From NCBI RefSeq assembly GCF_003217095.1, contig NZ_QJSR01000006.1:13377-77376 (forward strand): a stretch of 64,000 nucleotides of DNA. The letters are read 5' to 3'. The notes below the pieces were generated by a model. That model ran no database searches and was not told where the DNA came from. It saw only the letters and a program-made list of their open reading frames with translations. Below, piece by piece: positions 1-64,000 of the stretch (positions are counted from its first letter, which is position 1; every line of letters starts with the position of its first letter). The translations under genes were made by a program, and so were the position numbers. This DNA is from Rhizobium sp. PP-CC-3A-592 (GTDB taxonomy: Bacteria > Pseudomonadota > Alphaproteobacteria > Rhizobiales > Rhizobiaceae).

Positions 1-2698
1 CGTCAGCGTCCGCATCTGCGTCAGCGTCAGCGTCGGCATCAGCATCCGCGTCCGCATCGGCGTCGGCATCGGCGTCAGCGTCCGCATCGGCATCAGCATC
101 AGCGTCGGCATCGGCATCGGCATCTGCGTCCGCATCGGCGTCGGCGTCGGCGTCGGCATCTGCATCTGCATCGGCGTCAGCATCCGCGTCAGCGTCCGCA
201 TCGGCGTCAGCGTCCGCATCGGCATCGGCGTCAGCATCTGCATCCGCATCGGCGTCGGCATCAGCATCAGCATCCGCGTCAGCGTCGGCATCTGCATCAG
301 CATCAGCATCTGCGTCAGCGTCGGCATCCGCGTCCGCATCTGCGTCAGCGTCCGCATCGGCATCGGCGTCGGCATCAGCATCAGCATCCGCGTCAGCGTC
401 GGCATCTGCATCAGCATCAGCATCGGCGTCGGCATCAGCATCAGCGTCCGCATCTGCGTCAGCGTCAGCGTCGGCATCAGCATCCGCGTCCGCATCGGCG
501 TCGGCATCGGCGTCAGCGTCCGCATCGGCATCAGCATCCGCGTCGGCATCGGCATCTGCGTCTGCATCTGCGTCGGCATCCGCATCCGCGTCAGCGTCTG
601 CATCAGCATCTGCGTCTGCATCGGCGTCAGCGTCGGCATCGGCATCTGCATCTGCATCGGCATCGGCATCAGCGTCCGCATCCGCATCCGCGTCAGCGTC
701 AGCGTCCGCATCGGCATCGGCATCCGCATCCGCGTCAGCGTCTGCATCAGCGTCGGCGTCCGCGTCGGCATCCGCGTCTGCATCTGCATCTGCATCCGCA
801 TCTGCGTCAGCATCGGCATCCGCGTCTGCATCCGCATCCGCGTCAGCATCGGCGTCGGCGTCGGCGTCCGCGTCGGCATCAGCGTCAGCGTCCGCATCTG
901 CGTCAGCGTCAGCGTCGGCATCGGCATCTGCGTCAGCATCTGCGTCTGCATCAGCGTCTGCATCTGCGTCGGAATCCGCATCCGCGTCAGCGTCTGCATC
1001 AGCATCTGCGTCCGCATCGGCGTCTGCATCAGCATCTGCGTCCGCATCGGCGTCGGCGTCGGCGTCGGCGTCGGCATCTGCATCGGCGTCAGCATCTGCG
1101 TCAGCATCGGCATCGGCGTCTGCATCAGCATCCGCGTCCGCATCGGCGTCGGCGTCCGCATCGGCGTCTGCATCGGCGTCGGCGTCGGCGTCGGCATCAG
1201 CATCCGCGTCTGCATCGGCATCGGCATCGGCATCAGCGTCCGCATCGGCGTCAGCGTCGGCATCAGCATCCGCGTCAGCGTCGGCATCGGCGTCTGCATC
1301 AGCGTCAGCGTCTGCATCAGCATCCGCGTCGGCATCCGCATCCGCGTCAGCGTCTGCATCGGCGTCGGCGTCCGCATCTGCATCTGCATCTGCATCGGCG
1401 TCAGCATCCGCGTCAGCGTCCGCGTCAGCATCTGCGTCTGCGTCGGCGTCGGCATCCGCATCAGCATCCGCGTCCGCATCGGCGTCGGCATCTGCATCTG
1501 CATCGGCGTCAGCATCGGCGTCAGCGTCAGCGTCCGCATCGGCGTCAGCATCTGCGTCAGCATCCGCGTCAGCATCGGCATCGGCATCGGCGTCTGCATC
1601 AGCATCCGCGTCGGCATCGGCATCGGCGTCGGCGTCGGCGTCAGCGTCGGCATCAGCGTCAGCGTCCGCATCGGCATCCGCGTCTGCATCAGCGTCCGCA
1701 TCGGCATCAGCATCCGCGTCAGCGTCGGCATCTGCGTCAGCATCGGCGTCGGCATCTGCGTCAGCATCCGCGTCGGCATCCGCATCCGCGTCAGCGTCTG
1801 CATCAGCATCTGCGTCAGCGTCCGCGTCAGCATCTGCGTCTGCGTCGGCGTCGGCATCCGCATCAGCATCCGCGTCCGCATCGGCGTCGGCGTCGGCGTC
1901 CGCATCGGCATCGGCATCGGCATCGGCGTCTGCATCAGCGTCGGCGTCGGCGTCTGCATCAGCGTCGGCGTCGGCGTCAGCATCTGCATCCGCGTCAGCG
2001 TCAGCATCGGCATCAGCGTCCGCATCGGCGTCAGCATCCGCATCAGCATCCGCGTCTGCGTCGGCGTCAGCATCCGCGTCTGCATCTGCATCGGCATCCG
2101 CGTCGGCGTCTGCATCAGCATCTGCGTCCGCATCAGCATCAGCGTCGGCGTCGGCATCGGCATCGGCATCAGCGTCAGCGTCAGCGTCAGCGTCTGCATC
2201 TGCATCGGCGTCGGCATCTGCATCTGCATCGGCGTCGGCATCTGCGTCTGCATCACCATCATCGCGTTCAGAACCACCGGATCCACCGAGTGCCATTCCG
2301 CCGGCGGCCAGTGCGCCCAAGGCCGCGAGGCCGAGCACGGACGAGGAGAGGCCGCCGCCGCCACCGGCCGCGCCTGCCAACTGATCGACGCTACCGATCT
2401 CGGAAAACTGAAAATCGTTCAGGCCGTCGCTATACTGACCCTGCCAAAGATTACCTTCGCTGTCCTGAAGCACGAGATCATTGCCGGAAGCCTTGCCGTC
2501 CTTGTCGAAGAAATTAACCAGCCGCGTTGTTTCTCCTGACTGAAGCGTAATGACCAGATCGCGTCCGACGGCCTGATATTCGGCAACATCTTTGGGCCCG
2601 AACGGAAGTTGCACGATCGTTGGAGAGGTCAGCGAGATGGTGCCGCTTTGAACGGTCTCAACACTACCATCGGATTTACTGGTCAGGATCACTGGCAT
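1..2698 (-). CDS. BapA-type large adhesin, N-terminal part (partial; C-terminus beyond left edge)
   Basis: Open frame on the minus strand from an ATG at 2698 (preceded by a GGAG ribosome site 7 to 10 bases upstream) to the window edge without a stop, so at least 899 codons. Residues 1-125 match the BapA/Bap/LapF prefix-like domain: beta-rich, with [25 protein letters not shown] and SVDQLAG motifs, then a Gly/Ala-rich stretch ([20 protein letters not shown]). From about residue 149 onward the protein is almost purely alternating Asp-Ala to the edge. In this family such a prefix precedes long repeat or Ig-like arrays and a C-terminal type I secretion signal; those parts are not visible. Expected role: surface adhesin for biofilm formation, exported by a type I system. 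The prefix call is from motif recall; the repeat is directly visible. Confidence 0.8.
2..2254 (-). repeat. Asp-Ala dipeptide-coding hexanucleotide array
   Basis: About 375 tandem six-base units, each read on the minus strand as GAY-GCN (Asp-Ala). Both Asp codons and all four Ala codons are mixed along the array, so the protein period is near-perfect while the DNA period is scrambled. One unit near 971 has a Ser codon in place of Ala. The frame stays open from the start codon to the window edge. The array is acidic and probably extended, acting as a stalk or spacer in the adhesin. Long identical blocks inside it (for example 1410-1489 and 1812-1891) show segmental duplication. Confidence 0.95.
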
Positions 2699-3145
2699 CG
2701 CGCTGTCTCCGCACTCGTTACGCATTATAGACAGCGAACCACATGCGGTGACGCATCGTATTGGACAATACCGAGAATGTTAGGCTAAAATCGCGGCGCT
2801 ATAGATAATACTACTCTCTGGAAGGATTTAGTTAACAAATAAAAAATGAGATTTACTGTCTTTAGAAAGATCCATTAATCGCTTGTTAACCATTTTACAT
2901 TTTTAAGTTTCTAATGTTTTTCCTAATATTGAAAAACACATCTGCTTCAGTCGCGTGGTTACGTCCCATTGGGTTCCTGGACAGGTCTGGTTTGAAGCTA
3001 AACGAACCGATGCGTCGCCGCCCGTTGGACGTACCACGAGGCAAAAGCTGACGAAGCCCGGATCGAGATTCTTTCCGGTCGCACAAAAAAGCGACGGCTG
3101 CGGACCAGCAGGAGATGAACAGTTGCCCTCAGGCAGGAGACGGCT
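2699..3145. promoter_or_regulatory. Intergenic region upstream of the adhesin gene
   Basis: About 450 bases between the AraC regulator stop and the adhesin start, both on the minus strand. The part from 2780 to 2960 is markedly AT-rich in an otherwise GC-rich neighbourhood, as expected for a promoter and regulator-binding region of the adhesin. Short frames on both strands here show no recognisable protein. No factor-specific box could be assigned. Confidence 0.4.
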
Positions 3146-4048
3146 TCAGCGCCCCTTGTCCTTTCGGTAGGCGCCAGGCGTCACCCCAACCACTTTCGAG
3201 AACACGCGCGTCAAATGAACTTGGTCGGCGAAACCGCATTCGAAGGCCACCTGGACCAGCGGAATCTTGGTATTGGCGAGCAACGTGCGCGCCCGATCGA
3301 CCCTGCACCGGATGACGAACTGATGGAGGGTTGTGCCCATGGTCTGTTTGAAGAGACGCCCGAAGTGATCGGTGCTCATGCCGGTACCTTCGACAAGGTC
3401 GTCTGCCGTCAGGCGCGTCTTCAGTCGCTGTTCGATCAGCGAGCGGATACGCTCGATAGCCTTGCCGCTGAGCCGCTCTCGCGGGAGCTCAAGGGTCCGG
3501 ACACCAGCGGCATTGGAGTGATTCTGAATGAGACGCGCTGCGATGGCGTTGCCAAGATATTCGACATAGAGCGGAGAATGTTCACGCTGGTCGTCCATTG
3601 CGTCCTGAATGGCCCTGACCAGATGCTCCAGCACCGGGTCGAACGTACCGAAGCTTGGAAGGATCTCGATGTTCTGGGGATCGGCCCTGAGCATGTCGGC
3701 GGCGATATCGTTGATGACGCTGCGCCGCAGATACAAGTGCGTCGTCTCAAAGCGGCTCTGGGTGTCGGCTTTGAAATCGACCCGATCCGGGATGATGGTA
3801 ACGCCACCGGGAGCGGCTTCCATGGAGTGCCGGCTCGCGTTAAGCGTCACTTCTGCCCGGCTGGAGCCGGTACGGATCACCGAGACGAGGATATCCGCAA
3901 TTGGCGTGAACCTATGTGAGAACGGCGTCTCAACCTGTGTCGATAGGAAGCTTTTCGTCCAGCCCAGACCGACGCTAGTCGATTGAACCGAGAAGCTGGG
4001 CAGACGCGAGAAGCCGTGCGTATCGCTGACCGTGAACTCCCTTGACAT
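3146..4048 (-). CDS. AraC family transcriptional regulator
   Basis: 300 aa, normal for the family. The N-terminal part (about 1-190) is an effector or dimerisation region of the AraC-binding-like type. The C-terminal 100 residues form the double helix-turn-helix DNA-binding domain: first helix pair around LTADDLVEGTGMSTDHFGRLFKQ, second around IPLVQVAFECGFADQVHLTRVF followed by the signature VGVTPGAYRK. It lies directly upstream of the adhesin gene in the same orientation, with 447 bases between, so it may control that gene or itself; this is inference. The start ATG gives a plausible N-terminus and the upstream gap of 340 bases can hold its promoter. Confidence 0.85.
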   Translation of the reverse strand: MSREFTVSDTHGFSRLPSFSVQSTSVGLGWTKSFLSTQVETPFSHRFTPIADILVSVIRTGSSRAEVTLNASRHSMEAAPGGVTIIPDRVDFKADTQSRFETTHLYLRRSVINDIAADMLRADPQNIEILPSFGTFDPVLEHLVRAIQDAMDDQREHSPLYVEYLGNAIAARLIQNHSNAAGVRTLELPRERLSGKAIERIRSLIEQRLKTRLTADDLVEGTGMSTDHFGRLFKQTMGTTLHQFVIRCRVDRARTLLANTKIPLVQVAFECGFADQVHLTRVFSKVVGVTPGAYRKDKGR

Positions 4049-4263
4049 GCTCCCTCCAGATTCGACGGTAGAATGCGTCCACCGTCATCCACACCGGCGT
4101 CCCAAGCACGCGCGTTCGACCACGGCCCACACCTTCAGGGGGGATTAAGATAAGGGTCTCATTTACCCCATTTCTGGAGTAAGCGCGATCGACAAACAAC
4201 TTACAGACGTATGCATACACGATAACCACATGCGTGCAAAATGGTTCATGCGAAAGTTGTATA

Positions 4264-4335
4264 AATGTAAGTCAACGGTTAGGGATGCGATAAGATTTCC
4301 CGCGAAGTGAATGTAAGTAACCACTAACTTACATT
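4264..4335. promoter_or_regulatory. Three copies of a 9-bp motif, two forming an inverted repeat
   Basis: AATGTAAGT occurs at 4264-4272 and 4310-4318, and its exact reverse complement at 4327-4335. The last two form a perfect inverted repeat with 9-bp arms and an 8-base spacer. They lie 215 to 290 bases upstream of the AraC start and just past the stop of the hybrid kinase. They could be operator sites for the regulator, or the palindrome could act as a weak terminator for the kinase gene, although no T-run follows it. Confidence 0.5.
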
Positions 4336-4390
4336 GGCCGCTCAGACCGTTCCCCAGGCGCACGGGGACGCTATCTTGTTCAGAAGCGGA

Positions 4391-7300
4391 TCAGCCGGGA
4401 TCGTGTTCCCCTGGCGACTGGCCCAGTAGCGGTATCGCGATTTGACAGTGAACGCCGTCATCCGTGAGATCGAAGGATGTCCGGGCTTTCAGCTGGTAGG
4501 GCAGCGCACGTTCGATCAGTTCGCGCCCCTGCCCGCCTCCGAACCGTTTCCCACCGTCGTCCGTCATGACGACAGCGGATTCCCGCCAGTCGATATGCAG
4601 CCAAAGGCGCCCGCTTGCATCGGACTGTTCGATCGTCCAGCGGACGGTCAATCGGGCGTCCGGCTGGCTGAGGGCGCCATATTTTACCGCGTTGGTCGCA
4701 AGCTCGTGCAAGGCGAGCGCCAGCGTCTGGACGCTGGTCGAGCGAAGACGGATGCCGGCCGGCCCATCCAAGGAGATTGCGTCGGATCGCGTTTCCAGCA
4801 CGCCATGGGCGGCGAGTTCTGACGAGATGAGTTCATCGAACGTGACGCGGTCTCCGGCGGTCAGGCGCGAAAGAAGACTCTGCACACGCGCCAAGGCGTC
4901 GAGTCGATCACGGAACTTTGTACCGAAATCAACGAGATCGCGACTGCTTTCCATGGTCTTCTCGGCCACGGCGCGCACGATTACCATCAGGTTGCGTGTG
5001 CGGTGCTGCAGTTCTCCGACAAGCACTTTCATGCGTGCGTCCGACATCTTGGCTTCGGTGACGTCCCGGCCGATCCCGCCGATCTGTTTTACGACGCCCG
5101 CTATGTCGAACAGTGGAAATTCGGCGTTGCGCAGCCAACGCACCTCTCCATCCGTCGGGCGTTGAATCCTGTATTCGAACTCGACGCGTTCGCCAAGGCG
5201 GACGCGGCCGACCTGTGCCATCGCCGCATCACGGTCTTCGGGAACAATCAGGTCACGCCAATCTTGAATATTGTCGCCACTCATCGCAGCTTCACGACTG
5301 ATGCCGTAGATGGTCTCGAAAGCCGGCGTTAGATACACCCATTCCAACGTCTGAGCATCGCGGATCGCCAAGGCATCGCTCGACGCTTCCCCAAACAGGC
5401 GGAACTGTTCCTCCCCCTCCTTCAAAGCGGCCTGGGCGCGCTTGCGCACAGAAATATCAATGCAGAACTTCGCCACCGTCCCGTCGCCGAGATCGCGGCC
5501 GGCAAACAGCAGCCAACTTCGCGTTCCGTCCGCGAGAATATATTCCTTCTCGTAGGGACCCAGCCTGCCGGTCACGCGCAGCTTCTCCATCTGCGCTTCG
5601 GTTTCGGCCAGATACTCGCTTGGCGTCAGCCGTCGCCAGTCGAGCTCGTGTCGCTTGATCTGCTCGCGCGTATAACCCGACATGACCAGAAAGACGTCAT
5701 TGGCATCGAGGATCAGTCCGCCTTGATCCATGAAGATCACGCCCACCGCGTCTGTTTCCAGAACGCGCTGCAGGCGTTGCTCACTGCGCCGCAGCGCCGC
5801 CTCGGCATGATAGGTGACCGTCAAATCGGTGAATGTCAGCACGGCGCCGCCGATGTAGTTGTCCACGCTGCGGTAGGGCAGGACGCGCGCCGCATAGTGC
5901 CGGTCGGATTGCATGTCGCTGACCTGCCGGTTCACGGGCGTCAATGACCGAAGGACACGCCGCACGTCATCCTGCAGCTCGGGATAGCCGACCCTTGACA
6001 CGACGTGATCCAGCGGACGGCCGACATCGGTTTCCAGCAGATGGAAAATCTGGCTGGCTTCGGGTGTGAAGCTGCGCACGCGTAGGTCGTTGTCCAGGAA
6101 GACCGTCGCGATCTTGGTCGCTTCTAGCAGGTTCTTAAGGTCGGAATTGGCGCGTCCCAGCTCGGTGACGCGATGCGCAAGCTCGCCATTGACCGTCTGC
6201 AGCTCCTCGTTAACGGACTGGACCTCCTCCTTCGACGTCTCCATCTCCTCGCTGGCGGATTGCAGTTCCTCGTTAATCGACTGATATTCCTCGTTCGACG
6301 ATTTCAGTTCCTCGTTGGTCGATTCCAGCTCCTCGATCGTTGCCTGGAGCCGGTCGCGCGTGACGCGCAGGTCCGTTTCAAGACGCTGGATATGGTCGTC
6401 GGTCGTCAGCCATTCCCCGTGAACCGTCGTGCCTTCACTCACCGTTCCCGCATCCTGGAACAAAACGATGAGAGAGGTGACATCGCCTCCCCCCAGCGGC
6501 TCGACCAGCAGGTTGACGACGCTCGTTAAGTCGTTGTTGCGAAACACCACGCGGGACACCTCAACGCGGACCGCTTCCGTAGCGGCACGATGCAGCGCCG
6601 CACGCAGGTCGAGCCGCAGGTCGCGATGCGCAAGACTGAGAAGATTGAGTGTCGCCGCTCCTGCCGCAGGTTCGAGATACCGGCCGGTGCGGCCGGAAAA
6701 ATGTAGAATGTCATAATGCGTGTCGACGATCACATAGGCAGGCGTGTAGCGCTCTACCACGGCATCGGCATGCCGGCTGATCGTCATCGGCAGGCGTCCC
6801 GCTTGAACCGGTGCGGTGGGCACGAAGGGCTGGGCGATCCCTCTAGCCCGCGTGCGCAGCGGAAAATCCAGAATGAGACGTGTGGCTGTCTCCAGCCGGC
6901 GGAAGAGGCGATGCTTGCGATCAACTGGCGAGAAGAGCTTCGTATGCCGCGTGACATTCTCCGACGAACCGAGAAACAGGATGCCGCCCTCCCGGAGCGA
7001 GAAATGGAAGATGGGAATGACCCGGTTCTGTAACTCGCCATCCAGGTAGATCAGCAGGTTCCGGCAGGAAACGATGTCCATTCTGGAAAACGGCGCATCC
7101 TTAAGGATGCTGTGCGGAGAAAAGATGCACATCTCCCGCAGTTCCTTGATGATGCAATAGGTGTCGCCCTCGCGGACGAACCAGCGAACAAGCCTGTCGG
7201 GCGAAACCTGTGTTTCGATTCCCGTGGAATAACGCGCCGCCCTGGCAATACCGAGAGCGCGAGCATCGAGATCCGTCGCAAAGATCTGCACCTCCGGCGG

Positions 7301-8359
7301 ATGGTCCATGGCCGCCATATGTTCTCGCAGGAGCATGGCAATAGAATAGGCCTCCTCACCGGTGGCGCAGCCGAGCACCCAGACGCGTAACGGCTCGCCT
7401 GGCCCCCTGCCCTCCAACAGTCTGGGGATTTCGCGCTCGAGCGCTTCGAACTCGGCGGAATCGCGAAAGAACTGGGTCACGCCTATCAAGAGATCCTGAA
7501 AGAGGCTTTCAACCTCTTCCCGATCGGCCTGTAGCTTTGCGATATAGGCATCTACGCCGTCGATATGGGAAACATTCATGCGGCGGTGAACGCGGCGCAT
7601 AAATGTCCCTTTCTTGTAGCCATGGAAGTCATGGCCGGTGACCTTCCGCAGGATCGCAGTGACCCGCATGATCTGGCTGCGGATGCTGCCCTCCGCGCCG
7701 TCGTCCGGGGATGTCTCCTCAAGGTCATGAAGGCTTCGGACATGCCCGGCAATGTGCGTGGCAATCTCATCCGCCGCTAGGCGATAATCGACCGCGCCGA
7801 AGGGGCCGGGGCCGTCCTGCGTGGACACGGCTTCTTCGTCCTCGACCTCCCCGATGGAGAGGCCGCCAAACTTCTTTGTCGCTACCACGCCACCTGTGCC
7901 ATCGCTGCCAAGGCCGCGCAGGAGAACGGCGATGGCCCGCTCCCGTGCTTGTTCCGCCAGAGAGATCAGGAGCGTGTCGACCGTTGCCCGATGCCCGATA
8001 GGTTCTGAGGCAGCGCGGACATGCAGATGATCGCCGTCCAGTGTCAGCATATCGTCCGGTCCTGCGACGAAAATCGTATCCTTGGCGACGGCCTCGCCCT
8101 CGACAGCAATTTTGACGGTCAGGTCGTTTCGTCTTCGCAGCACATCGACCACGGCCTGAACATCAAGACCATCCTGCTGGCGGACGACCACGAGATAGGC
8201 CGCACCAAGGTCACACGTGAGCCCGGAAAAGATGCGATCGAGCGAACCGAGGGATGTCGCCGACACCCCGATACCGATGATGGCGAGCGGCTCATCCCGC
8301 AACGGCCGTGCCGGATGATCTGGTTCTTCATCATTCTGATTTTGCGGTTCGTGAGCCAT
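4391..8359 (-). CDS. CheB-CheR-PAS hybrid HWE-family sensor histidine kinase
   Basis: 1322 aa multidomain signalling protein. In order: a degenerate CheB methylesterase domain (about 25-215; GIGVSATS and GLGSDGTGG kept, but RQQDG where the catalytic His is expected); a CheR methyltransferase domain (about 225-500; SAM motif VLGCATGEEAYSIAM, then ATDLDARALGIARAARY); a heptad-rich coiled coil of repeated NEELxS units (about 650-750); three PAS domains; and an HWE kinase core at the C-terminus with phosphoacceptor box ELQHRTRNLM, ATP-binding helix LHELATNAVKYG and the late WRE motif. It probably senses an intracellular cue through the PAS domains and phosphorylates an unlinked response regulator, none being encoded nearby. 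A separate intact CheB gene lies 62 bases upstream, likely in the same transcript. Confidence 0.9.
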   Translation of the reverse strand: MAHEPQNQNDEEPDHPARPLRDEPLAIIGIGVSATSLGSLDRIFSGLTCDLGAAYLVVVRQQDGLDVQAVVDVLRRRNDLTVKIAVEGEAVAKDTIFVAGPDDMLTLDGDHLHVRAASEPIGHRATVDTLLISLAEQARERAIAVLLRGLGSDGTGGVVATKKFGGLSIGEVEDEEAVSTQDGPGPFGAVDYRLAADEIATHIAGHVRSLHDLEETSPDDGAEGSIRSQIMRVTAILRKVTGHDFHGYKKGTFMRRVHRRMNVSHIDGVDAYIAKLQADREEVESLFQDLLIGVTQFFRDSAEFEALEREIPRLLEGRGPGEPLRVWVLGCATGEEAYSIAMLLREHMAAMDHPPEVQIFATDLDARALGIARAARYSTGIETQVSPDRLVRWFVREGDTYCIIKELREMCIFSPHSILKDAPFSRMDIVSCRNLLIYLDGELQNRVIPIFHFSLREGGILFLGSSENVTRHTKLFSPVDRKHRLFRRLETATRLILDFPLRTRARGIAQPFVPTAPVQAGRLPMTISRHADAVVERYTPAYVIVDTHYDILHFSGRTGRYLEPAAGAATLNLLSLAHRDLRLDLRAALHRAATEAVRVEVSRVVFRNNDLTSVVNLLVEPLGGGDVTSLIVLFQDAGTVSEGTTVHGEWLTTDDHIQRLETDLRVTRDRLQATIEELESTNEELKSSNEEYQSINEELQSASEEMETSKEEVQSVNEELQTVNGELAHRVTELGRANSDLKNLLEATKIATVFLDNDLRVRSFTPEASQIFHLLETDVGRPLDHVVSRVGYPELQDDVRRVLRSLTPVNRQVSDMQSDRHYAARVLPYRSVDNYIGGAVLTFTDLTVTYHAEAALRRSEQRLQRVLETDAVGVIFMDQGGLILDANDVFLVMSGYTREQIKRHELDWRRLTPSEYLAETEAQMEKLRVTGRLGPYEKEYILADGTRSWLLFAGRDLGDGTVAKFCIDISVRKRAQAALKEGEEQFRLFGEASSDALAIRDAQTLEWVYLTPAFETIYGISREAAMSGDNIQDWRDLIVPEDRDAAMAQVGRVRLGERVEFEYRIQRPTDGEVRWLRNAEFPLFDIAGVVKQIGGIGRDVTEAKMSDARMKVLVGELQHRTRNLMVIVRAVAEKTMESSRDLVDFGTKFRDRLDALARVQSLLSRLTAGDRVTFDELISSELAAHGVLETRSDAISLDGPAGIRLRSTSVQTLALALHELATNAVKYGALSQPDARLTVRWTIEQSDASGRLWLHIDWRESAVVMTDDGGKRFGGGQGRELIERALPYQLKARTSFDLTDDGVHCQIAIPLLGQSPGEHDPG

Positions 8360-8421
8360 GTTTACCCCTTACCACGGGTAATCGATGCGAACCACTTGGC
8401 GTTTTTACCGAACCGCGATTA

Positions 8422-9363
8422 TCATGTCTCGCCCTGGCATGGCACAGGTGCGACGCCGAGCGCATTAACGGCTGCATTCCGCAACGTCATGGCATGTCGC
8501 CGATACTCGACAGCGCGCCCATCATACAGATCCGCCACAGCATTACGACCGGTGTCGCGTGCATCCTTCGCGAGACTTTCAACGAGCGTGACCCGTTCCT
8601 CCATCACACGCATCGCGATGCGGATCGCTTCATCTATCTTGCCGAAAGATGATACATCCTCGTCCTCGAAAAACGGGACCCGGCCTGAGACGGCACCGCT
8701 GGAAAGCATTGCGCTTCCCAGCGTCCGACCTAATGCGATTTCGACCTCCAGATGCAAGTGCGCGGGTGGAGGCAGACTTGGGCCAGCGGGGGTGGCGGCC
8801 ATCCGGTGGATAAGACCGCCAAGATCGCGTGCGGCCGAAATGTGATCGACATCGACCGCTCGAAGCGCGGCCAGAGGCATCTCGTCGACATCGGCGTCGA
8901 TCGGATGCTGGACAATGGCAGTGCCGCCACATGCCTTGATCGCATGCAAGCCCGCGGCTCCGTCGCTTAACATCCCGGTGAGCACGATACCGACCACCTG
9001 GCTGCCGAAGCACAGCGCGGCTGAGCGGAACATCGGATCTATAGAAGGCCGCACCATGTTCTCGCGAGGCCCCATACCGAGCCTGATCCTCTTGTCGATC
9101 AACAGAAGATGACAGTTGGGTGCGGCAACATAGACATGCCCCTTTTCGATCGCCGCGCCATCGATGGCGCGAGAGACTGGAAGCTTGCAGCATCGCGCCA
9201 GAATATCGAGAAGCAATCCCGGTGATCGAGCTGGGATATGCGTGCTGACGAAGATGCTCGCGGTCAGATCGGTACCGAGATCGGCCATCAGCATTTCCAA
9301 CACCGCAACGCTCCCCGATGAGCCGCCAATGACGACGATATCCTTCTTGGCGCGTGCCTGCAT
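8422..9363 (-). CDS. CheB-type protein-glutamate methylesterase without receiver domain
   Basis: 313 aa. Residues 1-190 are a CheB catalytic domain with the whole triad visible: Ser in GGSSGSVAV, His in VSTHIPARS and Asp in GMLSDGAAG. There is no N-terminal response-regulator domain, unlike chemotaxis CheB. The C-terminal 100 residues are helical and charged, a tail seen in CheB proteins that accompany CheB-CheR-PAS kinases. It would remove methyl groups from glutamates or act as a deamidase on a partner, perhaps the neighbouring hybrid kinase, whose own CheB domain looks inactive. First gene of the signalling pair; the group II intron lies upstream. Confidence 0.85.
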   Translation of the reverse strand: MQARAKKDIVVIGGSSGSVAVLEMLMADLGTDLTASIFVSTHIPARSPGLLLDILARCCKLPVSRAIDGAAIEKGHVYVAAPNCHLLLIDKRIRLGMGPRENMVRPSIDPMFRSAALCFGSQVVGIVLTGMLSDGAAGLHAIKACGGTAIVQHPIDADVDEMPLAALRAVDVDHISAARDLGGLIHRMAATPAGPSLPPPAHLHLEVEIALGRTLGSAMLSSGAVSGRVPFFEDEDVSSFGKIDEAIRIAMRVMEERVTLVESLAKDARDTGRNAVADLYDGRAVEYRRHAMTLRNAAVNALGVAPVPCQGET

Positions 9364-9497
9364 GATTGGAGGTCCTTTCAGATCGCAACCCGTGACTGTT
9401 TTAAAGGTTCCGGCCCGCTACGACAGCCTGCAACTGGAATGACAATCACTATTGGACGCATCGGCGCCTGACACGCTGATCTTCCCTCCGGATCGTG
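9364..9497. other. Spacer between CheB gene and group II intron 3' end
   Basis: About 134 bases, representing the sequence downstream of the intron insertion and upstream of the CheB start. No gene or clear IS256 terminal repeat is recognised. It must contain the promoter for the CheB/kinase pair unless that lies within the intron. Confidence 0.3.
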
Positions 9498-9532
9498 GTC
9501 GAGTAGCTATGCCATTCGGCTTCGCCCTCACA

Positions 9533-9565
9533 GATCCGGGCGGGCGGATTTCCCGCACCCGGCTC
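9533..9565 (-). ncRNA. Group II intron domain V
   Basis: On the minus strand the RNA reads GAGCCGGGTGCGGGAAATCC and continues into CGCCCGCCCGGATC. Helices pair GAGCCGGG with CCCGGATC and GCGG with CCGC around a GAAA tetraloop. The AGC catalytic triad is present. The base facing the triad G is A, giving a G-A mismatch where many introns have a G-U wobble; this may be a class feature or a sign of decay. Confidence 0.75.
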
Positions 9566-9584
9566 TTCCCGAGAGTAACCCGCG

Positions 9585-10994
9585 TCATCTCCTGGCCTGC
9601 GCCCAAGTTCGAGTAATACGTGGGACTGGCAGCGCGAAGCGTGCGGTGAGGATTTCAAATTCCAACCAACCCATTCGCCGGCTTTTCTGACTTCGCCGCC
9701 TCAGGCAGCGGAACCATATGCGGCGTGTTTGCTGATAGAAACCGTTGAGCGCGGGATAGTTATGCGGCCTGCCGTAGTAGCCGTAGTGTCCACGCAGCAC
9801 AGCGGCAAGCCACTTGTGCTGGGTAGCCAACGTCATGTGCATGTGCCGCCATGCTCCCTCGCGCAACGCCTTCAGCTTTCGCGTCAGGCGTTTCCCTTCC
9901 GTCTTGTGCTTCAAGATAAACCTGCCATCACGGGTCACTCCACAGTAGTGAATGAAGCCCAGGAAGGCGAAGGTCTCGGGCTTTCGCTCGCCACGCCGCT
10001 GCCGAGTCAAAGCCGCGAACCGGCCAAACTCGATCAGCCGCGTCTTGCCTTCGTGGAGCGCTAGGCCAAAACTGCCTAGTCGCTCCTTGAGGGCCAGAAG
10101 CATATTCAGCGCATCATCCTTGTTCTCGAAGCCCATAACGAAGTCGTCGGCGTAGCGCACGATCACAATTCGGCCGCGTGCATAGCGTCGACGCCATTGA
10201 TGAACCCACAGATCGAGGATGTAGTGCAGAAAGATGTTGGCGAGGAGCGGACTAATGCCAGCTCCTTGCGGGGTACCCTTGTCAGTCTCATACGTCTCGC
10301 CGCTCTCAAGGATTCCCGCCCGCAGCCACAGCTTGATAAGCTGGAGGATACGGGGATCGGCTATCCTGTGCGCCACCATCTGCAACAGCCACTCGTGGTC
10401 AACCGAGTCAAAGAAGCTGCGGATGTCGGCATCGAGCACCCAGTTCACGCGCTGGCTCATGATCGCTGTATGCAATGCATCCAGTGCCATGTGCGGGTTG
10501 CGCCCTGGCCTGAAGCCATAGGAGAACCCGCAAAAGTCGGCCTCATAGACGGCACTAAGCACTTCAGCGACCGCGCCCTGGACGATCTTATCCTCCAGGG
10601 TCGGCACTCCAAGTGGCCGTTTTCCGCCATCGGCTTTTGAAATGTAAACACGTCGCACCGGCTGTGGCCGGTAGCGACCCGTGTGGACCCGTTCGCAGAG
10701 ATCGTGAAGATTTTGCTCCAACCTCTCTTCGTACTTCGCCACAGTCATCCCATCGACGCCTGCGCTTGCCTGCCGCTTTTGCCGTCTGAATGCACGATGA
10801 AGCGCATTCAGATCGACGTGATGCAGCAGTGCAGTGAACCGAGTTCGGGCAACCTGTCTGGCTGCCGCGTTCACCCGCTCGAGGTTTGGCATCAGGACAA
10901 CCCGGCTCTGTGTCCGGACCCTGGCCTCCTCTTGCGAGATCCTCTCGGGCCGATCCCTTCCCTCCACGCGTTTCGTTTCCTTCAACGGTTTCAT
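9585..10994 (-). CDS. ltrA: Group II intron-encoded reverse transcriptase/maturase
   Basis: 469 aa, full length for the family. The reverse transcriptase domain carries the expected blocks: KADGGKRPLGVPTLEDKIVQ, FSYGFRPGRN, LDADIRSFFDSV, GTPQGAGISPLLANIFL and the catalytic YADD. A maturase (X) domain with the GIIM-type region follows (about 360-460; HMHMTLATQHKWLAAVLRGH, HYGYYGRPHNYPALNGFY). No H-N-H endonuclease domain is visible at the C-terminus. It would bind and help splice the intron RNA and copy it during retrohoming. It looks intact. The start could also be one of the later Met residues. Confidence 0.93.
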   Translation of the reverse strand: MKPLKETKRVEGRDRPERISQEEARVRTQSRVVLMPNLERVNAAARQVARTRFTALLHHVDLNALHRAFRRQKRQASAGVDGMTVAKYEERLEQNLHDLCERVHTGRYRPQPVRRVYISKADGGKRPLGVPTLEDKIVQGAVAEVLSAVYEADFCGFSYGFRPGRNPHMALDALHTAIMSQRVNWVLDADIRSFFDSVDHEWLLQMVAHRIADPRILQLIKLWLRAGILESGETYETDKGTPQGAGISPLLANIFLHYILDLWVHQWRRRYARGRIVIVRYADDFVMGFENKDDALNMLLALKERLGSFGLALHEGKTRLIEFGRFAALTRQRRGERKPETFAFLGFIHYCGVTRDGRFILKHKTEGKRLTRKLKALREGAWRHMHMTLATQHKWLAAVLRGHYGYYGRPHNYPALNGFYQQTRRIWFRCLRRRSQKSRRMGWLEFEILTARFALPVPRITRTWAQARR

Positions 10995-11461
10995 TGGTAC
11001 TATGAACCAGTCCGACTCCCGACCTCAGCTCGGTCAACAACTCCGGCAGTGCCTTGTTGCTCCCCCCACCAGAGACCAGTCTGGCGGACCCGGTCGGGCC
11101 TCTCATGTTCCGATAACTGCCTTCCATACGTGATCCGGCCATCGACCCCGACGGAGCGGCATCATCTCGCATAACGACGATACTCGTGTTGCCTTCGTGT
11201 TTAGGGAACACACTCGGCCTCCGTGAACATCCACCTTTCGAGGCTCATTCCCGCACCCCGCATGGCTCCTGTCTACACTTCAGACCCCGCGTTACCGCGA
11301 CGCCCGCAAGACTCGGTCCCGGCTTGCCTGCTAAGGCTTTGGCCGGATGGGACTTGCACCCACAAGCAGTTATCAGCTTGGCATGACGTACTCCCAGGAC
11401 GTGGTGTAGCTTATACGACCACGGCTCATTCCGAAGGGCCGGAAGAGTATCATCGCGCCAC

Positions 11462-11826
11462 TGCTGGCAAGCTGATGAGTGGATCATCGCTCATTTGCCC
11501 GATAGTTTCCAGCGTCATGTAGCGGGCACGTTGAACAGCCCACTCGTCGTTTTGCTCCAGCAGTAGAGCACCGACGAGCCGGATGATGGCATCATCGTTT
11601 GGAAAGATGCCAACCACTTCTGTCCGTCGCTTGATTTCACCGTTAAGGCGCTCAATGGGATTGGTTGAGTGCAGCTTGGCGCAATGCTGCTTGGGAAAGG
11701 TCATGTAGGCAGCACATCGTTCTCGGCCTCGTCCATCAAGTTGGCCAGTTTGGCACCTTCGGTCTGATCTGATCAGCGACGCTGCGCCATTGCGTGCTGG
11801 CGGCCTCCCCGCCGAAGTGAGCCCCT
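11462..11826 (-). pseudogene. IS256 family transposase, 3' remnant with frameshifts
   Basis: Minus-strand homology to the C-terminal end of an IS256/mutator transposase: FPKQHCAKLHSTNPIERLNG, EIKRRTEVVGIFPNDDAIIR, LVGALLLEQNDEWAVQRARY and MTLETIGQMSDDP. Upstream, the same protein continues in two other frames (QWRSVADQIRPKVP, then KLANLMDEAENDVL), showing two frameshifts. The N-terminal two thirds are missing. The group II intron begins right after the LPA codons, so the element was first invaded and is now dead. Confidence 0.85.
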
Positions 11827-12090
11827 TTGTATTAAAACGGACGAATAGGTCACCCGTTTTCACAACGTCGCCGAGTTGTATCGAATATATGATTTTCGTG
11901 ACCACGCATATCATAGCTCAACACTGACAACCACTCTGACGGAATTACCGACGGCTCTTCAGGAGTCGCTGGGATCGCAAAGCTACCAACCAGATGCTGA
12001 CGACCGGAGAAACGAACCGCCGAAGACGCGGATATTGTGGCCGCCCCATTTTCGATGTCAAAAAACACCTTGTTGCAGTAATCCCGCACC
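11827..12090. other. Intergenic region with no recognisable gene
   Basis: About 260 bases between the biotin carboxylase stop and the IS256 remnant. Short open frames exist on both strands but have no recognisable motifs. This is the downstream end of the long catabolic operon, so a terminator might be expected; no convincing hairpin plus T-run was found. Confidence 0.3.
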
Positions 12091-13449
12091 CTAATTCGCA
12101 GTAACCATCAGTTCGCTCACAAACGCAGTGTTGAAATCGCCTGACCGAAATTTCGGATGGCTCAGCACCATTTTATGGAAGCCGGCTGTGTTGGTCACGC
12201 CCTCGATCACGACTTCATCGAGGGCTCTGAGCATCCTCGCGATGGCCTCGTCCCGATCCTTACCCCAGCACACGAGCTTGCCGACCATGGAATCGTAGAA
12301 GGGCGGGATGACGTAACCAGTTTCGATATGTGTTTCCATCCGCACGCCGAAGCCGCCAGGAGGATGATAGCGAACCACTTTTCCGGGCGCCGGCCGGAAA
12401 TCCAGGCTTGGATCTTCCGCATTGATACGGCATTCGATGGCATGGCCTGAAAAGCGAATCTCCTCCTGCTGCAGCGTGATCGGCAATCCGCTGGCGATTT
12501 CGAGCTGCATTTTGATCAGGTCGATGCCGGTCACCATTTCGGACACCGGATGCTCGACCTGGATGCGGGTGTTCATCTCGATGAAGTAGAAGGCACGGGT
12601 GCGATTGTCGAAGACGAACTCCACCGTGCCGGCATTCTTGTAGTGCACGGCCTCGCAAAGCGCGATGGCGGCCTGTGCAAGCGCTGCCCGCAAGGTGTCG
12701 TCCAGAACGGGCGACGGTGCTTCCTCGATGAGTTTCTGATTGCGCCTCTGCGCCGAGCAGTCCCGCTCTCCCAGATGAAGCGTGCGGCTGCCGTCGGATA
12801 TGACTTGGATCTCGATATGGCGGATATCGGTCAGATAGCGCTCGATATAGACGGACGCATCGCCGAAGGCGGTTTCGGCTTCCGACATGATCTCGGACAG
12901 GTCGCGCTCCAGTGTCTCGCGCCGCTCGACGACACGCATTCCCCGCCCCCCGCCGCCGGCCGCCGCTTTGATCAGCAACGGAAAGCCGATCTCGTCGGCA
13001 ACCGCCAGCGCGTCCGCTGCCTCCGAAATTGCCCCGATCGAACCGGGAACGTTGGGAACGCCGGCCTGGCGAGCGATCTTCTTGGCTTCGATCTTGTCGC
13101 CCATCTGGCGAATGACGTGCCCCGACGGGCCGACGAAGATCAGGCCTTGCCTCTCGCAGGCTTCGGCGAATTCGGCATTCTCGGCGAGAAACCCGTATCC
13201 GGGATGGATGGCCTCAACTTTGTAGGCGAGCGCCGCGCTGATGATGGACTGCTGGTTGCGATAGCTGAACTTCGCCTGGGCAGGTCCGATGCAGATGGCC
13301 TGGTCGGCAAGCCTGACCGGCAGCGAACCGGCATCCGCCTCGGAATAGGCGATCACGCTGCGAATACCGAGTTCTTTGCAGGCGCGGATGATCCGCAGAG
13401 CGATTTCGCCGCGATTGGCGATGAGAACGCTCTTCATGAGGTCTGGCAT
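12091..13449 (-). CDS. Biotin carboxylase subunit of a biotin-dependent carboxylase
   Basis: 452 aa, the length of a stand-alone AccC-type protein. ATP-grasp fold with N-domain IANRGEIALRIIRACKELGI, glycine-rich ATP loop AAAGGGGRGMR and the active site EMNTRIQVEHPVSEMVTG. It would carboxylate biotin with ATP and bicarbonate. The usually invariant QRRHQK motif reads QRRNQK here, checked at codon level, an unusual change near the nucleotide. Start chosen at the ATG at 13449 because GGGAG lies 9 to 13 bases upstream; an in-frame GTG at 13470 is the alternative. Last gene of the operon, 127 bases after the carrier protein gene, and probably partner to it and to the carboxyltransferase rather than the housekeeping acetyl-CoA carboxylase. 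Confidence 0.88.
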   Translation of the reverse strand: MPDLMKSVLIANRGEIALRIIRACKELGIRSVIAYSEADAGSLPVRLADQAICIGPAQAKFSYRNQQSIISAALAYKVEAIHPGYGFLAENAEFAEACERQGLIFVGPSGHVIRQMGDKIEAKKIARQAGVPNVPGSIGAISEAADALAVADEIGFPLLIKAAAGGGGRGMRVVERRETLERDLSEIMSEAETAFGDASVYIERYLTDIRHIEIQVISDGSRTLHLGERDCSAQRRNQKLIEEAPSPVLDDTLRAALAQAAIALCEAVHYKNAGTVEFVFDNRTRAFYFIEMNTRIQVEHPVSEMVTGIDLIKMQLEIASGLPITLQQEEIRFSGHAIECRINAEDPSLDFRPAPGKVVRYHPPGGFGVRMETHIETGYVIPPFYDSMVGKLVCWGKDRDEAIARMLRALDEVVIEGVTNTAGFHKMVLSHPKFRSGDFNTAFVSELMVTAN

Positions 13450-13576
13450 TGTCCGTCTCCCGATATCCACCTTTCAAAGCGCGCCGCACGAAACAGAGTC
13501 ACGCAATGCGCTTCAAGTTGCTGTTTTGATGCATGTCATCGTCCCGAAACCGCTGCACGCTCTCGGGCGACATGCC

Positions 13577-14086
13577 TCAGCCGTTCTTACGGATGATCAT
13601 GAGCGGCTGGCCATACTCGACGGGCTGCTCGTTCTCAACGAAGATTCGGGCCACGGTTCCGGCGACGCCGGCCTCGATATTGTTCATCAGCTTCATCACC
13701 TCCACGATGCACAGCACCGTCTGCGCAGTGACCGCATCTCCCGTCTTTACGAAATTCGGCGCGCCGGGCTTGGGGCCCGCATAGAAGGTGCCGACCATCG
13801 GCGCCTTGATCAGGACCTCGTCAGCGGCAAGCTCCGCGGTCGCAACCGAGGCCGCACCGGAAACCAGAGCAGCTGACGGCGTCTCGATCGCAGGGGCCGG
13901 AACGGGCGCCGCAACTGAGACCGGCGGTGCAGAAAGGCTTGGCTGCGGCGGCGTCGCCTGTGCGTTGCGCGAGACCGACAATTCAAGATCGCCGAATTTC
14001 AGCGAGAATGTCTGGACATCCTCCGTAACGTTTACCCAGTCGATGATCGCTTTCACGTCCTTGAGGTCGATGGCTTTAGCCGACAT
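13577..14086 (-). CDS. Biotin carboxyl carrier protein
   Basis: 169 aa. N-terminal 35 residues resemble AccB; a Pro/Ala-rich flexible linker (about 43-88) follows; the C-terminal biotinyl domain holds the biotin-accepting lysine in EVMKLMN. It shuttles carboxybiotin between the carboxylase (next gene) and the carboxyltransferase (preceding gene). Its start overlaps the end of the carboxyltransferase gene by 11 bases, suggesting translational coupling. GGGAG lies 10 to 14 bases upstream of the ATG. Confidence 0.9.
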
Positions 14087-15617
14087 TTTCGTGTTCTCCC
14101 TTTTCGAGGCTGATGTGCATATCGGCCGTTTTCAGGACGATGGTTCCGGTGGTCTTTTTCCGGTGAAGGCTTTTGATGAGATCGAGAAGCGTGGAGGAGC
14201 CGTCGGCGGGCCGCACCCCGGACGCCACGGCCTTCTGCATCTCGTCGACCTGCGTGCCGGCAAACATCGCGCGTAGCAGCACATGATCGATGCTGTCCTC
14301 GGGATGACGCATTTTGATGTCCGGCAGCATCGGTGGGATCGGGCTCGGCTCGGGTGCGATGCTGGACGCACCGTTCGAGACGATCCTGGAATGCAGTTCC
14401 GGCGCGATCGGTGCCAGAAGCTTGCCGTAGTAGCCGAGCGCATATTTCTTGATTTCGTTCGGCACCACGCCGTATCGGTCGCCCGAAATCATGTTGATGA
14501 CGGCCTGCGTGCCGACGAACTGGGCAAACGGCGTGATCATGATCGGAAAGGCCAGTTCGGCGCGCACCCGGGCAACCTCGTAGAGAAGCTCGTCGAACCG
14601 GTGCGAGAGACCGGCCGTTTCCAGTTGCGAACGGAAATTGGACAGCATGCCGCCCGGCAATTGATGCATATAATGAAGGCCGTCATATTCGACGGGAACG
14701 CCGAGCGGCTTGCCCTCGTCCTCCGCGATCCCGATCAGTTTCTGCGAGATGGCGTCGATAGCCTCGTCATTGACATTCACCGTGTATCCGAGCGCCCGGA
14801 GATCGCGCACGATGCGCTGGGTGGACGGCTGGCCGGCCCCGTTCGCAAGCGGCGCGATCGACGTGTGCAGCGCATCGCAGCCAAGTTCTACCGCCTCCAG
14901 ATAGACCAGCGGCGCGAGCGCCGTCAGACAATGGCTGTGCAGTTCGAGCGGGCGGTCACCGATGACGGCCTTGATCGCCGGCACCAGCGTGCGGATGCGT
15001 TCGGGCGTCAGCAGCCCACCCGCATCCTTGAGCATAATGGCATCGACATCGGTCTTCTCGATCAGCTCGCGGGCTTTGGCGATATAGAGCTCGTCGGTAT
15101 GCACCGGGCTTTCGCAGAACGACAGGGCACCGAAGGTGGACGCGCCGAGCTCCTTGGCCCGAATGAGGCCGGGCGCGATATTGTCGATGTCGTTCAGCCC
15201 GTCGAACGAGCCAATGATGCGGAACCCGTTGGCATAGAGCCGTTCGACCCAGGCCGTAATGACGTCGTCGGCGAGGAAGTCGAAGGAAGCGATGTTTTTG
15301 GAACGTATGAGGGCGCGAAACCGGGTGTTCGGTGCAGCCTTGTGGGCGAGCCTGACCCGCTCCCACGGATCCTCCTTCAGATAGCGCACCGCAACGTCGA
15401 ACTGGATCGGCGCCATCAGGTCGACCTGATCGAAACCGCCACGGTCGAAATCGTCGGCCATCGCAAGGATGTGGTCCGTGCGCATGCGCGTTGCCCACAG
15501 GCTCTGATGCGCGTCGCGCAGGGTCGTGTCGATGATCCTGATCTCGCGCCGGCTGTTGGCCGGGCGGCCGCCCATGCTCATGATGCCTGCGATCGTTTGC
15601 CTGTCCTGGCTTGTCAT
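14076..15617 (-). CDS. Carboxyltransferase subunit, pyruvate carboxylase/oxaloacetate decarboxylase type
   Basis: 513 aa, HMG-CoA lyase-like TIM barrel as in pyruvate carboxylase CT domains and oxaloacetate decarboxylase alpha. Visible motifs: [18 protein letters not shown] with the metal Asp; MLKDAGGLL with the lysine expected to be carbamylated; and HSH as the metal HxH pair. The residues after HSH (CLTALA) differ from the usual Thr/Asn-rich THDTSG-like segment, and the following helix reads [20 protein letters not shown], so the acceptor may not be pyruvate. It forms a three-gene carboxylase with the downstream carrier and biotin carboxylase genes. TTGGAG precedes the ATG. The substrate cannot be decided from sequence alone. 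Confidence 0.82.
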
Positions 15618-15657
15618 CTTGTGTCTCCAACCACTGTTTCGTCACGTCGAACGGGAA

Positions 15658-16746
15658 TCATGCAGCCAGCCTCTCGACGTGGTGGATCGCCAGCGCGACG
15701 TCGGCGGCGGTTATCGTGAAGGGCAGGTTCTTCAGGTGCGGCGCGGTCATCGTCCATTCGGCGATGTCGGCGATCTCGGCGTCCGTCGCATTGTCCATGC
15801 CAAGCTGCTGCAGGGTCGTTGCCAGGTCCAGCGAGCGGTGGAACGCGATCATGTCGACAAGCTCGGCATCGGGACGGCCCTCTGCTGCAAGTTGCACCAG
15901 CACGCCCCAGGCAACATGCTGGCCGTGAATGGCGCTTTTCGCGCCACGCGCTTTGACGAGGCCCCGCGTCAGCGAATGCGAGAGCGACAGTCCGCCATTT
16001 TCGAAACCGAGCCCGCTCATTAGGATCACCGCCTCGACGGTCGCCTCCAGAGCATCGCTGACCTCGCCGCGCTCCACCGATTGCAGCGCCGCAGCCGAAT
16101 GCGCGCGCAGCACGCGATAGCAGGCATCTGCGATGGCGATGCCTGTAATCAACGGACGCGTGCCGAAGGGCGTGATGCCGTGGCCGGCCAGGCATCCCTC
16201 CGCCTCAAACTTCTTCGAGATCGCGTCACCGATGCCCGCGCGAAGAAACAGTGCGGGTGCAGCGGCGATCAGCTTGGTATCGACGATCACGGCTTCCGGG
16301 CTGCGCTTCAAACGATCGACGGAAATCATGACATGCTGGTCGTCGTACATGGCAATCGACGCGCTGGTCGGGCTGTCGTTGGAGGCGATGGTCGGCACCG
16401 TAATGACGTCGATGCCGAGCTTCAGCGCCAGCCCCTTGGCCGCATCGAGCGACTTGCCGCCCCCGATGCCGATGGCAATAGCCGGAACCACGCCGCAGAG
16501 CGAGGTAATCAGCGCATCGATCGCCGGATAGGTGATCTCCCCGCCGAAGGTCAGGATAACCGGCGTTAGCCCGGCGTCCCGGAGATTGGCCTCAACGCGA
16601 GCTCCCATCCTTTCGAGAATGAAGGCATCGGCGATCACCACAGGCGACGGGCCGAAGGCTGCGGCGACGCGGCCAAGCGCGTCCAGCGCGTCCGGCCCCT
16701 GGATGTAGCGATGCGGTGCGCCGAAGATCCGGAAAACACCCGTCAT
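15658..16746 (-). CDS. Iron-containing alcohol dehydrogenase, glycerol dehydrogenase-like
   Basis: 362 aa, family III (GldA-type) dehydrogenase. NAD site GIGGGKSLDAAK; loop VPTIASNDSPTS; metal ligands in GIGDAISK (Asp), LSHSLT (His) and HGQHVAWG (His). It would oxidise a polyol or reduce a ketone or aldehyde in the pathway of this operon, for example interconverting glycerol or a related polyol and its ketose. The start overlaps the end of the cupin gene by 4 bases (ATGA), a strong sign of co-translation. The exact substrate is unknown. Confidence 0.85.
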   Translation of the reverse strand: MTGVFRIFGAPHRYIQGPDALDALGRVAAAFGPSPVVIADAFILERMGARVEANLRDAGLTPVILTFGGEITYPAIDALITSLCGVVPAIAIGIGGGKSLDAAKGLALKLGIDVITVPTIASNDSPTSASIAMYDDQHVMISVDRLKRSPEAVIVDTKLIAAAPALFLRAGIGDAISKKFEAEGCLAGHGITPFGTRPLITGIAIADACYRVLRAHSAAALQSVERGEVSDALEATVEAVILMSGLGFENGGLSLSHSLTRGLVKARGAKSAIHGQHVAWGVLVQLAAEGRPDAELVDMIAFHRSLDLATTLQQLGMDNATDAEIADIAEWTMTAPHLKNLPFTITAADVALAIHHVERLAA

Positions 16747-17297
16747 CTCGTGATCCCCGCCGCATGATCGGCACCGAGCCCGATTGCCTCGTAGTGGTGG
16801 CGGGCGGCAGCAAGCTTGGTGAACACGTCCTCATAGCCGAGCGCGACCCCGTCCGGATCGACATAGACGTAGCCGCCGGTGACGTGGAACAGCGTGATCA
16901 TTTCCGAAACGCCCTCGGGTACCACCAGCGTATGGGTCTCGCCCGGCGGCTCGAAGGCATAGCTCTGCGGCACCGCTTCCCAGTCGTGCTCCAGATAGGA
17001 CCAGCGGCCCCGCAGGGTGAAGGCATGGACCGGACCGGCATGCCTGTGACGCGACAGGACGCCGGAAGTACGGACCCTGAGAAGGTTGACGTAATAGCCT
17101 TGGCTGACGCACAGCACGAGCGGCTTGAACCAGACGCCCTCGGCCTGCGGCACCCACAGGTGCTCGTCCGCATCGAGATCGATGGCGCCCGGCATGAAGA
17201 CATCGTCCATCATGCCGAAGGGCTGCGGCCTGCGGTAGGCGATCTTCGATGTGTCGCGGCGATCCGGCACGGTCTCGTTTCGTGTTTCATTCAGCAT
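16743..17297 (-). CDS. Cupin of the 2,4'-dihydroxyacetophenone dioxygenase family
   Basis: 184 aa. Single cupin barrel with SRHRHAGPVHAFTLRGRW and EPPGETHTLVVPEG, holding the His residues and Glu that bind iron in this family, and the typical tail GYEDVFTKLAAARHHYEAIG. Named members cleave a C-C bond between two oxygenated carbons, but most relatives have no assigned substrate, so the family name should not be read as the reaction. In this operon it may act on an oxidised sugar or alpha-hydroxyketone intermediate. Start at the ATG at 17297 preferred: AGGAGACA lies just upstream, and the gene overlaps the SDR stop by 11 bases. Confidence 0.78.
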   Translation of the reverse strand: MLNETRNETVPDRRDTSKIAYRRPQPFGMMDDVFMPGAIDLDADEHLWVPQAEGVWFKPLVLCVSQGYYVNLLRVRTSGVLSRHRHAGPVHAFTLRGRWSYLEHDWEAVPQSYAFEPPGETHTLVVPEGVSEMITLFHVTGGYVYVDPDGVALGYEDVFTKLAAARHHYEAIGLGADHAAGITR

Positions 17298-18093
17298 GAT
17301 TGTCTCCTGTCTCCCGGCAATCCAGGGGGAATGCGTCGCTGGGAGCACCCCAGGAGCAGTAGCCGCCGTCTACCGGCAGCGTAATCGCGGTAATGAACTT
17401 CGCCTTGTCGGAAGCAAGGAACACCATTGCCTCGGCAATATCCTCGGCGAAACCGAGCGTGCCCATCGGCGTACGCCGGCGAATGCGCTTCTCGTCGATC
17501 TTGCCGTCTGCGATCAGCTTTTCGGTCAGCGGCGTCAGCATGTAGCCGGGCGCCACCGCATTGACGCGGACATTGTGCGGACCCCATTCGCAGCCGAGCA
17601 CCTGCGTCAGCATGCCTATCCCGGCCTTGGCGGCGCTGTAAGCGGTTCGAACCGGCAGGCCGAGCAGGCCGGCAATCGAATTGAGATTAAGGATGACCCC
17701 GGATCTCTGCGCGATCATCGACGGCGCCACGGTCTTCGAAACCAGGTAGGTGCCGGTCAGATGGACATCGATCAGCCGTTGCCAATGCGTCAACGTCTGG
17801 TCCACCGTCGGCGTGAAGTTGTCGGGCATGCCGGCATTGTTGACGAGAATGTCGATGCGGCCATAGCGCTCGAGAACGGCCGCGATCATGGCGCCGACAT
17901 CCGCCTCGCTGGATACGTCTCCGCCCACCGAGAAATGGCGGTCGCCGAGACGAGCGGCAGCCTCTTTCGCCGCGTCCGCGCGCAGGTCGTTGATGACGAC
18001 GATGGCACCCTCGCGGGCAAACGACGTCGCCGTGGCATAGCCAAGCCCGCTCGCGCCGCCGGTGACGAGCGCGATCCTGTCTTTCAGCAACAT
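17287..18093 (-). CDS. SDR family oxidoreductase
   Basis: 268 aa classical short-chain dehydrogenase. Cofactor site TGGASGLG; acidic residue in INDLRAD suggesting NAD preference; NNAG; catalytic Ser in LNLNSIAG and YSAAK; late PVDGGY. Probably oxidises a secondary alcohol of the imported substrate to a ketone. The start ATG at 18093 follows AGGAGACAAAG, and homology begins right after it (LLKDRIALVTGG); a longer in-frame extension upstream has no homology and would overlap the transketolase gene. Lies 11 bases after the transketolase C-terminal subunit gene. Confidence 0.9.
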   Translation of the reverse strand: MLLKDRIALVTGGASGLGYATATSFAREGAIVVINDLRADAAKEAAARLGDRHFSVGGDVSSEADVGAMIAAVLERYGRIDILVNNAGMPDNFTPTVDQTLTHWQRLIDVHLTGTYLVSKTVAPSMIAQRSGVILNLNSIAGLLGLPVRTAYSAAKAGIGMLTQVLGCEWGPHNVRVNAVAPGYMLTPLTEKLIADGKIDEKRIRRRTPMGTLGFAEDIAEAMVFLASDKAKFITAITLPVDGGYCSWGAPSDAFPLDCRETGDNHAE

Positions 18094-18104
18094 CTCTTTG
18101 TCTC

Positions 18105-19091
18105 CTATTGCGCGTCGACGATGGCGCGGACGAAGCGCGACAGGTCGACCCCGTACTTGGCTTCCAGATATTCCTGGGATCCGCACTCGAAGAAGCTGTC
18201 GGCAAGACCGATCTTGATCGTCGGCTTGACGATGCCCGCCTCGTAGAGCGCTTCGACGACGAGCGAGGCAAGGCCGCCCGAGGTCTTGTGGTTCTCAGCA
18301 ATGACGATGCGATCGAAACGCTTCGCGAACGCGATGACGGACGCCGCATCGAAGGGCTTGATGGTACCGACATGCAGCACGCCTGCGTCGATACCCTGCT
18401 CCTGCGCGATCCGGCCGGCATCCAGCGCACGCGCGGTCATGTAACCGGTTGAGATGATGCCGACGTCGCGCCCCGGCCGCAGCACCTTGGCCTTGCCGAC
18501 CTCGAAGCGGTAGTCTTCACCCAGTTCGACCGGGACCTTGCCGCGAAGGTTGCGCACATAGACGGTGCCCGGAATATCCGCCACGGCCCGGACCACCTGC
18601 TTCAACTCGGTCGCATCGCACGGATCGATGATGGTGAGATCGGCGATGCCGCGCATCATGTTCAAGTCTTCGGTGGCCTGATGCGTGGCGCCGTAGCCGT
18701 TGACGAGCCCCGGCATGCCCGCGAAGATCTTGACGTTGGCCATCGAGTGGGCGCAGGCGAGCGCCACGAAATCGTAGGCGCGCCGGGTGATGAAGACGGA
18801 ATAGGTTGTGCAGTAGGCAATCTTGCCCGTTTTCGCGAGGCCGGCCGCCGTCATGATCAAGCTCTGCTCCGCCATGCCGACATTGAAGAAGCGCTTGGGA
18901 TGGGCATCCCGGAACGGAAGGATGTCGCTGTACCGACCCATGTCGGCGGTGAGGCCGACGATCTCGGGACGTTCGCTTGCCAGCGCGGCCAGCGTGTGGC
19001 CGAAGGGGGCGATCTCGGTCACCTTGCCGGCGACGTCGATGAGCTCGCCCATGCCGCGCGTGCGGCCGGATACGGTCTGGGCCTCAGCCAT
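18105..19091 (-). CDS. Transketolase, C-terminal subunit
   Basis: 328 aa, carrying the pyrimidine-binding and C-terminal domains of a transketolase split over two genes. The conserved Glu for thiamine activation is in FFNVGMAEQSLI; GLVNGYGATHQATEDLNMMR and the C-terminal VIAENHKTSGGL segments are typical. With the N-terminal subunit it transfers a two-carbon ketol unit between phosphorylated sugars. Start chosen at the ATG at 19091, which overlaps the stop of the N-terminal subunit gene by 8 bases. Split transketolases in catabolic operons usually serve a dedicated sugar, as in D-apiose breakdown, rather than the housekeeping pentose route. Confidence 0.9.
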   Translation of the reverse strand: MAEAQTVSGRTRGMGELIDVAGKVTEIAPFGHTLAALASERPEIVGLTADMGRYSDILPFRDAHPKRFFNVGMAEQSLIMTAAGLAKTGKIAYCTTYSVFITRRAYDFVALACAHSMANVKIFAGMPGLVNGYGATHQATEDLNMMRGIADLTIIDPCDATELKQVVRAVADIPGTVYVRNLRGKVPVELGEDYRFEVGKAKVLRPGRDVGIISTGYMTARALDAGRIAQEQGIDAGVLHVGTIKPFDAASVIAFAKRFDRIVIAENHKTSGGLASLVVEALYEAGIVKPTIKIGLADSFFECGSQEYLEAKYGVDLSRFVRAIVDAQ

Positions 19092-19926
19092 TGTGTGTCT
19101 CCAGTTCTTGTGCAAGGGCGGTCCATTCGGAAGGGTCGATCCGCACGAAATGCGCGCGGTCGCGCGCCATGATGGTTGGGATGCCGAAGCCGGGGGTCGT
19201 ACGCATCACGATGGCCTTGGGCTTGCCGTTGGCCGTGCGCGCGGCGGCGAGCGCCGAGGTCAGTTGCTCCACGCTGTTGCCGTTGATCTCCACCGTCTCG
19301 TAGCCGAACGCCGAAAGCTTGTCGGCTACGGGCTCGATCCGCACCGTAACCGGCCCATCGGCCTGGATGCCGTTGCAGTCGACAAGGACGACGAGGTTGT
19401 CGCAGTTGAAGGTGGCGCCTGCCATCGCGGCCTCCCAGGTCGATCCCTCCTGAAGTTCGCCATCTGAGAACTCGCAGAAGACCCGTGCGGAGGAGCCGTC
19501 GAGCCGGAGCCCCATTGCCATGCCGACGGCCTGTCCGAGGCCGTGGCCAAGCGATCCGCCCACCATTTCCACGCCCGGCGTCTCGTCGAAGGTGCTCATC
19601 GGCAGCCGCGAGCCGTTGAGCCCGTAGGTCGGAAGCTCGTCGGGCGACAGGATGCAGGCTTCAGCGAGCACGGCATACATGGCGATGGAATAGTGGCCCG
19701 TGGACAGGACGAAGCGATCACGCCCCGGCCATTCCGGATCCTGCGGATCGTAGCGCATCTCGTGGAAGTAGAGACTCGCCAGGCAATCGGCCATGGCGAG
19801 CCCCTGCGCGATATAGCCCTCGCCCTTGCCGCTCGCCATCGCCATCATCTTGCGGCGCAGGTTCAACGCCCGCCCCTTCAGAGCCGACAGATCGACTTCG
19901 GACGGCGGATGATTCAATATGCTCAT
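19084..19926 (-). CDS. Transketolase, N-terminal subunit
   Basis: 280 aa. Thiamine diphosphate-binding domain with STGHYSIAMYA, GGSLGHGLGQAVGMA, and the metal/diphosphate motif SDGELQEG followed about 30 residues later by VDCNGIQADG. Pairs with the next gene, whose reading frame it overlaps. Its own start overlaps the end of the SMP-30 gene by 4 bases. Confidence 0.9.
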   Translation of the reverse strand: MSILNHPPSEVDLSALKGRALNLRRKMMAMASGKGEGYIAQGLAMADCLASLYFHEMRYDPQDPEWPGRDRFVLSTGHYSIAMYAVLAEACILSPDELPTYGLNGSRLPMSTFDETPGVEMVGGSLGHGLGQAVGMAMGLRLDGSSARVFCEFSDGELQEGSTWEAAMAGATFNCDNLVVLVDCNGIQADGPVTVRIEPVADKLSAFGYETVEINGNSVEQLTSALAAARTANGKPKAIVMRTTPGFGIPTIMARDRAHFVRIDPSEWTALAQELETHNG

Positions 19927-20864
19927 GATCGTTCTTCCTCATGCAAGATATCGGTTGAGACAGACAAGCCGGGACGCGGCCATTCCATCGACACAAGCCG
20001 CCCGCTGCCCGACAGCGTGACGAAGGCCGTCTTCATGTCGGGCCCGCCGAAGCAGAGATTGGTGGTATACGGATCGGGAGTCCGGATGCGCTCGACCTCG
20101 TGTCCATCGGGCGACACGACCACGATGCCGCCGAGGCGCAGGGTGGCGATACAGATGTTCCCGCCCGCCTCGACCGCGAGCGAATCGTACCGCTGGAAGC
20201 CGGGCAGACCGGCCACCAGGTCGCCCCCGGTCGGCGAAGGCCAGTCGGTGCCGGCCAGCAGGCCCGGCCCCTCCACCCGCCACGACCACAGCCGGCCGGA
20301 CGACGTTTCCGCGACGTAGAGCCTGTCACCGTCGGGCGAAAGACCAATCCCGTTCGGGCCGATCAGCGGGTAGGCGACCTCGCGGATGAAGCTGCCGTCA
20401 GCCTTTGCATAGTAGACGGCACCGAACCCGACCGTCCGGCCCTGGCGGTGGCCATGATCGGTGAAGTAGAAGCCGCCGAAGCGGTCGAAGACAATGTCGT
20501 TGGGCGCGGACAGGGCCACGTCGCCGCACCGGTCATAGAGCGTCTCGACCTTGCCGGTATCCGCGTCGACCCGCTGTATACTGCCGCCCGTATTGTCGGG
20601 CGCCTTGGCCAGTGGACGCCACATGCCGCCGGCGCGATCCCACGAAAAGCCGCCATTGTTGCAGACGTAGAGCCTGCCGTCGGGGCCGAGCGCCAAGCCG
20701 TTCGGCCCGCCGCCTGTCTCGGCCAAGCATGTCGTGCGGCCGTCCATGGCGATGCGCGTCAGCCGCCCCGCGCCAATCTCGCCGAGAACGATGCTGCCGT
20801 CCGGCATGGCGACCGGACCTTCGGGGAATGCCAACTGGGCGGCGATCTCGATGCTGTCCCTCAT
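19923..20864 (-). CDS. SMP-30/gluconolactonase family protein
   Basis: 313 aa beta-propeller. Metal-ligand candidates: Glu in FPEGPVAMPDG, Asn in GPNGLALGPDGRLYV, Asn in SAPNDIVFDRFGGFYFTDHG. The last expected ligand region reads NGIGLSPDGDRLYVAETSSG, with Glu where Asp is more usual. Enzymes of this family hydrolyse sugar lactones, so a lactone may form when the imported sugar or a polyol product is oxidised at C1. Start and stop overlap the neighbouring genes by 4 bases on each side. Confidence 0.85.
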   Translation of the reverse strand: MRDSIEIAAQLAFPEGPVAMPDGSIVLGEIGAGRLTRIAMDGRTTCLAETGGGPNGLALGPDGRLYVCNNGGFSWDRAGGMWRPLAKAPDNTGGSIQRVDADTGKVETLYDRCGDVALSAPNDIVFDRFGGFYFTDHGHRQGRTVGFGAVYYAKADGSFIREVAYPLIGPNGIGLSPDGDRLYVAETSSGRLWSWRVEGPGLLAGTDWPSPTGGDLVAGLPGFQRYDSLAVEAGGNICIATLRLGGIVVVSPDGHEVERIRTPDPYTTNLCFGGPDMKTAFVTLSGSGRLVSMEWPRPGLSVSTDILHEEERS

Positions 20865-21538
20865 GAACGCGCCTCGACGACGGATCTTCCATTGAGGGCG
20901 GCCGTCAGTCCGGCAACGCTCGTCACCAGCACGTCCGGCGCATGGCTTTCCAGTACGGCGCGCTCATAGAAACCGTAGGTGACGGCGACAACGTCAAGGC
21001 CTGCCGCGCGCGCGGCGAGAATGTCCTGCGGCCCGTCGCCGACATAGACGGCCTCGTCGGCGCGCGCCCCGGCCCTCTCCAGTCCCAGCAGGATGGGCGC
21101 GGGATGCGGCTTTCGATCGGCGGTGTCCTCCGCCGTGACGATGGCGGCAAACAACGAGGGCTCGATGCCAGCGACGTCAAGGTCGATCAGAGTGCGTTCC
21201 AAACCCTTGTTGGTGACGACACTCGGGCGGCGACCCTGTTCGACGAGATCCACGATCATATCGCGGACGCCGGCAAACACCTTTACGTGGTCGGTGCAGC
21301 GCGGATAGGTGTCGCGATAGGCCGCGTGCAGCTCGTCGATCCGGTCGGGCGCAACGAGGGCGAACACCTCGGCCGGCCGCATGGCGAACAGGTCGGGTAT
21401 GGGGAAACGCTTCGGCGGGAACTCGCTGTCCAGCCGGGTGCGAAAGACCTGCGTGTAGCACGCGACCACCGCTGCGCGCGTGTCGACCAGCGTCCCGTCG
21501 AGATCGAAAAGGACGTGTTTCCTGAGCGTCGCGGTCAT
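20861..21538 (-). CDS. HAD superfamily hydrolase, phosphoglycolate phosphatase-like
   Basis: 225 aa. Motif I FDLDGTLVDT with the nucleophile Asp; motif II SVVTNKG; motif III/IV Lys and Asp in DRKPHPAP and VGDGPQDILAARAAG. The cap region is small and helical (residues about 20-85). It would remove phosphate from a small phosphorylated metabolite, possibly clearing a toxic side product such as a phosphorylated C2-C4 acid or sugar made by the kinases next door. Overlaps both neighbours by 4 bases. Confidence 0.85.
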   Translation of the reverse strand: MTATLRKHVLFDLDGTLVDTRAAVVACYTQVFRTRLDSEFPPKRFPIPDLFAMRPAEVFALVAPDRIDELHAAYRDTYPRCTDHVKVFAGVRDMIVDLVEQGRRPSVVTNKGLERTLIDLDVAGIEPSLFAAIVTAEDTADRKPHPAPILLGLERAGARADEAVYVGDGPQDILAARAAGLDVVAVTYGFYERAVLESHAPDVLVTSVAGLTAALNGRSVVEARS

Positions 21539-23085
21539 GGCGCGTCCTTTTTGCAGTGGGTGCGCTCGAGGAGTGCGCTACGGAGTTTCCAGAGGGGGGC
21601 AAGGTCGCGACCCAGATCGCGAAACAGGGGATAGGCACGCGCATAAGAGGCCGCGAGCGCGGGATCGGGCGCGACCGTGCTGGCGATCCGCACCATGGCG
21701 CGGGCCGCCGCAGGCAGGGTCTCGTAAAGACCGGCCGCGCGGGCAGCGAGCAGGGCGACGCCGAGCGCACCTGTTTCCTCCGCCTCCGGCACCAGTAATG
21801 TCCGGTTCATGGCAGCGGCGCAGATTTCGCGCCAGAGCGGAGACCGTGCGCCGCCGCCCGTGATGCGGATCTCGTCCACCGGCGCGTTCATCGCGCCATA
21901 GCAGTCGACCATCGAAAAGGCGACGCCTTCCATGACGCCCCGCACCATCGCCATTGGCGTGGTCGCCATGTCGAGCCCGAAGATCGAGCCGCGGGCCAGC
22001 GGCTCGTGCCGCGGGGCGGTCATGCCAGACGTGTTGAAATACGGATGGATCATCAGCCCGTTGCTGAGCGGCGCGACGGCGCGGGCTCCCACCTCAATTT
22101 CCTCGAACATGGCCTGCGGGCCGGCGGTGAACGCTTTGGCCCCAAAGGTCGCGGTGATCCAGTCGAGGCAGAGCGAGCCGCCGCCCGTGTTTGACATCAG
22201 CCTCTGCCAGCGTCCGTCCGGCATGAGAAACAGGAAGCCGACGCCGGCCGGTTCTAGCAGAGGCGCGTCGACGGTCAGGTTGTTCATGAAGCTCGTGCCG
22301 ATGACGGTGACCGCCTGCCCGCTTTCCAGAGCCCCGACGCCGATGGCGGCGGCAACGGCGTCGCCGGCCCCGGTGACGACCAGCGTGCCTTCCGCCAGCC
22401 CGGTTTCGCCGGCAGCCATTGCGGTGACGCGTCCGACGACCGCACCGGTCTCGAGAACGGGTGCCAGCCGGTCGCGCATCTCGGGAATGCCGGCAAGCGC
22501 GAACAAAGCATCCGACGGCACGCGCCTGCGGATATCGCAGGGAAAGAAGGACAGGTCGGATTCGTCCGTCGCAATGGTTCCGGTCAGCCGGTAGTTCACA
22601 TAGTCCTTGGCGCAGAAGACCGTGGCGATGCGGCCGTAGAAATCCGGATCGTTCACCTTCAGCCAGCTGAGAAGGATCAGGGGGAGCCCAGGAATCGGGG
22701 CGTTGCCGGAGATGGCGAACAGCTCCTCGACCCGTCCGTCGCCCTTCCACTGTTCGAGCATGGCGGATGCGCGCGCATCCGGCCATGCGATGGCCGGGCC
22801 GGCAGGACGTCCCGTCTCGTCCAGTGTCCAGAGTCCACCCATATGTCCGCTGACCCCGACGGCGACGATGGTGTTCGCGTCGATGCCGGCGGTGGCGATC
22901 GCCTCCCGTACGGCCTCGGCGACGCCGGCATAGGTGCCGTCCATGTCCTCCTCGTGCCAGTCCGGGTGCGGCCGAAAGCTCTGGGTCGGACGACGGGCCG
23001 TGGCCACGACGCGACCGTCGTCCGCATCGAAGATCGCAGCCTTCGTCGTCGTCGTTCCCTTGTCGATGCCGATGACGTAGCTCAT
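21535..23085 (-). CDS. FGGY family carbohydrate kinase (first of two)
   Basis: 516 aa. Actin-like ATPase fold with GIDKGTTTTKA (phosphate loop), HMGG plus WPDARA (substrate region), GAGDAVAAAIG and ITGGGARSPLWREI (adenosine). It phosphorylates a sugar or polyol. It is a clear paralogue of the next gene, sharing GIDKGT, HEED, GHMGG and AxxWPDxRA. Two kinases in one operon suggest two substrates (for example ketose and polyol) or a heteromer. Overlaps the second kinase gene and the HAD gene by 4 bases each. Confidence 0.88.
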   Translation of the reverse strand: MSYVIGIDKGTTTTKAAIFDADDGRVVATARRPTQSFRPHPDWHEEDMDGTYAGVAEAVREAIATAGIDANTIVAVGVSGHMGGLWTLDETGRPAGPAIAWPDARASAMLEQWKGDGRVEELFAISGNAPIPGLPLILLSWLKVNDPDFYGRIATVFCAKDYVNYRLTGTIATDESDLSFFPCDIRRRVPSDALFALAGIPEMRDRLAPVLETGAVVGRVTAMAAGETGLAEGTLVVTGAGDAVAAAIGVGALESGQAVTVIGTSFMNNLTVDAPLLEPAGVGFLFLMPDGRWQRLMSNTGGGSLCLDWITATFGAKAFTAGPQAMFEEIEVGARAVAPLSNGLMIHPYFNTSGMTAPRHEPLARGSIFGLDMATTPMAMVRGVMEGVAFSMVDCYGAMNAPVDEIRITGGGARSPLWREICAAAMNRTLLVPEAEETGALGVALLAARAAGLYETLPAAARAMVRIASTVAPDPALAASYARAYPLFRDLGRDLAPLWKLRSALLERTHCKKDAP

Positions 23086-24614
23086 GCCGCCAGCGCTCCG
23101 TGCGCCAGCAGGTCGGCCCGTGCCGATGAGTATGCGCGATAGACGTCGCGGGTCATTCGATAGAGTTCGAACCAGCCCTCGTAGTCGCGCGCGGCGACCG
23201 GATCGGGCTCGAAGCGCGCCATCACGTGGGTCGTCGCCGCAGCGGCGGTCTCAAGATCCGGCCAGAGATCGACGGCAACACCGGCGAGCATTGCGACGCC
23301 GAGCGCCCCGGACTCCTCGACGGAGGCGATCTCGATCGGCATGTTGCAGATGTCGGCGAACATCTGCGCCCAGAAGGCGCTCTTGGCGCCACCGCCGGTC
23401 AGCACCAGGGATGTCGGTCGGGTGCTCATTGCCTCGAAGCAGTCTCGCGTCGCAAAGCAGAGCGCCTCATAGACCGCGCGAAGCAGGTGGTCGTAGCCGG
23501 TGTGGCTGCCGACGCCGAAGAAGCTGCCGCGTGCCCGCGTGTCGAAGAAGGGAGCAAGAACGCCGCTGCCATTGATGTAAGGGATGAAGACCACACCGTT
23601 CGCTCCGCGTGCAACGGCCGCGGCCCGGACTTCGAGCGCTGCGAAATCCGGTGTTCCCTGCCCGGTCTGCGGCGCACCGAAGCGGTCGAGGAACCAGTCA
23701 AAGGCGATGGTGCCGGAGGTATTGGGCAGGATGCGGAGATAGTGGCCGAGCGGCATGGCGAAGAGAAAGCCAAGTCCCTCCGGCGCGCGCTCGGGACCGC
23801 TCATCACCTGGCTGTTGAGGCAGCTCGTGCCCAGCACAGTGAGGGCCGCACCCGGACGAAGCGCGCCGACCCCGAGCGCGTTCGCGCAGGCATCCCCGAG
23901 CCCGGTGACGACAGGCGTCCCCTGATGCAGTCCTGTCAAGGCGGCCGCCTCGGCGGTCACCGATCCCGCAATGGCCCCGGAGGGCAGGATCGGCGGCAGC
24001 CTCTCGGCCCAGGCGGATGCGCCGCAGAGTTCCATCACGCGCAGCGAATGCATGCGCGCGTCGATATCGCCCGGAATGAACGAGACGTCCGAGGGGTCGG
24101 TGGAGATCTCGCCCGTCAGGCAGAAGCGCAGGTAGTCCTTCGCACAGAGCACGGCACGCGTGCGCGCCACTGTTTCCGGCTCGTGGCGGGCAAGCCAGCC
24201 GAGCAGCATCGCCGTGATACCGGGCATGAGTCCGTTTCCGGAGATGGCAAAGATCTCCGCCAGAAGGCCCGCCTCCTCCATCGCCACCTGGTCGGCCTGG
24301 GCGCGGCTGTCCGGCCAGCAGATGGCGTTGCGCACGGGCACGCCCTGCGCATCGATCAGCCAGGCCCCGCCCATGTGCCCGGCGATACCGATCGCGACGA
24401 CATCCCGACCCGACACAGAGGCTTTCGCCATCGCCTCGCGAATGACCGCGACGCAGAGCGCCCACGTCGCCCGCGGATCCTCTTCATGAAAAGCGGGTTT
24501 CGGCTGAAGCACTTCCACGCGGCGCTGTGCGATCCCGCAGGGCTTGCCGGCCGTGTTGAAGACCACCGCCTTGACGACGGAGGTGCCTTTGTCGATGCCG
24601 AGGACGTAGCGCAT
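23082..24614 (-). CDS. FGGY family carbohydrate kinase (second of two)
   Basis: 510 aa. Same architecture as its neighbour: GIDKGTSVVKA, GHMGGAWLIDAQG, WPDSRAQAD, GLGDACANALGVG and LTGGGAKSAFWAQMF. It diverges from the other kinase mainly in the central insert. Probably acts on a related sugar or polyol. Starts 9 bases after the ABC ATPase stop, so the kinases are co-transcribed with the importer, pointing to phosphorylation straight after uptake. Confidence 0.88.
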   Translation of the reverse strand: MRYVLGIDKGTSVVKAVVFNTAGKPCGIAQRRVEVLQPKPAFHEEDPRATWALCVAVIREAMAKASVSGRDVVAIGIAGHMGGAWLIDAQGVPVRNAICWPDSRAQADQVAMEEAGLLAEIFAISGNGLMPGITAMLLGWLARHEPETVARTRAVLCAKDYLRFCLTGEISTDPSDVSFIPGDIDARMHSLRVMELCGASAWAERLPPILPSGAIAGSVTAEAAALTGLHQGTPVVTGLGDACANALGVGALRPGAALTVLGTSCLNSQVMSGPERAPEGLGFLFAMPLGHYLRILPNTSGTIAFDWFLDRFGAPQTGQGTPDFAALEVRAAAVARGANGVVFIPYINGSGVLAPFFDTRARGSFFGVGSHTGYDHLLRAVYEALCFATRDCFEAMSTRPTSLVLTGGGAKSAFWAQMFADICNMPIEIASVEESGALGVAMLAGVAVDLWPDLETAAAATTHVMARFEPDPVAARDYEGWFELYRMTRDVYRAYSSARADLLAHGALAA

Positions 24615-24623
24615 GCCGGGGCC

Positions 24624-25781
<1,158 letters not shown>

Positions 25782-25792
25782 GACTGGTCTCC

Positions 25793-26668
25793 TTACCGTC
25801 CGCCGCTGCCGACGGAAAAACTGCGAATGAGAAAGCGCTGCATGTAGTAGGAAAGGACGAGCAGCGGAGCGATTGCGACGATGCCGATGGCCCCGAGCTG
25901 GCCCCAGTTCGGCTGCTGGAACAGGAAGAAGCTCGCCAGCGCCTTGGGCAGAGTGATGACTTTCTCCCCGGTCAGGACCAGCGCGAACAGAAACTCGTTC
26001 CAAGCAAAGATCATCGCGAGGATCCCGGCCGTCAGGATGCCGGGGGCGGACAACGGAAAGAGCACATCCCAAAAGAGGCGGTACCAGGGGGCTCCGTCGA
26101 TGCGGGCGGCCTCCTCGTAAGTCTTGGGGATCTGGCGGATGAACTCGGCGAGCAGCCAGATGACCAGCGGCAGGTTCATGAAGGTGTAGACGATGACGAG
26201 ACCGGTATAGGTGTCGAACAGCGACAGTTCCTGAAACAGGAGGTAGAAGCCGATCACCGGCACGATGGGCGGCATCATCCGCAGCGACAGGATGGTGAAG
26301 CTCAGCTGCCCGTGCGGCGGAAACCGGCGCGCCAGCGCATAGGCGGCGGGATATCCAAGCACCAGGCACAGTACCGTGGAGATCGAGGCGACGATCAGGC
26401 TGTCGCCGATCCCCTTGCCGCCGCCAATCGCCCAGCCGTCAGAGAAATTGACCAGCGTGCCGTTGACCGGCAGGATCGAGGGCGGGCTGGTGAACAGCTC
26501 GGCATAGGGCTTGAAAGCGGTGAGCAGCAGCCAGGCGAGGGGCAGCAGGAATAGAGCGAGCACCACGACCAGCACGACATGCTTGACGATGACGGACAGG
26601 CGAGCGGCAAGCGTCTCGGTCTCGGGGAGAGAGCTGTCTGCAACGGGCGGTGAGACTGTGGTGGTCAT
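25793..26668 (-). CDS. ABC sugar-type permease, MalG family
   Basis: 291 aa, six predicted membrane helices, the first at about 28-50. The ATPase-coupling EAA loop is YEEAARIDGAPWYRLFWDVLFPLSAPG. Typical second permease of a CUT1 importer. ATG at 26668 overlaps the stop of the first permease by 4 bases; the frame is open further upstream without homology. Confidence 0.9.
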   Translation of the reverse strand: MTTTVSPPVADSSLPETETLAARLSVIVKHVVLVVVLALFLLPLAWLLLTAFKPYAELFTSPPSILPVNGTLVNFSDGWAIGGGKGIGDSLIVASISTVLCLVLGYPAAYALARRFPPHGQLSFTILSLRMMPPIVPVIGFYLLFQELSLFDTYTGLVIVYTFMNLPLVIWLLAEFIRQIPKTYEEAARIDGAPWYRLFWDVLFPLSAPGILTAGILAMIFAWNEFLFALVLTGEKVITLPKALASFFLFQQPNWGQLGAIGIVAIAPLLVLSYYMQRFLIRSFSVGSGGR

Positions 26669-27663
26669 GGCTTGGCTCCCATTGCGGACTGCGCGGCAGC
26701 GTTGAAGACCGTGGGTGGCAGGGGCGCGTCGGAGATGGGGCCCTTGTCGCGTCTCTTGGCAAAGCCGAGGATGGCCATCGTTCCCACGGTGAGAAGCACG
26801 AGCTGGATGATGCTCAGCGCACCCGCAATCGAGAACTCGAAGCGCCCGAAGCCCATGTCGTAGGTGTAGTAGGCAAGGTTCTGCGTGGCCGTGCCCGGAC
26901 CGCCGCGCGTGAGGATGTAGATGATGTCGAAGACGCGGAAGCTGTCGATGAAACGCAGGACAAAGGCGACCATCATGTAGGGAAACAGCATCGGCAGCAC
27001 GATGTTGACGAAGGTCTGCCAGCGAGTGGACCCATCCACCCGGGCGGCCTCGTAGACCCGCTGGGGGATCGAATTGAGGCCTGCGAGCAGCACGATCATC
27101 ACGAAGGGCGTCCACTGCCACGTATCGACGACGACCAGTGTCGGCAGCGCCCATTCCGGCGATTGCGCCCAGGCCGGCGGGTTGAGACCGATGGCCTTGA
27201 GGAAACTGTTCAGGGGGCCGTAGATCGGGTTGAGGAAGAGGTTCCAGGAAAAGCCGACGACGATCGGCGCGACCATCATAGGGATCAGGAACAGCGAGGC
27301 GTAGACCTCGCGGCCGCGTGTCACACCGTTGAGCAGCAGTGCCATGCCGAGACCGGCGACGATTTGCAGCGGCACGGCGACCAGCGCGAAGATCACAGTG
27401 ATGCCGAGACTGCGCCAGAAACGCGGGTTCGACATCATGCGGGTGAAATTGTCGATGCCGACCCACTCGATCGGGATCGGAATGGCCAGCTGATAGGACG
27501 TGAAGGACGCATAGATCAGGTAGGCGAACGGCCAGATCGACAGCAGGGCCAGGAACGTCATCGCCGGTCCAAGCAGGAACAGCGTGGCCCGCCGTTCCGC
27601 CGCAGTATCCCGGTTTCTCGTCGCGGGCGGCAAAGCTGCGCCCTGAACGGCTATCGTATTCAT
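26665..27663 (-). CDS. ABC sugar-type permease, MalF/UgpA family
   Basis: 332 aa, six helices, the first at about 28-50 (FLLGPAMTFLALLSIWPFAYL). EAA loop YEAARVDGSTRWQTFVNIVLP. The C-terminal tail is unusually long and polar for the family. ATG at 27663 preferred over 27693. A strong hairpin separates it from the binding-protein gene upstream. Confidence 0.9.
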   Translation of the reverse strand: MNTIAVQGAALPPATRNRDTAAERRATLFLLGPAMTFLALLSIWPFAYLIYASFTSYQLAIPIPIEWVGIDNFTRMMSNPRFWRSLGITVIFALVAVPLQIVAGLGMALLLNGVTRGREVYASLFLIPMMVAPIVVGFSWNLFLNPIYGPLNSFLKAIGLNPPAWAQSPEWALPTLVVVDTWQWTPFVMIVLLAGLNSIPQRVYEAARVDGSTRWQTFVNIVLPMLFPYMMVAFVLRFIDSFRVFDIIYILTRGGPGTATQNLAYYTYDMGFGRFEFSIAGALSIIQLVLLTVGTMAILGFAKRRDKGPISDAPLPPTVFNAAAQSAMGAKP

Positions 27664-27731
27664 GATGTTATCCGAATCTGTATCGACGAACAAAGGCGCG
27701 CGGCAGGATCTGCCACTGTGGCCGGCCTGCA

Positions 27732-27752
27732 GCCGCCGGAGGACCCGGCGGC
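27732..27752 (-). other. Intercistronic hairpin between binding-protein and permease genes
   Basis: Perfect 8-bp stem GCCGCCGG/CCGGCGGC with a 5-base loop, 14 bases after the binding-protein stop. No T-run follows, so it is more likely an mRNA 3'-end stabiliser or partial attenuator that keeps binding-protein levels above permease levels than a full terminator. Confidence 0.7.
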
Positions 27753-27765
27753 CGTGGCGGATGGA

Positions 27766-29262
27766 TCAGGACCAGTAGCCCTGCTTGATCATCCGTTGAC
27801 GGTATTCGTCGTAATGTGCGATCTGGCGGTCGCGACCGTAGGTCTCGGTCGTTTCCTCGAACTCCGACGTCATCGCCTCCAGCGCCTCCTTCGGCGTCGC
27901 CTGGCCGGTGATCGCGCGGGGGACGTGCTGCATGATCGAGGAGAGATAGCGGTTCGTGCCGGGGATAGAGATGTCCAGATAGGCCTTGGGCGCGGCCAGG
28001 AGTTCCTTGCTGACGCTCGCGAAATTGTCTGCAAAGCCGGATTCCGACTGGAGCGGGAACGTGCTCTTCGGATCGTCGAACATGCTGTTGCGCCACGGGT
28101 CCATCAGCGACTGCTCGAAGGTTTCGGCCACCCACCGGTTGGACTGTGCCGATTGCTGCATCCAGGCGATGACCTTGAAGGCGCCTTCCTTGTTCTTGGA
28201 ATTGCCGGCGATGCCCATTGCGCGCCCATAGGGCAGGATCGTCACGTCGCCGAAGCTGCGGGCGCACTTGATCTTGCCGGCAACCTTGGAAATCTTGGGG
28301 TCGGCAGCGCCTTTTGGCATGTCGGTCCACCAGTTGGCCTGGGCGACGCGGCCGTCGAAGAAGATCTGCCGCCCGACGTCCCACGGCATCGCCTGGGCGA
28401 GGTCCTTGGGCATGAAGGCCGACATCTCGGTGTAGCGGCGGATCGCCTCCTCCCCGATCTCGTTGAGGAGCTGCGGCTTCATCTGGTCGTCGAACAGCTC
28501 GCCGTAGCGCACGCCTTTTTCCGAACCGAGCTGAACCAGCTGGTTGATGAAGAAGGCATAAACGAAGAAGCTCGTGACCTCGACGTGTCCATAGAGATTC
28601 TGATCGGGACGTGTGAAGAATTCCGCGGTGTCACGATACTCCTTGTAGCCCTTCGGCGGGGCCAGGTCGTAGCCGTACTTCGCCTTGAAGGTCTGCATCT
28701 CCTGCTCGTTCTCGAACAGGTCGGTGCGGTAGGTATTGATGAACATGTCGCCATCGATCATGACGCCGACAATCTTGTTCTCGTAGATGTTGAGCTGCTG
28801 GAACGGCTTGGCGATGTCGGAGAAGTTCAGCTGCTCAAGCGTGCCTACCTCCTCGAGCGGCGTTAGGAATGGCCCGAAGTCGCCGACAAAATTAGGCCAG
28901 AAATCGAACACGTCGAACCGGGCCGTGCCCTGGCGCAGCGCAAGCAGGTTCTGGTCGTACATGTTGCCGAGCGGGTAGGACGTGAAGTCCACCTCGATAC
29001 CGGTCGCTTCCTTAAACTCCGGCGCGAAGGTCTTGAGGATCGGCGTGAACGCGCCGCTGTCAAGCCCGACGGTAACCTTGCCGCTGCCCTCCTGCCCCGA
29101 TGCAGACAGCACGCCGCCAAAGGTGGACAGGGTGGCGGCGGCACCGAACATGGCGCTGCGGCGCATCAGTTCGCGTCGCGAAATCAGTCCCTTAGTGTCG
29201 ATGCTGCCGAGGACGTCGAGATCGCGCTCCACGGACTTTGGGCGTCTATTCAGAAGATGCAT
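27766..29262 (-). CDS. ABC transporter extracellular solute-binding protein (Tat-type leader)
   Basis: 498 aa, family 1 (CUT1) solute-binding protein. The first 60 residues hold a long N-region and a twin-arginine motif ISRRELMRR followed by a hydrophobic stretch AMFGAAATLSTFGGVL, suggesting export in folded form. Mature part: KVTVGLDSGAF, IEVDFTSYPLGNMYDQN and many aromatic residues typical of sugar binding. First gene of the long operon; the divergent regulator starts 152 bases away. Size is above the usual 400-450 aa because of the long leader. Confidence 0.88.
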   Translation of the reverse strand: MHLLNRRPKSVERDLDVLGSIDTKGLISRRELMRRSAMFGAAATLSTFGGVLSASGQEGSGKVTVGLDSGAFTPILKTFAPEFKEATGIEVDFTSYPLGNMYDQNLLALRQGTARFDVFDFWPNFVGDFGPFLTPLEEVGTLEQLNFSDIAKPFQQLNIYENKIVGVMIDGDMFINTYRTDLFENEQEMQTFKAKYGYDLAPPKGYKEYRDTAEFFTRPDQNLYGHVEVTSFFVYAFFINQLVQLGSEKGVRYGELFDDQMKPQLLNEIGEEAIRRYTEMSAFMPKDLAQAMPWDVGRQIFFDGRVAQANWWTDMPKGAADPKISKVAGKIKCARSFGDVTILPYGRAMGIAGNSKNKEGAFKVIAWMQQSAQSNRWVAETFEQSLMDPWRNSMFDDPKSTFPLQSESGFADNFASVSKELLAAPKAYLDISIPGTNRYLSSIMQHVPRAITGQATPKEALEAMTSEFEETTETYGRDRQIAHYDEYRQRMIKQGYWS

Positions 29263-29414
29263 AATCGATGTCTCCTCCCAGATGGCACTCTTCCGCCCCC
29301 TCTGCCCGTTGGTCCGCTGGAGCCTCCATTTCTCCAGCAGCGTGCAAATTGAGCTTCCTGAACGACCGTAGTCATGTTATTGCAATATAACAATCGAAAT
29401 ATTGATATACTGAT
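29263..29414. promoter_or_regulatory. Divergent promoter region with inverted repeat
   Basis: 152 bases between the binding-protein gene and the MocR-type regulator, AT-rich from 29370. It contains TGTTAT at 29375-29380 and its reverse complement ATAACA at 29387-29392, a 6-base spacer between, with the inner palindrome TATTGCAATA. Further on are repeated GATAT steps just before the regulator start. A good candidate operator for the regulator controlling both directions. Confidence 0.6.
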
Positions 29415-30788
29415 ATGCTGAGCAATGTGATACAATTTGGAACTAAGCCGGGCTATGCGTCGATCGTCTCGACCATTGTGGACGGCATTGCTCGACGGCT
29501 CCTCATCGCTGGTGAGAGGCTTCCTCCGCAACGTGAATTGGCTCATCAGCTCGGCGTGGCGATCGCCACCGTGGGACGCGCCTATGCGCAGCTGGAGATC
29601 CAGGGCTTCGTGGAAAGCCATGTCGGGCGTGGGACCTACATCGCCGGCGGGCGCGGAAGGGCGGATGCCGTCAGCGACCCGAGGGACACGGAAACCATCG
29701 ACCTGTCGATCTACCGCGTTCCGGTCCCCGACCTCGACAGCAAGCTGTCCGATACGCTGAGGGCGATCATCGCCGAGCATCATCCCCAACAGATCCTAGG
29801 GTCGTCGCCGGCGGCTGGACATCTCGCGCATCGTCAGGCGATCGCCGGCTGGCTGCAGCGCTACGGCGTCAACGCATCGGCCGGCCAGATCATCATCACC
29901 AACGGGGGCCAGCATGCCGCGATGGCGGCGCTATCGACCCTCACGCATGCCGGCGAGACCATCGCGACCGAGGCGTTCACGGATCCGAAGATGAAATCGG
30001 TCGCCAGCCATCTCGACCGGAAACTCGTCGGCGTCGAAATGGACGCCGACGGCATGGTCCCGGCTTCGCTCGACGCGTTGTGCCGGCGCCAGTCGATCGG
30101 CGCCATCTACGTGACCACACGCGGTCACAATCCGACCAACGCTACCCTGCCGCGGGAGCGTCGGGAACAGATCGCGCAGATCGCCCGCCGCCACGAGTTA
30201 CCGATCATCGAGAGCGACATCTACGGCACGACCATGACTGATCCGGTGCCGCCGATCTTCTCCTTCGCGCCGGAGCGAACGCACTTTCTCACGAGCTTCG
30301 GCCGGATCATCGGTCCGGGCATCAAGGTGGGGTGCCTCGTCTCGCCGCTGTCTGACGTCGCAACGACGCAGTCGGGCGTCAGCATGTCCACGGGCTCGGC
30401 GACCCTGATCGCGGCGGAAATCGTGTCGCGCTGGATCACGGGGAACCATCTTGAGGGAATGATCCGGTGGCAGCAGGCGGAAAATATTCGCCGGTTGTCG
30501 CTGCTTGCAACCTATCCGCTGCTCGGAACGGCGCGAACGGACATTACCACGCCGCATGTCTGGCTGCCTTTGCCCGAACAATGGCGCGCGGAAGACTTCA
30601 TAGATGCCGCAGCGGCACAGCAGATCATCATCGCACCGACGCATAGTTTCGTGGTCGGGCGGGGGCTAATGCCGCACGCCGTGCGCCTTTGCATAGGCTC
30701 GCCGCCATCTGTCGAGGCGCTTCAGATCGCGTGCGAACGGCTGGAACGGCTGCTAAACGCACAGCCGAAAAGCAGTTTCGAGACATAA
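29415..30788 (+). CDS. MocR-type GntR regulator with aminotransferase-like domain (PLP lysine replaced)
   Basis: 457 aa. Residues 1-80 form a GntR winged helix (GERLPPQRELAHQLGVAIAT, GFVESHVGRGTYIAG). Residues 100-450 are a fold-type I aminotransferase domain with HNPTNATLPRERR and ESDIYG (the cofactor Asp). Where MocR proteins have the PLP-binding lysine (SFSKxxxPGxRxG) this one reads SFGRIIGPGIKVG, codon CGG for Arg. So it may not form the usual Schiff base and could sense another ligand. It faces the catabolic operon across a shared promoter region and is followed closely by a reductase gene. Confidence 0.85.
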   Translation: MLSNVIQFGTKPGYASIVSTIVDGIARRLLIAGERLPPQRELAHQLGVAIATVGRAYAQLEIQGFVESHVGRGTYIAGGRGRADAVSDPRDTETIDLSIYRVPVPDLDSKLSDTLRAIIAEHHPQQILGSSPAAGHLAHRQAIAGWLQRYGVNASAGQIIITNGGQHAAMAALSTLTHAGETIATEAFTDPKMKSVASHLDRKLVGVEMDADGMVPASLDALCRRQSIGAIYVTTRGHNPTNATLPRERREQIAQIARRHELPIIESDIYGTTMTDPVPPIFSFAPERTHFLTSFGRIIGPGIKVGCLVSPLSDVATTQSGVSMSTGSATLIAAEIVSRWITGNHLEGMIRWQQAENIRRLSLLATYPLLGTARTDITTPHVWLPLPEQWRAEDFIDAAAAQQIIIAPTHSFVVGRGLMPHAVRLCIGSPPSVEALQIACERLERLLNAQPKSSFET

Positions 30789-30826
30789 CGGATTGATCGG
30801 GGAGGACCGATCGGAGAGGAGAGGTT

Positions 30827-31918
30827 TTGGAGGAAAATGGAGAAGGATCAGTCCTGATCGTCGGGGCGACGGGTGTCGTAGGGCGAGCAGCCCTGGAAGT
30901 CTACGAGAGCGACGACCACTGGGATGTCGCGATCCTGTCGCGCAAGGCGCCCGGCTTCCCGACCCGTGCCGCTTGGATCGGTGCCGACCTTGGCGATCCC
31001 GACGGATTGGCGACGGCGTTGGAGGGGGCCGGCCCGTTCACGCATGTCGTCTATGCAGCGCTTCAGGAGGAAGCCATTCTGGTCGATGGCTGGACATCGT
31101 CCGCCCAGATCGGCCGCAATGCCTTAATGCTGCACAATCTTCTGGAGTCGATGCGGCTCGGCGGACATCGGTTCCAGCATCTGACACTGCTCCAGGGGAC
31201 AAAAGCCTACGGTGTTCACCACGGGCCCTACAAGATGCCGGCGAAGGAGAGCGATCCGCGGTTTATGGCCTCGAACTTCTATTACGAGCAGGAAGACATC
31301 GCCCGCTCTGCGGCCCAAAAGCAGGGGTTCCACATGACCATCCTGCGTCCACAGATCGTCTGTGGCTTCGCGCTCGGCAATCCGATGAATGCTGTGACCG
31401 CCCTCGGCGTCTACGGCGCGATCTGCAGGGAACTCGACCAGCCGTTCCGGTTTCCGGGCGGACCGGCTTGCCTGCAGGAAGCCGTCGATGCGCGTCTGCT
31501 CGGCCGCGCCATCAAATGGGCTGGCCGCGAGCCGCTCTGCCGCGGCGAGACATACAACATCGCAAATGGCGACTGTTTTTCCTGGCCTGTGCTTTGGCCG
31601 GGTTTTGCCAAACAGTTAGGCGTCGAGATAGGCATTGCGCATCCCTTTTCCCTAGCCGACGTCATGGCCGACAAGCAGCCCGTCTGGGATCGGATCGTCG
31701 CAAAACATGAGCTCGTTCCCTATAGCTACGTCGACATCGTCTCGTCCTGGCAGTTCATGGATTACCTGCTTCGCCACGGCAAAGCATATCCCCACCACTC
31801 CATCGTCTCCACCATCAAGGCCCGAACTCATGGCTTTCATGAGTGTGTCGATACGGAAGACATGTTTCGATCGCTTTTCGACGAGCTGCAGTCCTCAAAA
31901 ATACTCCCGGCGCCGTAA
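30827..31918 (+). CDS. SDR family oxidoreductase resembling the PRISE (progesterone 5-beta-reductase/iridoid synthase-like) group
   Basis: 363 aa. Extended SDR with cofactor loop VGATGVVGRA. The usual YxxxK pair is replaced by the PRISE-style lysine in LLQGTKAYGVHHGPY and tyrosine in NFYYEQEDI. Enzymes of this group reduce enones or aldehydes with NADPH. The start is a TTG at 30827, 6 bases after AGGAGAGG; no in-frame ATG lies nearby. It begins 38 bases after the MocR-type gene on the same strand, so it may belong to the same regulon and could act on an intermediate of the facing operon. Confidence 0.8.
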   Translation: MEENGEGSVLIVGATGVVGRAALEVYESDDHWDVAILSRKAPGFPTRAAWIGADLGDPDGLATALEGAGPFTHVVYAALQEEAILVDGWTSSAQIGRNALMLHNLLESMRLGGHRFQHLTLLQGTKAYGVHHGPYKMPAKESDPRFMASNFYYEQEDIARSAAQKQGFHMTILRPQIVCGFALGNPMNAVTALGVYGAICRELDQPFRFPGGPACLQEAVDARLLGRAIKWAGREPLCRGETYNIANGDCFSWPVLWPGFAKQLGVEIGIAHPFSLADVMADKQPVWDRIVAKHELVPYSYVDIVSSWQFMDYLLRHGKAYPHHSIVSTIKARTHGFHECVDTEDMFRSLFDELQSSKILPAP

Positions 31919-31919
31919 G

Positions 31920-32030
31920 ATGCGTCGAGACTGCTTGATCCCCGTCGTCATTCTTGTCCTTTCCATACTGGCGATTGTATTGGCGTGGCATGGAGACCTG
32001 GTAAAATATTACACGATCTCGATATCCTAA
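31920..32030 (+). CDS. Possible 36-aa single-pass membrane peptide
   Basis: Starts one base after the reductase stop codon. Sequence begins MRRDCLIPVVILVLSILAIV, a positively charged end followed by one hydrophobic helix, and ends in a short polar tail. No strong ribosome site is visible, so translation would rely on coupling to the gene upstream. Not recognised as a known family. Confidence 0.35.
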   Translation: MRRDCLIPVVILVLSILAIVLAWHGDLVKYYTISIS

Positions 32031-32357
32031 GGTAAACCCGATCGCACGCATCTCACGCCTTGAAAAGGTTCGAACCAACGACCCCGTCGTCCAGTAGCCA
32101 TGCCGGTATGAGTCATCTTCTTGTTGGGACAAAAAAGTTGTTCTTTGAAATGGCTGGTATTAGGCCCTGTCAGGACGGGCCGGTTGTGGCGACGACTAGG
32201 CGGTAAGCTGCCGCTCTGCAGCCGCCCATCGACCTTCGTGAGCAATATGCAATATCTTGATAGCAGCCATCGCCTTCGGCGGGCGGCATGGGGAGCATGT
32301 GTCGAGAATTTGCGATACGTCTTCGGACATGACTATCTCGCGCGTTGCTATTGACGG
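32031..32357. other. Intergenic stretch with no recognisable gene
   Basis: About 330 bases between the small peptide frame and the VapC toxin stop. Short frames on both strands lack homology. A perfect GGTTCGAACC palindrome sits at about 32069-32078, but the surroundings do not fold as a tRNA. Confidence 0.3.
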
Positions 32358-32792
32358 TCACCAGCCTAGATCGGTTTCGGCAAAGTCGTTGCCCTTGTAA
32401 GCGATCTTCGTGCGGTAAGCCTTAGCGCAGGCATAAGTGAAGCAATCGCCCATATTCAGTTTTGCCGAGTGATTGACGATCTTCCCAAACTGTTGTGCAG
32501 CGTCAAGCGCCTTGGTCCCCACATCTCCCGAGATCATAGCCTCCTTGGCTTCAAGGTCCGCGAAGAACTGATCGACCATCCTTCGCGCCTTAGCGAGCAT
32601 GTCAGGCGTAGCAGGACGGTCGCGGCCTGTTGCCTCTGCCATGCGCCGCGTCAGCGAAAGCGAGGCTTCCAAGCGAACCACGGCCGACACGTAAAAGGAG
32701 CCACCGTGCTGTTCGAGCCGCTGCATCAGCTCGCCGGCGTCCTCTTCGCCGGCAAGGATTGCGACGGCCACGGAAGCGTCCACGAATAGCAT
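32358..32792 (-). CDS. vapC: VapC-type PIN domain ribonuclease toxin
   Basis: 144 aa. Acidic PIN residues visible in FVDASVAVAIL (Asp), VVRLEASL (Glu), NMGDCFTYACAK (Asp) and KGNDFAETD (Asp). Would cleave RNA when its antitoxin is degraded. Start ATG at 32792 shares one base with the antitoxin stop (TGATG), the classic antitoxin-first overlap; an upstream in-frame Met at 32807 would lie inside the antitoxin gene. Confidence 0.88.
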   Translation of the reverse strand: MLFVDASVAVAILAGEEDAGELMQRLEQHGGSFYVSAVVRLEASLSLTRRMAEATGRDRPATPDMLAKARRMVDQFFADLEAKEAMISGDVGTKALDAAQQFGKIVNHSAKLNMGDCFTYACAKAYRTKIAYKGNDFAETDLGW

Positions 32793-33031
32793 CAGTCTTC
32801 GCCCCACATTTCGTCAGTTTCGCGTTTGTGGTCCCCCGGCGCAAAGGGACCGGCGTCCCGCGCCATCGCGAGGGACTTGGCCAAGCGCTCGCGCATGGGC
32901 AAGCTGCCCTTGCGGCTGGCGATCTCGCGCCGGAGGGCAGTTTTCACTGCATCAACCTTAGATGTCTTGGTCAAGCGGATCAGCTCTTCAGTGAGCTTAT
33001 CGACTTCCGGATCTTTGATGTAGAGCGGCAT
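32792..33031 (-). CDS. vapB: VapB-type antitoxin (PSK transcription-factor family)
   Basis: 79 aa. N-terminal MPLYIKDPEVDKLTEELIRL with TSKVDAVKTALRREI is the DNA-binding and dimerisation pattern of the Rv0623-like VapB family; the C-terminal DEMWGED tail is where such proteins neutralise the PIN toxin. Precedes vapC and overlaps it by one base. ATATCC-type AT-rich sequence just upstream (33032-33060, containing two AAAGGATAT steps in inverted and direct form) may be the autoregulated operator. Confidence 0.85.
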   Translation of the reverse strand: MPLYIKDPEVDKLTEELIRLTKTSKVDAVKTALRREIASRKGSLPMRERLAKSLAMARDAGPFAPGDHKRETDEMWGED

Positions 33032-33235
33032 GATTCATATCCTTTCAAGGATATTATAATATTCCCGAAAGGATATGCTCGCAATGGCGTCCAGATCTTT
33101 CCGTAGGAAAAGTTCCTCTACCCCTTGCGTAGCCTTGCAGCGTTCTAGCTGCGCGACTTCAAAGAACGTTCTTAAATAACTCTTCATTAAGCACGAGCTC
33201 CCGCACAAGCAGGGTCGGGCGACCACCTGAAAGTT
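33032..33235. promoter_or_regulatory. Upstream region of the VapBC operon
   Basis: The segment ATATCCTTTCAAGGATAT at 33037-33054 is an inverted repeat (ATATCCTT/AAGGATAT with a 2-base spacer), six bases upstream of the antitoxin start: a likely operator for VapBC autoregulation. ATTCCCGAAAGGATAT follows at 33061. The rest holds no recognisable gene. Confidence 0.6.
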
Positions 33236-33560
33236 TCAAAAAATGGCTGGCCGGACCTGGAAAGCTGCGGTTCCAATCTGCGTTAACGGCAGATGGCTAC
33301 TGTAGTCGGTGTTCATGATCCTGACGGTGCAGGCCAGTTGGGCTGCCGGTTTCGGAATGGAGAGCCCGGCCAAGTCGTTCGGCCTTGGCGACAATCTCAA
33401 GCGAAAGGTCCAGCAGCTCGCCATCGGGATGCTCGATACGCGCCGGCGCGACGCGGGTAGGGCTTCCTCAACAGTCATATCGGCCGATATCCTAGTTTCC
33501 TATCGTACTTAAATATAATGGATTTTGTCGATTTGCGATGGCCTTTGGCCGATCTCGGCA
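33236..33560 (-). pseudogene. Fic family protein, 5' remnant (duplicate of the gene at 54904-56142)
   Basis: The minus strand from 33478 down to about 33305 matches the first 60 codons of the intact Fic gene, and the match continues upstream to about 33560. The frame starts MTVEEA, loses one base, continues as TRVAPARIEHPDGELLDLSL, then gains one base and ends CTVRIMNTDYS, where homology stops abruptly. The Fic catalytic motif is absent. A decayed partial duplication. Confidence 0.85.
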
Positions 33561-33825
33561 AAGATCGATTATGCCATCGTTCATCACCCGAGCCGCAATC
33601 GATCACTCAGTTGGAATATGAATCATAGAACCTGAGACGATCATTCCTATCGTGAGGCAAGGGGCATGCCGACCGATCATATTGTGAAACCATTATGCAC
33701 ATTGCTGGCATACATTTCGGGAAAAGTAAGATTTGAGTTGAGACGGTCTCAAGCGGTACATCAACAGTCGGCTGATGGTCTCATAATCGCGATGAGAGCC
33801 ACGACATATCAAGATCCAGGATGTT
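33561..33825. other. Intergenic stretch upstream of RNase H
   Basis: About 265 bases, rather AT-rich, with no recognisable gene. It presumably holds the promoter for the RNase H gene. Confidence 0.3.
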
Positions 33826-34311
33826 TTGGAGGCGGACTTGTTAGACGTTTACGTAGACGGTTCTTTCCGCCCGAAGTCTTCGACAGGTGGGTGGGCGTTC
33901 GTGGTTTTCCAGAACGGGCAGGAGATCCATCGGGCGCACGGGTATGCCACCGGGATGTCGAACAACAGCTTCGAGCTTATAGCCGTTTTAAAAGCAGCGG
34001 TGTGGATCGCGACCGAACGTGCCGACACGTCCGCCACCATCTGGACGGACTCGAGCCAAACGGTGAAGGGGTGTCAGATCTCCAGGGCTATCTGGAGAAA
34101 CAACGGTTGGCGCCGTATCGAGGCAAATCCCAAAAAGCGAAAACGTGTTATACGGGACGTCGCATTATGGCAGGAGCTTGACTGTCAGCTCACCGCCAAC
34201 CCTCGCATTCGCATTGTATGGTGTCGCGGACACGATGACATTCCAGGTAATGAGCTGGCCGATGCGATGGCGCGGACGGCGGCAATGGCAACGGAAGTCA
34301 CCATCGGCTAG
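33826..34311 (+). CDS. Ribonuclease HI-like protein
   Basis: 161 aa. All catalytic positions of RNase HI are visible: Asp in VYVDGSF, Glu in NNSFELIAVLKA, Asp in IWTDSSQTVKGC, His in WCRGHDDIPGNELAD and the final Asp in that motif. It would cut the RNA strand of RNA-DNA hybrids. It lacks the usual basic-protrusion sequence of housekeeping RnhA, and its context among mobile debris suggests a second, acquired copy. The start is a TTG (33826) following ribosome-site-like AGGATG; another TTG four codons on is possible. Confidence 0.85.
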   Translation: MEADLLDVYVDGSFRPKSSTGGWAFVVFQNGQEIHRAHGYATGMSNNSFELIAVLKAAVWIATERADTSATIWTDSSQTVKGCQISRAIWRNNGWRRIEANPKKRKRVIRDVALWQELDCQLTANPRIRIVWCRGHDDIPGNELADAMARTAAMATEVTIG

Positions 34312-34314
34312 ATG

Positions 34315-34641
34315 TCACATCCTCTTTTCTGCGCCGAAGGGTTCAGCGTCCATAGCACTCGGTAGAGACCCAGCGCATGCGTGAAGCGCCTCGACGACAG
34401 CCCGCAGGTATTCCCCACGTCTGCCATCTCCCGCCTGTCCCGCTTCGCTCGACAACTCGACCCGTATCTTGTCAATGAAGCCCAGATGATCGAATGCGTC
34501 CGACCGCACGTTCACATCGACCTCTTCAACATAATGCGACACCAGCAAACCCAGATCGAGGTTCCTGTCCGCCTGGTACATCAACGCCATCTGTTGGGCG
34601 AGTTTGACCATCTGCACGTATGGCCCGAGCGCAGTGCTCAT
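34315..34641 (-). CDS. Hypothetical protein, 108 aa
   Basis: Convergent with the RNase H gene, three bases from its stop. Mostly helical, acidic in the middle (SHYVEEVDVNVRSDAFDHLG), no recognised motif. AAGGAGAATG lies immediately upstream of the start, a good ribosome site. The regular codon use supports a real gene, but no function can be proposed. Confidence 0.55.
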   Translation of the reverse strand: MSTALGPYVQMVKLAQQMALMYQADRNLDLGLLVSHYVEEVDVNVRSDAFDHLGFIDKIRVELSSEAGQAGDGRRGEYLRAVVEALHACAGSLPSAMDAEPFGAEKRM

Positions 34642-34842
34642 GACATTCTCCTTTTCGGCTTGCTGTCCAGATCACCGATAGGTGGCGGAAAGGACGTCGA
34701 ACCCTGAAGATGGGGATGCCGGATCGCGAAGCTATCTTTGCCCGAGATAAACTTTCCGTCAGAAGCGCCGTATGCAGCCAGGCTGTCCGCACGGCAGACG
34801 CCCGTGATCGTGGAGCAGTAGGGAAACGCTCCCAGCGTTGAC

Positions 34843-35502
34843 TTGGCCGGATCTGAGCCCCATTTCACCGCCATGTCGAAGCGCGAGAAAAATGACATCG
34901 AACTCCTGCGGACTTGGACGTTGCCGTCAGCGGCGACACTCGGCTCATCGGTGCGCGCGAAAGGCATTCTTCTGGAAATGCGCGCGCGACTGCCTGTAGC
35001 AACGAAGAAACTGCTTGTTCTGGAGTCGGGGGAGCTTGTTCTTGTGATGCCCGCCAGGGCGAAGACCGAATTCAACGCCGCCGCCAGCATTGTCTCTGCA
35101 GCGATGAAAGATATCGATAGCCTCCCGGTGATCCCGCGCGAGATCCAGGACATCCTGACGATAAAGCCAGGCGAGAGACACCGCTGGCTCGCGGACGGGC
35201 GCCTTCCGAGTGCGGGAACAAGAACAGTCCGGCTGGCAGGCCGCGCGAAGAAGATCACCTTTTATGTCTTCGATCCCAGGGTCGTCGAAGACCTTCTCAA
35301 TAGCGGGAGGGTCGATGAATGGCGAGAGGACGACCTGGCCGCTGCCGCCGAAAACCGACGGCGGGCGGCTTACAAAGCCAAACTCACCCGTTCGTTGAGG
35401 AAGGGTCGGAGTGTGGTGGCGTCACCGTCCGCAGCTTTGGATGAGGCGGCTGCAAAACTGGATGATTGGGAGGCGTTCGACCGCGACGGGCTCTTGCGTT
35501 GA
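34843..35502 (+). CDS. Hypothetical protein, 219 aa
   Basis: No recognised domain. Residues 95-180 look like a compact unit: KDIDSLPVIPREIQDILTIK, GERHRWLADGRLPSAGTRTV, then FYVFDPRVVEDLLNSGRVDEWRE with a charged helix RREAA-type tail. A second Met at position 11 (34873) could be the true start. Function unknown; it sits alone among plasmid-like debris. Confidence 0.6.
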   Translation: MAGSEPHFTAMSKREKNDIELLRTWTLPSAATLGSSVRAKGILLEMRARLPVATKKLLVLESGELVLVMPARAKTEFNAAASIVSAAMKDIDSLPVIPREIQDILTIKPGERHRWLADGRLPSAGTRTVRLAGRAKKITFYVFDPRVVEDLLNSGRVDEWREDDLAAAAENRRRAAYKAKLTRSLRKGRSVVASPSAALDEAAAKLDDWEAFDRDGLLR

Positions 35503-35831
35503 TCTACCTCTCTTACAGTGCGGGACGATAGACATGTGCGCGACGTGATAATGGCGTCGAGCCCGCACAACCTGCTCGTGGACATGATCCCGCTCGAAAC
35601 CATCCGCCTTCTCTGTCAGGCCCGCGCCGCGAAGCTGCCCGTCAATCTCGGAAACAAAATGGCTACCAATGCAGCTTTGTCAGTCAAACCTACTTTTCTT
35701 CACGCTTCAGACAGCGCTTCGGCTTGAGCCAGCGGATGTACGGCTGATGAATGTGCCCATCTCGCTGTGCATCTACCGAACCGTCGTGAGGCATCTACAG
35801 ACTGCTTTAGACCCGAAGTGTTCGGCGCTCA
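35503..35831. other. Intergenic stretch with no supported gene
   Basis: About 330 bases after the hypothetical gene. A 69-codon plus-strand frame (35518-35727) has a short amphipathic segment IPLETIRLLCQARAAKLPVN but no start signal or known match, so it is not called. Confidence 0.3.
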
Positions 35832-36115
35832 TCATATAGATTGAACTGCGATGCGGTTACCTTCGCTATCTGCAATTTTGGCGACAAACCCATTCTCGTT
35901 CAGCGGTGTCGTTGGAAACAAAATCTCGCACCCATACCCAACAGCCTTGGCCAGAACGTCGTCAACGTCTGCGACATTGAGATAAATGATTGCTCAACCT
36001 CGGGTGGGAGCATAGACATCGCCTTAGGCAAGCGCTCTGCTGGCGCCACCTCCCCGTTCTCCGAAAGGGAAATAGGCCACTCTGTTGTCGTCTCCAAAGT
36101 TCACCCGAACACAGC
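35832..36115 (-). pseudogene. VOC/glyoxalase family protein, decayed 3' part
   Basis: One minus-strand frame reads VNFGDDNRVAYFPFG, GGGASRALA, stop, GDVYAPTRG, stop, AIIYLNVADVDDVLAKA and GFVAKIADSEGNRIAVQSI, then the natural stop at 35832. This is the C-terminal half of a PhnB-like VOC protein with two in-frame nonsense codons; the 5' half is missing. Confidence 0.8.
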
Positions 36116-36689
36116 ACTGTAACCGTGGCGCGGCATCAACCGCCTCTGACAAATACTTTCACCCTCCAGGGTTCTCTCTTAGAATTCTCTCACCTATACA
36201 CCTGTGTCCATACCCACCTCTATACATCAGTCACCCCTGATAGACAGTTTGCTCTCTAGGTCTCTATGGTGCGTTGTCTGTGTGATGCTGTCTTGGTGTC
36301 GTGCTCGAATATGTTTTGACCCTTACCCCGCAGCGCTTCTGGTTTGACCCGAGGTTCGTCTGTGAGCGCGTTTGTGCTGTTCTCAGCTCTTGTTGCTCAT
36401 CTTTATGCGCGGTCGCTCGCTGTGCGCTTCCCTGAGTCGATCTTAGATTGGGGATTAGCAGTCACTCAAGTTGATGCTTTTCCGGAAAACGCCAAGACGG
36501 GCCAGTTCTGTCTACATAAGGTAAACATATGTCGACTTACGGGCGTGTTTAAGCCATAAATTAACGGTTCTATGTTTTTACTTGGCCTGTCCGGAATAGC
36601 GATTTTGGCCTCCGGATCGCCTTACCTTAACACATATATTGGCAGAATATGGTTGAGTCTCAATACGGTGAAACCAACTTACGGTAGAA
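36116..36689. other. Low-GC stretch without recognisable gene
   Basis: About 570 bases of pyrimidine-rich and AT-rich sequence (for example TTCTCTCTTAGAATTCTCTC around 36170). Base composition differs clearly from both sides, suggesting foreign or decayed DNA. Frames of 70 codons exist on the plus strand but have no ribosome site or motif. Confidence 0.4.
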
Positions 36690-36860
36690 CTATATACCGT
36701 TGCTTGTGGTGAATACCAGTGACGTCGCACTGCCGGACGTCTTGCGACCCTGATGAGATCTCCTGTCCTTCTTGATCCACAGTGCAAGAAGTCCCGCTCC
36801 CCAAATTGGTGAGGAGACAACGAATAATCCGAGAACCTGGCGAGCGATGAGAGCGAGCAT
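36690..36860 (-). CDS. Small membrane protein, 56 aa
   Basis: ATG at 36860 preceded by GGAGGA with a 6-base spacer, an excellent ribosome site. The protein starts MLALIARQVLGLFVVSSPIW and continues GAGLLALWIKKDRR, giving one membrane helix of about 22 residues followed by a basic, polar tail. Arrangement suggests an N-out/C-in single-pass inner-membrane protein. No family recognised. Confidence 0.6.
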   Translation of the reverse strand: MLALIARQVLGLFVVSSPIWGAGLLALWIKKDRRSHQGRKTSGSATSLVFTTSNGI

Positions 36861-36921
36861 GATTGATCCTCCGGTAGCTCTACGGATATGTGCTCGCTCC
36901 TAGGATCTGCAAGGGTTCACG

Positions 36922-37134
36922 TCAGCATGCCTCTGCTACGATGGTGTAGCCTTCGCCGTAGCAGGTGTACGGCGACTGGTTCTGAATGTTGGTAAGGACG
37001 TCCAGGGCAGCCAGCAGCGCTTGATCGCCTTTGATACCGCGCCGGAGAAGAGCCGTGTAAAGCTCCCGATGCGTCCCGAAGCCTTCGCTCTCATGCGGGC
37101 CACCTTGCTTCATGACAAGGAATCTCATTTTCAT
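36922..37134 (-). CDS. Small hypothetical protein, 70 aa
   Basis: Reads MKMRFLVMKQGGPHESEGFG from the ATG at 37134 and ends GEGYTIVAEAC; the middle (THRELYTALLRRGIKGDQAL) is helical. No known domain. Part of a run of three small minus-strand genes. The longer upstream frame has poor codon use, so the internal Met is preferred. Confidence 0.5.
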   Translation of the reverse strand: MKMRFLVMKQGGPHESEGFGTHRELYTALLRRGIKGDQALLAALDVLTNIQNQSPYTCYGEGYTIVAEAC

Positions 37135-37169
37135 GGCATTCACCCGTATGCGAGCCGGCTGAGCAGACT

Positions 37170-37424
37170 TCAAAGGTTGGCTGTGGCGCCATCGAAACCG
37201 GAGACTATGGAGATCTCCGAAGATGCGTCTGCCGGATCGGGGTCTTCTGCATAGGAGAGGCGACATTTACGGATCACTTCCTCAAGGGCGTCGAAGACTT
37301 CGGGGGTGGTCCAGCCAGCGGTGACGGCTTGGTCACTGAGCGCTCTGACGGGGACGTAGAGTTGTTCCTGGCATGCCAGGTTTCTGTCCGGTCCGGTAGC
37401 TTCTGCACGTGGCGATCTGACCAT
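37170..37424 (-). CDS. Conserved rhizobial-type hypothetical protein, 84 aa
   Basis: Contains VPVRALSDQAVTAGWTTPEV and FDALEEVIRKCRLSYAEDPD, a pattern I associate with small uncharacterised proteins common in Rhizobiaceae. Soluble and helical; function unknown. Starts 35 bases upstream of the preceding small gene and likely shares its transcript. Confidence 0.6.
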   Translation of the reverse strand: MVRSPRAEATGPDRNLACQEQLYVPVRALSDQAVTAGWTTPEVFDALEEVIRKCRLSYAEDPDPADASSEISIVSGFDGATANL

Positions 37425-37473
37425 GGTGCTCCCCCTGTTGGCCGGGAAAACAAGATGAGGCGCGCTTTGTTCC

Positions 37474-37776
37474 TTAGTGGAGCATCTTGGGGTCGTAGTC
37501 TTGGTCGGCCGTCGTCGGCGTCACGGTGAAACATACGCCCGTATCTCTGTTGAGCGGGAACTCCGGGGCTGTCTTGCTGGTGACGATGATCCGAACCCAC
37601 TCCTCTACCGAGTGCTCCTTCAGGGCGCCGATCTTGGATAGAAGCTCGCCAAGGCTTTGAATGCCCATGATGGTCGTCAGCATCGGATCGCCCTGGAAGA
37701 GCACCTCGAGCCGGTAGTTGGTTCTTGATGAGACAAGGCGAAGATTCGTCTTACTGCGCAACCTAGAGACACCCAT
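37474..37776 (-). CDS. Hypothetical protein, up to 100 aa
   Basis: No recognised motif. The N-terminal 30 residues are basic, followed by IMGIQSLGELLSKIGALKEH and a short beta-rich tail. An internal Met at residue 32 is an alternative start. First of three consecutive small minus-strand genes. Confidence 0.45.
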   Translation of the reverse strand: MGVSRLRSKTNLRLVSSRTNYRLEVLFQGDPMLTTIMGIQSLGELLSKIGALKEHSVEEWVRIIVTSKTAPEFPLNRDTGVCFTVTPTTADQDYDPKMLH

Positions 37777-38043
37777 GCAAGCTCCCGGCCCATTGGTGCC
37801 TGTTAGCTTACCTTCATCTTCTTCTAGTTGTCGAGGGTGACTTACGTAGCGGGATCCGCGTCTGAGAGATCCCGGTCGAGGCTATAGGCGTCTCCAGCCC
37901 CGATCGGGGAGACCTGTGCAGAGAGGTTCCCCCAGAGAAGCTAGGCAGCCTTCATGACCATGTAGGCTGGTTGTCGGCTGCAAGATGCTGATCCGTGTCA
38001 ACCAGGTATTCAGCCAGGCTCTCGAACATGGGATCAGGGGGAA
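37777..38043. other. Intergenic stretch with GC hairpin
   Basis: The only structure is CCCCGATCGGGG at 37898-37909, a perfect 12-base palindrome flanked by GTCTCC and AGAC, downstream of the monooxygenase gene on the minus strand; it may be a terminator element. No gene seen. Confidence 0.4.
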
Positions 38044-39795
38044 TCATGCCTGTGGCGGACCCGGCAATGAAAGCTGTGAGGAAGCGTTGGCAGTCAGGCC
38101 CTCAATGCCCTCGCAATACTCCCGCAGAAGCTCCGGCCTATCTGCCCGTCCCCGGAAGGCAATGTGGCCGTCTGGGCGAATAAGAATCAGCGAGGGGCGG
38201 TTGGTGATGCCGTAAGCAGCATGTGCGAGCGCGTCGAGGTCGAACAGATAGACGACGGCTGCCCTTGGAGGAAACGAAGCTGCGCCGAGCACTAACCTCG
38301 GACGCACCCAAGCCCGATCGGCCACCGTTTCCAGACACGCCTCCAGCATTGGCCTCGCATCTACCTGCCTGCCGTCGAATGCGAGGAGGGACCAGCCACA
38401 GCTCATGTCGTCCGGATTGTAGATCTGCGCAAAGAGCGTCGTCGGACAACCGTTGGCGTCGACCACCTTGCTGTCGGGCGCACGATCACCTGCGTGAGGT
38501 GACCGTCCCGGCAGCAACTCGGTGAACGTCTTGAGATGATCGACGCTAAGCGGGCTGTCAGGATAGGCGACCGATAGCTGCTGTAGGTCATCGCTGCCCT
38601 GGAGCAGGGTGCCGATGCTGGGCAGCAGCTTCGCCGCAATACCAATAGCAGCATCCTTCATATGGCCGCGGTAGACGCTGTTGCCAAAGCCCTTCCTCTG
38701 GCGCTCGTCCAGCGCGTGGTGTTCACCACCCCGTTCGGCGTCATAGGAGTTGAGAAGCGCGTCGCCTGCCTCGCCTCGTAGAACCATGGCCAGTCTCCAG
38801 GCGAGACCGACAGCATCATGCAGCCCCGCGTTCATGCCCTGTCCGCCGATCGGCAGAGTCCGATGACCAGCATCCCCGACAAGAAAGACGCGGTCCTTCG
38901 CGTAGTGTGCGGCAACTCCATGCTGGAAGCGGCTGTGGGTGAGCCATATTGGATCGCTCAGCGTTAGTGTCTCGTCTTCCGTCACCTCGCGGGCGATCGC
39001 CTGAATCTCTTCCAGCGTCGGATCGCGGTCCGGGATGCCGGTGTCGTCGGCTAGGAAGAACAGCCGGTGATAGCCGCCCCAGACCGGCAGGACGCCGCAA
39101 AAGCCTTTGGGATAATAAAAGAACCAGAGCGTCTCGAAGTCGGTGCCGCGGCGCCAAGAGAGTTTGGCGTCCACCTGTCGGTTCATGCAGTCCGGCAGCT
39201 TCTCCGGTTCGAACTCCAGCCCCAGGAGCTGGCGCACTAGGCTCTCGCCGCCATCGGCGCCGATGAGATAGCGGCAGCGCACGGTTTCTGTCGGGGCATC
39301 AGCCGCCACCGCTCCGCCATCCTCGCTTTCATCTTCTGCTTTCGAAGGTCCAAGTGTAGCTGTGACGCCGTCTTGGTCCTGCGTGAGGCCGATCAGTCGG
39401 CGGCCGCGCTCGACATGCCCGCCGCGCGCCTCGATCTGGTCCGACAAGGTTTTCTCGATGACATCCTGGCCGCTGTAGAGCACCGGGCCGAAGGGGCTTT
39501 CAACATCGGAGATGGCGACCGGATCGACCGGCTGCCCATTGATGAGCGTGCGGATTTCCGTGATCCTATAGGCCTTTTCCGCCAACGCATCGCGAAGGCC
39601 GATGCTGTGGAGCAGCTCCTGCGGCCGGGCCCATAGATTGTTTGCACGCGAATGCGGCTTAGGCTTCGAGCGCTGCTCGACGATGCGGTAGTTCAGGCCG
39701 TGATGAGCGAGTGCACAGGCCGTGACGAGGCCGATCGGGCCGCCTCCGACAATGAGAATGTCGGTGTCAAAGCTGTCCTCAAGAGGTCCGGTCAT
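38044..39795 (-). CDS. FAD-dependent aromatic-type monooxygenase (class A)
   Basis: 583 aa. N-terminal FAD dinucleotide fold IVGGGPIGLVTACALA; DG motif YLIGADGGESLVR; second FAD motif VFLVGDAGHRTLPIGGQGMN; and a C-terminal thioredoxin-like domain (about 440-560, starting near HAGDRAPD) as in phenol hydroxylase and rifampicin monooxygenase relatives. Uses NAD(P)H and oxygen to hydroxylate an aromatic or polyketide-like substrate. Its start overlaps the MarR stop by 4 bases, so a small molecule sensed by the MarR protein probably induces it. May serve xenobiotic or antibiotic inactivation; substrate unknown. Confidence 0.87.
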   Translation of the reverse strand: MTGPLEDSFDTDILIVGGGPIGLVTACALAHHGLNYRIVEQRSKPKPHSRANNLWARPQELLHSIGLRDALAEKAYRITEIRTLINGQPVDPVAISDVESPFGPVLYSGQDVIEKTLSDQIEARGGHVERGRRLIGLTQDQDGVTATLGPSKAEDESEDGGAVAADAPTETVRCRYLIGADGGESLVRQLLGLEFEPEKLPDCMNRQVDAKLSWRRGTDFETLWFFYYPKGFCGVLPVWGGYHRLFFLADDTGIPDRDPTLEEIQAIAREVTEDETLTLSDPIWLTHSRFQHGVAAHYAKDRVFLVGDAGHRTLPIGGQGMNAGLHDAVGLAWRLAMVLRGEAGDALLNSYDAERGGEHHALDERQRKGFGNSVYRGHMKDAAIGIAAKLLPSIGTLLQGSDDLQQLSVAYPDSPLSVDHLKTFTELLPGRSPHAGDRAPDSKVVDANGCPTTLFAQIYNPDDMSCGWSLLAFDGRQVDARPMLEACLETVADRAWVRPRLVLGAASFPPRAAVVYLFDLDALAHAAYGITNRPSLILIRPDGHIAFRGRADRPELLREYCEGIEGLTANASSQLSLPGPPQA

Positions 39796-40295
39796 TCAAA
39801 GTCCTTTCGAGCGGAGGGCGAGGCTTTGCGAGCGCCGGCTTCGCGGTTGAGCTCCTCGGTGATGATGTCGGTTATGTCGTTCAAAGCAGTGAGCGCCATG
39901 GCCAGACGCTCAGAGCCGATCCTGTCCAGAATGCGTCGATCGACAGGGCCGGCAGCACGCTCTGCCATTTCCAGGGCGGTGCCCCCAGCATCCGTCAGCA
40001 CGACGAGCTTGGCGCGCTGATGATGCGGGTTAGGCGCGAACGTCACATAGCCACGGTCCACCAGCAGGTCGACGATGCGCTGCACGGCCTGCCGGGTCAG
40101 CCCCATAGCCCGAGCGATCTGCGAAACGGACTGGGGTTCCGGTGCATAGCCAAGTGCTCCAAGCACTTGCCACCAAGCCGTCGTAAGCCCAGCCGGTCGA
40201 ACGAGTTCGTTGCCCATCTCGACGAGCTGCCCATTGGCTTCGAATATCGCGATGACGAGGCTGCGGACGAGGGGAAGATCACGGTTTCGCTTCAT
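39792..40295 (-). CDS. MarR family transcriptional regulator
   Basis: 167 aa winged helix-turn-helix: SVSQIARAMGLTRQAVQRIVDL is the recognition helix pair, DRGYVTFAPNPHHQRAKLVVLT the wing. Start taken at the ATG at 40295, where family homology begins (KRNRDLPLVRS); the upstream frame lacks homology. It precedes and overlaps the monooxygenase gene, and likely represses that operon until its ligand binds. Confidence 0.87.
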   Translation of the reverse strand: MKRNRDLPLVRSLVIAIFEANGQLVEMGNELVRPAGLTTAWWQVLGALGYAPEPQSVSQIARAMGLTRQAVQRIVDLLVDRGYVTFAPNPHHQRAKLVVLTDAGGTALEMAERAAGPVDRRILDRIGSERLAMALTALNDITDIITEELNREAGARKASPSARKDFE

Positions 40296-40327
40296 GGAGC
40301 ATGAAGATGGAACATGACAGTATGTTG

Positions 40328-40750
40328 TCAAGTATGCGGATCTCGAATATCCCCGCTTACGCCCTTGTGCCGCAAACCGTGAAAGCGCAGTCCGGAAACG
40401 TCTGCTCGTGCTAAAAGCCAATACCACGCCTGCTTAAGTGAACCAGGCGCCGTGGGGAAAATGCGTAGCTCCGCCTCGTCGGCGCGGCTTTCCCACTTGC
40501 TAAGAGCGCTGGAGGTACGTTGTGAGAGCGGCACCTCACGCCCTGAATCGTTCTTTGTCATCGTCAGCGTGCTCGCCCGGCGATTGTGAGAGAAATCACC
40601 CCACCGCAGACCAAGGATCTCGCCACGGAGCATCCCTGTCTCGATCAACACGATATGCGGCGTTAGGCATGCGAAGACCGAGAAGGCTTGAATTCGCGCC
40701 AACAAGCTTCCCTGAGACAAGAAACCCATATCCAGTAGTTTCAGAGGCAT
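40328..40750 (-). pseudogene. Tyrosine recombinase/integrase, internal remnant
   Basis: Minus-strand frame with the catalytic-domain core of a phage-type integrase: ETGMLRGEILGLRWGDF (first catalytic Arg), TKNDSGREVPLS (Lys region) and FHGLRH (HxxR box), after which it runs out of homology before the tyrosine. The N-terminal arm-binding and core-binding parts are missing as well. A dead fragment that marks former integration in this area. Confidence 0.8.
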
Positions 40751-40752
40751 AC

Positions 40753-41079
40753 GTGAATTTAATCGGCAAAGACATTCGTGATGCTCGCAAGTCGGCAGGC
40801 CTCAGTCAGGCGGGGTTAGGTGAACTGGCCGGAATCAGTCGTCATGCTGTCTCCTATTGGGAATGCAAGGTGAGCTCTCGCCCTCACGGGTGCGCATTGC
40901 AGCGTATCGCTGATGATCTTGAACGGCGGCAGAGCAGCAAAAAAAGGGCCTCCCGCCTTCGGGTCCACTGCTGCGCAAAGACGCGGAAAGGGACACTGAG
41001 TTCTATCATTGAGCGTTGGTATTACTGCACAATGTGGCTTGCCTTGCACCATATGTTCCCGACGTTTGGCCAACGCTGA
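40753..41079 (+). CDS. XRE family helix-turn-helix protein, probably frameshifted at the C-terminus
   Basis: Begins with GTG at 40753. Residues 1-50 are a Cro/CI-type domain: IRDARKSAGLSQAGLGELAG and ISRHAVSYWECK. The later part CCAKTRKGT resembles the CGAKTRKGTPC motif seen in small rhizobial proteins, but the sequence then turns into unlikely protein, suggesting a frameshift. Divergent from the integrase remnant. Confidence 0.55.
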   Translation: MNLIGKDIRDARKSAGLSQAGLGELAGISRHAVSYWECKVSSRPHGCALQRIADDLERRQSSKKRASRLRVHCCAKTRKGTLSSIIERWYYCTMWLALHHMFPTFGQR

Positions 41080-41374
41080 GGTAAGCCTTCCCTGATTAGC
41101 GCCTCTCCAGCATCGCGGCCATCGAAGCATCCCATCGAACATCTGCAAGGGTTCAATTCCTCTCGCGATTCCGCATTGGTTGCGGACCCGAAGGATATGC
41201 GCTCCTCAATGTACCGCCTCATCTGCCGGCGAATTACTATGTGGACGGCCAGGTTTCTAACCCAAGCCAGAACCGGCTTTAGAAGTGAGAGCTGCGACAC
41301 AATTCGAAATGCGGACATCAGCATGGAACTCCTGAGCATCACATCAGTTTGGCGAGCTCGAGAGGAATTATAAT
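41080..41374. other. Intergenic stretch without recognisable gene
   Basis: About 295 bases. A tRNA T-loop-like GGGTTCAATTCC occurs at 41150, but the arms do not pair as a tRNA. Frames on both strands are short and unsupported. Confidence 0.3.
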
Positions 41375-41818
41375 ATGGATAAAATCCTAAAGCCCGACAA
41401 TAATTGTTCGCCCGATGAAGAGCCCGTTACGGGGTTTATTCAACCTGACGATTATAAAACTGGGTCAAATATAATCGATGATCAGGAAGTTTCGAATGAA
41501 ATACTCAATATATACAAACTTCTGCCGAATGCGGCGCCCGTAGATCCTCGGTGGCTAGGGGCGGCTTCGGCACCTGTTGTTTTCGTCGCCGCTTACACCT
41601 CTGGAGATGCACGTATTGTCGCTACAGAGGCGGAAGTGGATTTTCTCGACATTAGCGCCAAGCCCGCCGAAGGCGTCTCCACCGCCTTTGCCAGCATGTT
41701 TCGCGACGAGAAACTCTATACCGTCATCGAGGTGGAGCACGGTCGTACCGACCTCAAGAGAGGTGTCGTGAGTGGCGACCTCAACCCGGCGGTTACGAAA
41801 CCCCAACAGACATCCTGA
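41375..41818 (+). CDS. Hypothetical protein, 147 aa
   Basis: First 45 residues are polar with low-GC codons (MDKILKPDNNCSPDEEPVTG), the rest (about 50-147) is normal rhizobial codon use with VVFVAAYTSGDARIVATEAE and LYTVIEVEHGRTDLKRGVV. The change in composition suggests a fusion or a transferred start. No family recognised. It lies 57 bases upstream of the alcohol dehydrogenase. Confidence 0.5.
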   Translation: MDKILKPDNNCSPDEEPVTGFIQPDDYKTGSNIIDDQEVSNEILNIYKLLPNAAPVDPRWLGAASAPVVFVAAYTSGDARIVATEAEVDFLDISAKPAEGVSTAFASMFRDEKLYTVIEVEHGRTDLKRGVVSGDLNPAVTKPQQTS

Positions 41819-41875
41819 ACGCAATACTGAAACTGACCCGCGGCGCCTTTTGGTGCTGACTTGAAGGATACCGAT

Positions 41876-43051
41876 ATGAAAGCACTTTGCTGGCACGGTA
41901 AAGGCGACATTCGATGTGACAGCGTCCCGGAACCGCAGATTGAAGACGGGCGGGACGTCATCATCAAGATGACGGCTTGCGCCATCTGCGGCTCCGATCT
42001 CCACTTGATGGACGGATATAACCCATTCATGGAGAAGGGCGACATTCTCGGCCACGAATTTATGGGCGAGGTAGTTGATGTCGGACGCGATAACAAGAAG
42101 CTTAAGGTCGGAGACCGGGTTGTGGTTCCCTTCACCATTTGCTGTGGCGAGTGTCAGCAGTGCCTCCGGGGAAACTGGTCCGTTTGCGAGCGCTCCAACA
42201 GGACGCCGGAGAATGCCACAAAGGCGTTTGGCTATTCAACGGCTGGTCTCTTCGGCTATTCCCATTTGACGGGTGCTTACGCCGGCGGACAAGCTGAGTT
42301 CGTGCGGGTGCCTTATGCCGACGTTTCTCCGGTGATCATCCCGAATGGCATGTCGGACGAGCAAGCATTGTTCCTCGGTGACATCTTTCCGACCGGTTGG
42401 ATGGCTGCAGCAAACTGCGAGATTGAGCCAACCGATATAGTGGCGATCTGGGGCTGCGGTCCTGTCGGGCAGTTTTGCATCAAGAGTGCATTCATGCAAG
42501 GCGCCGAACGTGTCATCGCGATTGATAACGTACCGGAACGCTTGGCTCTCGCCCAGGCGACCGGTGCGGAAATCATCAATTTCGATGAGATCGACGGAAC
42601 CGTGCTGGATTACATCAAGGACATGACCAACGGATATGGTGCTGACAAATGCATCGACGCAGTCGGCGCAGAGTCTCATGCCACGGCGTCGTTCGACGCA
42701 ATTGTCGACAAGGTCAAGGCGGCGACCTTGCTCGGGACTGACCGTCCGCATGCCTTGCGCACAGCAATCATGGCGTGCCGACCGGGCGGCATTGTCTCTG
42801 TCCCGGGCGTGTATGGAGGCTTTCTCGACAAGATCCCGTTTGGAGCCGCTATGAACAAGGGTCTAACGATCCGTACAGGGCAAACCCATGTGAACCGGTA
42901 CTCTCTCGACCTCCTCCGGCGCATCGAGGATGGTGAAATTGACCCGAGCTTTATCATCACGCACCGTGCCAAGCTGGAGGACGGACCAGAGCTTTACAAG
43001 ACATTTCGTAACAAGAAGGATGAGTGCATCAAGGTCGTTTTGACGGCTTAG
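41876..43051 (+). CDS. Zinc-dependent alcohol dehydrogenase, formaldehyde dehydrogenase-like
   Basis: 391 aa medium-chain dehydrogenase. Catalytic zinc ligands in [14 protein letters not shown] and GHEFMGEVV; structural zinc cysteines in [20 protein letters not shown] loop [14 protein letters not shown]. The long insert around residues 100-150 and length resemble glutathione-independent formaldehyde dehydrogenase and its relatives. Start ATG at 41876 chosen because AAGGA sits 7 bases upstream; a TTG at 41861 is not preferred. A stand-alone gene, perhaps for aldehyde detoxification. Confidence 0.88.
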
Positions 43052-43091
43052 GCTATTTCGGAAAACTCTCGCGGCCGGAAGGGCTAGAATG

Positions 43092-43343
43092 TCACACGGC
43101 TGCGAGGGAAACCTTTGCATGAGCTACATCACCTGCGTCGTTCTTAAATTCACATATCGTCTCACGTACGGGAATCAGCGACATTATGGCCACATAAGCG
43201 GCATCTCTGCAGCAGCTTGCCACTAAGACAATGCCGATATAGCCGTCGCCATCGAAACCGCACCAATCCAGATCCGTTGGCGGGTCGTTTTCGTCTAGCT
43301 GAGTGCGGCGCCACTCACAGCGTGGCTGACAGATTTCAGGCAT
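43092..43343 (-). CDS. Small hypothetical protein, 83 aa
   Basis: Contains WRRTQLDENDPPTDLDWCGF followed by DGDGYIGIVLVASCCRDAAY, then a short polar tail. Convergent with the alcohol dehydrogenase. Low-complexity-free and plausible, but no family recognised. Confidence 0.45.
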   Translation of the reverse strand: MPEICQPRCEWRRTQLDENDPPTDLDWCGFDGDGYIGIVLVASCCRDAAYVAIMSLIPVRETICEFKNDAGDVAHAKVSLAAV

Positions 43344-43685
43344 AGGCGGGTTAAATTTCGAATGTATTAAAGTTGAAGTGTCTTATGATTGTGAAATGGC
43401 GCAGTAATGGATGCGCTTCATAGCAGCAGGAGGTTTTGTCACTTCATAAAGTGCGGCGTCTTCTTCTTGTGACGTTTACCAGCCATACCACACATTCCCG
43501 CGTCTGGGCCACGGCTCAGCAAGCCCCTCGATGATCATAATAGCGCCTGCATCACTGCCGTCGTCAGGACGAATGCGAACCAAGGCGCGATGGTCAGAGG
43601 TTCTATCCTTTCGGCGGCTAGTTTAAGGAAGTTACAGCCAGATCAGCGAAATAGCGAGCGAGCATAGCGTTAGGTAAGACGAATT
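43344..43685. other. Intergenic stretch without recognisable gene
   Basis: About 340 bases between the small hypothetical gene and the tRNA fragment. Nothing recognised on either strand. Confidence 0.3.
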
Positions 43686-43746
43686 GCGGAGAGGATGGGA
43701 TTTGAACCCACGGTGTCCTTGCACGCATGCCGCATTTCGAGTGCGA
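43686..43746 (-). tRNA. tRNA-Ser(CGA) 3' fragment (probable attachment-site scar)
   Basis: On the minus strand: anticodon arm CGCA-CTCGAAA-TGCG (anticodon CGA), a long variable arm, T arm GTGGG-TTCAAAT-CCCAT, and acceptor strand CCTCTCC followed by GCA. The D arm and 5' acceptor strand (expected GGAGAGG) are absent upstream. Half-tRNAs that keep the 3' end are what integrative elements leave when they recombine into a tRNA gene. Confidence 0.75.
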
Positions 43747-43861
43747 GAGCGGATGATGAGAGCACCGGGGGCTGAAGCCGTCCGGGTTTCCAAACAGGCT
43801 CCGACGCCATAAGATCGTCCGGCTCGCCCCTGTTGCGAGCCGTCCTTCATGCCTGGGAAAA

Positions 43862-46546
43862 ATGCCGAGAGCCGTGCTGCCAACATCGTCGCTACGCCGG
43901 CAAGCCCGCTTTCGACCGCCCTCGATCGCGGGCAAAGTCGCACGCCCCCGGCTTCTCGATCTCCTGTCACTGCCCCGGCAACGGCGGCTGACGATCCTTG
44001 TGGCGCCGGCGGGTTACGGCAAGACATCGCTTGCCGCGCAATGGTATCACCGGCTTCTGTCACAAGGCCTCACGGCCGCATGGGTTTCGCTTGGGCCGGA
44101 TGACAGCGACCAGAGCCGATTTCTGCTAGCGATGGTCGAGAGCCTGGACCAGATCCTCGACCATCCGGCCAAGCCGATCGATGCCGGCTCCGTGTCCGTC
44201 GCCACGCTTTTGTCCGTGCTCTTCACGCGTCTGCAGCGCGTTCAGCCGGAGGCGACCCTGTTTCTGGACGATTATCATGCTTCCCAGACCGATGGCACGG
44301 AGGCGCTCGTCGCGCGGCTGCTGTCGCATGACGATCTCGGGCATATCCGGTTCGTGCTCGTTTCCCGCAGTGCGCCACGATTTCCGACATCCGCCCTTCG
44401 CCTTGCCGGGGAGGTCAAGCAGATCGGGCTTGCCGAGCTCGGATTTTCCGACGACGAGGCGCAGGCCTTCTTTGGCGGCGATGGCGCCGCGCTGAGCGGC
44501 CCGCAGTTGAAAAGCCTGAACGAGCGTGCCGAAGGCTGGGCGGTCGCCCTGCAGATGATGCGTATTCTGCTGGAGGAGTCCGGCGCCGACAGTCCGGCCA
44601 TTCTCTCCGCGTTCAGGGACCGGAGCGGCGACATGGGACAATATTTGTCGGAGCAGGTCTTCTCAAGCCTCTCAGCTCCCTTGCAGAGACTGCTTCTCGA
44701 AACGTCGTCCCTGCCGGCCATCAGCCGCGGGCTCGTGTCCGCGCTCTGCGACCAAACGGTCGTCGGAGCCTTCGCCTCCCTGCGCGAACAGGCTCTGCCC
44801 ATCGCGGTGCTCGATGACGAGGGACAATGGTTGCGCCTGCATCCGGTTCTCACGGCCTTTCTGAAGGAGGAGGCTGTTCGTCTCGGCATCGACAGCGGCG
44901 CGATCCTTGCCCGTGCCGCACGTTGGTTTGCCGGGGAAGGCGATCTTGAGACAGCTGTCGAGCATGCCTTTGCCGCCGGCGCGCCGGAGCTTGCGGCCGA
45001 GATCATAGAGGCGGCCGGAGGCTGGCGGCGGGTGTACACGACAAATCGAGGCGGTGCCGCCCTGTTCCGCAAGCTGTCGGACGAGGCGGCACAGATCGAT
45101 CTATCGGCCTACCCTCTCACCACGCTCGGCCTTGCCGTCGTCAGCGCCAAGACGGCGCAGCTCGATGCGGCGGATTATTACCTTGAGATCGTGTCCCGTG
45201 GAGCCGACACCATGGACGAAGGGCTGGCAAGTGCGCTTCGGGTCGTGCGGGTTCTCGTGTCGCTCTACACCGACCGCTGGGTCAGTAGCGCGGATCTTGG
45301 AGAACTGGAGCGCGACCTTGGCCATCACTCCGGCCGAGAGCTCGTGCATCGAGCGCTCTCGCTCAACATGCTCTCCTATAATTTCCTGATTCGCACCGAC
45401 CTCGATCGCGCTTTGCATTATGGCAATCTCGCCATGCAGGCGTTCCGGGATGGCGGTGCGGATTTCGGAGCGTTGCACCTCTATACCCATATCGGCCAAG
45501 CATCCTTCTTCAGCGGTGATATGACCTCGGCGGAGGAAGCTTATGACCGCCTGATTACCGAGGTCGCTGCGCATATCGGTCGTGGCAGCGATTTCGATGC
45601 CGTCGGCCATGTGCTGAAATGCGAGGTCCTTTCGATGCGGGGGGACATCGTGGGGGCCGGACGCGCGCTTGCATGGGCGCTACCGCATGTCGAACGGCAT
45701 GACACGTGGCTCGATCCGTTGGCCGCCGGCTTGCTGGCGCAGCAGCGCGTTCTCATCCTTTCGGGCGACACGATCGGTGCGCACGCGGCCATGGACCGGG
45801 CGCGGTCAACCGCAAGACGGCGTGGTTTCGACCGGCTGGTCCGGATCATCGATGGCGAGCGCGTCGCGTTGCTGATCGCGTCGGGCGATCTCGCGGAAGC
45901 CGCGCGCTATGCCGAGGCGAGCGGGTTCGGCGAGAAGGCGGCGCGGGCGGACCAGCCGAACGACCTGTCGCTGCGGCTGCGGGGAACGGTGCCCGCCCTT
46001 CTGTGGGTGCGGATGCATCTGGCGCAGGGCCGCCTCGACGTGGCGCGCGATCTGCTCTCGCGGCTGGAAACGAGCCAGGCCCGCAAGCCGCATGTTCTGC
46101 GCCAGATCGAGCTGCGTCTTCTCGGCATCCGGCTGGCGATGGCCGCCGGCGACAGCACGACCGCCGCCAGCCAGCTTTCGGATCTCGTGCTCGGCCTGCC
46201 CGTCATGGACTATCGCGCCGTGCTCCTGTCGGAAGGGCCCGCCTTTGTCAGTGATATCCTTGCGCTCGCCCGCGCGGCACCGGTGCCCGGCGTCGTCCTG
46301 CAGCGCCTGTTGCAGGCGGCCGGATCGCCGTCTCCGGTCGTCACGAAGACCGGCGGCCTGACGGAACGCGAACAGGCCGTGATGCAGCTTCTGAGCGCGG
46401 GTCTGGGGAACAAGGATATTGGCCGGCGGCTGTCCCTTAGCGACAACACGGTCAAGTTCCACCTTCGGAATATCTTTGCAAAGTTCGGCGTGACGACCCG
46501 CACGGGCGCGGTGGCGGCAGCACGCACAGCCGGCCTGCTTCCCTGA
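43862..46546 (+). CDS. MalT-like LuxR family transcriptional activator
   Basis: 894 aa, close to MalT length. N-terminal STAND ATPase domain with Walker A APAGYGKTSLAAQW and TLFLDDYHA as the Walker B region; helical repeat middle (about 400-800); C-terminal LuxR helix-turn-helix LTEREQAVMQLLSAGLGNKD and SLSDNTVKFHLRNIFAKFGV. Likely activates the hydantoinase and importer genes that follow on the same strand, with a 120-base gap. The ligand would bind the repeat domain. Confidence 0.88.
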   Translation: MPRAVLPTSSLRRQARFRPPSIAGKVARPRLLDLLSLPRQRRLTILVAPAGYGKTSLAAQWYHRLLSQGLTAAWVSLGPDDSDQSRFLLAMVESLDQILDHPAKPIDAGSVSVATLLSVLFTRLQRVQPEATLFLDDYHASQTDGTEALVARLLSHDDLGHIRFVLVSRSAPRFPTSALRLAGEVKQIGLAELGFSDDEAQAFFGGDGAALSGPQLKSLNERAEGWAVALQMMRILLEESGADSPAILSAFRDRSGDMGQYLSEQVFSSLSAPLQRLLLETSSLPAISRGLVSALCDQTVVGAFASLREQALPIAVLDDEGQWLRLHPVLTAFLKEEAVRLGIDSGAILARAARWFAGEGDLETAVEHAFAAGAPELAAEIIEAAGGWRRVYTTNRGGAALFRKLSDEAAQIDLSAYPLTTLGLAVVSAKTAQLDAADYYLEIVSRGADTMDEGLASALRVVRVLVSLYTDRWVSSADLGELERDLGHHSGRELVHRALSLNMLSYNFLIRTDLDRALHYGNLAMQAFRDGGADFGALHLYTHIGQASFFSGDMTSAEEAYDRLITEVAAHIGRGSDFDAVGHVLKCEVLSMRGDIVGAGRALAWALPHVERHDTWLDPLAAGLLAQQRVLILSGDTIGAHAAMDRARSTARRRGFDRLVRIIDGERVALLIASGDLAEAARYAEASGFGEKAARADQPNDLSLRLRGTVPALLWVRMHLAQGRLDVARDLLSRLETSQARKPHVLRQIELRLLGIRLAMAAGDSTTAASQLSDLVLGLPVMDYRAVLLSEGPAFVSDILALARAAPVPGVVLQRLLQAAGSPSPVVTKTGGLTEREQAVMQLLSAGLGNKDIGRRLSLSDNTVKFHLRNIFAKFGVTTRTGAVAAARTAGLLP

Positions 46547-46666
46547 CGTTCTGACCTTTGCCCACCCGTTCGGGCGGGTATTGCTGCCCGCATCCCACCC
46601 GTCTGGCTGGCTATGCCGTGTTCCCATCCCCTCCTAGGCTGTGCTTCACGAACCAAGGGGGTCCAC

Positions 46667-48355
46667 ATGCCGTCCGGACAGAACGCCGTCGATCCGGTGA
46701 CGCAGGAAATCATCGAGGGCAAGCTCGTTGCCACCGTGGATGAAATGGGCATCGTGATGGCCCGCACCAGCATGAGCCCCGTGATCTACGAAGTGCTCGA
46801 TTTCGCCTGCGGCCTCCTGACCCGGGATGGCGAGCTCGTGGCGCAGATGAACGGCATCACGCTCTTCACGGGCACGTTCGGCGTGCAGGTCAAGGCATTG
46901 ATCGCGAAATTCGGCGGACAACTTGCCGATGGCGACGTGCTTCTGACGAACGACCCCTACGCCGGGGGCACGCATGCCTGCGACTTCGCGATCGTCAAGC
47001 CGCTCTTCGTCGATGGCGAGATACTGGCATACGCGATCAACGTCGCCCACTACCTCGATGTCGGAGGCTCCGTGCCCGGCAGTCTTGCGCCCAACGCCAC
47101 GTCTGTCTTTCAGGAGGGCCTGCGGCTTCCCGGCGTAAAAGTGATGCGGGCCGATGCGTTCTGCAACGAGATCCTGCACATCCTCGCAGCCAATGTCCGG
47201 ATGCCGCAGATGGCCCTTGGCGATCTCAACGCGCAAATCGCCACCGTTCGCGTCGCCGGCCGTCGGATGGCGGAGCTTGCGGCCAAGTACGGGGCCGACG
47301 TGGTCGAGGCGGCATTTGCGCATCTTCTGGCCACCAGCGAAGCCAGTGCGCGCGCAGCCATCCTCGCCTTGCCGGACGGCGTGTATACGGCAACGGACGT
47401 GATCGACGGCGATGGCGTCACCGACGTACCGATCGACGTCAGGGTGACGATCACCATTGCGGCGGATCGGATCATCGCCGACTTTACCGGCTGCCCGCCC
47501 GCCGTTGCCGGACCGATCAACTGCGCACGCGGCGCGCTGCAATCCGCCGTCAAGACCATCGTCAAGGCCCTCATCGACCCACAGGCGCCATCCAACGAAG
47601 GGTGGTTCCGCCCCCTCGACGTCATCTGCCCGCCGGGCACGGTGTTCACGGCGGAAATGCCCTCACCGACCGGCTGGTACTACGAGGGTTCGGTCCACGC
47701 GTCGGAACTGCTCTGGAAGGCTCTGGCGCCGCTCAAGCCCGGACGGTTCTCCGCCGGATCCTATTCCAGCCTTTGCGTCGTCTACATTTCCGGCCTGGAC
47801 GAGACCGGCACGCCCTTCATCCACATCGAGCCGCAGCATGGTGGCTGGGGCGCAACGCCGGACGAGGACGGAGCCGGCGCACTGATCGCGCTGACGGATG
47901 GCGACACCTACAACTATTCCGTCGAGGTGATCGAAGCCCGCTTTCCGCTGCGGGTCCGCCGCTACGCGCTGAACGTCGAAGGCGGCAGCGGCGCCGGGCG
48001 CCGACGCGGCGGTTTCGGCATCATCAGGGAGTACGAGGTGCTTTCGACGGAAGCATCGGCCTATGCCAGCTTCGGCCGAACGAAAACCCTTCCCTGGGGC
48101 GTTGACGGCGGGGCGGAGGGAACCGCAAATCGGCTCGAGATCGAACGGCACGCCGGAGGCCTCGACGTTCATGGGCGCATCGCGCATCTCGATCTCGCGC
48201 GAAACGATATCGTGCGGATCGTCACCGGTGGCGGTGGCGGCTGGGGAGATCCGAGAGGGCGCGAACGGCCAAGGATCGCGCAGGATCTGCGTGACGGACG
48301 GGTGACGCGGGATGTGGCGCTTGAGATATACGGCTACGAGGAAGCGGCATCATGA
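46667..48355 (+). CDS. Hydantoinase B/oxoprolinase subunit
   Basis: 562 aa HyuB-type protein: MGIVMARTSMSPVIYEVLDF, NDPYAGGTHACDFAIVKPLF, YALNVEGGSGAGRRRGGFG and C-terminal GGGGGWGDPRGR. Forms a complex with HyuA to hydrolyse a cyclic imide or 5-oxoproline-like ring with ATP. Start at the ATG at 46667 because homology starts there. Overlaps HyuA by 4 bases (ATGA). Confidence 0.88.
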   Translation: MPSGQNAVDPVTQEIIEGKLVATVDEMGIVMARTSMSPVIYEVLDFACGLLTRDGELVAQMNGITLFTGTFGVQVKALIAKFGGQLADGDVLLTNDPYAGGTHACDFAIVKPLFVDGEILAYAINVAHYLDVGGSVPGSLAPNATSVFQEGLRLPGVKVMRADAFCNEILHILAANVRMPQMALGDLNAQIATVRVAGRRMAELAAKYGADVVEAAFAHLLATSEASARAAILALPDGVYTATDVIDGDGVTDVPIDVRVTITIAADRIIADFTGCPPAVAGPINCARGALQSAVKTIVKALIDPQAPSNEGWFRPLDVICPPGTVFTAEMPSPTGWYYEGSVHASELLWKALAPLKPGRFSAGSYSSLCVVYISGLDETGTPFIHIEPQHGGWGATPDEDGAGALIALTDGDTYNYSVEVIEARFPLRVRRYALNVEGGSGAGRRRGGFGIIREYEVLSTEASAYASFGRTKTLPWGVDGGAEGTANRLEIERHAGGLDVHGRIAHLDLARNDIVRIVTGGGGGWGDPRGRERPRIAQDLRDGRVTRDVALEIYGYEEAAS

Positions 48356-50415
48356 TCAGACTGGCAACGGATGTCGGCGGCACCTTCACCGATCTCGTCG
48401 GCTACGACGAGCGCAACGGCCGGCTTTTTACCGCAAAGAGCCTGACGACGACGGAGGATCAGTCCAAGGGCGTCCTCGACGCGATCTCCGCCTGCGAGGT
48501 GACCGACGGTCTTGCCACCCGTGATGTCACCTTCTTTGCCCATGGCGGCACGACCGTGATCAACGCGATCACCGAGCGCAAGGGCGTGCGAACCGCGCTG
48601 GTCACGACGGCGGGGTTTCGGGACGTGCTGGAGATCGGGCGCGGCAACCGGCCGGATCTCTATAACCTGCAGTTCAAGAGCCCCGAACCTTTCGTCCCGC
48701 GCCACCTGCGTTTCGAGGTCCGTGAACGGATGGACGCCAGGGGAAACGTGGTTCTGCCGTTCGAGGAGGCCGATCTGGCGTCGATCATTGCGGCCTGCAA
48801 GGCCGAGCGGATCGAGGCCGTCGCCATCCTTTTTCTTCACAGCTACGCAAACCCCCTGCACGAGGAGATGTGCGCCCGCCTGCTGGCCGCAGCGCTCCCG
48901 GATGCGACGGTCTGTGCAAGTCATGCCGTTTCCCGGCAATGGCGCGAATATGAGCGGTCGAACACCGTCGTGCTGAATGCCTACGTCCAGCCGATCATTC
49001 AGCGCTATTTCGAGAGGCTGGAGCGCGCCCTGATGGCGCGCGATCTCACCTGTCCCTATTACGCCATGCAGTCGAACGGCGGCATCTCCACGTTCGATCA
49101 GGCGACCGCGCGCCCGCTGACGCTCGTGGAATCCGGACCGGCCGGCGGCGTCGCGGGGGCAGCCTGCATCGGGCACCTCTTGGGCGAGAGCGAAGTGCTC
49201 CACCTCGATGTCGGCGGCACGACAGCCAAGTGCTCGCTGATCCATGAAGGGCGTCCGACACTGAACGTCGACTACAAGCTCGAACATACCCGCATCACCC
49301 CCGGACATCCGGTCCAGGTACCGGTGGTCGATATCGTGGAGATCGGGTCGGGCGGCGGTTCGATTGCCCGCATTGACACGCAGGGCCGCCTGCGCGTGGG
49401 GCCGGAAAGCGCAGGTTCGAACCCGGGCCCGGCCTGTTACGGTCGCGGCGGAACCCGGCCGACGCTGACCGATGCCCTCGTGGCCATCGGTATCTTCGAC
49501 CCGGAGAGTTTTGCCGGCGGGACGATGCGCCTGGATGTCCCCAAGGCGTCCGAGGCGATCACATCCGTCGCCGGCCCCCTCGCCATGTCGGTGGAGGATG
49601 CCGCACTAGCCATCATCGAGATCGCGCATGCCAGCATGATCAATGCCCTGAAACTGGTGACGGTGCAGCGCGGCCACGATCCGCGCGATTCCGTCTTTAT
49701 CATCAGCGGCGGCGCCGGCCCGGCGCTGGCCAGCCGCCTTGGCCGGGACCTCGCCGTCAAGGCAACGATCGTCCCGCCGCATTCCGGCATCTTCTCTGCC
49801 TGGGGCATGCTGGCCGCCGAGCCGCGGGCGGATTTCCGGTCGACCTGGTTCGCGCCTCTGTCGCACGAGGCTCTTGCAGCCCTCGCTGAGCGCTTTTCCA
49901 ACCTCGAAAGGGAAGCGACCATCTACTTTGCCAAGGACGAAGACGCCCCGATCCGCTTCCTCTATCAGGTCGAGGCACGCTATCGCGGTCAGGAACACGG
50001 AGTGTTCGTGGGCTTCTCCGTCGAGGATACTGTGGAAAGCTTCTCTGAACGTCTGCACGCGGCGCATGAGCGCGCCTATGCCTTCCGTCTGACGACGACA
50101 CCGGTGGAGATCACGACGATACACCTCGAAGCCGTCCTCGAAGGCCCGGTCATCACGCTGTCTGTGCAGAGCCCGGCCGGGCGATCGCTCGGGGCGGCGC
50201 TGAAGGGCGAACGACGGGTCTATTTCGGCCGGGATACCGGATGGCTGCCCTGCCCCGTCTATGATCGCTTGGCGTTGCCCATCGAGCAGGACATCCCCGG
50301 CCCGCTGCTGGTCGAGGAGGCGACGACCACCAGCCTCGTTCAACCCGATCAGGTGCTGAACCTGACCGCAAACGGCATCATGGTCATTCGCGAAGCCAGA
50401 CGGGGAGGCCGCTAG
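48352..50415 (+). CDS. Hydantoinase A/oxoprolinase subunit
   Basis: 687 aa HyuA-type protein with actin-like ATP sites TDVGGTFTDLVGYD and LDVGGTTAKCSLI, plus AHGGTTVINAITERKG and SGGAGPALASRLGRDL. ATP-dependent partner of HyuB. Acetone carboxylase and methylhydantoinase share this pair, so the substrate cannot be read from the sequence. Stop and next start (ATG at 50416) are directly adjacent. Confidence 0.88.
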   Translation: MIRLATDVGGTFTDLVGYDERNGRLFTAKSLTTTEDQSKGVLDAISACEVTDGLATRDVTFFAHGGTTVINAITERKGVRTALVTTAGFRDVLEIGRGNRPDLYNLQFKSPEPFVPRHLRFEVRERMDARGNVVLPFEEADLASIIAACKAERIEAVAILFLHSYANPLHEEMCARLLAAALPDATVCASHAVSRQWREYERSNTVVLNAYVQPIIQRYFERLERALMARDLTCPYYAMQSNGGISTFDQATARPLTLVESGPAGGVAGAACIGHLLGESEVLHLDVGGTTAKCSLIHEGRPTLNVDYKLEHTRITPGHPVQVPVVDIVEIGSGGGSIARIDTQGRLRVGPESAGSNPGPACYGRGGTRPTLTDALVAIGIFDPESFAGGTMRLDVPKASEAITSVAGPLAMSVEDAALAIIEIAHASMINALKLVTVQRGHDPRDSVFIISGGAGPALASRLGRDLAVKATIVPPHSGIFSAWGMLAAEPRADFRSTWFAPLSHEALAALAERFSNLEREATIYFAKDEDAPIRFLYQVEARYRGQEHGVFVGFSVEDTVESFSERLHAAHERAYAFRLTTTPVEITTIHLEAVLEGPVITLSVQSPAGRSLGAALKGERRVYFGRDTGWLPCPVYDRLALPIEQDIPGPLLVEEATTTSLVQPDQVLNLTANGIMVIREARRGGR

Positions 50416-51501
50416 ATGGCGATTGCAATCGACATACAGTCCGTGAGCCGCACCTACGGCCCCATCAAGGCGCTGGACGGCATCGATCTCTCGATCAAGG
50501 CCGGCGAGTTCTTCACGCTTCTCGGCTCCTCCGGCTGCGGAAAGAGCACGCTTCTGAAGCTCATCGGCGGGTTCGATCGCCCGAGCGAAGGCCGCATCCT
50601 CTTCGATGGCCGCGACGTGATCGACGTTCCCGCCAACAAGCGGCCCGTGAACACCGTTTTTCAAAGTCTCGCGCTGTTCCCGCACATGACGGTTGCGGAA
50701 AACGTCGGCTACGGTTTGAAACTGCGCGGTGTCTCCGGGCCCTCTCTCAAGGCGAAGGTCGAGGATGCGCTGGATCTGGTCGAGCTTCCCGGCTTCGGCC
50801 CACGCACGATCGGCATGATGTCGGGCGGACAGCGCCAGCGGGTCGCACTTGCCCGGGCGTTGGTCATGGAACCGGGCATCCTCTTGCTCGACGAGCCGCT
50901 GACCGGGCTCGACGAGCGCCTGCGCCAGCAGATGCGCGACGAGTTCGGCCGGCTTCATCGGCGAACCGGCGCGACCTTCATCCTCGTCACGCACAATCAG
51001 GATGAGGCGCTCAGCCTGTCGGATCGCATGGCGATCATGCACAAGGGCCGGATCGAGCAACTGGGTGTGCCGGCGCAGTTCTTCGAGTGTCCCGCAAACA
51101 GCTTCGTGGCCCGCTTCGTCGGCATCGAAACGCTTTTGAAGCCGGAGCGGATCGAGATGCGGGACGATGGTCCCCACGCCATCGTTGCCGGTCAGTCCCT
51201 GCGGCTCCGCTCGCCGGAGGCAAGTCTGGGAGCCGATGGCCTCGTCGCCATTCGACCGGACAGGTTGCGGATTTCGGAAAACATCGACATCGCAGATCTC
51301 GTTCTGACGGTCGTGGAGACCACGTTTCGCGGGCTGCAGACGGATGTGCGCCTTACCTTTGCCGACGGCCAGAGCCTGGTGGCCGTCGTTTCCAGCGACA
51401 GTCCCACGGCGACGGTGAATCCGGGCACGCAGGTACCGCTTTCGCTTCTTCCGGATGCGGCGATGCTTCTATCAGGTTCGGGAATGCCGCCGGTCGCTTG
51501 A
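50416..51501 (+). CDS. ABC transporter ATP-binding protein, polyamine (PotA) type
   Basis: 361 aa. Walker A GSSGCGKST, signature MSGGQRQRV, Walker B ILLLDEPLTGLD, switch His VTHNQ, and a TOBE domain in the last 110 residues. Couples ATP to the two permeases downstream. Starts one base after HyuA, so import and hydrolysis are coupled in one operon. Confidence 0.9.
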   Translation: MAIAIDIQSVSRTYGPIKALDGIDLSIKAGEFFTLLGSSGCGKSTLLKLIGGFDRPSEGRILFDGRDVIDVPANKRPVNTVFQSLALFPHMTVAENVGYGLKLRGVSGPSLKAKVEDALDLVELPGFGPRTIGMMSGGQRQRVALARALVMEPGILLLDEPLTGLDERLRQQMRDEFGRLHRRTGATFILVTHNQDEALSLSDRMAIMHKGRIEQLGVPAQFFECPANSFVARFVGIETLLKPERIEMRDDGPHAIVAGQSLRLRSPEASLGADGLVAIRPDRLRISENIDIADLVLTVVETTFRGLQTDVRLTFADGQSLVAVVSSDSPTATVNPGTQVPLSLLPDAAMLLSGSGMPPVA

Positions 51502-51533
51502 CGCGCCGGAGGTCAACAAAAAGGGGAATGACC

Positions 51534-52712
51534 ATGACGAGACGTCCAGTGCCTTCCGCATTCGCCAGCAATATCGGCCGGCGCCAGATCCTGAAACTGA
51601 TGGGGATTGGGGGCACGGCTCTGGCAGCCGGCGGCCTCGGCCTTAGCCTTGGCGGGCGCGCCCTTGCACAGGAGGCGGGAACGGTCGCCTTCTGGGCAAC
51701 CGCAACGCTCGATATCGCCGACAAGTGGCCGGAGTTCGCGACCCAGTCCGGCATCGCACCCGAGTTTACCGACAACGGCAACGACCTCGGCCCCGTCATC
51801 GCACGCCTTGCCGCGGGGAACGCCAACGATCTGTTCGACGTCGGCGGTTTCCAGGGCGGCGCAGAAAAGGAGCTCGCCCGTCAGGGTGCCATCGTTCCAT
51901 GGGACCTCTCGAAAATCCCGAACTACGAAGGCGTCTGGTCCTGGGCCAAGGACATCGCCTATCTCAAGCAGGACGGCAAGCAGTACGGCATTCCCACCGT
52001 CATCAATGCGGACTCGATCATCTATCGGCCCGACAAGCTCGGCAAGATCGACAGCTACGGCGCCATCTTCGACCCGAAGCTGAAAGGCCGCGTGGCCATG
52101 GAGGATGCCTGGATCAACAGTGCCATCTTCACCGCCATGTATCTGAAGGAAAGCGAGAACCAGCCGATCAAGGACCCGGGAAACCTGTCGGAATCCGAAC
52201 TCGGCCTGGTGATGGAATTCCTGATCAAGCACAAGACCGACGGACAGTTTCGCACCTTCTGGAACGGCTGGGAGCAGGGCGTGCAGCTCGTCGCCGACGA
52301 GGAAGTTGATGCCATGACCGGCTGGGAGCCGATCGTCTACGAAGGCCGCAAGCGTGGCCTTCAGGTGGAATATGCCGCACCCGTCGAGGGCTATGAGGGC
52401 TGGGGCAACAATACAGTGCTGCTGAAGGGCGCCGAAGACCGTGGAACCACCGAGGCGGCGCATCGGTTCGTCGATGGGCTCCTGGGCGGCTTTTACGGTT
52501 GCGAACTCGGCAAGGCACGCGGCTATATCGTGCCGACCGACAAGAACCTCGACTACGCCAAGGCCCACCCGACGGAATATGCACCGGAAGAGGTCGAGAA
52601 GCTTGCCGAGCACGTCAAGGCGAAGTTTGCGGGCAAGGTCTTCTGGCAGAACGCGCGGCCGGACAATTTCCAGCTTTACGAGGAATGGTGGCAGAAGCTG
52701 CGGAATGCCTGA
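51534..52712 (+). CDS. ABC transporter solute-binding protein, PotD type (Tat leader)
   Basis: 392 aa. Leader GRRQILKLMGIGGTALAAGG with twin arginines and an AQEAG cleavage region. Mature part is a spermidine/putrescine-type binder: IPTVINADSIIYRPDKLGK, GRVAMEDAW, and DNFQLYEEWW at the end. Start at the second of two nearby ATGs (51534), 7 bases after AAGGGG; the first (51528) is too close to that site. Confidence 0.87.
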   Translation: MTRRPVPSAFASNIGRRQILKLMGIGGTALAAGGLGLSLGGRALAQEAGTVAFWATATLDIADKWPEFATQSGIAPEFTDNGNDLGPVIARLAAGNANDLFDVGGFQGGAEKELARQGAIVPWDLSKIPNYEGVWSWAKDIAYLKQDGKQYGIPTVINADSIIYRPDKLGKIDSYGAIFDPKLKGRVAMEDAWINSAIFTAMYLKESENQPIKDPGNLSESELGLVMEFLIKHKTDGQFRTFWNGWEQGVQLVADEEVDAMTGWEPIVYEGRKRGLQVEYAAPVEGYEGWGNNTVLLKGAEDRGTTEAAHRFVDGLLGGFYGCELGKARGYIVPTDKNLDYAKAHPTEYAPEEVEKLAEHVKAKFAGKVFWQNARPDNFQLYEEWWQKLRNA

Positions 52713-52768
52713 TCGCGTGACGGAGAACTCCGCGATCTCCAGAGAAGGCCGGCGGCAATCCTTGCCGC
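52711..52768 (+). other. Two intercistronic hairpins after the binding-protein gene
   Basis: GATCGCG at 52711-52717 pairs with CGCGATC at 52731-52737, and GCGGCAA at 52752-52758 pairs with TTGCCGC at 52762-52768 (3-base loop). They fill the 81-base gap between binding-protein stop and permease start. Probably stabilise the upstream message or lower downstream expression. Confidence 0.7.
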
Positions 52769-52793
52769 TGGCGCCGCCAACCGGATCCTGCCC

Positions 52794-53651
52794 ATGAACC
52801 GTCGCCCGCTCGCCCTCATCGCATCGCCGCTCCTAGCCATCCTCATGCTCGGCGTCGTACCGCTGGTGCTGGTGCTCGTCTGGAGTTTCTGGACTTGGGA
52901 TCCCGCCACCTACTGGATCAAGCCGGATCTGAGCCTTGCCGGGTACGGCGCCATCCTCGACGCGGGTCGCTGGACGGTGATCGTCTCGACCCTGCTCAAG
53001 GCTGCGGGAACGGCCGCCTTGTGCGTCGTTCTGGCCTTTCCCATCGCCTATGCCGTTCATTTCCTCAGTGGGCCGCGCCTGCAGACTCTGCTCCTAGCTC
53101 TGATCACGATCCCTTTCTTTACCTCCTACCTCATACGCGCCTTTTCCTGGCGGCTGGTCCTCGGGCGAACCGGCATCGTCAATACGACGCTCCAGCACCT
53201 CGGCCTGACGCAAACGCCGGTAGACTGGCTGCTGTTCAGCAACTTTGCCGTCGTGGTCGGACTGGTCGCCTCCTATCTTCCCTTCGCGATCTTTCCGCTC
53301 GTCCTCGCCTTCAGGCGCGTCTCTCCGGACCTGATGGCCGCCGCGCAGGATCTCGGCGCCGGTTTCTGGCGCGCCGTCGTCACGGTTCTTGTGCCCCTTA
53401 CCATGTCCGGCATTTTTGCCGGCTTTCTGTTCGTCTTCGTCATGGTGGCCGGCTCGTCCACCGAGGTGCAGATGCTGGGTGGTGCCGGCGCCTCCATCGT
53501 CTCGGTGATGATCAACGACGTCATGCGCGTCGCCAACTACCCTCTCGCCTTTGCGATCTCGACGGTCGTCCTCGCCGTCATTTTCGCGCTTGTGCTGATC
53601 GGCAATGCCGCCTTCGGACTGGCATCGCTGTTCGGGGAGGAGGAACGATGA
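52794..53651 (+). CDS. ABC permease, PotB type
   Basis: 285 aa, six membrane helices; first at about 12-32 (SPLLAILMLGVVPLVLVLVW). EAA-like loop AAAQDLGAGFWRAVVTVLVPLTMSG. First permease of the polyamine-type importer. Its stop overlaps the next start by 4 bases. Confidence 0.88.
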   Translation: MNRRPLALIASPLLAILMLGVVPLVLVLVWSFWTWDPATYWIKPDLSLAGYGAILDAGRWTVIVSTLLKAAGTAALCVVLAFPIAYAVHFLSGPRLQTLLLALITIPFFTSYLIRAFSWRLVLGRTGIVNTTLQHLGLTQTPVDWLLFSNFAVVVGLVASYLPFAIFPLVLAFRRVSPDLMAAAQDLGAGFWRAVVTVLVPLTMSGIFAGFLFVFVMVAGSSTEVQMLGGAGASIVSVMINDVMRVANYPLAFAISTVVLAVIFALVLIGNAAFGLASLFGEEER

Positions 53652-54448
53652 CCGTCCACGAAGGTCTCGGCAACCGCACCGTCCTCTGGGTCATCGCCGT
53701 TCTCGGCCTGCTGGTGATCTACGCACCGCCGCTCTATCTGCTCGCGATCTCGTTCAATCCGGCGCTGCAGCCGGGCCTGCCGAGCCTGTCGGCGCTCAGC
53801 CTGGACTGGTACATGGCGCTTCCACGGGAAAAAGCCCTTATCGGCGCGCTCCAGCAATCGTTCCTAGTTGCGTTCGTCACGGCTGTTTTCGCAACGTTTC
53901 TGTCGCTTCTGGCCGCCCTCGGCTATATCGAATTACGGCTCGGGCGAACCACATGGTTTCTTGCGGTCCTCCTGCCCATGTTCGTGCCCGGCGTGGTCCA
54001 GGGGCTTGCCCTCTCCGCCGTCTTCACCCGGATCGGCGTGAAGGCCTCGATGATCACGGTCATTTCAGGCCACCTGCTCTGGGCGATGCCGTTCGCCTTC
54101 ATCGTCATTCTCACGAGCTTTGCGGCCGTGCGGCAGAACGTCCTGCTGGCGGCAGCCGATCTCGGTGCCGGCCGGTGGCGGCAGTTCGTCGATATCACGC
54201 TGCCGCTCATCCGCCCGGGCCTTGTCAGCGCCTTCATCTTCTCGTTCCTACTGTCGCTGAACGAGTTCACGCGCGCCTTCTATCTCGCCGGACGTCAGAA
54301 TACCCTTCCCGTCGTTCTCTTCAGCAAGATGAACTCCGGCGCCTCCCCCGTGATCTACGCCATGTCCGGCGCCATTTTCATCACCTCCGTTTTGACGGTC
54401 GTGGCACTGGCAATGTACAATCTTGTGAGAGAAAAGCGTATGAACTGA
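53648..54448 (+). CDS. ABC permease, PotC type
   Basis: 266 aa, six helices. EAA-like loop AAADLGAGRWRQFVDITLPL. Last gene of the operon, completing binding protein, ATPase and two permeases. ATG at 53648 within the 4-base overlap. Confidence 0.88.
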   Translation: MTVHEGLGNRTVLWVIAVLGLLVIYAPPLYLLAISFNPALQPGLPSLSALSLDWYMALPREKALIGALQQSFLVAFVTAVFATFLSLLAALGYIELRLGRTTWFLAVLLPMFVPGVVQGLALSAVFTRIGVKASMITVISGHLLWAMPFAFIVILTSFAAVRQNVLLAAADLGAGRWRQFVDITLPLIRPGLVSAFIFSFLLSLNEFTRAFYLAGRQNTLPVVLFSKMNSGASPVIYAMSGAIFITSVLTVVALAMYNLVREKRMN

Positions 54449-54903
54449 CCTAGACGAAGCCTATGCATTTGGTGTTCCCGGCCAGTTGATGATGTCCGAA
54501 GAATATCCTGCCATTCCGGATGATGTTCAATCCGAGCTTAAGAAACCGGGCAGAGGGAATGACCGTGCCCCCTCACGCCGGGCATCCTCGACCGCCTGGC
54601 GCGTGAGGGGCTCACCGATCTTTCGGCCCCCACCCTGCCGGATCTGCGGCGGGTCGCGGTGGTTTACCCAGTCGCGTGGCGTTCCGCATATCAGTATTTC
54701 GCCGGGCATCAACGAGATGGGTCCTGAAGTCGATGCCTATATCCTTGAATGGATACTAACCGGCGACCGTAGTTATAGAGCGGGACCATCGTATTCAAAA
54801 CATACGATAATGTTGGTTATAATAAATTACCTCTCGAACGCAGGCTCACCGTTGTGATCGACACTCTCTTGCGGCAGTAAGAGTCTGCTAATGCACGAAA
54901 CAG
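54449..54903. other. Intergenic region with inverted repeat; no supported gene
   Basis: 455 bases. ATCGTAT at 54788-54794 and ATACGAT at 54802-54808 form a perfect 7-bp inverted repeat with a 7-base spacer. A 123-codon plus-strand frame (54486-54857) has a biased composition and no recognisable motif, so it is not called, though its last 30 codons look protein-like. Confidence 0.35.
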
Positions 54904-56142
54904 TCATGCGCCCTCGGGATAGAGACGGGGGAAAAGAGTATCGAGCGCCTGAACCGGGAACCGCAGCGACACAGCCCCCTTATCGGTAATGGACGCAAGC
55001 AGGCCCTCATTAGTCAGCGCCTTCAGAACGCGCCTTGCCGATCGATCTGGCAGGCCGGTGATACGCGAAGCCTCTCCCCGTTCGAATTCGCCGCGGACCA
55101 GGGCCTCCTGAAGCAAGGGCGCGCATTCGTCTGGCAAAGCTTCCTGACGATGGACATAGCGCTTGAGGCGTCCTCCAAGTGTTTTGAGGTCAAACAGACT
55201 ATCCATATATTCGAGCTGATCGAGACACACGCGCAAAAACCAGCTGGTGAACAGTTCCAGTCCCTTGAGCGACAGGTTTCCCCTTCCATCACGGTCGCCC
55301 TGACGCAATTCGTCTTCCCAAGCCATATGCTGCTTGTATTCAGCGCGTCCTTCAGGCCCGCCGGCCAAGCCTCGAGCCAGACCGCGGGAAACTGACCAGA
55401 GACCATGAGCTCCCACTCCCGCAGCTTGTGCCATCGCGTGACTCATCAAACGGCTGACCCGGCCGTTGCCGTCCGGAAACGGATGGATGTAGTTGAAGCG
55501 GTGATGCGCGGTCGCCATCGCAAAGAGGCGGGCACTACGGCTCGTCCCAACCGCCAGCATCGCTCCTCCTGAAGCCGGCTGGAAGGCGAACCGCTGGTGG
55601 AAATAGGCCATAAAATCGGGCACTCGATCGCTGGCGGGAGGCAGATGCCGGCCCACCTCGACGTCTTGCTCTTCCCCTCGCCGCCATTCGCCAGGCGTCA
55701 TGACAAAGGTATGGTGGTTACTGACGATAGTCAGCATCTTTTCTGTTGCGCCGTCATAGAATGCGCGGTGTAGGTAACGGATGAATTCTAGTGATGCCGG
55801 ATCCGGCAGCGTCCCAGCCGCCTCTCGCTCATCGATCTCCTGCTGAACACGATAGTGCGCGACGGCTTCGATCTTAAGGTCACGCCGATCGTCCTCAAGA
55901 CTAATTCCCTGCAGGGCCTGCTCGATCTCGCGTGGCCGGGTATTGTGACCTTCGATCAGGTTGCTGTAGTAGGTATTCATAATCCTGACGGTGCGGGCTA
56001 GCTGGGTTGCCGTTTCAGGATGGAGAGCTCGGCCAAGTCGTTCGGCCCTAGCAACAATCTCAAGCGAAAGATCGAGTAGCTCGCCATTGGCATGCTCGAT
56101 ACGCGCCGGCTTGATGCGGGTGGGCGCTTCTTCGATAGTCAT
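54904..56142 (-). CDS. Fic family protein (AMPylase-type) with winged-helix tail
   Basis: 412 aa. Inhibitory-helix-like segment VRIMNTYYSNLIEGHNT near residue 70 (residues SNLIEG match the inhibitory S/TxxxEG motif), Fic core motif HPFPDGNGRVSRL, and a C-terminal winged helix around RGEASRITGLPDRSARRVLK. Transfers AMP or another nucleotide to protein hydroxyls; the inhibitory segment suggests self-control. Start placed at ATG 56142 (TIEEAP): the 20 upstream codons use rare ATA, AGG and GGA and overlap promoter-like repeats, so the longer reading is doubtful. A decayed copy of the 5' end lies at 33.3 kb. Confidence 0.85.
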   Translation of the reverse strand: MTIEEAPTRIKPARIEHANGELLDLSLEIVARAERLGRALHPETATQLARTVRIMNTYYSNLIEGHNTRPREIEQALQGISLEDDRRDLKIEAVAHYRVQQEIDEREAAGTLPDPASLEFIRYLHRAFYDGATEKMLTIVSNHHTFVMTPGEWRRGEEQDVEVGRHLPPASDRVPDFMAYFHQRFAFQPASGGAMLAVGTSRSARLFAMATAHHRFNYIHPFPDGNGRVSRLMSHAMAQAAGVGAHGLWSVSRGLARGLAGGPEGRAEYKQHMAWEDELRQGDRDGRGNLSLKGLELFTSWFLRVCLDQLEYMDSLFDLKTLGGRLKRYVHRQEALPDECAPLLQEALVRGEFERGEASRITGLPDRSARRVLKALTNEGLLASITDKGAVSLRFPVQALDTLFPRLYPEGA

Positions 56143-56228
56143 TTGGCCGATATCCAATTTTCCTATATTCCTTATGTATATAGGATTTTTGCCGATTTCC
56201 ATCACTTTTGGCCGATCATCTGGCCGAT
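56143..56228. promoter_or_regulatory. Upstream repeats of the Fic gene
   Basis: GCCGAT-containing boxes at 56145-56151, 56191-56196, 56210-56216 and 56222-56228, three of them GGCCGAT, all in one orientation. Between the first two is the inverted repeat TCCTATAT (56161-56168) / ATATAGGA (56178-56185) with a 9-base spacer. The pattern suggests an operator, possibly for Fic autoregulation. The decayed copy at 33.5 kb keeps some of it. Confidence 0.5.
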
Positions 56229-56487
56229 ATTCTCGTTTAAGCACGCAGCATCAATTCCCGGATCCTCTTATGCCCCATGAATGGCGCACAGCACCGGTCA
56301 CCCCGCGCGACCCGGCACATGCGCATTCTACGCGCCATCCTGGATGGGGGTCATGTTGGTGAAATAGGCGCCTTGAACCAATTCAAACCTGCGACCCTCA
56401 TACATCAATGCATCAGCCGCACTAAACGAGTCGTAGATTTTTGCACCAAATGGTGCTAGATCAGCTATTCATGTGCGGGAACTAGAT
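56229..56487. other. Intergenic region before the second VapBC
   Basis: About 260 bases with no recognisable gene; it must contain the promoter for vapB. AT content rises toward 56440-56470. Confidence 0.3.
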
Positions 56488-56688
56488 ATGCGATCCACCA
56501 TAAATCTCGACGACAATCTCCTGGAACGGGCCAAGTCCCTCACGGGCACGACGGAGACTGCAGCTCTTGTTCGACAAGCGCTGGAGACGCTGGTGCGTGT
56601 GGAATCTGGAAAAAGGCTGATCGCGCTTGGCGGCTCTATGCCCGAGGCCAAGGCGTCGCCTCGCCGGCGAAGCGACGTAGCCAAGTGA
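56488..56688 (+). CDS. vapB: VapB-type antitoxin (type II, pfam09957-like)
   Basis: 66 aa. MRSTINLDDNLLERAKSLTG is the ribbon-helix-helix-like start, LVRQALETLVRVESGKRLIA the second helix, and LGGSMPEAKASPRRRSD the conserved tail that contacts the toxin. Start at ATG 56488, 7 bases after GCGGGA. Different VapB family from the one at 32.8 kb. Stop overlaps vapC by 4 bases. Confidence 0.88.
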   Translation: MRSTINLDDNLLERAKSLTGTTETAALVRQALETLVRVESGKRLIALGGSMPEAKASPRRRSDVAK

Positions 56689-57068
56689 TCCTGGTAGACA
56701 CCTCAATTTGGATAGATCATTTTCGACACGGAGACGCAGAGCTAAGAAGAATCATCAATGATGATAGTTTGCTCTGCCACCCTTTCGTTGTCGGCGAACT
56801 GGCGCTTGGTATCCTTCGAGAACGGGATGAAGTTCTTGCTTTCCTGGCAGCTCAACGCGAAGCAATGATCGCGAGCCATGCAGAGGTAATGACGATAATT
56901 GATCGCCATTCGATATTCAGCATGGGGATCGGTTACACGGACGCGCACTTGTTGACATCAACACTGCTGGAAAAGCGGTCTAGTTTGTGGACAAGAGATA
57001 AGCGCCTGGCGGCCGCAGCACAGAAAGTCGGTGCGGCGCTTCATCCATACGCGCAAGCCTCTCATTAG
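56685..57068 (+). CDS. vapC: VapC-type PIN domain ribonuclease toxin
   Basis: 127 aa. Acidic residues in LVDTSIWIDHFR, GELALGIL, IGYTDAHLL and LWTRDKRL. Start is GTG at 56685, within the GTGA overlap with the antitoxin stop. Would cleave tRNA or rRNA when freed. Confidence 0.88.
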   Translation: MILVDTSIWIDHFRHGDAELRRIINDDSLLCHPFVVGELALGILRERDEVLAFLAAQREAMIASHAEVMTIIDRHSIFSMGIGYTDAHLLTSTLLEKRSSLWTRDKRLAAAAQKVGAALHPYAQASH

Positions 57069-57409
57069 AACCGCAACGCAGGACCGCTCAGCAATATGAA
57101 GCCCTTGAACCAACACGAACCGGCGATCCAGATCGACACCATGGTTCATGAGAATATTGAAAGGAGCCTTCTCCCTTAAGCTGCTCGACCCCACAGATGA
57201 TCTACTGAGAGGATGCGAGGTGCTGAATGCAGGGGACAGCTTTAACGCCTTTTCTAAGCCGAAAAATTCCTTATCCGCACTGTGAATAGACCGGAATGGT
57301 GACGAGTACGGGACGCTTCAGTACCGCGTCCATTATTGCGAGAGATCCACCAAGAACATTGCCAGAAGTTCGAAGCCCTGTTCGGCAGGAAGCTACGCGT
57401 TGATGCGGA
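57069..57409. other. Intergenic stretch between convergent genes
   Basis: About 340 bases between the VapC stop and the last gene of the peptide importer, which converge. No gene recognised; no convincing terminator hairpin with T-run found. Confidence 0.3.
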
Positions 57410-58473
<1,064 letters not shown>

Positions 58474-58477
<4 letters not shown>

Positions 58478-59499
58478 GCGAATTCCTCGGGAGACAGGAC
58501 GGTGCGCCGGAGCGCGCTTCGCTCCGGCTCTTCCAGAACGCAAAGGGCAGCCTGCGTGCCGATCTTGCGCAACGGCGGCCGCTCTAGGCAGGCGGGTCTG
58601 GCAAAGGCGCAGCGGGGTGCAAAACCGCACCCTTCACCAATCCTGTCGGGCGTCGGCGGAATGCCGGGAATGGACTTCAACCGGGCGAGGCGCGGACCCG
58701 TCAAAGGCGGTATCGAGCCCATCAGGCCCCAGCTATAGGGGTGGAGCGGGCTTGCGAAAATCGCCTCCGTCTCTCCGCGCTCGATGATGCGCCCGGCATA
58801 CATGACGGCGACGCGATCGGCGACTTCGGAGACCACGCCCATGTCATGCGTGATGAGGATGATGGCGGAGCCAAAATCCTTGCGCAGGCGCAGCAGGAGA
58901 TCGAGCACCTGCGCCTGCACCGTGACGTCGAGCGCCGTGGTCGGCTCGTCAGCCACCAGGAGTGCCGGATTGCAGGAGAGGGCCATGGCGATCACCGCAC
59001 GCTGGCGCATGCCGCCCGAAAGCTGATGGGGATAGCGATCGACCGCTTCCTGCGGATTGGAGAGACCGACCTCGCCCAGGAGCTCGACCGCCCGCTTCTT
59101 CGCAGCCCGGGCGGAGATCGCCTCATGGGCGCGGATCTGCTCGGCGATCTGCCAGCCGATCGTATAGACGGGGTTAAGCGCCGTCATCGGGTCCTGCGAG
59201 ATCAGGCCGATCTCCCTGCCGCGGATGCGGCGCAGTTCGCCGGGGTTAAGATCGAGAATGCCGCGCCCGCGGAATGCGACCATGCCGTCAACGCTGGTCG
59301 TCTTGCGGTCGTGGAGGCCGAGCAGCGAGAGCAGCGTCACGGACTTGCCGGAGCCCGATTCGCCGACGATCGAGAGGATCTCGCCCTCATGCACCGAAAA
59401 GGAGACATCGCGGACAGCCTTCACCATGCCGCGGTCTGTGGCAAAGGAGACGGTCAGGCCGTTGACGTCGAGAAGGATGGGTTTTTTCGCTACGGTCAT
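58474..59499 (-). CDS. ABC peptide importer ATP-binding protein, DppD/OppD type
   Basis: 341 aa. Walker A GESGSGKSV, signature QLSGGMRQRA, Walker B ALLVADEPTTALD, His in ITHD, and a C-terminal CGFAPRCAFARPAC cysteine motif. Partner ATPase to the next gene. ATG 59499 chosen; the frame upstream lacks homology and would overlap the permease gene. Confidence 0.88.
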
Positions 59500-59503
59500 G
59501 GCT

Positions 59504-60475
59504 TCAGCTCTCCCGGACACGCGGATCGATGAGGACGTAGACGACGTCGACCAGCGCATTGGCGACCACCACAAAGAACGAAGCATACATGACAGTGCCG
59601 AGCACCATGGGCAGGTCGAGATTGAGGAGCGCCTGGTAGGTCAGCCGGCCAACGCCGTTCAGCCCGAACACGACCTCCGTCAGCAGCGCCGAGCCGCCGA
59701 CCAGCACGCCGAAATCGAGACCGAACATGGTGACGAAAGGGATGAGCGAGGTGCGCAGCGCATGGCGGATCATGACCCGCGCAGGGCTCAAGCCCTTGGC
59801 GCGCGCGGTGCGGATGAAGTCCTCTTGGTAAGCCTCCACCAGATTGGCACGCAGCACCCGGCCGTAGATGCCGATATAGAGGGCCGCGAGCGTGAACCAG
59901 GGAATAATCAGCGTCTTGAACCAGCCCCAGGGGTCGGTCAGCAGCGGTTTATAGCCGAGCGAGGGAACCCAGGAGAAGAAAACCGTGTCGTGGAAGCGGC
60001 TCTGGGTAATGAGGTTCATGACCTCGCCCAGCCAGTAGACCGGCATGGAAACCCCAATCAGCGCCAGCACCATCAGCCCACGGTCGAGCAGCGTATCGCG
60101 CGACTGGGCCGCGACGACGCCGACAAAGATGCCGCCGATGACCCAGAGCACGGCGGCACCGGCAACCAGCGACAGGGTGACGGGCGCCGCCTGCGCGACG
60201 GCCGGCACGATGCGCATGCCCCGGTTGACAAAGGACGTCAGATCCTGCGTGACGAACAGGCGGTTCATCATGATGACGTACTGGACGGGCAGCGGCCGGT
60301 CGAAGCCGAAATCCTTGCGGATGGCTTCCACCGTTTCGGGAGACGCATTGCGACCGGCGAGACGCGCAGCCGGATCGGACCCCGGCGTGGCGAAGAAGAT
60401 GAGGAAGACAAGCGCGGAGATGCCGATCATGACGAAGAGCATCTGGCCGAGGCGCTGGAGAACGGCAAAAATCAT
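59504..60475 (-). CDS. ABC peptide importer permease, DppB/OppB type
   Basis: 323 aa, six helices; long N-terminal periplasmic loop with ARLAGRNASPETVEAIRKDF typical of DppB; EAA loop EDFIRTARAKGLSPARVMIRHA. ATG 60475 preferred because the helix-forming start (IFAVLQRLGQMLFV) follows directly. Confidence 0.88.
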   Translation of the reverse strand: MIFAVLQRLGQMLFVMIGISALVFLIFFATPGSDPAARLAGRNASPETVEAIRKDFGFDRPLPVQYVIMMNRLFVTQDLTSFVNRGMRIVPAVAQAAPVTLSLVAGAAVLWVIGGIFVGVVAAQSRDTLLDRGLMVLALIGVSMPVYWLGEVMNLITQSRFHDTVFFSWVPSLGYKPLLTDPWGWFKTLIIPWFTLAALYIGIYGRVLRANLVEAYQEDFIRTARAKGLSPARVMIRHALRTSLIPFVTMFGLDFGVLVGGSALLTEVVFGLNGVGRLTYQALLNLDLPMVLGTVMYASFFVVVANALVDVVYVLIDPRVRES

Positions 60476-60485
60476 CGGCGTTCCC

Positions 60486-61535
60486 TCAGACCAGTTTCGT
60501 GCGCGGATCGAGCGCATCGCGGATGCTGTCACCAAGCACGTTCAGCGACAGGACGGTGAGTGCGATGGCGATGCCGGGCGCCAGCGCCACGGCGGGACGG
60601 GTGTAGAGCAGCGTCTGTCCATCCTGGATGATCGTACCCCAGCTTGCATCCGGCGCCTGTACCCCGATCGACAGGAAGGAAAGCGAGGATTCCGTGATGA
60701 TGTTCAGCGCCATCATCAACGGCACGAAGACGATCAGCATAGTGGACACGTTGGGAAGGATATCGTTGACGAGGATGCGCCAGGCGGGGATGCCGAGGCC
60801 CTTTGCCGCCAGCACGAACTCGCTCTTCTTCAGCGCCATGACGCGGCCGCGCACGGGGCGCGCGACATAGGGGACGTAGATGATGCCGATGATGACGATG
60901 GGTAGCAGGAGGCTGTCCCCGGTGATCTCGATCGGCCCGATGACGATGCCGTGCGACAAAAGAACGATGGAGAGCGATATGGCGAGGAGATAGACCGGAA
61001 AGGCCCAGAGGATATCGAGGATGCGCGAGAGGATCTGGTCGGTGATGCCGCCGAAGAAGCCGGCGGTGATGCCGATGACGGCCGCCAGCATGAGACAGAT
61101 GACCGTCGCGGATGTCGCGATCAGCAGCGAATTCCGCCCGCCGTAGAGAAGCCGCGCGGCAACGTCGCGTCCCTGCGTATCCGCGCCGAGGAAATACTGC
61201 GCGCCGTACGTCGGGCCGATGGGGGTGACGCCGAGGCCTATGCCTTCTGTGGAAGCCTGCATGACCTTGACCCGCTTGCCATCGACGGTGATGCGCGCCG
61301 AAAGGTTCGAGCGGAACGGGTCCGTCGCGGCGACATAGCCCGCATAGAGCGGCGCCGACAGGCTGGAGACCACGATGAGGACGAGCACGATGGCTGCAAG
61401 GACCGTCGGCTTGTCGCGCCGCATCAGCAGCCAGGCCCGGCGCCACGGGCTTGCACCCACCCGCTTGCCCGCAGTTTCGTCCGGCATATCGGGGATGAAG
61501 GCGTCGGGGGAGGCGATATCGGACGGGATGCTCAT
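60486..61535 (-). CDS. ABC peptide importer permease, DppC/OppC type
   Basis: 349 aa, six helices. N-terminal cytoplasmic OppC segment (WRRAWLLMRRDKPTVLAA) then a helix ending in APLYAGY; ADTQGRDVAARLLYGGRNSL; EAA loop SEFVLAAKGLGIPAWRILVN. ATG 61535 follows GGAGGTGCC, an excellent ribosome site. Unusually, it precedes the B-type permease gene. Confidence 0.88.
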   Translation of the reverse strand: MSIPSDIASPDAFIPDMPDETAGKRVGASPWRRAWLLMRRDKPTVLAAIVLVLIVVSSLSAPLYAGYVAATDPFRSNLSARITVDGKRVKVMQASTEGIGLGVTPIGPTYGAQYFLGADTQGRDVAARLLYGGRNSLLIATSATVICLMLAAVIGITAGFFGGITDQILSRILDILWAFPVYLLAISLSIVLLSHGIVIGPIEITGDSLLLPIVIIGIIYVPYVARPVRGRVMALKKSEFVLAAKGLGIPAWRILVNDILPNVSTMLIVFVPLMMALNIITESSLSFLSIGVQAPDASWGTIIQDGQTLLYTRPAVALAPGIAIALTVLSLNVLGDSIRDALDPRTKLV

Positions 61536-61591
61536 GGCACCTCCTGCAAGCGTCTGGCGATCGGGAACCACTGAAGTCTTGACGGGACCGT

Positions 61592-61628
61592 CCAGCGGTG
61601 TGGAGCCTTCAAGGCCACACACCGCTGG
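61592..61628 (-). other. Intercistronic hairpin between binding-protein and permease genes
   Basis: CCAGCGGTGTG (61592-61602) pairs perfectly with CACACCGCTGG (61618-61628), with an inner GCCT/AGGC stem in the loop. It starts 7 bases after the binding-protein stop and has no downstream T-run on the transcribed strand. Likely stabilises the binding-protein message. Confidence 0.75.
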
Positions 61629-61634
61629 CCTTTT

Positions 61635-63332
61635 CTACTTCACCCAGGACTGGGCGATGTTCCAGCGGTTCTGCTTGTTGAACACGTAGTTCCCGAGGCG
61701 GGCGGAGGTGAAATTCACGCTCTTCGGTGTGAAGAGCGGGGCTAGCGGAGCCTGCTCCATGAAGCCCTTGTCGACCTCTGCCCAAAGGACGTTGGCGGCG
61801 TCCTGGTCGGTCAGCGCCGTGGTCATCGCCTGCTTCATCTTCGCGTCCAGTGCCTTGTTGCAGTAACCGGCAATGTTGACGGATGCGTCGGAGCCCTTGT
61901 TGAACGAGCTGCAGGACAGGAGCACGTTCAGGAAATTGGAGGCAGCGGGATAATCCTGGTACCACTGGCTGACGCTGATCTGGACGTTGTTGTTGGTGTT
62001 CTGGATGTAGGTGAACTGGATGTTGGGCGAGATCGCCTTCATCGACGCGTCGTAGCCGAGTTCGGTGAGGACGCTGGCGATATAGGTGCCGATGCCGCGG
62101 GCGACCGCATTGTCCTCGGCAATGACCGTGACCTTCTGCCCTTTGGTGCCGCTCTCGTCCACCAGCGCCTGCGCCTTCTCCATGTCCGGCTCGGACCAGC
62201 TTTCGCCGGGCGCCTTGGTATAGAGGCAGCTATCGACGTGGCCGGGGAAGTCCGGCGGCAGGATCTGGCAGACCGGCTGGGCGAGCACTTCGCCGCCGAA
62301 GAGGCCGACGAGCGCATCACGATCCAGCGCATAGTTGACCGCCTGGCGCACCTTCACATTGTCGAAGGGGGCAAGGTTGGTGTTCATCGGGGCATACCAG
62401 AAGGCGGCCAGCGGATCGATATGCACCTGGCTTGCATATTTCGCGCCGATTTCCGGCAGCCGGTCTGAGGGCGGCGTGTCGAACATCCAGTCGATCTGCC
62501 CGTTGATGATGGCGTTGATCGCCGCTTCCTCGGTCAGACCAAACTTGTAGACGACCTCGTCGGCATAGCCGTCCGGCTGCGCGTCGACGCTCCATTCCTT
62601 GAAGGAAGGGTTGCGCTTCAGCACCATCTCGGCGTTCGGGTCGTAGCTGGCGATCATGTAGGCGCCGGTTCCGGGGATGGGCGTGGTGCCGGCGTCGGTC
62701 AGCGGTGCGTCGGCCGGCAGGATCGAGGCGTGGGGCACGGCGAGCTTCGAGAGGATTTCGGCGTCCGGCGCAACGAGGTTGATCGTCACCGTTCCAGCCG
62801 TGTCGTCACCCGTCACGCCGCCTTCCAGCGTGCAGCTTTCCGGCGTCGCGATGCAGGCATCGGCCCCGACGATGCCATTGTAGAAGCTGCCCGTCGTCGG
62901 CCCCTTGATCTTGAAGATGCGCTGGAACGAGGCGACGACGTCGGCGGGGGTGACGTCCTTACCGTTCGAGAACTTGATGCCCTTGCGGATCTTGAAAACA
63001 TAGGTCTTGCCGTCATTGGTGGGCTCCGGCAGGGCCTCGGCGATCGATGGCACGATGTCGAAGCCATCGGTGCCGGCCGCCTGCTTGAACTTCACGAGGC
63101 CATCATAGGTCATCTGGAAGATCTGCCAGAACTGGGCCGTGTAGTTGATCATCGGATCCACGGTGCCGGCGGCCGAGACGGCGGCGAGCGTGAGGGTACC
63201 GCCGCGATGCTCGGTCATGAGGGCCGCGCGATCCTGCGCCTGCGCGGTACCGCCAAGCGCCGTCTGGGCGAGAAGGCAGGTCGCGAGCATGGTGCCCGCG
63301 TGTCGTGTCAGCTGTTTCAGGCGAATGGTCAT
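61635..63332 (-). CDS. ABC peptide importer substrate-binding protein (family 5)
   Basis: 565 aa. Sec-type leader RLKQLTRHAGTMLATCLLAQ with AQAQ cleavage. Typical family 5 markers: YVFKIRKGIKFSNGKDVTPA, RQAVNYALDRDAL and a C-terminal APLFTPKSVNFTSAR segment. Binds di- or oligopeptides or nickel-like ligands in the periplasm. First importer gene; a hydrolase gene lies 66 bases upstream. Confidence 0.88.
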   Translation of the reverse strand: MTIRLKQLTRHAGTMLATCLLAQTALGGTAQAQDRAALMTEHRGGTLTLAAVSAAGTVDPMINYTAQFWQIFQMTYDGLVKFKQAAGTDGFDIVPSIAEALPEPTNDGKTYVFKIRKGIKFSNGKDVTPADVVASFQRIFKIKGPTTGSFYNGIVGADACIATPESCTLEGGVTGDDTAGTVTINLVAPDAEILSKLAVPHASILPADAPLTDAGTTPIPGTGAYMIASYDPNAEMVLKRNPSFKEWSVDAQPDGYADEVVYKFGLTEEAAINAIINGQIDWMFDTPPSDRLPEIGAKYASQVHIDPLAAFWYAPMNTNLAPFDNVKVRQAVNYALDRDALVGLFGGEVLAQPVCQILPPDFPGHVDSCLYTKAPGESWSEPDMEKAQALVDESGTKGQKVTVIAEDNAVARGIGTYIASVLTELGYDASMKAISPNIQFTYIQNTNNNVQISVSQWYQDYPAASNFLNVLLSCSSFNKGSDASVNIAGYCNKALDAKMKQAMTTALTDQDAANVLWAEVDKGFMEQAPLAPLFTPKSVNFTSARLGNYVFNKQNRWNIAQSWVK

Positions 63333-63398
63333 GATCGTCGTTCCCTTGTTGTTATGGTTTTGGCGTTGTCATGCGTCTTTATGCTTGTGGCTGGACCG

Positions 63399-64000
63399 TC
63401 AGGGTGCCGTTTCCGCGAGGAAGGCTCCCACCACGGCCATGCAGTCTTCCCGTTCCTCCACATGCGGCATGTGGCTCGACTGCTCGAAGATGGTCCAGCG
63501 GACGTCCGGGATCTCATCGGCATAGGGCTGGACGCAGGCTTCCGTCGCCTCGTCGAAGCGACCGGATATCAGCAGCGTCGGCACGGAAATGGTCGAAAGA
63601 CGGCCGACGATCGACCAGTCCTTCATGGTGCCGATGACGTGGAACTCGTTGGGGCCGTTCATGGTGTGGTAGACGGTCGGGTCCGCAGCGATCGCATCGA
63701 ACGTGCGCTGGACCTCCGGCGGCATGGGCACGACGCGGCAGACATGACGCTGGTTGAAGACGTCGGTCGCCGCGGCATAATCCGCGCTGTCCGTCGTTTT
63801 CGCCTGCTCGTGCTCAAGAAGGGTTTCCTGCACGTCCTCCGGCAGCTCCCGGCGCAGCCGGTTGGCTTCCGAGATCCAGGTGTGCATGGAGGCCGGTGAA
63901 TTGGCGATGATCAGGGCCTTGAGGCCTTCCGGCCGGTCGACGGCGAATTCCGCACCCAGCATGCCGCCCCAGGACTGCCCGAGTAGGCAATAAGCCTGGC
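63399..64000 (-). CDS. Alpha/beta hydrolase, proline iminopeptidase family (partial; N-terminus beyond right edge)
   Basis: At least 200 aa are visible. Nucleophile elbow GQSWGGML at the window edge, acid in SGRFDEAT, His in SSHMPHVEE: full Ser-Asp-His triad. This is the C-terminal two thirds of a peptidase S33 protein that would remove N-terminal proline or related residues. Next to a peptide importer it probably trims imported peptides. Its start lies outside the window. Confidence 0.85.

What the first reader, a model, noticed from the sequence alone, without database searches (positions are those of the whole stretch)
12091..29262. Fourteen-gene operon for uptake and breakdown of an unidentified sugar or polyol, with its own biotin carboxylase
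An importer (27.8-24.6 kb), two kinases, a phosphatase, a lactonase, a split transketolase, an SDR, a cupin, an iron-type alcohol dehydrogenase and a three-subunit biotin carboxylase lie on one strand with repeated 4-11 base overlaps. Each family is known, but I know of no described pathway with this combination; a dedicated biotin carboxylase beside a sugar-type transketolase is the odd part. One reading: the imported compound is oxidised, phosphorylated and split by the transketolase, and a keto product is carboxylated to enter central metabolism.
Basis: partly seen in the sequence, partly recalled or inferred. Interest (0 to 1): 0.75.

Follow-up and report, generated by a model that had tools for sequence, protein, structure and literature searches.

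The report
Sugar-breakdown operon with ketone carboxylase
A row of sixteen bacterial genes looks like an undescribed route that imports a small sugar-like compound, clips a two-carbon piece off it and adds CO2 to a leftover ketone; the compound itself is still unknown.

Summary
Window 29262-12091 (minus strand) carries 16 genes, not 14; 9 of 15 junctions overlap by 4-11 bases. The whole set, in order, with its divergent regulator, recurs in Rhizobium lusitanum at 64-90% protein identity. A 47-kb stretch of a marine Paracoccaceae plasmid has regulator, importer, kinases, phosphatase, lactonase, transketolase (TK) and glycerol-type dehydrogenase, but no orthologous cupin or carboxylase.

The carboxylase is probably not pyruvate carboxylase. 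Its carboxyltransferase lacks the WGGATFD motif and is split 100/100 from six oxaloacetate/pyruvate-type rows. Of 33 close loci, 17 have 3-oxoacid CoA-transferase subunit A nearby. A ketone substrate is likely.

The split TK belongs to a nine-member clade (100/99) shared with Actinobacteria. Canonical phosphate-orienting residues are lost, as in all 24 split TKs compared (PMC11659671). Fe-type dehydrogenase and, in most, SDR and a putative lactonase recur around it; kinase and phosphatase in six of nine.

Best reading: C2 removal from a polyol-derived ketose, plus carboxylation of a leftover ketone. Substrate and step order are inferred. One six-family literature search found no such combination.

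The parts
27766..29262 (-). ABC importer binding protein (SBP_bac_1); N-terminus with a twin-arginine-like stretch (seen by eye)
   Evidence: Pfam 1.4e-15; no PDB sequence relative at E<=0.001; 84% R. lusitanum, 77% La6
26665..27663 (-). ABC permease 1 (MalF/UgpA-like)
25793..26668 (-). ABC permease 2 (MalG/UgpE-like)
24624..25781 (-). ABC ATPase (UgpC/MalK-like)
   Evidence: NF008653 345 bits (cut-off 432)
23082..24614 (-). FGGY kinase 1 (XylB-like)
   Evidence: Pfam 2.9e-56; best solved relative xylulose kinase 2itm
21535..23085 (-). FGGY kinase 2 (nearest to the kinase of three actinobacterial TK loci, 46-50%)
20861..21538 (-). HAD phosphatase (PpaX/phosphoglycolate phosphatase-like)
19923..20864 (-). 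SMP-30/gluconolactonase-type lactonase
   Evidence: Pfam 4.2e-43
19084..19926 (-). split transketolase, N-terminal (ThDP-binding) half
   Evidence: Pfam 2.2e-37
18105..19091 (-). split transketolase, C-terminal half; canonical phosphate-orienting residues lost
17287..18093 (-). SDR dehydrogenase
   Evidence: Pfam 9e-63; 54% in the Cnuibacter TK cluster
16743..17297 (-). cupin of the 2,4'-dihydroxyacetophenone dioxygenase family; H-x-H and second His aligned
   Evidence: 1.2e-30 to 4p9g
15658..16746 (-). GldA-type Fe-ADH (glycerol dehydrogenase subfamily)
   Evidence: NF006941 347 bits over cut-off 336; PDB glycerol dehydrogenases
14076..15617 (-). carboxyltransferase subunit of a biotin-dependent, probably ketone-type carboxylase
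13577..14086 (-). biotin carboxyl carrier protein (EVMKLMN motif)
   Evidence: TIGR00531 135.8 bits over cut-off 115.2
12091..13449 (-). biotin carboxylase (start placed at the ATG; mechanical ORF starts at 13470)
   Evidence: TIGR00514 654.6 bits over cut-off 626.5
29415..30788 (+). divergent MocR/EhuR-like regulator; PLP lysine position is Arg
   Evidence: alignment; 81% R. lusitanum, 59% La6
30827..31918 (+). PRISE-like NAD(P) reductase, conserved beside the regulator in R. lusitanum (71%)
   Evidence: Pfam PRISE 37.1 bits over cut-off 27

Best explanation
A probably horizontally acquired catabolic operon. A small polyol or sugar is imported by the ABC system (family-level evidence). The GldA-type dehydrogenase makes a hydroxymethyl ketone (2-ketose). 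The split transketolase moves its C2 ketol unit to an acceptor, leaving a shortened carbonyl compound. The XylB-like FGGY kinases and the HAD phosphatase adjust phosphorylation on either side of that step: either they phosphorylate the ketose and dephosphorylate the fragment, or they phosphorylate a free ketose made by the transketolase. SDR plus lactonase oxidise an aldose fragment through its lactone to an acid. In this version the leftover carbonyl, or part of it, is a methyl ketone or hydroxyketone. The dedicated three-subunit biotin enzyme carboxylates it with ATP and bicarbonate to a 3-oxo acid, usable by a CoA-transferase/thiolase set encoded elsewhere in the genome, while the dioxygenase-type cupin can cleave a hydroxymethyl ketone. 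Shown here: gene content, conservation, carboxylase subgroup, transketolase clade and residue losses. Inferred: every reaction, the order of steps and the substrate.
For: Same 16 genes plus regulator and PRISE gene, in order, in R. lusitanum. The TK falls in a nine-row clade, 100/99. Kinase, phosphatase, lactonase-type hydrolase, SDR and GldA recur with it in actinobacterial loci L153, L154 and L172, with a PTE-family protein (Pfam on L154 only; the other two 61 and 70% identical to it) in place of SMP-30; an MBL-type one is next to TK in L170 and 9 kb away in Cnuibacter. CT: six OadA/PycB/PC rows separate from 27 others incl. window at 100/100, and WGGATFD is in 6 of 6 and 0 of 27 (names of rows L010-L012 are my inference from length and similarity). 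17 of 33 close CT loci have CoA-transferase subunit A and 19 of 33 a thiolase (two of them weak, 31 and 37%) within the fetched flanks. Own genome has IclR, CoA-transferase A/B and a PcaF-like thiolase together. CT, cupin and the TK module share one operon in window and R. lusitanum and one plasmid in Cnuibacter. Of 23 genomes found by their CT (23 of the 79 loci were put to this search), 3 carry TK at >=55% identity, against 3 of 344 Actinomycetes-class genomes (the query genome left out); Fisher p = 0.004, or 0.03 without R. lusitanum. Cupin histidines align with a solved 2,4'-dihydroxyacetophenone dioxygenase (their role as iron ligands is recalled).
Against: TK-clade loci exist without the carboxylase: the La6 stretch, and no CT reached the threshold (E 1e-150) in the three actinobacterial TK genomes found independently of CT. 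20 of the 23 CT genomes lack the TK at >=55% (six of them have TKs at 46-49%). Loss of phosphate-orienting residues fits badly with a phosphorylated TK substrate although kinases are present, and the loss is shared by all 24 split TKs compared, so it is not specific to this operon. No single substrate is shown to use all 16 enzymes. The Fisher comparison mixes phyla and ignores relatedness; many of the 33 CT loci are closely related Corynebacterium. The CT tree is unrooted and contains no sequence of an assayed enzyme.
Confidence: 0.45

Rival explanations
1. The biotin enzyme is an independent ketone- or keto-acid-using module (for example acetone or levulinate carboxylase) that travels with the operon but serves another substrate; the sugar part works alone, as in La6.
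For: The La6 stretch and the actinobacterial TK loci lack CT; 32 of 33 close CT loci show no TK in the fetched flanks, 20 of 23 CT genomes lack the TK at >=55%. Vreelandella CT sits with a CoA-transferase, a thiolase passing the PcaF cut-off and a TRAP importer, which would fit levulinate to 3-oxoadipate.
Against: Same operon position kept in two genera, three subunits 64-82% identical; linkage on the Cnuibacter plasmid and enrichment.
Confidence: 0.25
2. A rare unbranched sugar or polyol route: ketose phosphate is cut by TK, the off-pathway aldose phosphate is dephosphorylated (HAD), oxidised to the lactone (SDR) and hydrolysed (lactonase); the carboxylase handles a minor by-product.
For: Accounts for the six enzymes that recur in L153, L154 and L172 without any branched carbon; putative lactonases of three folds recur.
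Against: Phosphate-orienting residues of TK are lost; does not need a ketone carboxylase or hydroxyketone dioxygenase.
Confidence: 0.2

Closest known systems
D-apiose transketolase pathway (AplK, AptA/AptB; gene tags from PMC13001218, passages and section 19 read; sequences from E. coli SE15)
   Same: FGGY kinase plus split transketolase acting on a non-standard ketose (reaction recalled; the paper shows growth on D-apiose and names the genes)
   Different: AptA/AptB only 35/33% and AplK 24% identical to the window proteins; no lactonase, HAD, cupin or carboxylase annotated in that cluster; AptAB keeps His at the H26 and H100 positions, the window TK does not
Sulfo-transketolase pathway for sulfoquinovose (SqwGH; PMC11659671, passages and section 22 read)
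   Same: Split transketolase with altered head-group residues removes C2 from a non-standard ketose onto G3P
   Different: Its motif is RAFDR; the window reads E/Y/Y/M/R (by eye through the 6yaj alignment); no SQ or SEu isomerase family seen in the operon; extra kinases, lactonase, carboxylase; SqwGH sequences themselves not compared
Hpe acetovanillone/4-hydroxyacetophenone pathway (HpeCBA; PMC9618137, passages read)
   Same: Three-subunit biotin carboxylase of a methyl ketone; window CT is on the same side of the tree as loci with Hpe-like layout (L031, L033)
   Different: HpeCBA uses aryl ketones phosphorylated by HpeHI; no such kinase here; CT only 39-41% to those loci; the assayed HpeB itself was not compared
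2,4'-Dihydroxyacetophenone dioxygenase (4p9g, 5bpx)
   Same: Cupin, E=1.2e-30, His positions aligned
   Different: Aliphatic or sugar context; activity untested

Membership tests
Pyruvate carboxylase / oxaloacetate decarboxylase CT | WGGATFD motif and grouping with OadA/PycB/PC | tested here: not met
   motif in 6 of 6 OadA/PycB-like/PC rows, in 0 of 27 others incl. window; split 100/100
Biotin-dependent ketone carboxylase (HpeCBA/XccBCA-like) | separate CT, BCCP and BC genes together | tested here: met
Biotin-dependent ketone carboxylase (HpeCBA/XccBCA-like) | CT on the non-pyruvate side of the tree, with metal-site Asp, Lys, His, His | tested here: inconclusive
   residues present and side met, but no assayed Hpe/Xcc sequence was in the tree and residue roles are recalled
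Biotin-dependent ketone carboxylase (HpeCBA/XccBCA-like) | ATP-dependent carboxylation of a ketone | not testable with these tools
   needs enzyme assay
Transketolase | metal-binding D155, N185, I187 (E. coli numbering) and E160 of the N half | tested here: met
   all aligned (metal role as in PMC11659671 section 22, E160 recalled)
Transketolase, sugar-phosphate type | RSFHR phosphate-orienting motif (PMC11659671) | tested here: not met
   read by eye through 6yaj as E/Y/Y/M/R, first position beside a gap; S, F and H positions also changed in all 24 split TKs
Apulose-4-phosphate transketolase AptAB | orthology to AptA/AptB and AplK | tested here: not met
   33-35% and 24% identity; AptAB on a long branch, its place unsure
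Sulfo-transketolase SqwGH | RAFDR motif and isomerases in the cluster | tested here: not met
   SqwGH sequences were not compared directly
2,4'-dihydroxyacetophenone dioxygenase | cupin with H-x-H and later His | tested here: met
   RHRH and GETHTL align with RHYH and GEGHTL
2,4'-dihydroxyacetophenone dioxygenase | O2-dependent C-C cleavage of a hydroxymethyl ketone | not testable with these tools
   needs assay

The most novel reading that the evidence does not exclude
The operon degrades a methyl-branched, isoprenoid-derived polyol such as 2-C-methyl-D-erythritol (or the 2-methyltetrols of isoprene aerosol). Dehydrogenation gives HOCH2-CO-C(OH)(CH3)-R, the transketolase transfers its C2 unit to an acceptor and releases a methyl ketone (acetol or its phosphate), and a new biotin carboxylase, helped by a hydroxyketone dioxygenase, rescues that ketone. 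This would be the first coupling of transketolase C2 removal with ketone carboxylation, and the related loci without kinases would do the same with terpenoid triols.
Probability: 0.12. Interest if true: 0.85.

Novelty: new variant of a known kind. Interest (0 to 1): 0.6.

Why it matters
If right, it adds a carbon-fixing, transketolase-based route to the catalogue of sugar and polyol breakdown. It also suggests that genes auto-named 'pyruvate carboxylase subunit B / acetyl-CoA carboxylase' in the relatives seen here (Arthrobacter, Cnuibacter, Corynebacterium, Vreelandella, Caballeronia and others) are ketone carboxylases. The conserved set gives a concrete test list for an orphan substrate.

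Tried and rejected
Rejected: plain pyruvate carboxylase; apiose pathway; sulfo-TK. Led nowhere, listings only: full-text searches for apulose plus transketolase (8 papers), methylerythritol utilisation (27 papers, 20 listed), acetone plus biotin (0 papers), 'split transketolase', methyltetrol biodegradation (279 papers, 8 listed; PMC6529453 on cloud-water microbiota holds 'methyltetrol' once and was not opened), levulinate carboxylase (4 listed), the six-family combination. One search (41 papers, 10 listed) showed nothing on apiose transketolase beyond PMC13001218, already seen. PMC11968277 (passages) was read and not used. The thiolase/acyl-CoA ligase sets beside TK in La6, Cnuibacter and L170 have no counterpart in the window; I could not fit them into one scheme. 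In one search the row made from L159 was in a wrong frame and was ignored.

Structure prediction was not used: the rule admits only the window and loci of certain tools, so the binding protein would have had to be folded without relatives.

Full report
WHAT IS THERE. The minus strand from 29262 to 12091 holds 16 genes in one direction: binding protein, two permeases, ATPase, two FGGY kinases, HAD phosphatase, SMP-30 lactonase, two transketolase (TK) halves, SDR, cupin, GldA-type Fe-ADH, carboxyltransferase (CT), BCCP and biotin carboxylase. With starts placed by homology, nine of 15 junctions overlap by 4-11 bases. A divergent MocR-type regulator (29415-30788) and a PRISE-like reductase (30827-31918) sit upstream.

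CONSERVATION. The importer, regulator and PRISE gene follow on a contig of the same length, L152. Identities run from 64% (BCCP) to 90% (TK C half). In the 47-kb stretch L034 of plasmid pLA6_001 (Paracoccaceae) there are 12 orthologues incl. the regulator at 59-83%; its SDR is only about 35% identical, and no orthologous cupin or carboxylase was found there; the rest of that genome was not searched for them. The CT has no close orthologue in 60 other relatives searched (best other match 36%), which suggests lateral acquisition. A group II intron reverse transcriptase and an IS256 remnant lie downstream.

THE CARBOXYLASE. Automatic families call it PycB/AccB/AccC. A 33-row tree puts three OadA rows (two annotated so, one named 5S subunit between oxaloacetate decarboxylase gamma and beta genes), one PycB-like row and two PC-like rows (the last three named by me from frame length and similarity) on one side and the other 27, window included, on the other, at 100/100. 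All six carry WGGATFD; none of the 27 does. The 27 include loci with the gene layout of the Hpe pathway: kinase-type genes, three carboxylase genes and a HAD phosphatase in L031, and kinase-type genes with three carboxylase genes in L033. HpeCBA was shown to carboxylate phospho-acetovanillone (PMC9618137, passages). I did not have the assayed HpeB sequence, and the tree is unrooted. Among 33 close loci (L039-L068, L087, L088, L096), 17 have a 3-oxoacid CoA-transferase subunit A and 19 a thiolase in the fetched flanks, two of the latter weak; several flanks are short and many of the loci are related Corynebacterium. In Vreelandella L053 the thiolase passes the PcaF cut-off. This is what a ketone-to-3-oxo-acid carboxylase would need. 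The window's own genome carries IclR, CoA-transferase A/B and a PcaF-like thiolase on another contig; the search counted one stop inside the subunit A match.

THE TRANSKETOLASE. A first tree of 23 rows gave a clade of six (99/100). With L170-L172 added and the two long-branched rows (E. coli TktA, AptAB) left out, 24 rows give a clade of nine at 100/99: window, R. lusitanum, La6 and L170, with Cnuibacter, Nakamurella (L154), L172, Herbiconiux (L153) and L171. Against E. coli TktA the donor- and acceptor-side residues H26, H100, H461 and D469 are changed, while H66, D155, E160, N185, H261, E411 and H473 align (roles largely recalled). The RSFHR phosphate-orienting motif named in PMC11659671 (section 22) reads, by eye through the solved split transketolase 6yaj, as E/Y/Y/M/R. 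Across the 24 rows the S position is Y or F, the F position Y, the H position M, L, S or N, the D469 position Y and the last R is kept (the first R was not tabulated). So the loss marks a wide group of split transketolases, not this operon alone. The variable part of the substrate is probably not a normal sugar phosphate, which counts against the simple order 'phosphorylate, then split'.

THE RECURRING SET. Within the clade, L153, L154 and L172 carry an FGGY2-like kinase (46-50%), a PTE-family hydrolase, a HAD phosphatase (43-46%), SDR (40-42%), both TK halves and GldA (43-47%). In the stretches read, L170 and Cnuibacter lack kinase and phosphatase but share an MBL-type lactonase, Zn-ADH, ALDH and an LLM-family oxidoreductase (55-58% between the two); no SDR match was found in L170. 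L171 is a 6-kb contig with an LLM match, SDR, TK and GldA. So six of nine loci have kinase and phosphatase, and eight of nine a putative lactonase, in three folds; in Cnuibacter it is about 9 kb away. PTE and MBL family names do not prove lactonase activity.

IS THE CARBOXYLASE PART OF IT? For: same operon in two genera; same plasmid as TK, SDR, GldA and cupin in Cnuibacter; 3 of 23 CT-scan genomes (23 of 79 loci put to the search) have TK at 55% identity or more, against 3 of 344 in a sample of the Actinomycetes class; Fisher p 0.004, or 0.03 without R. lusitanum. Against: the La6 stretch lacks it, 32 of 33 close CT loci show no TK in their flanks, and none of the three TK genomes found without CT reached the CT threshold. 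The comparison mixes phyla.

HOW IT MOST LIKELY WORKS. Import; oxidation to a hydroxymethyl ketone R-CO-CH2OH by the GldA-type enzyme; C2 transfer by the split transketolase; kinases and phosphatase around that step; SDR and lactonase for an aldose fragment; ketone-type carboxylase and dioxygenase-type cupin for a ketone fragment. The chemistry is general knowledge of these families; no reaction was tested. A methyl-branched polyol such as 2-C-methyl-D-erythritol would give exactly a methyl ketone plus a C2 unit; this is the boldest reading and rests on chemistry alone.

PRINT RECORD. A search for six of the families together gave 0 papers. This covers open-access PMC only.

Noticed in passing
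L053 6821-17900 (Vreelandella maris): CT-BCCP-BC beside a CoA-transferase, a thiolase over the PcaF cut-off, TRAP importer genes and a related cupin (55%): a candidate levulinate carboxylase making 3-oxoadipate.
   Followed up: partly
window 29415-30788: MocR-type regulator in which the PLP lysine (SFSK-like motif, recalled) is Arg in window, R. lusitanum and La6, so it may sense a non-amine effector without PLP.
   Followed up: partly
window 30827-31918: PRISE-like reductase kept beside the regulator in R. lusitanum (71%); no match in the La6 stretch.
   Followed up: partly
window 43862-53651: MalT-like LuxR regulator, hydantoinase B/A pair nearest to caprolactamase but far below cut-offs, and PotA/PotB-like importer genes.
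   Followed up: no
window 9585-11914: Group II intron reverse transcriptase and IS256 transposase remnant just downstream of the operon.
   Followed up: no
L170, L035, L034: Thiolase-like protein (with an annotated OB-fold/Zn-ribbon partner in L034 and L035) and ADP-forming acyl-CoA ligase beside the TK module in distant bacteria; role unexplained.
   Followed up: partly
L129, L130, L131: A second split-transketolase group (Pantoea, S. fredii NGR234, Sphaerotilus) with SDR or another NAD(P) oxidoreductase, LysR regulator and MFS, TRAP or ABC transporter.
   Followed up: no
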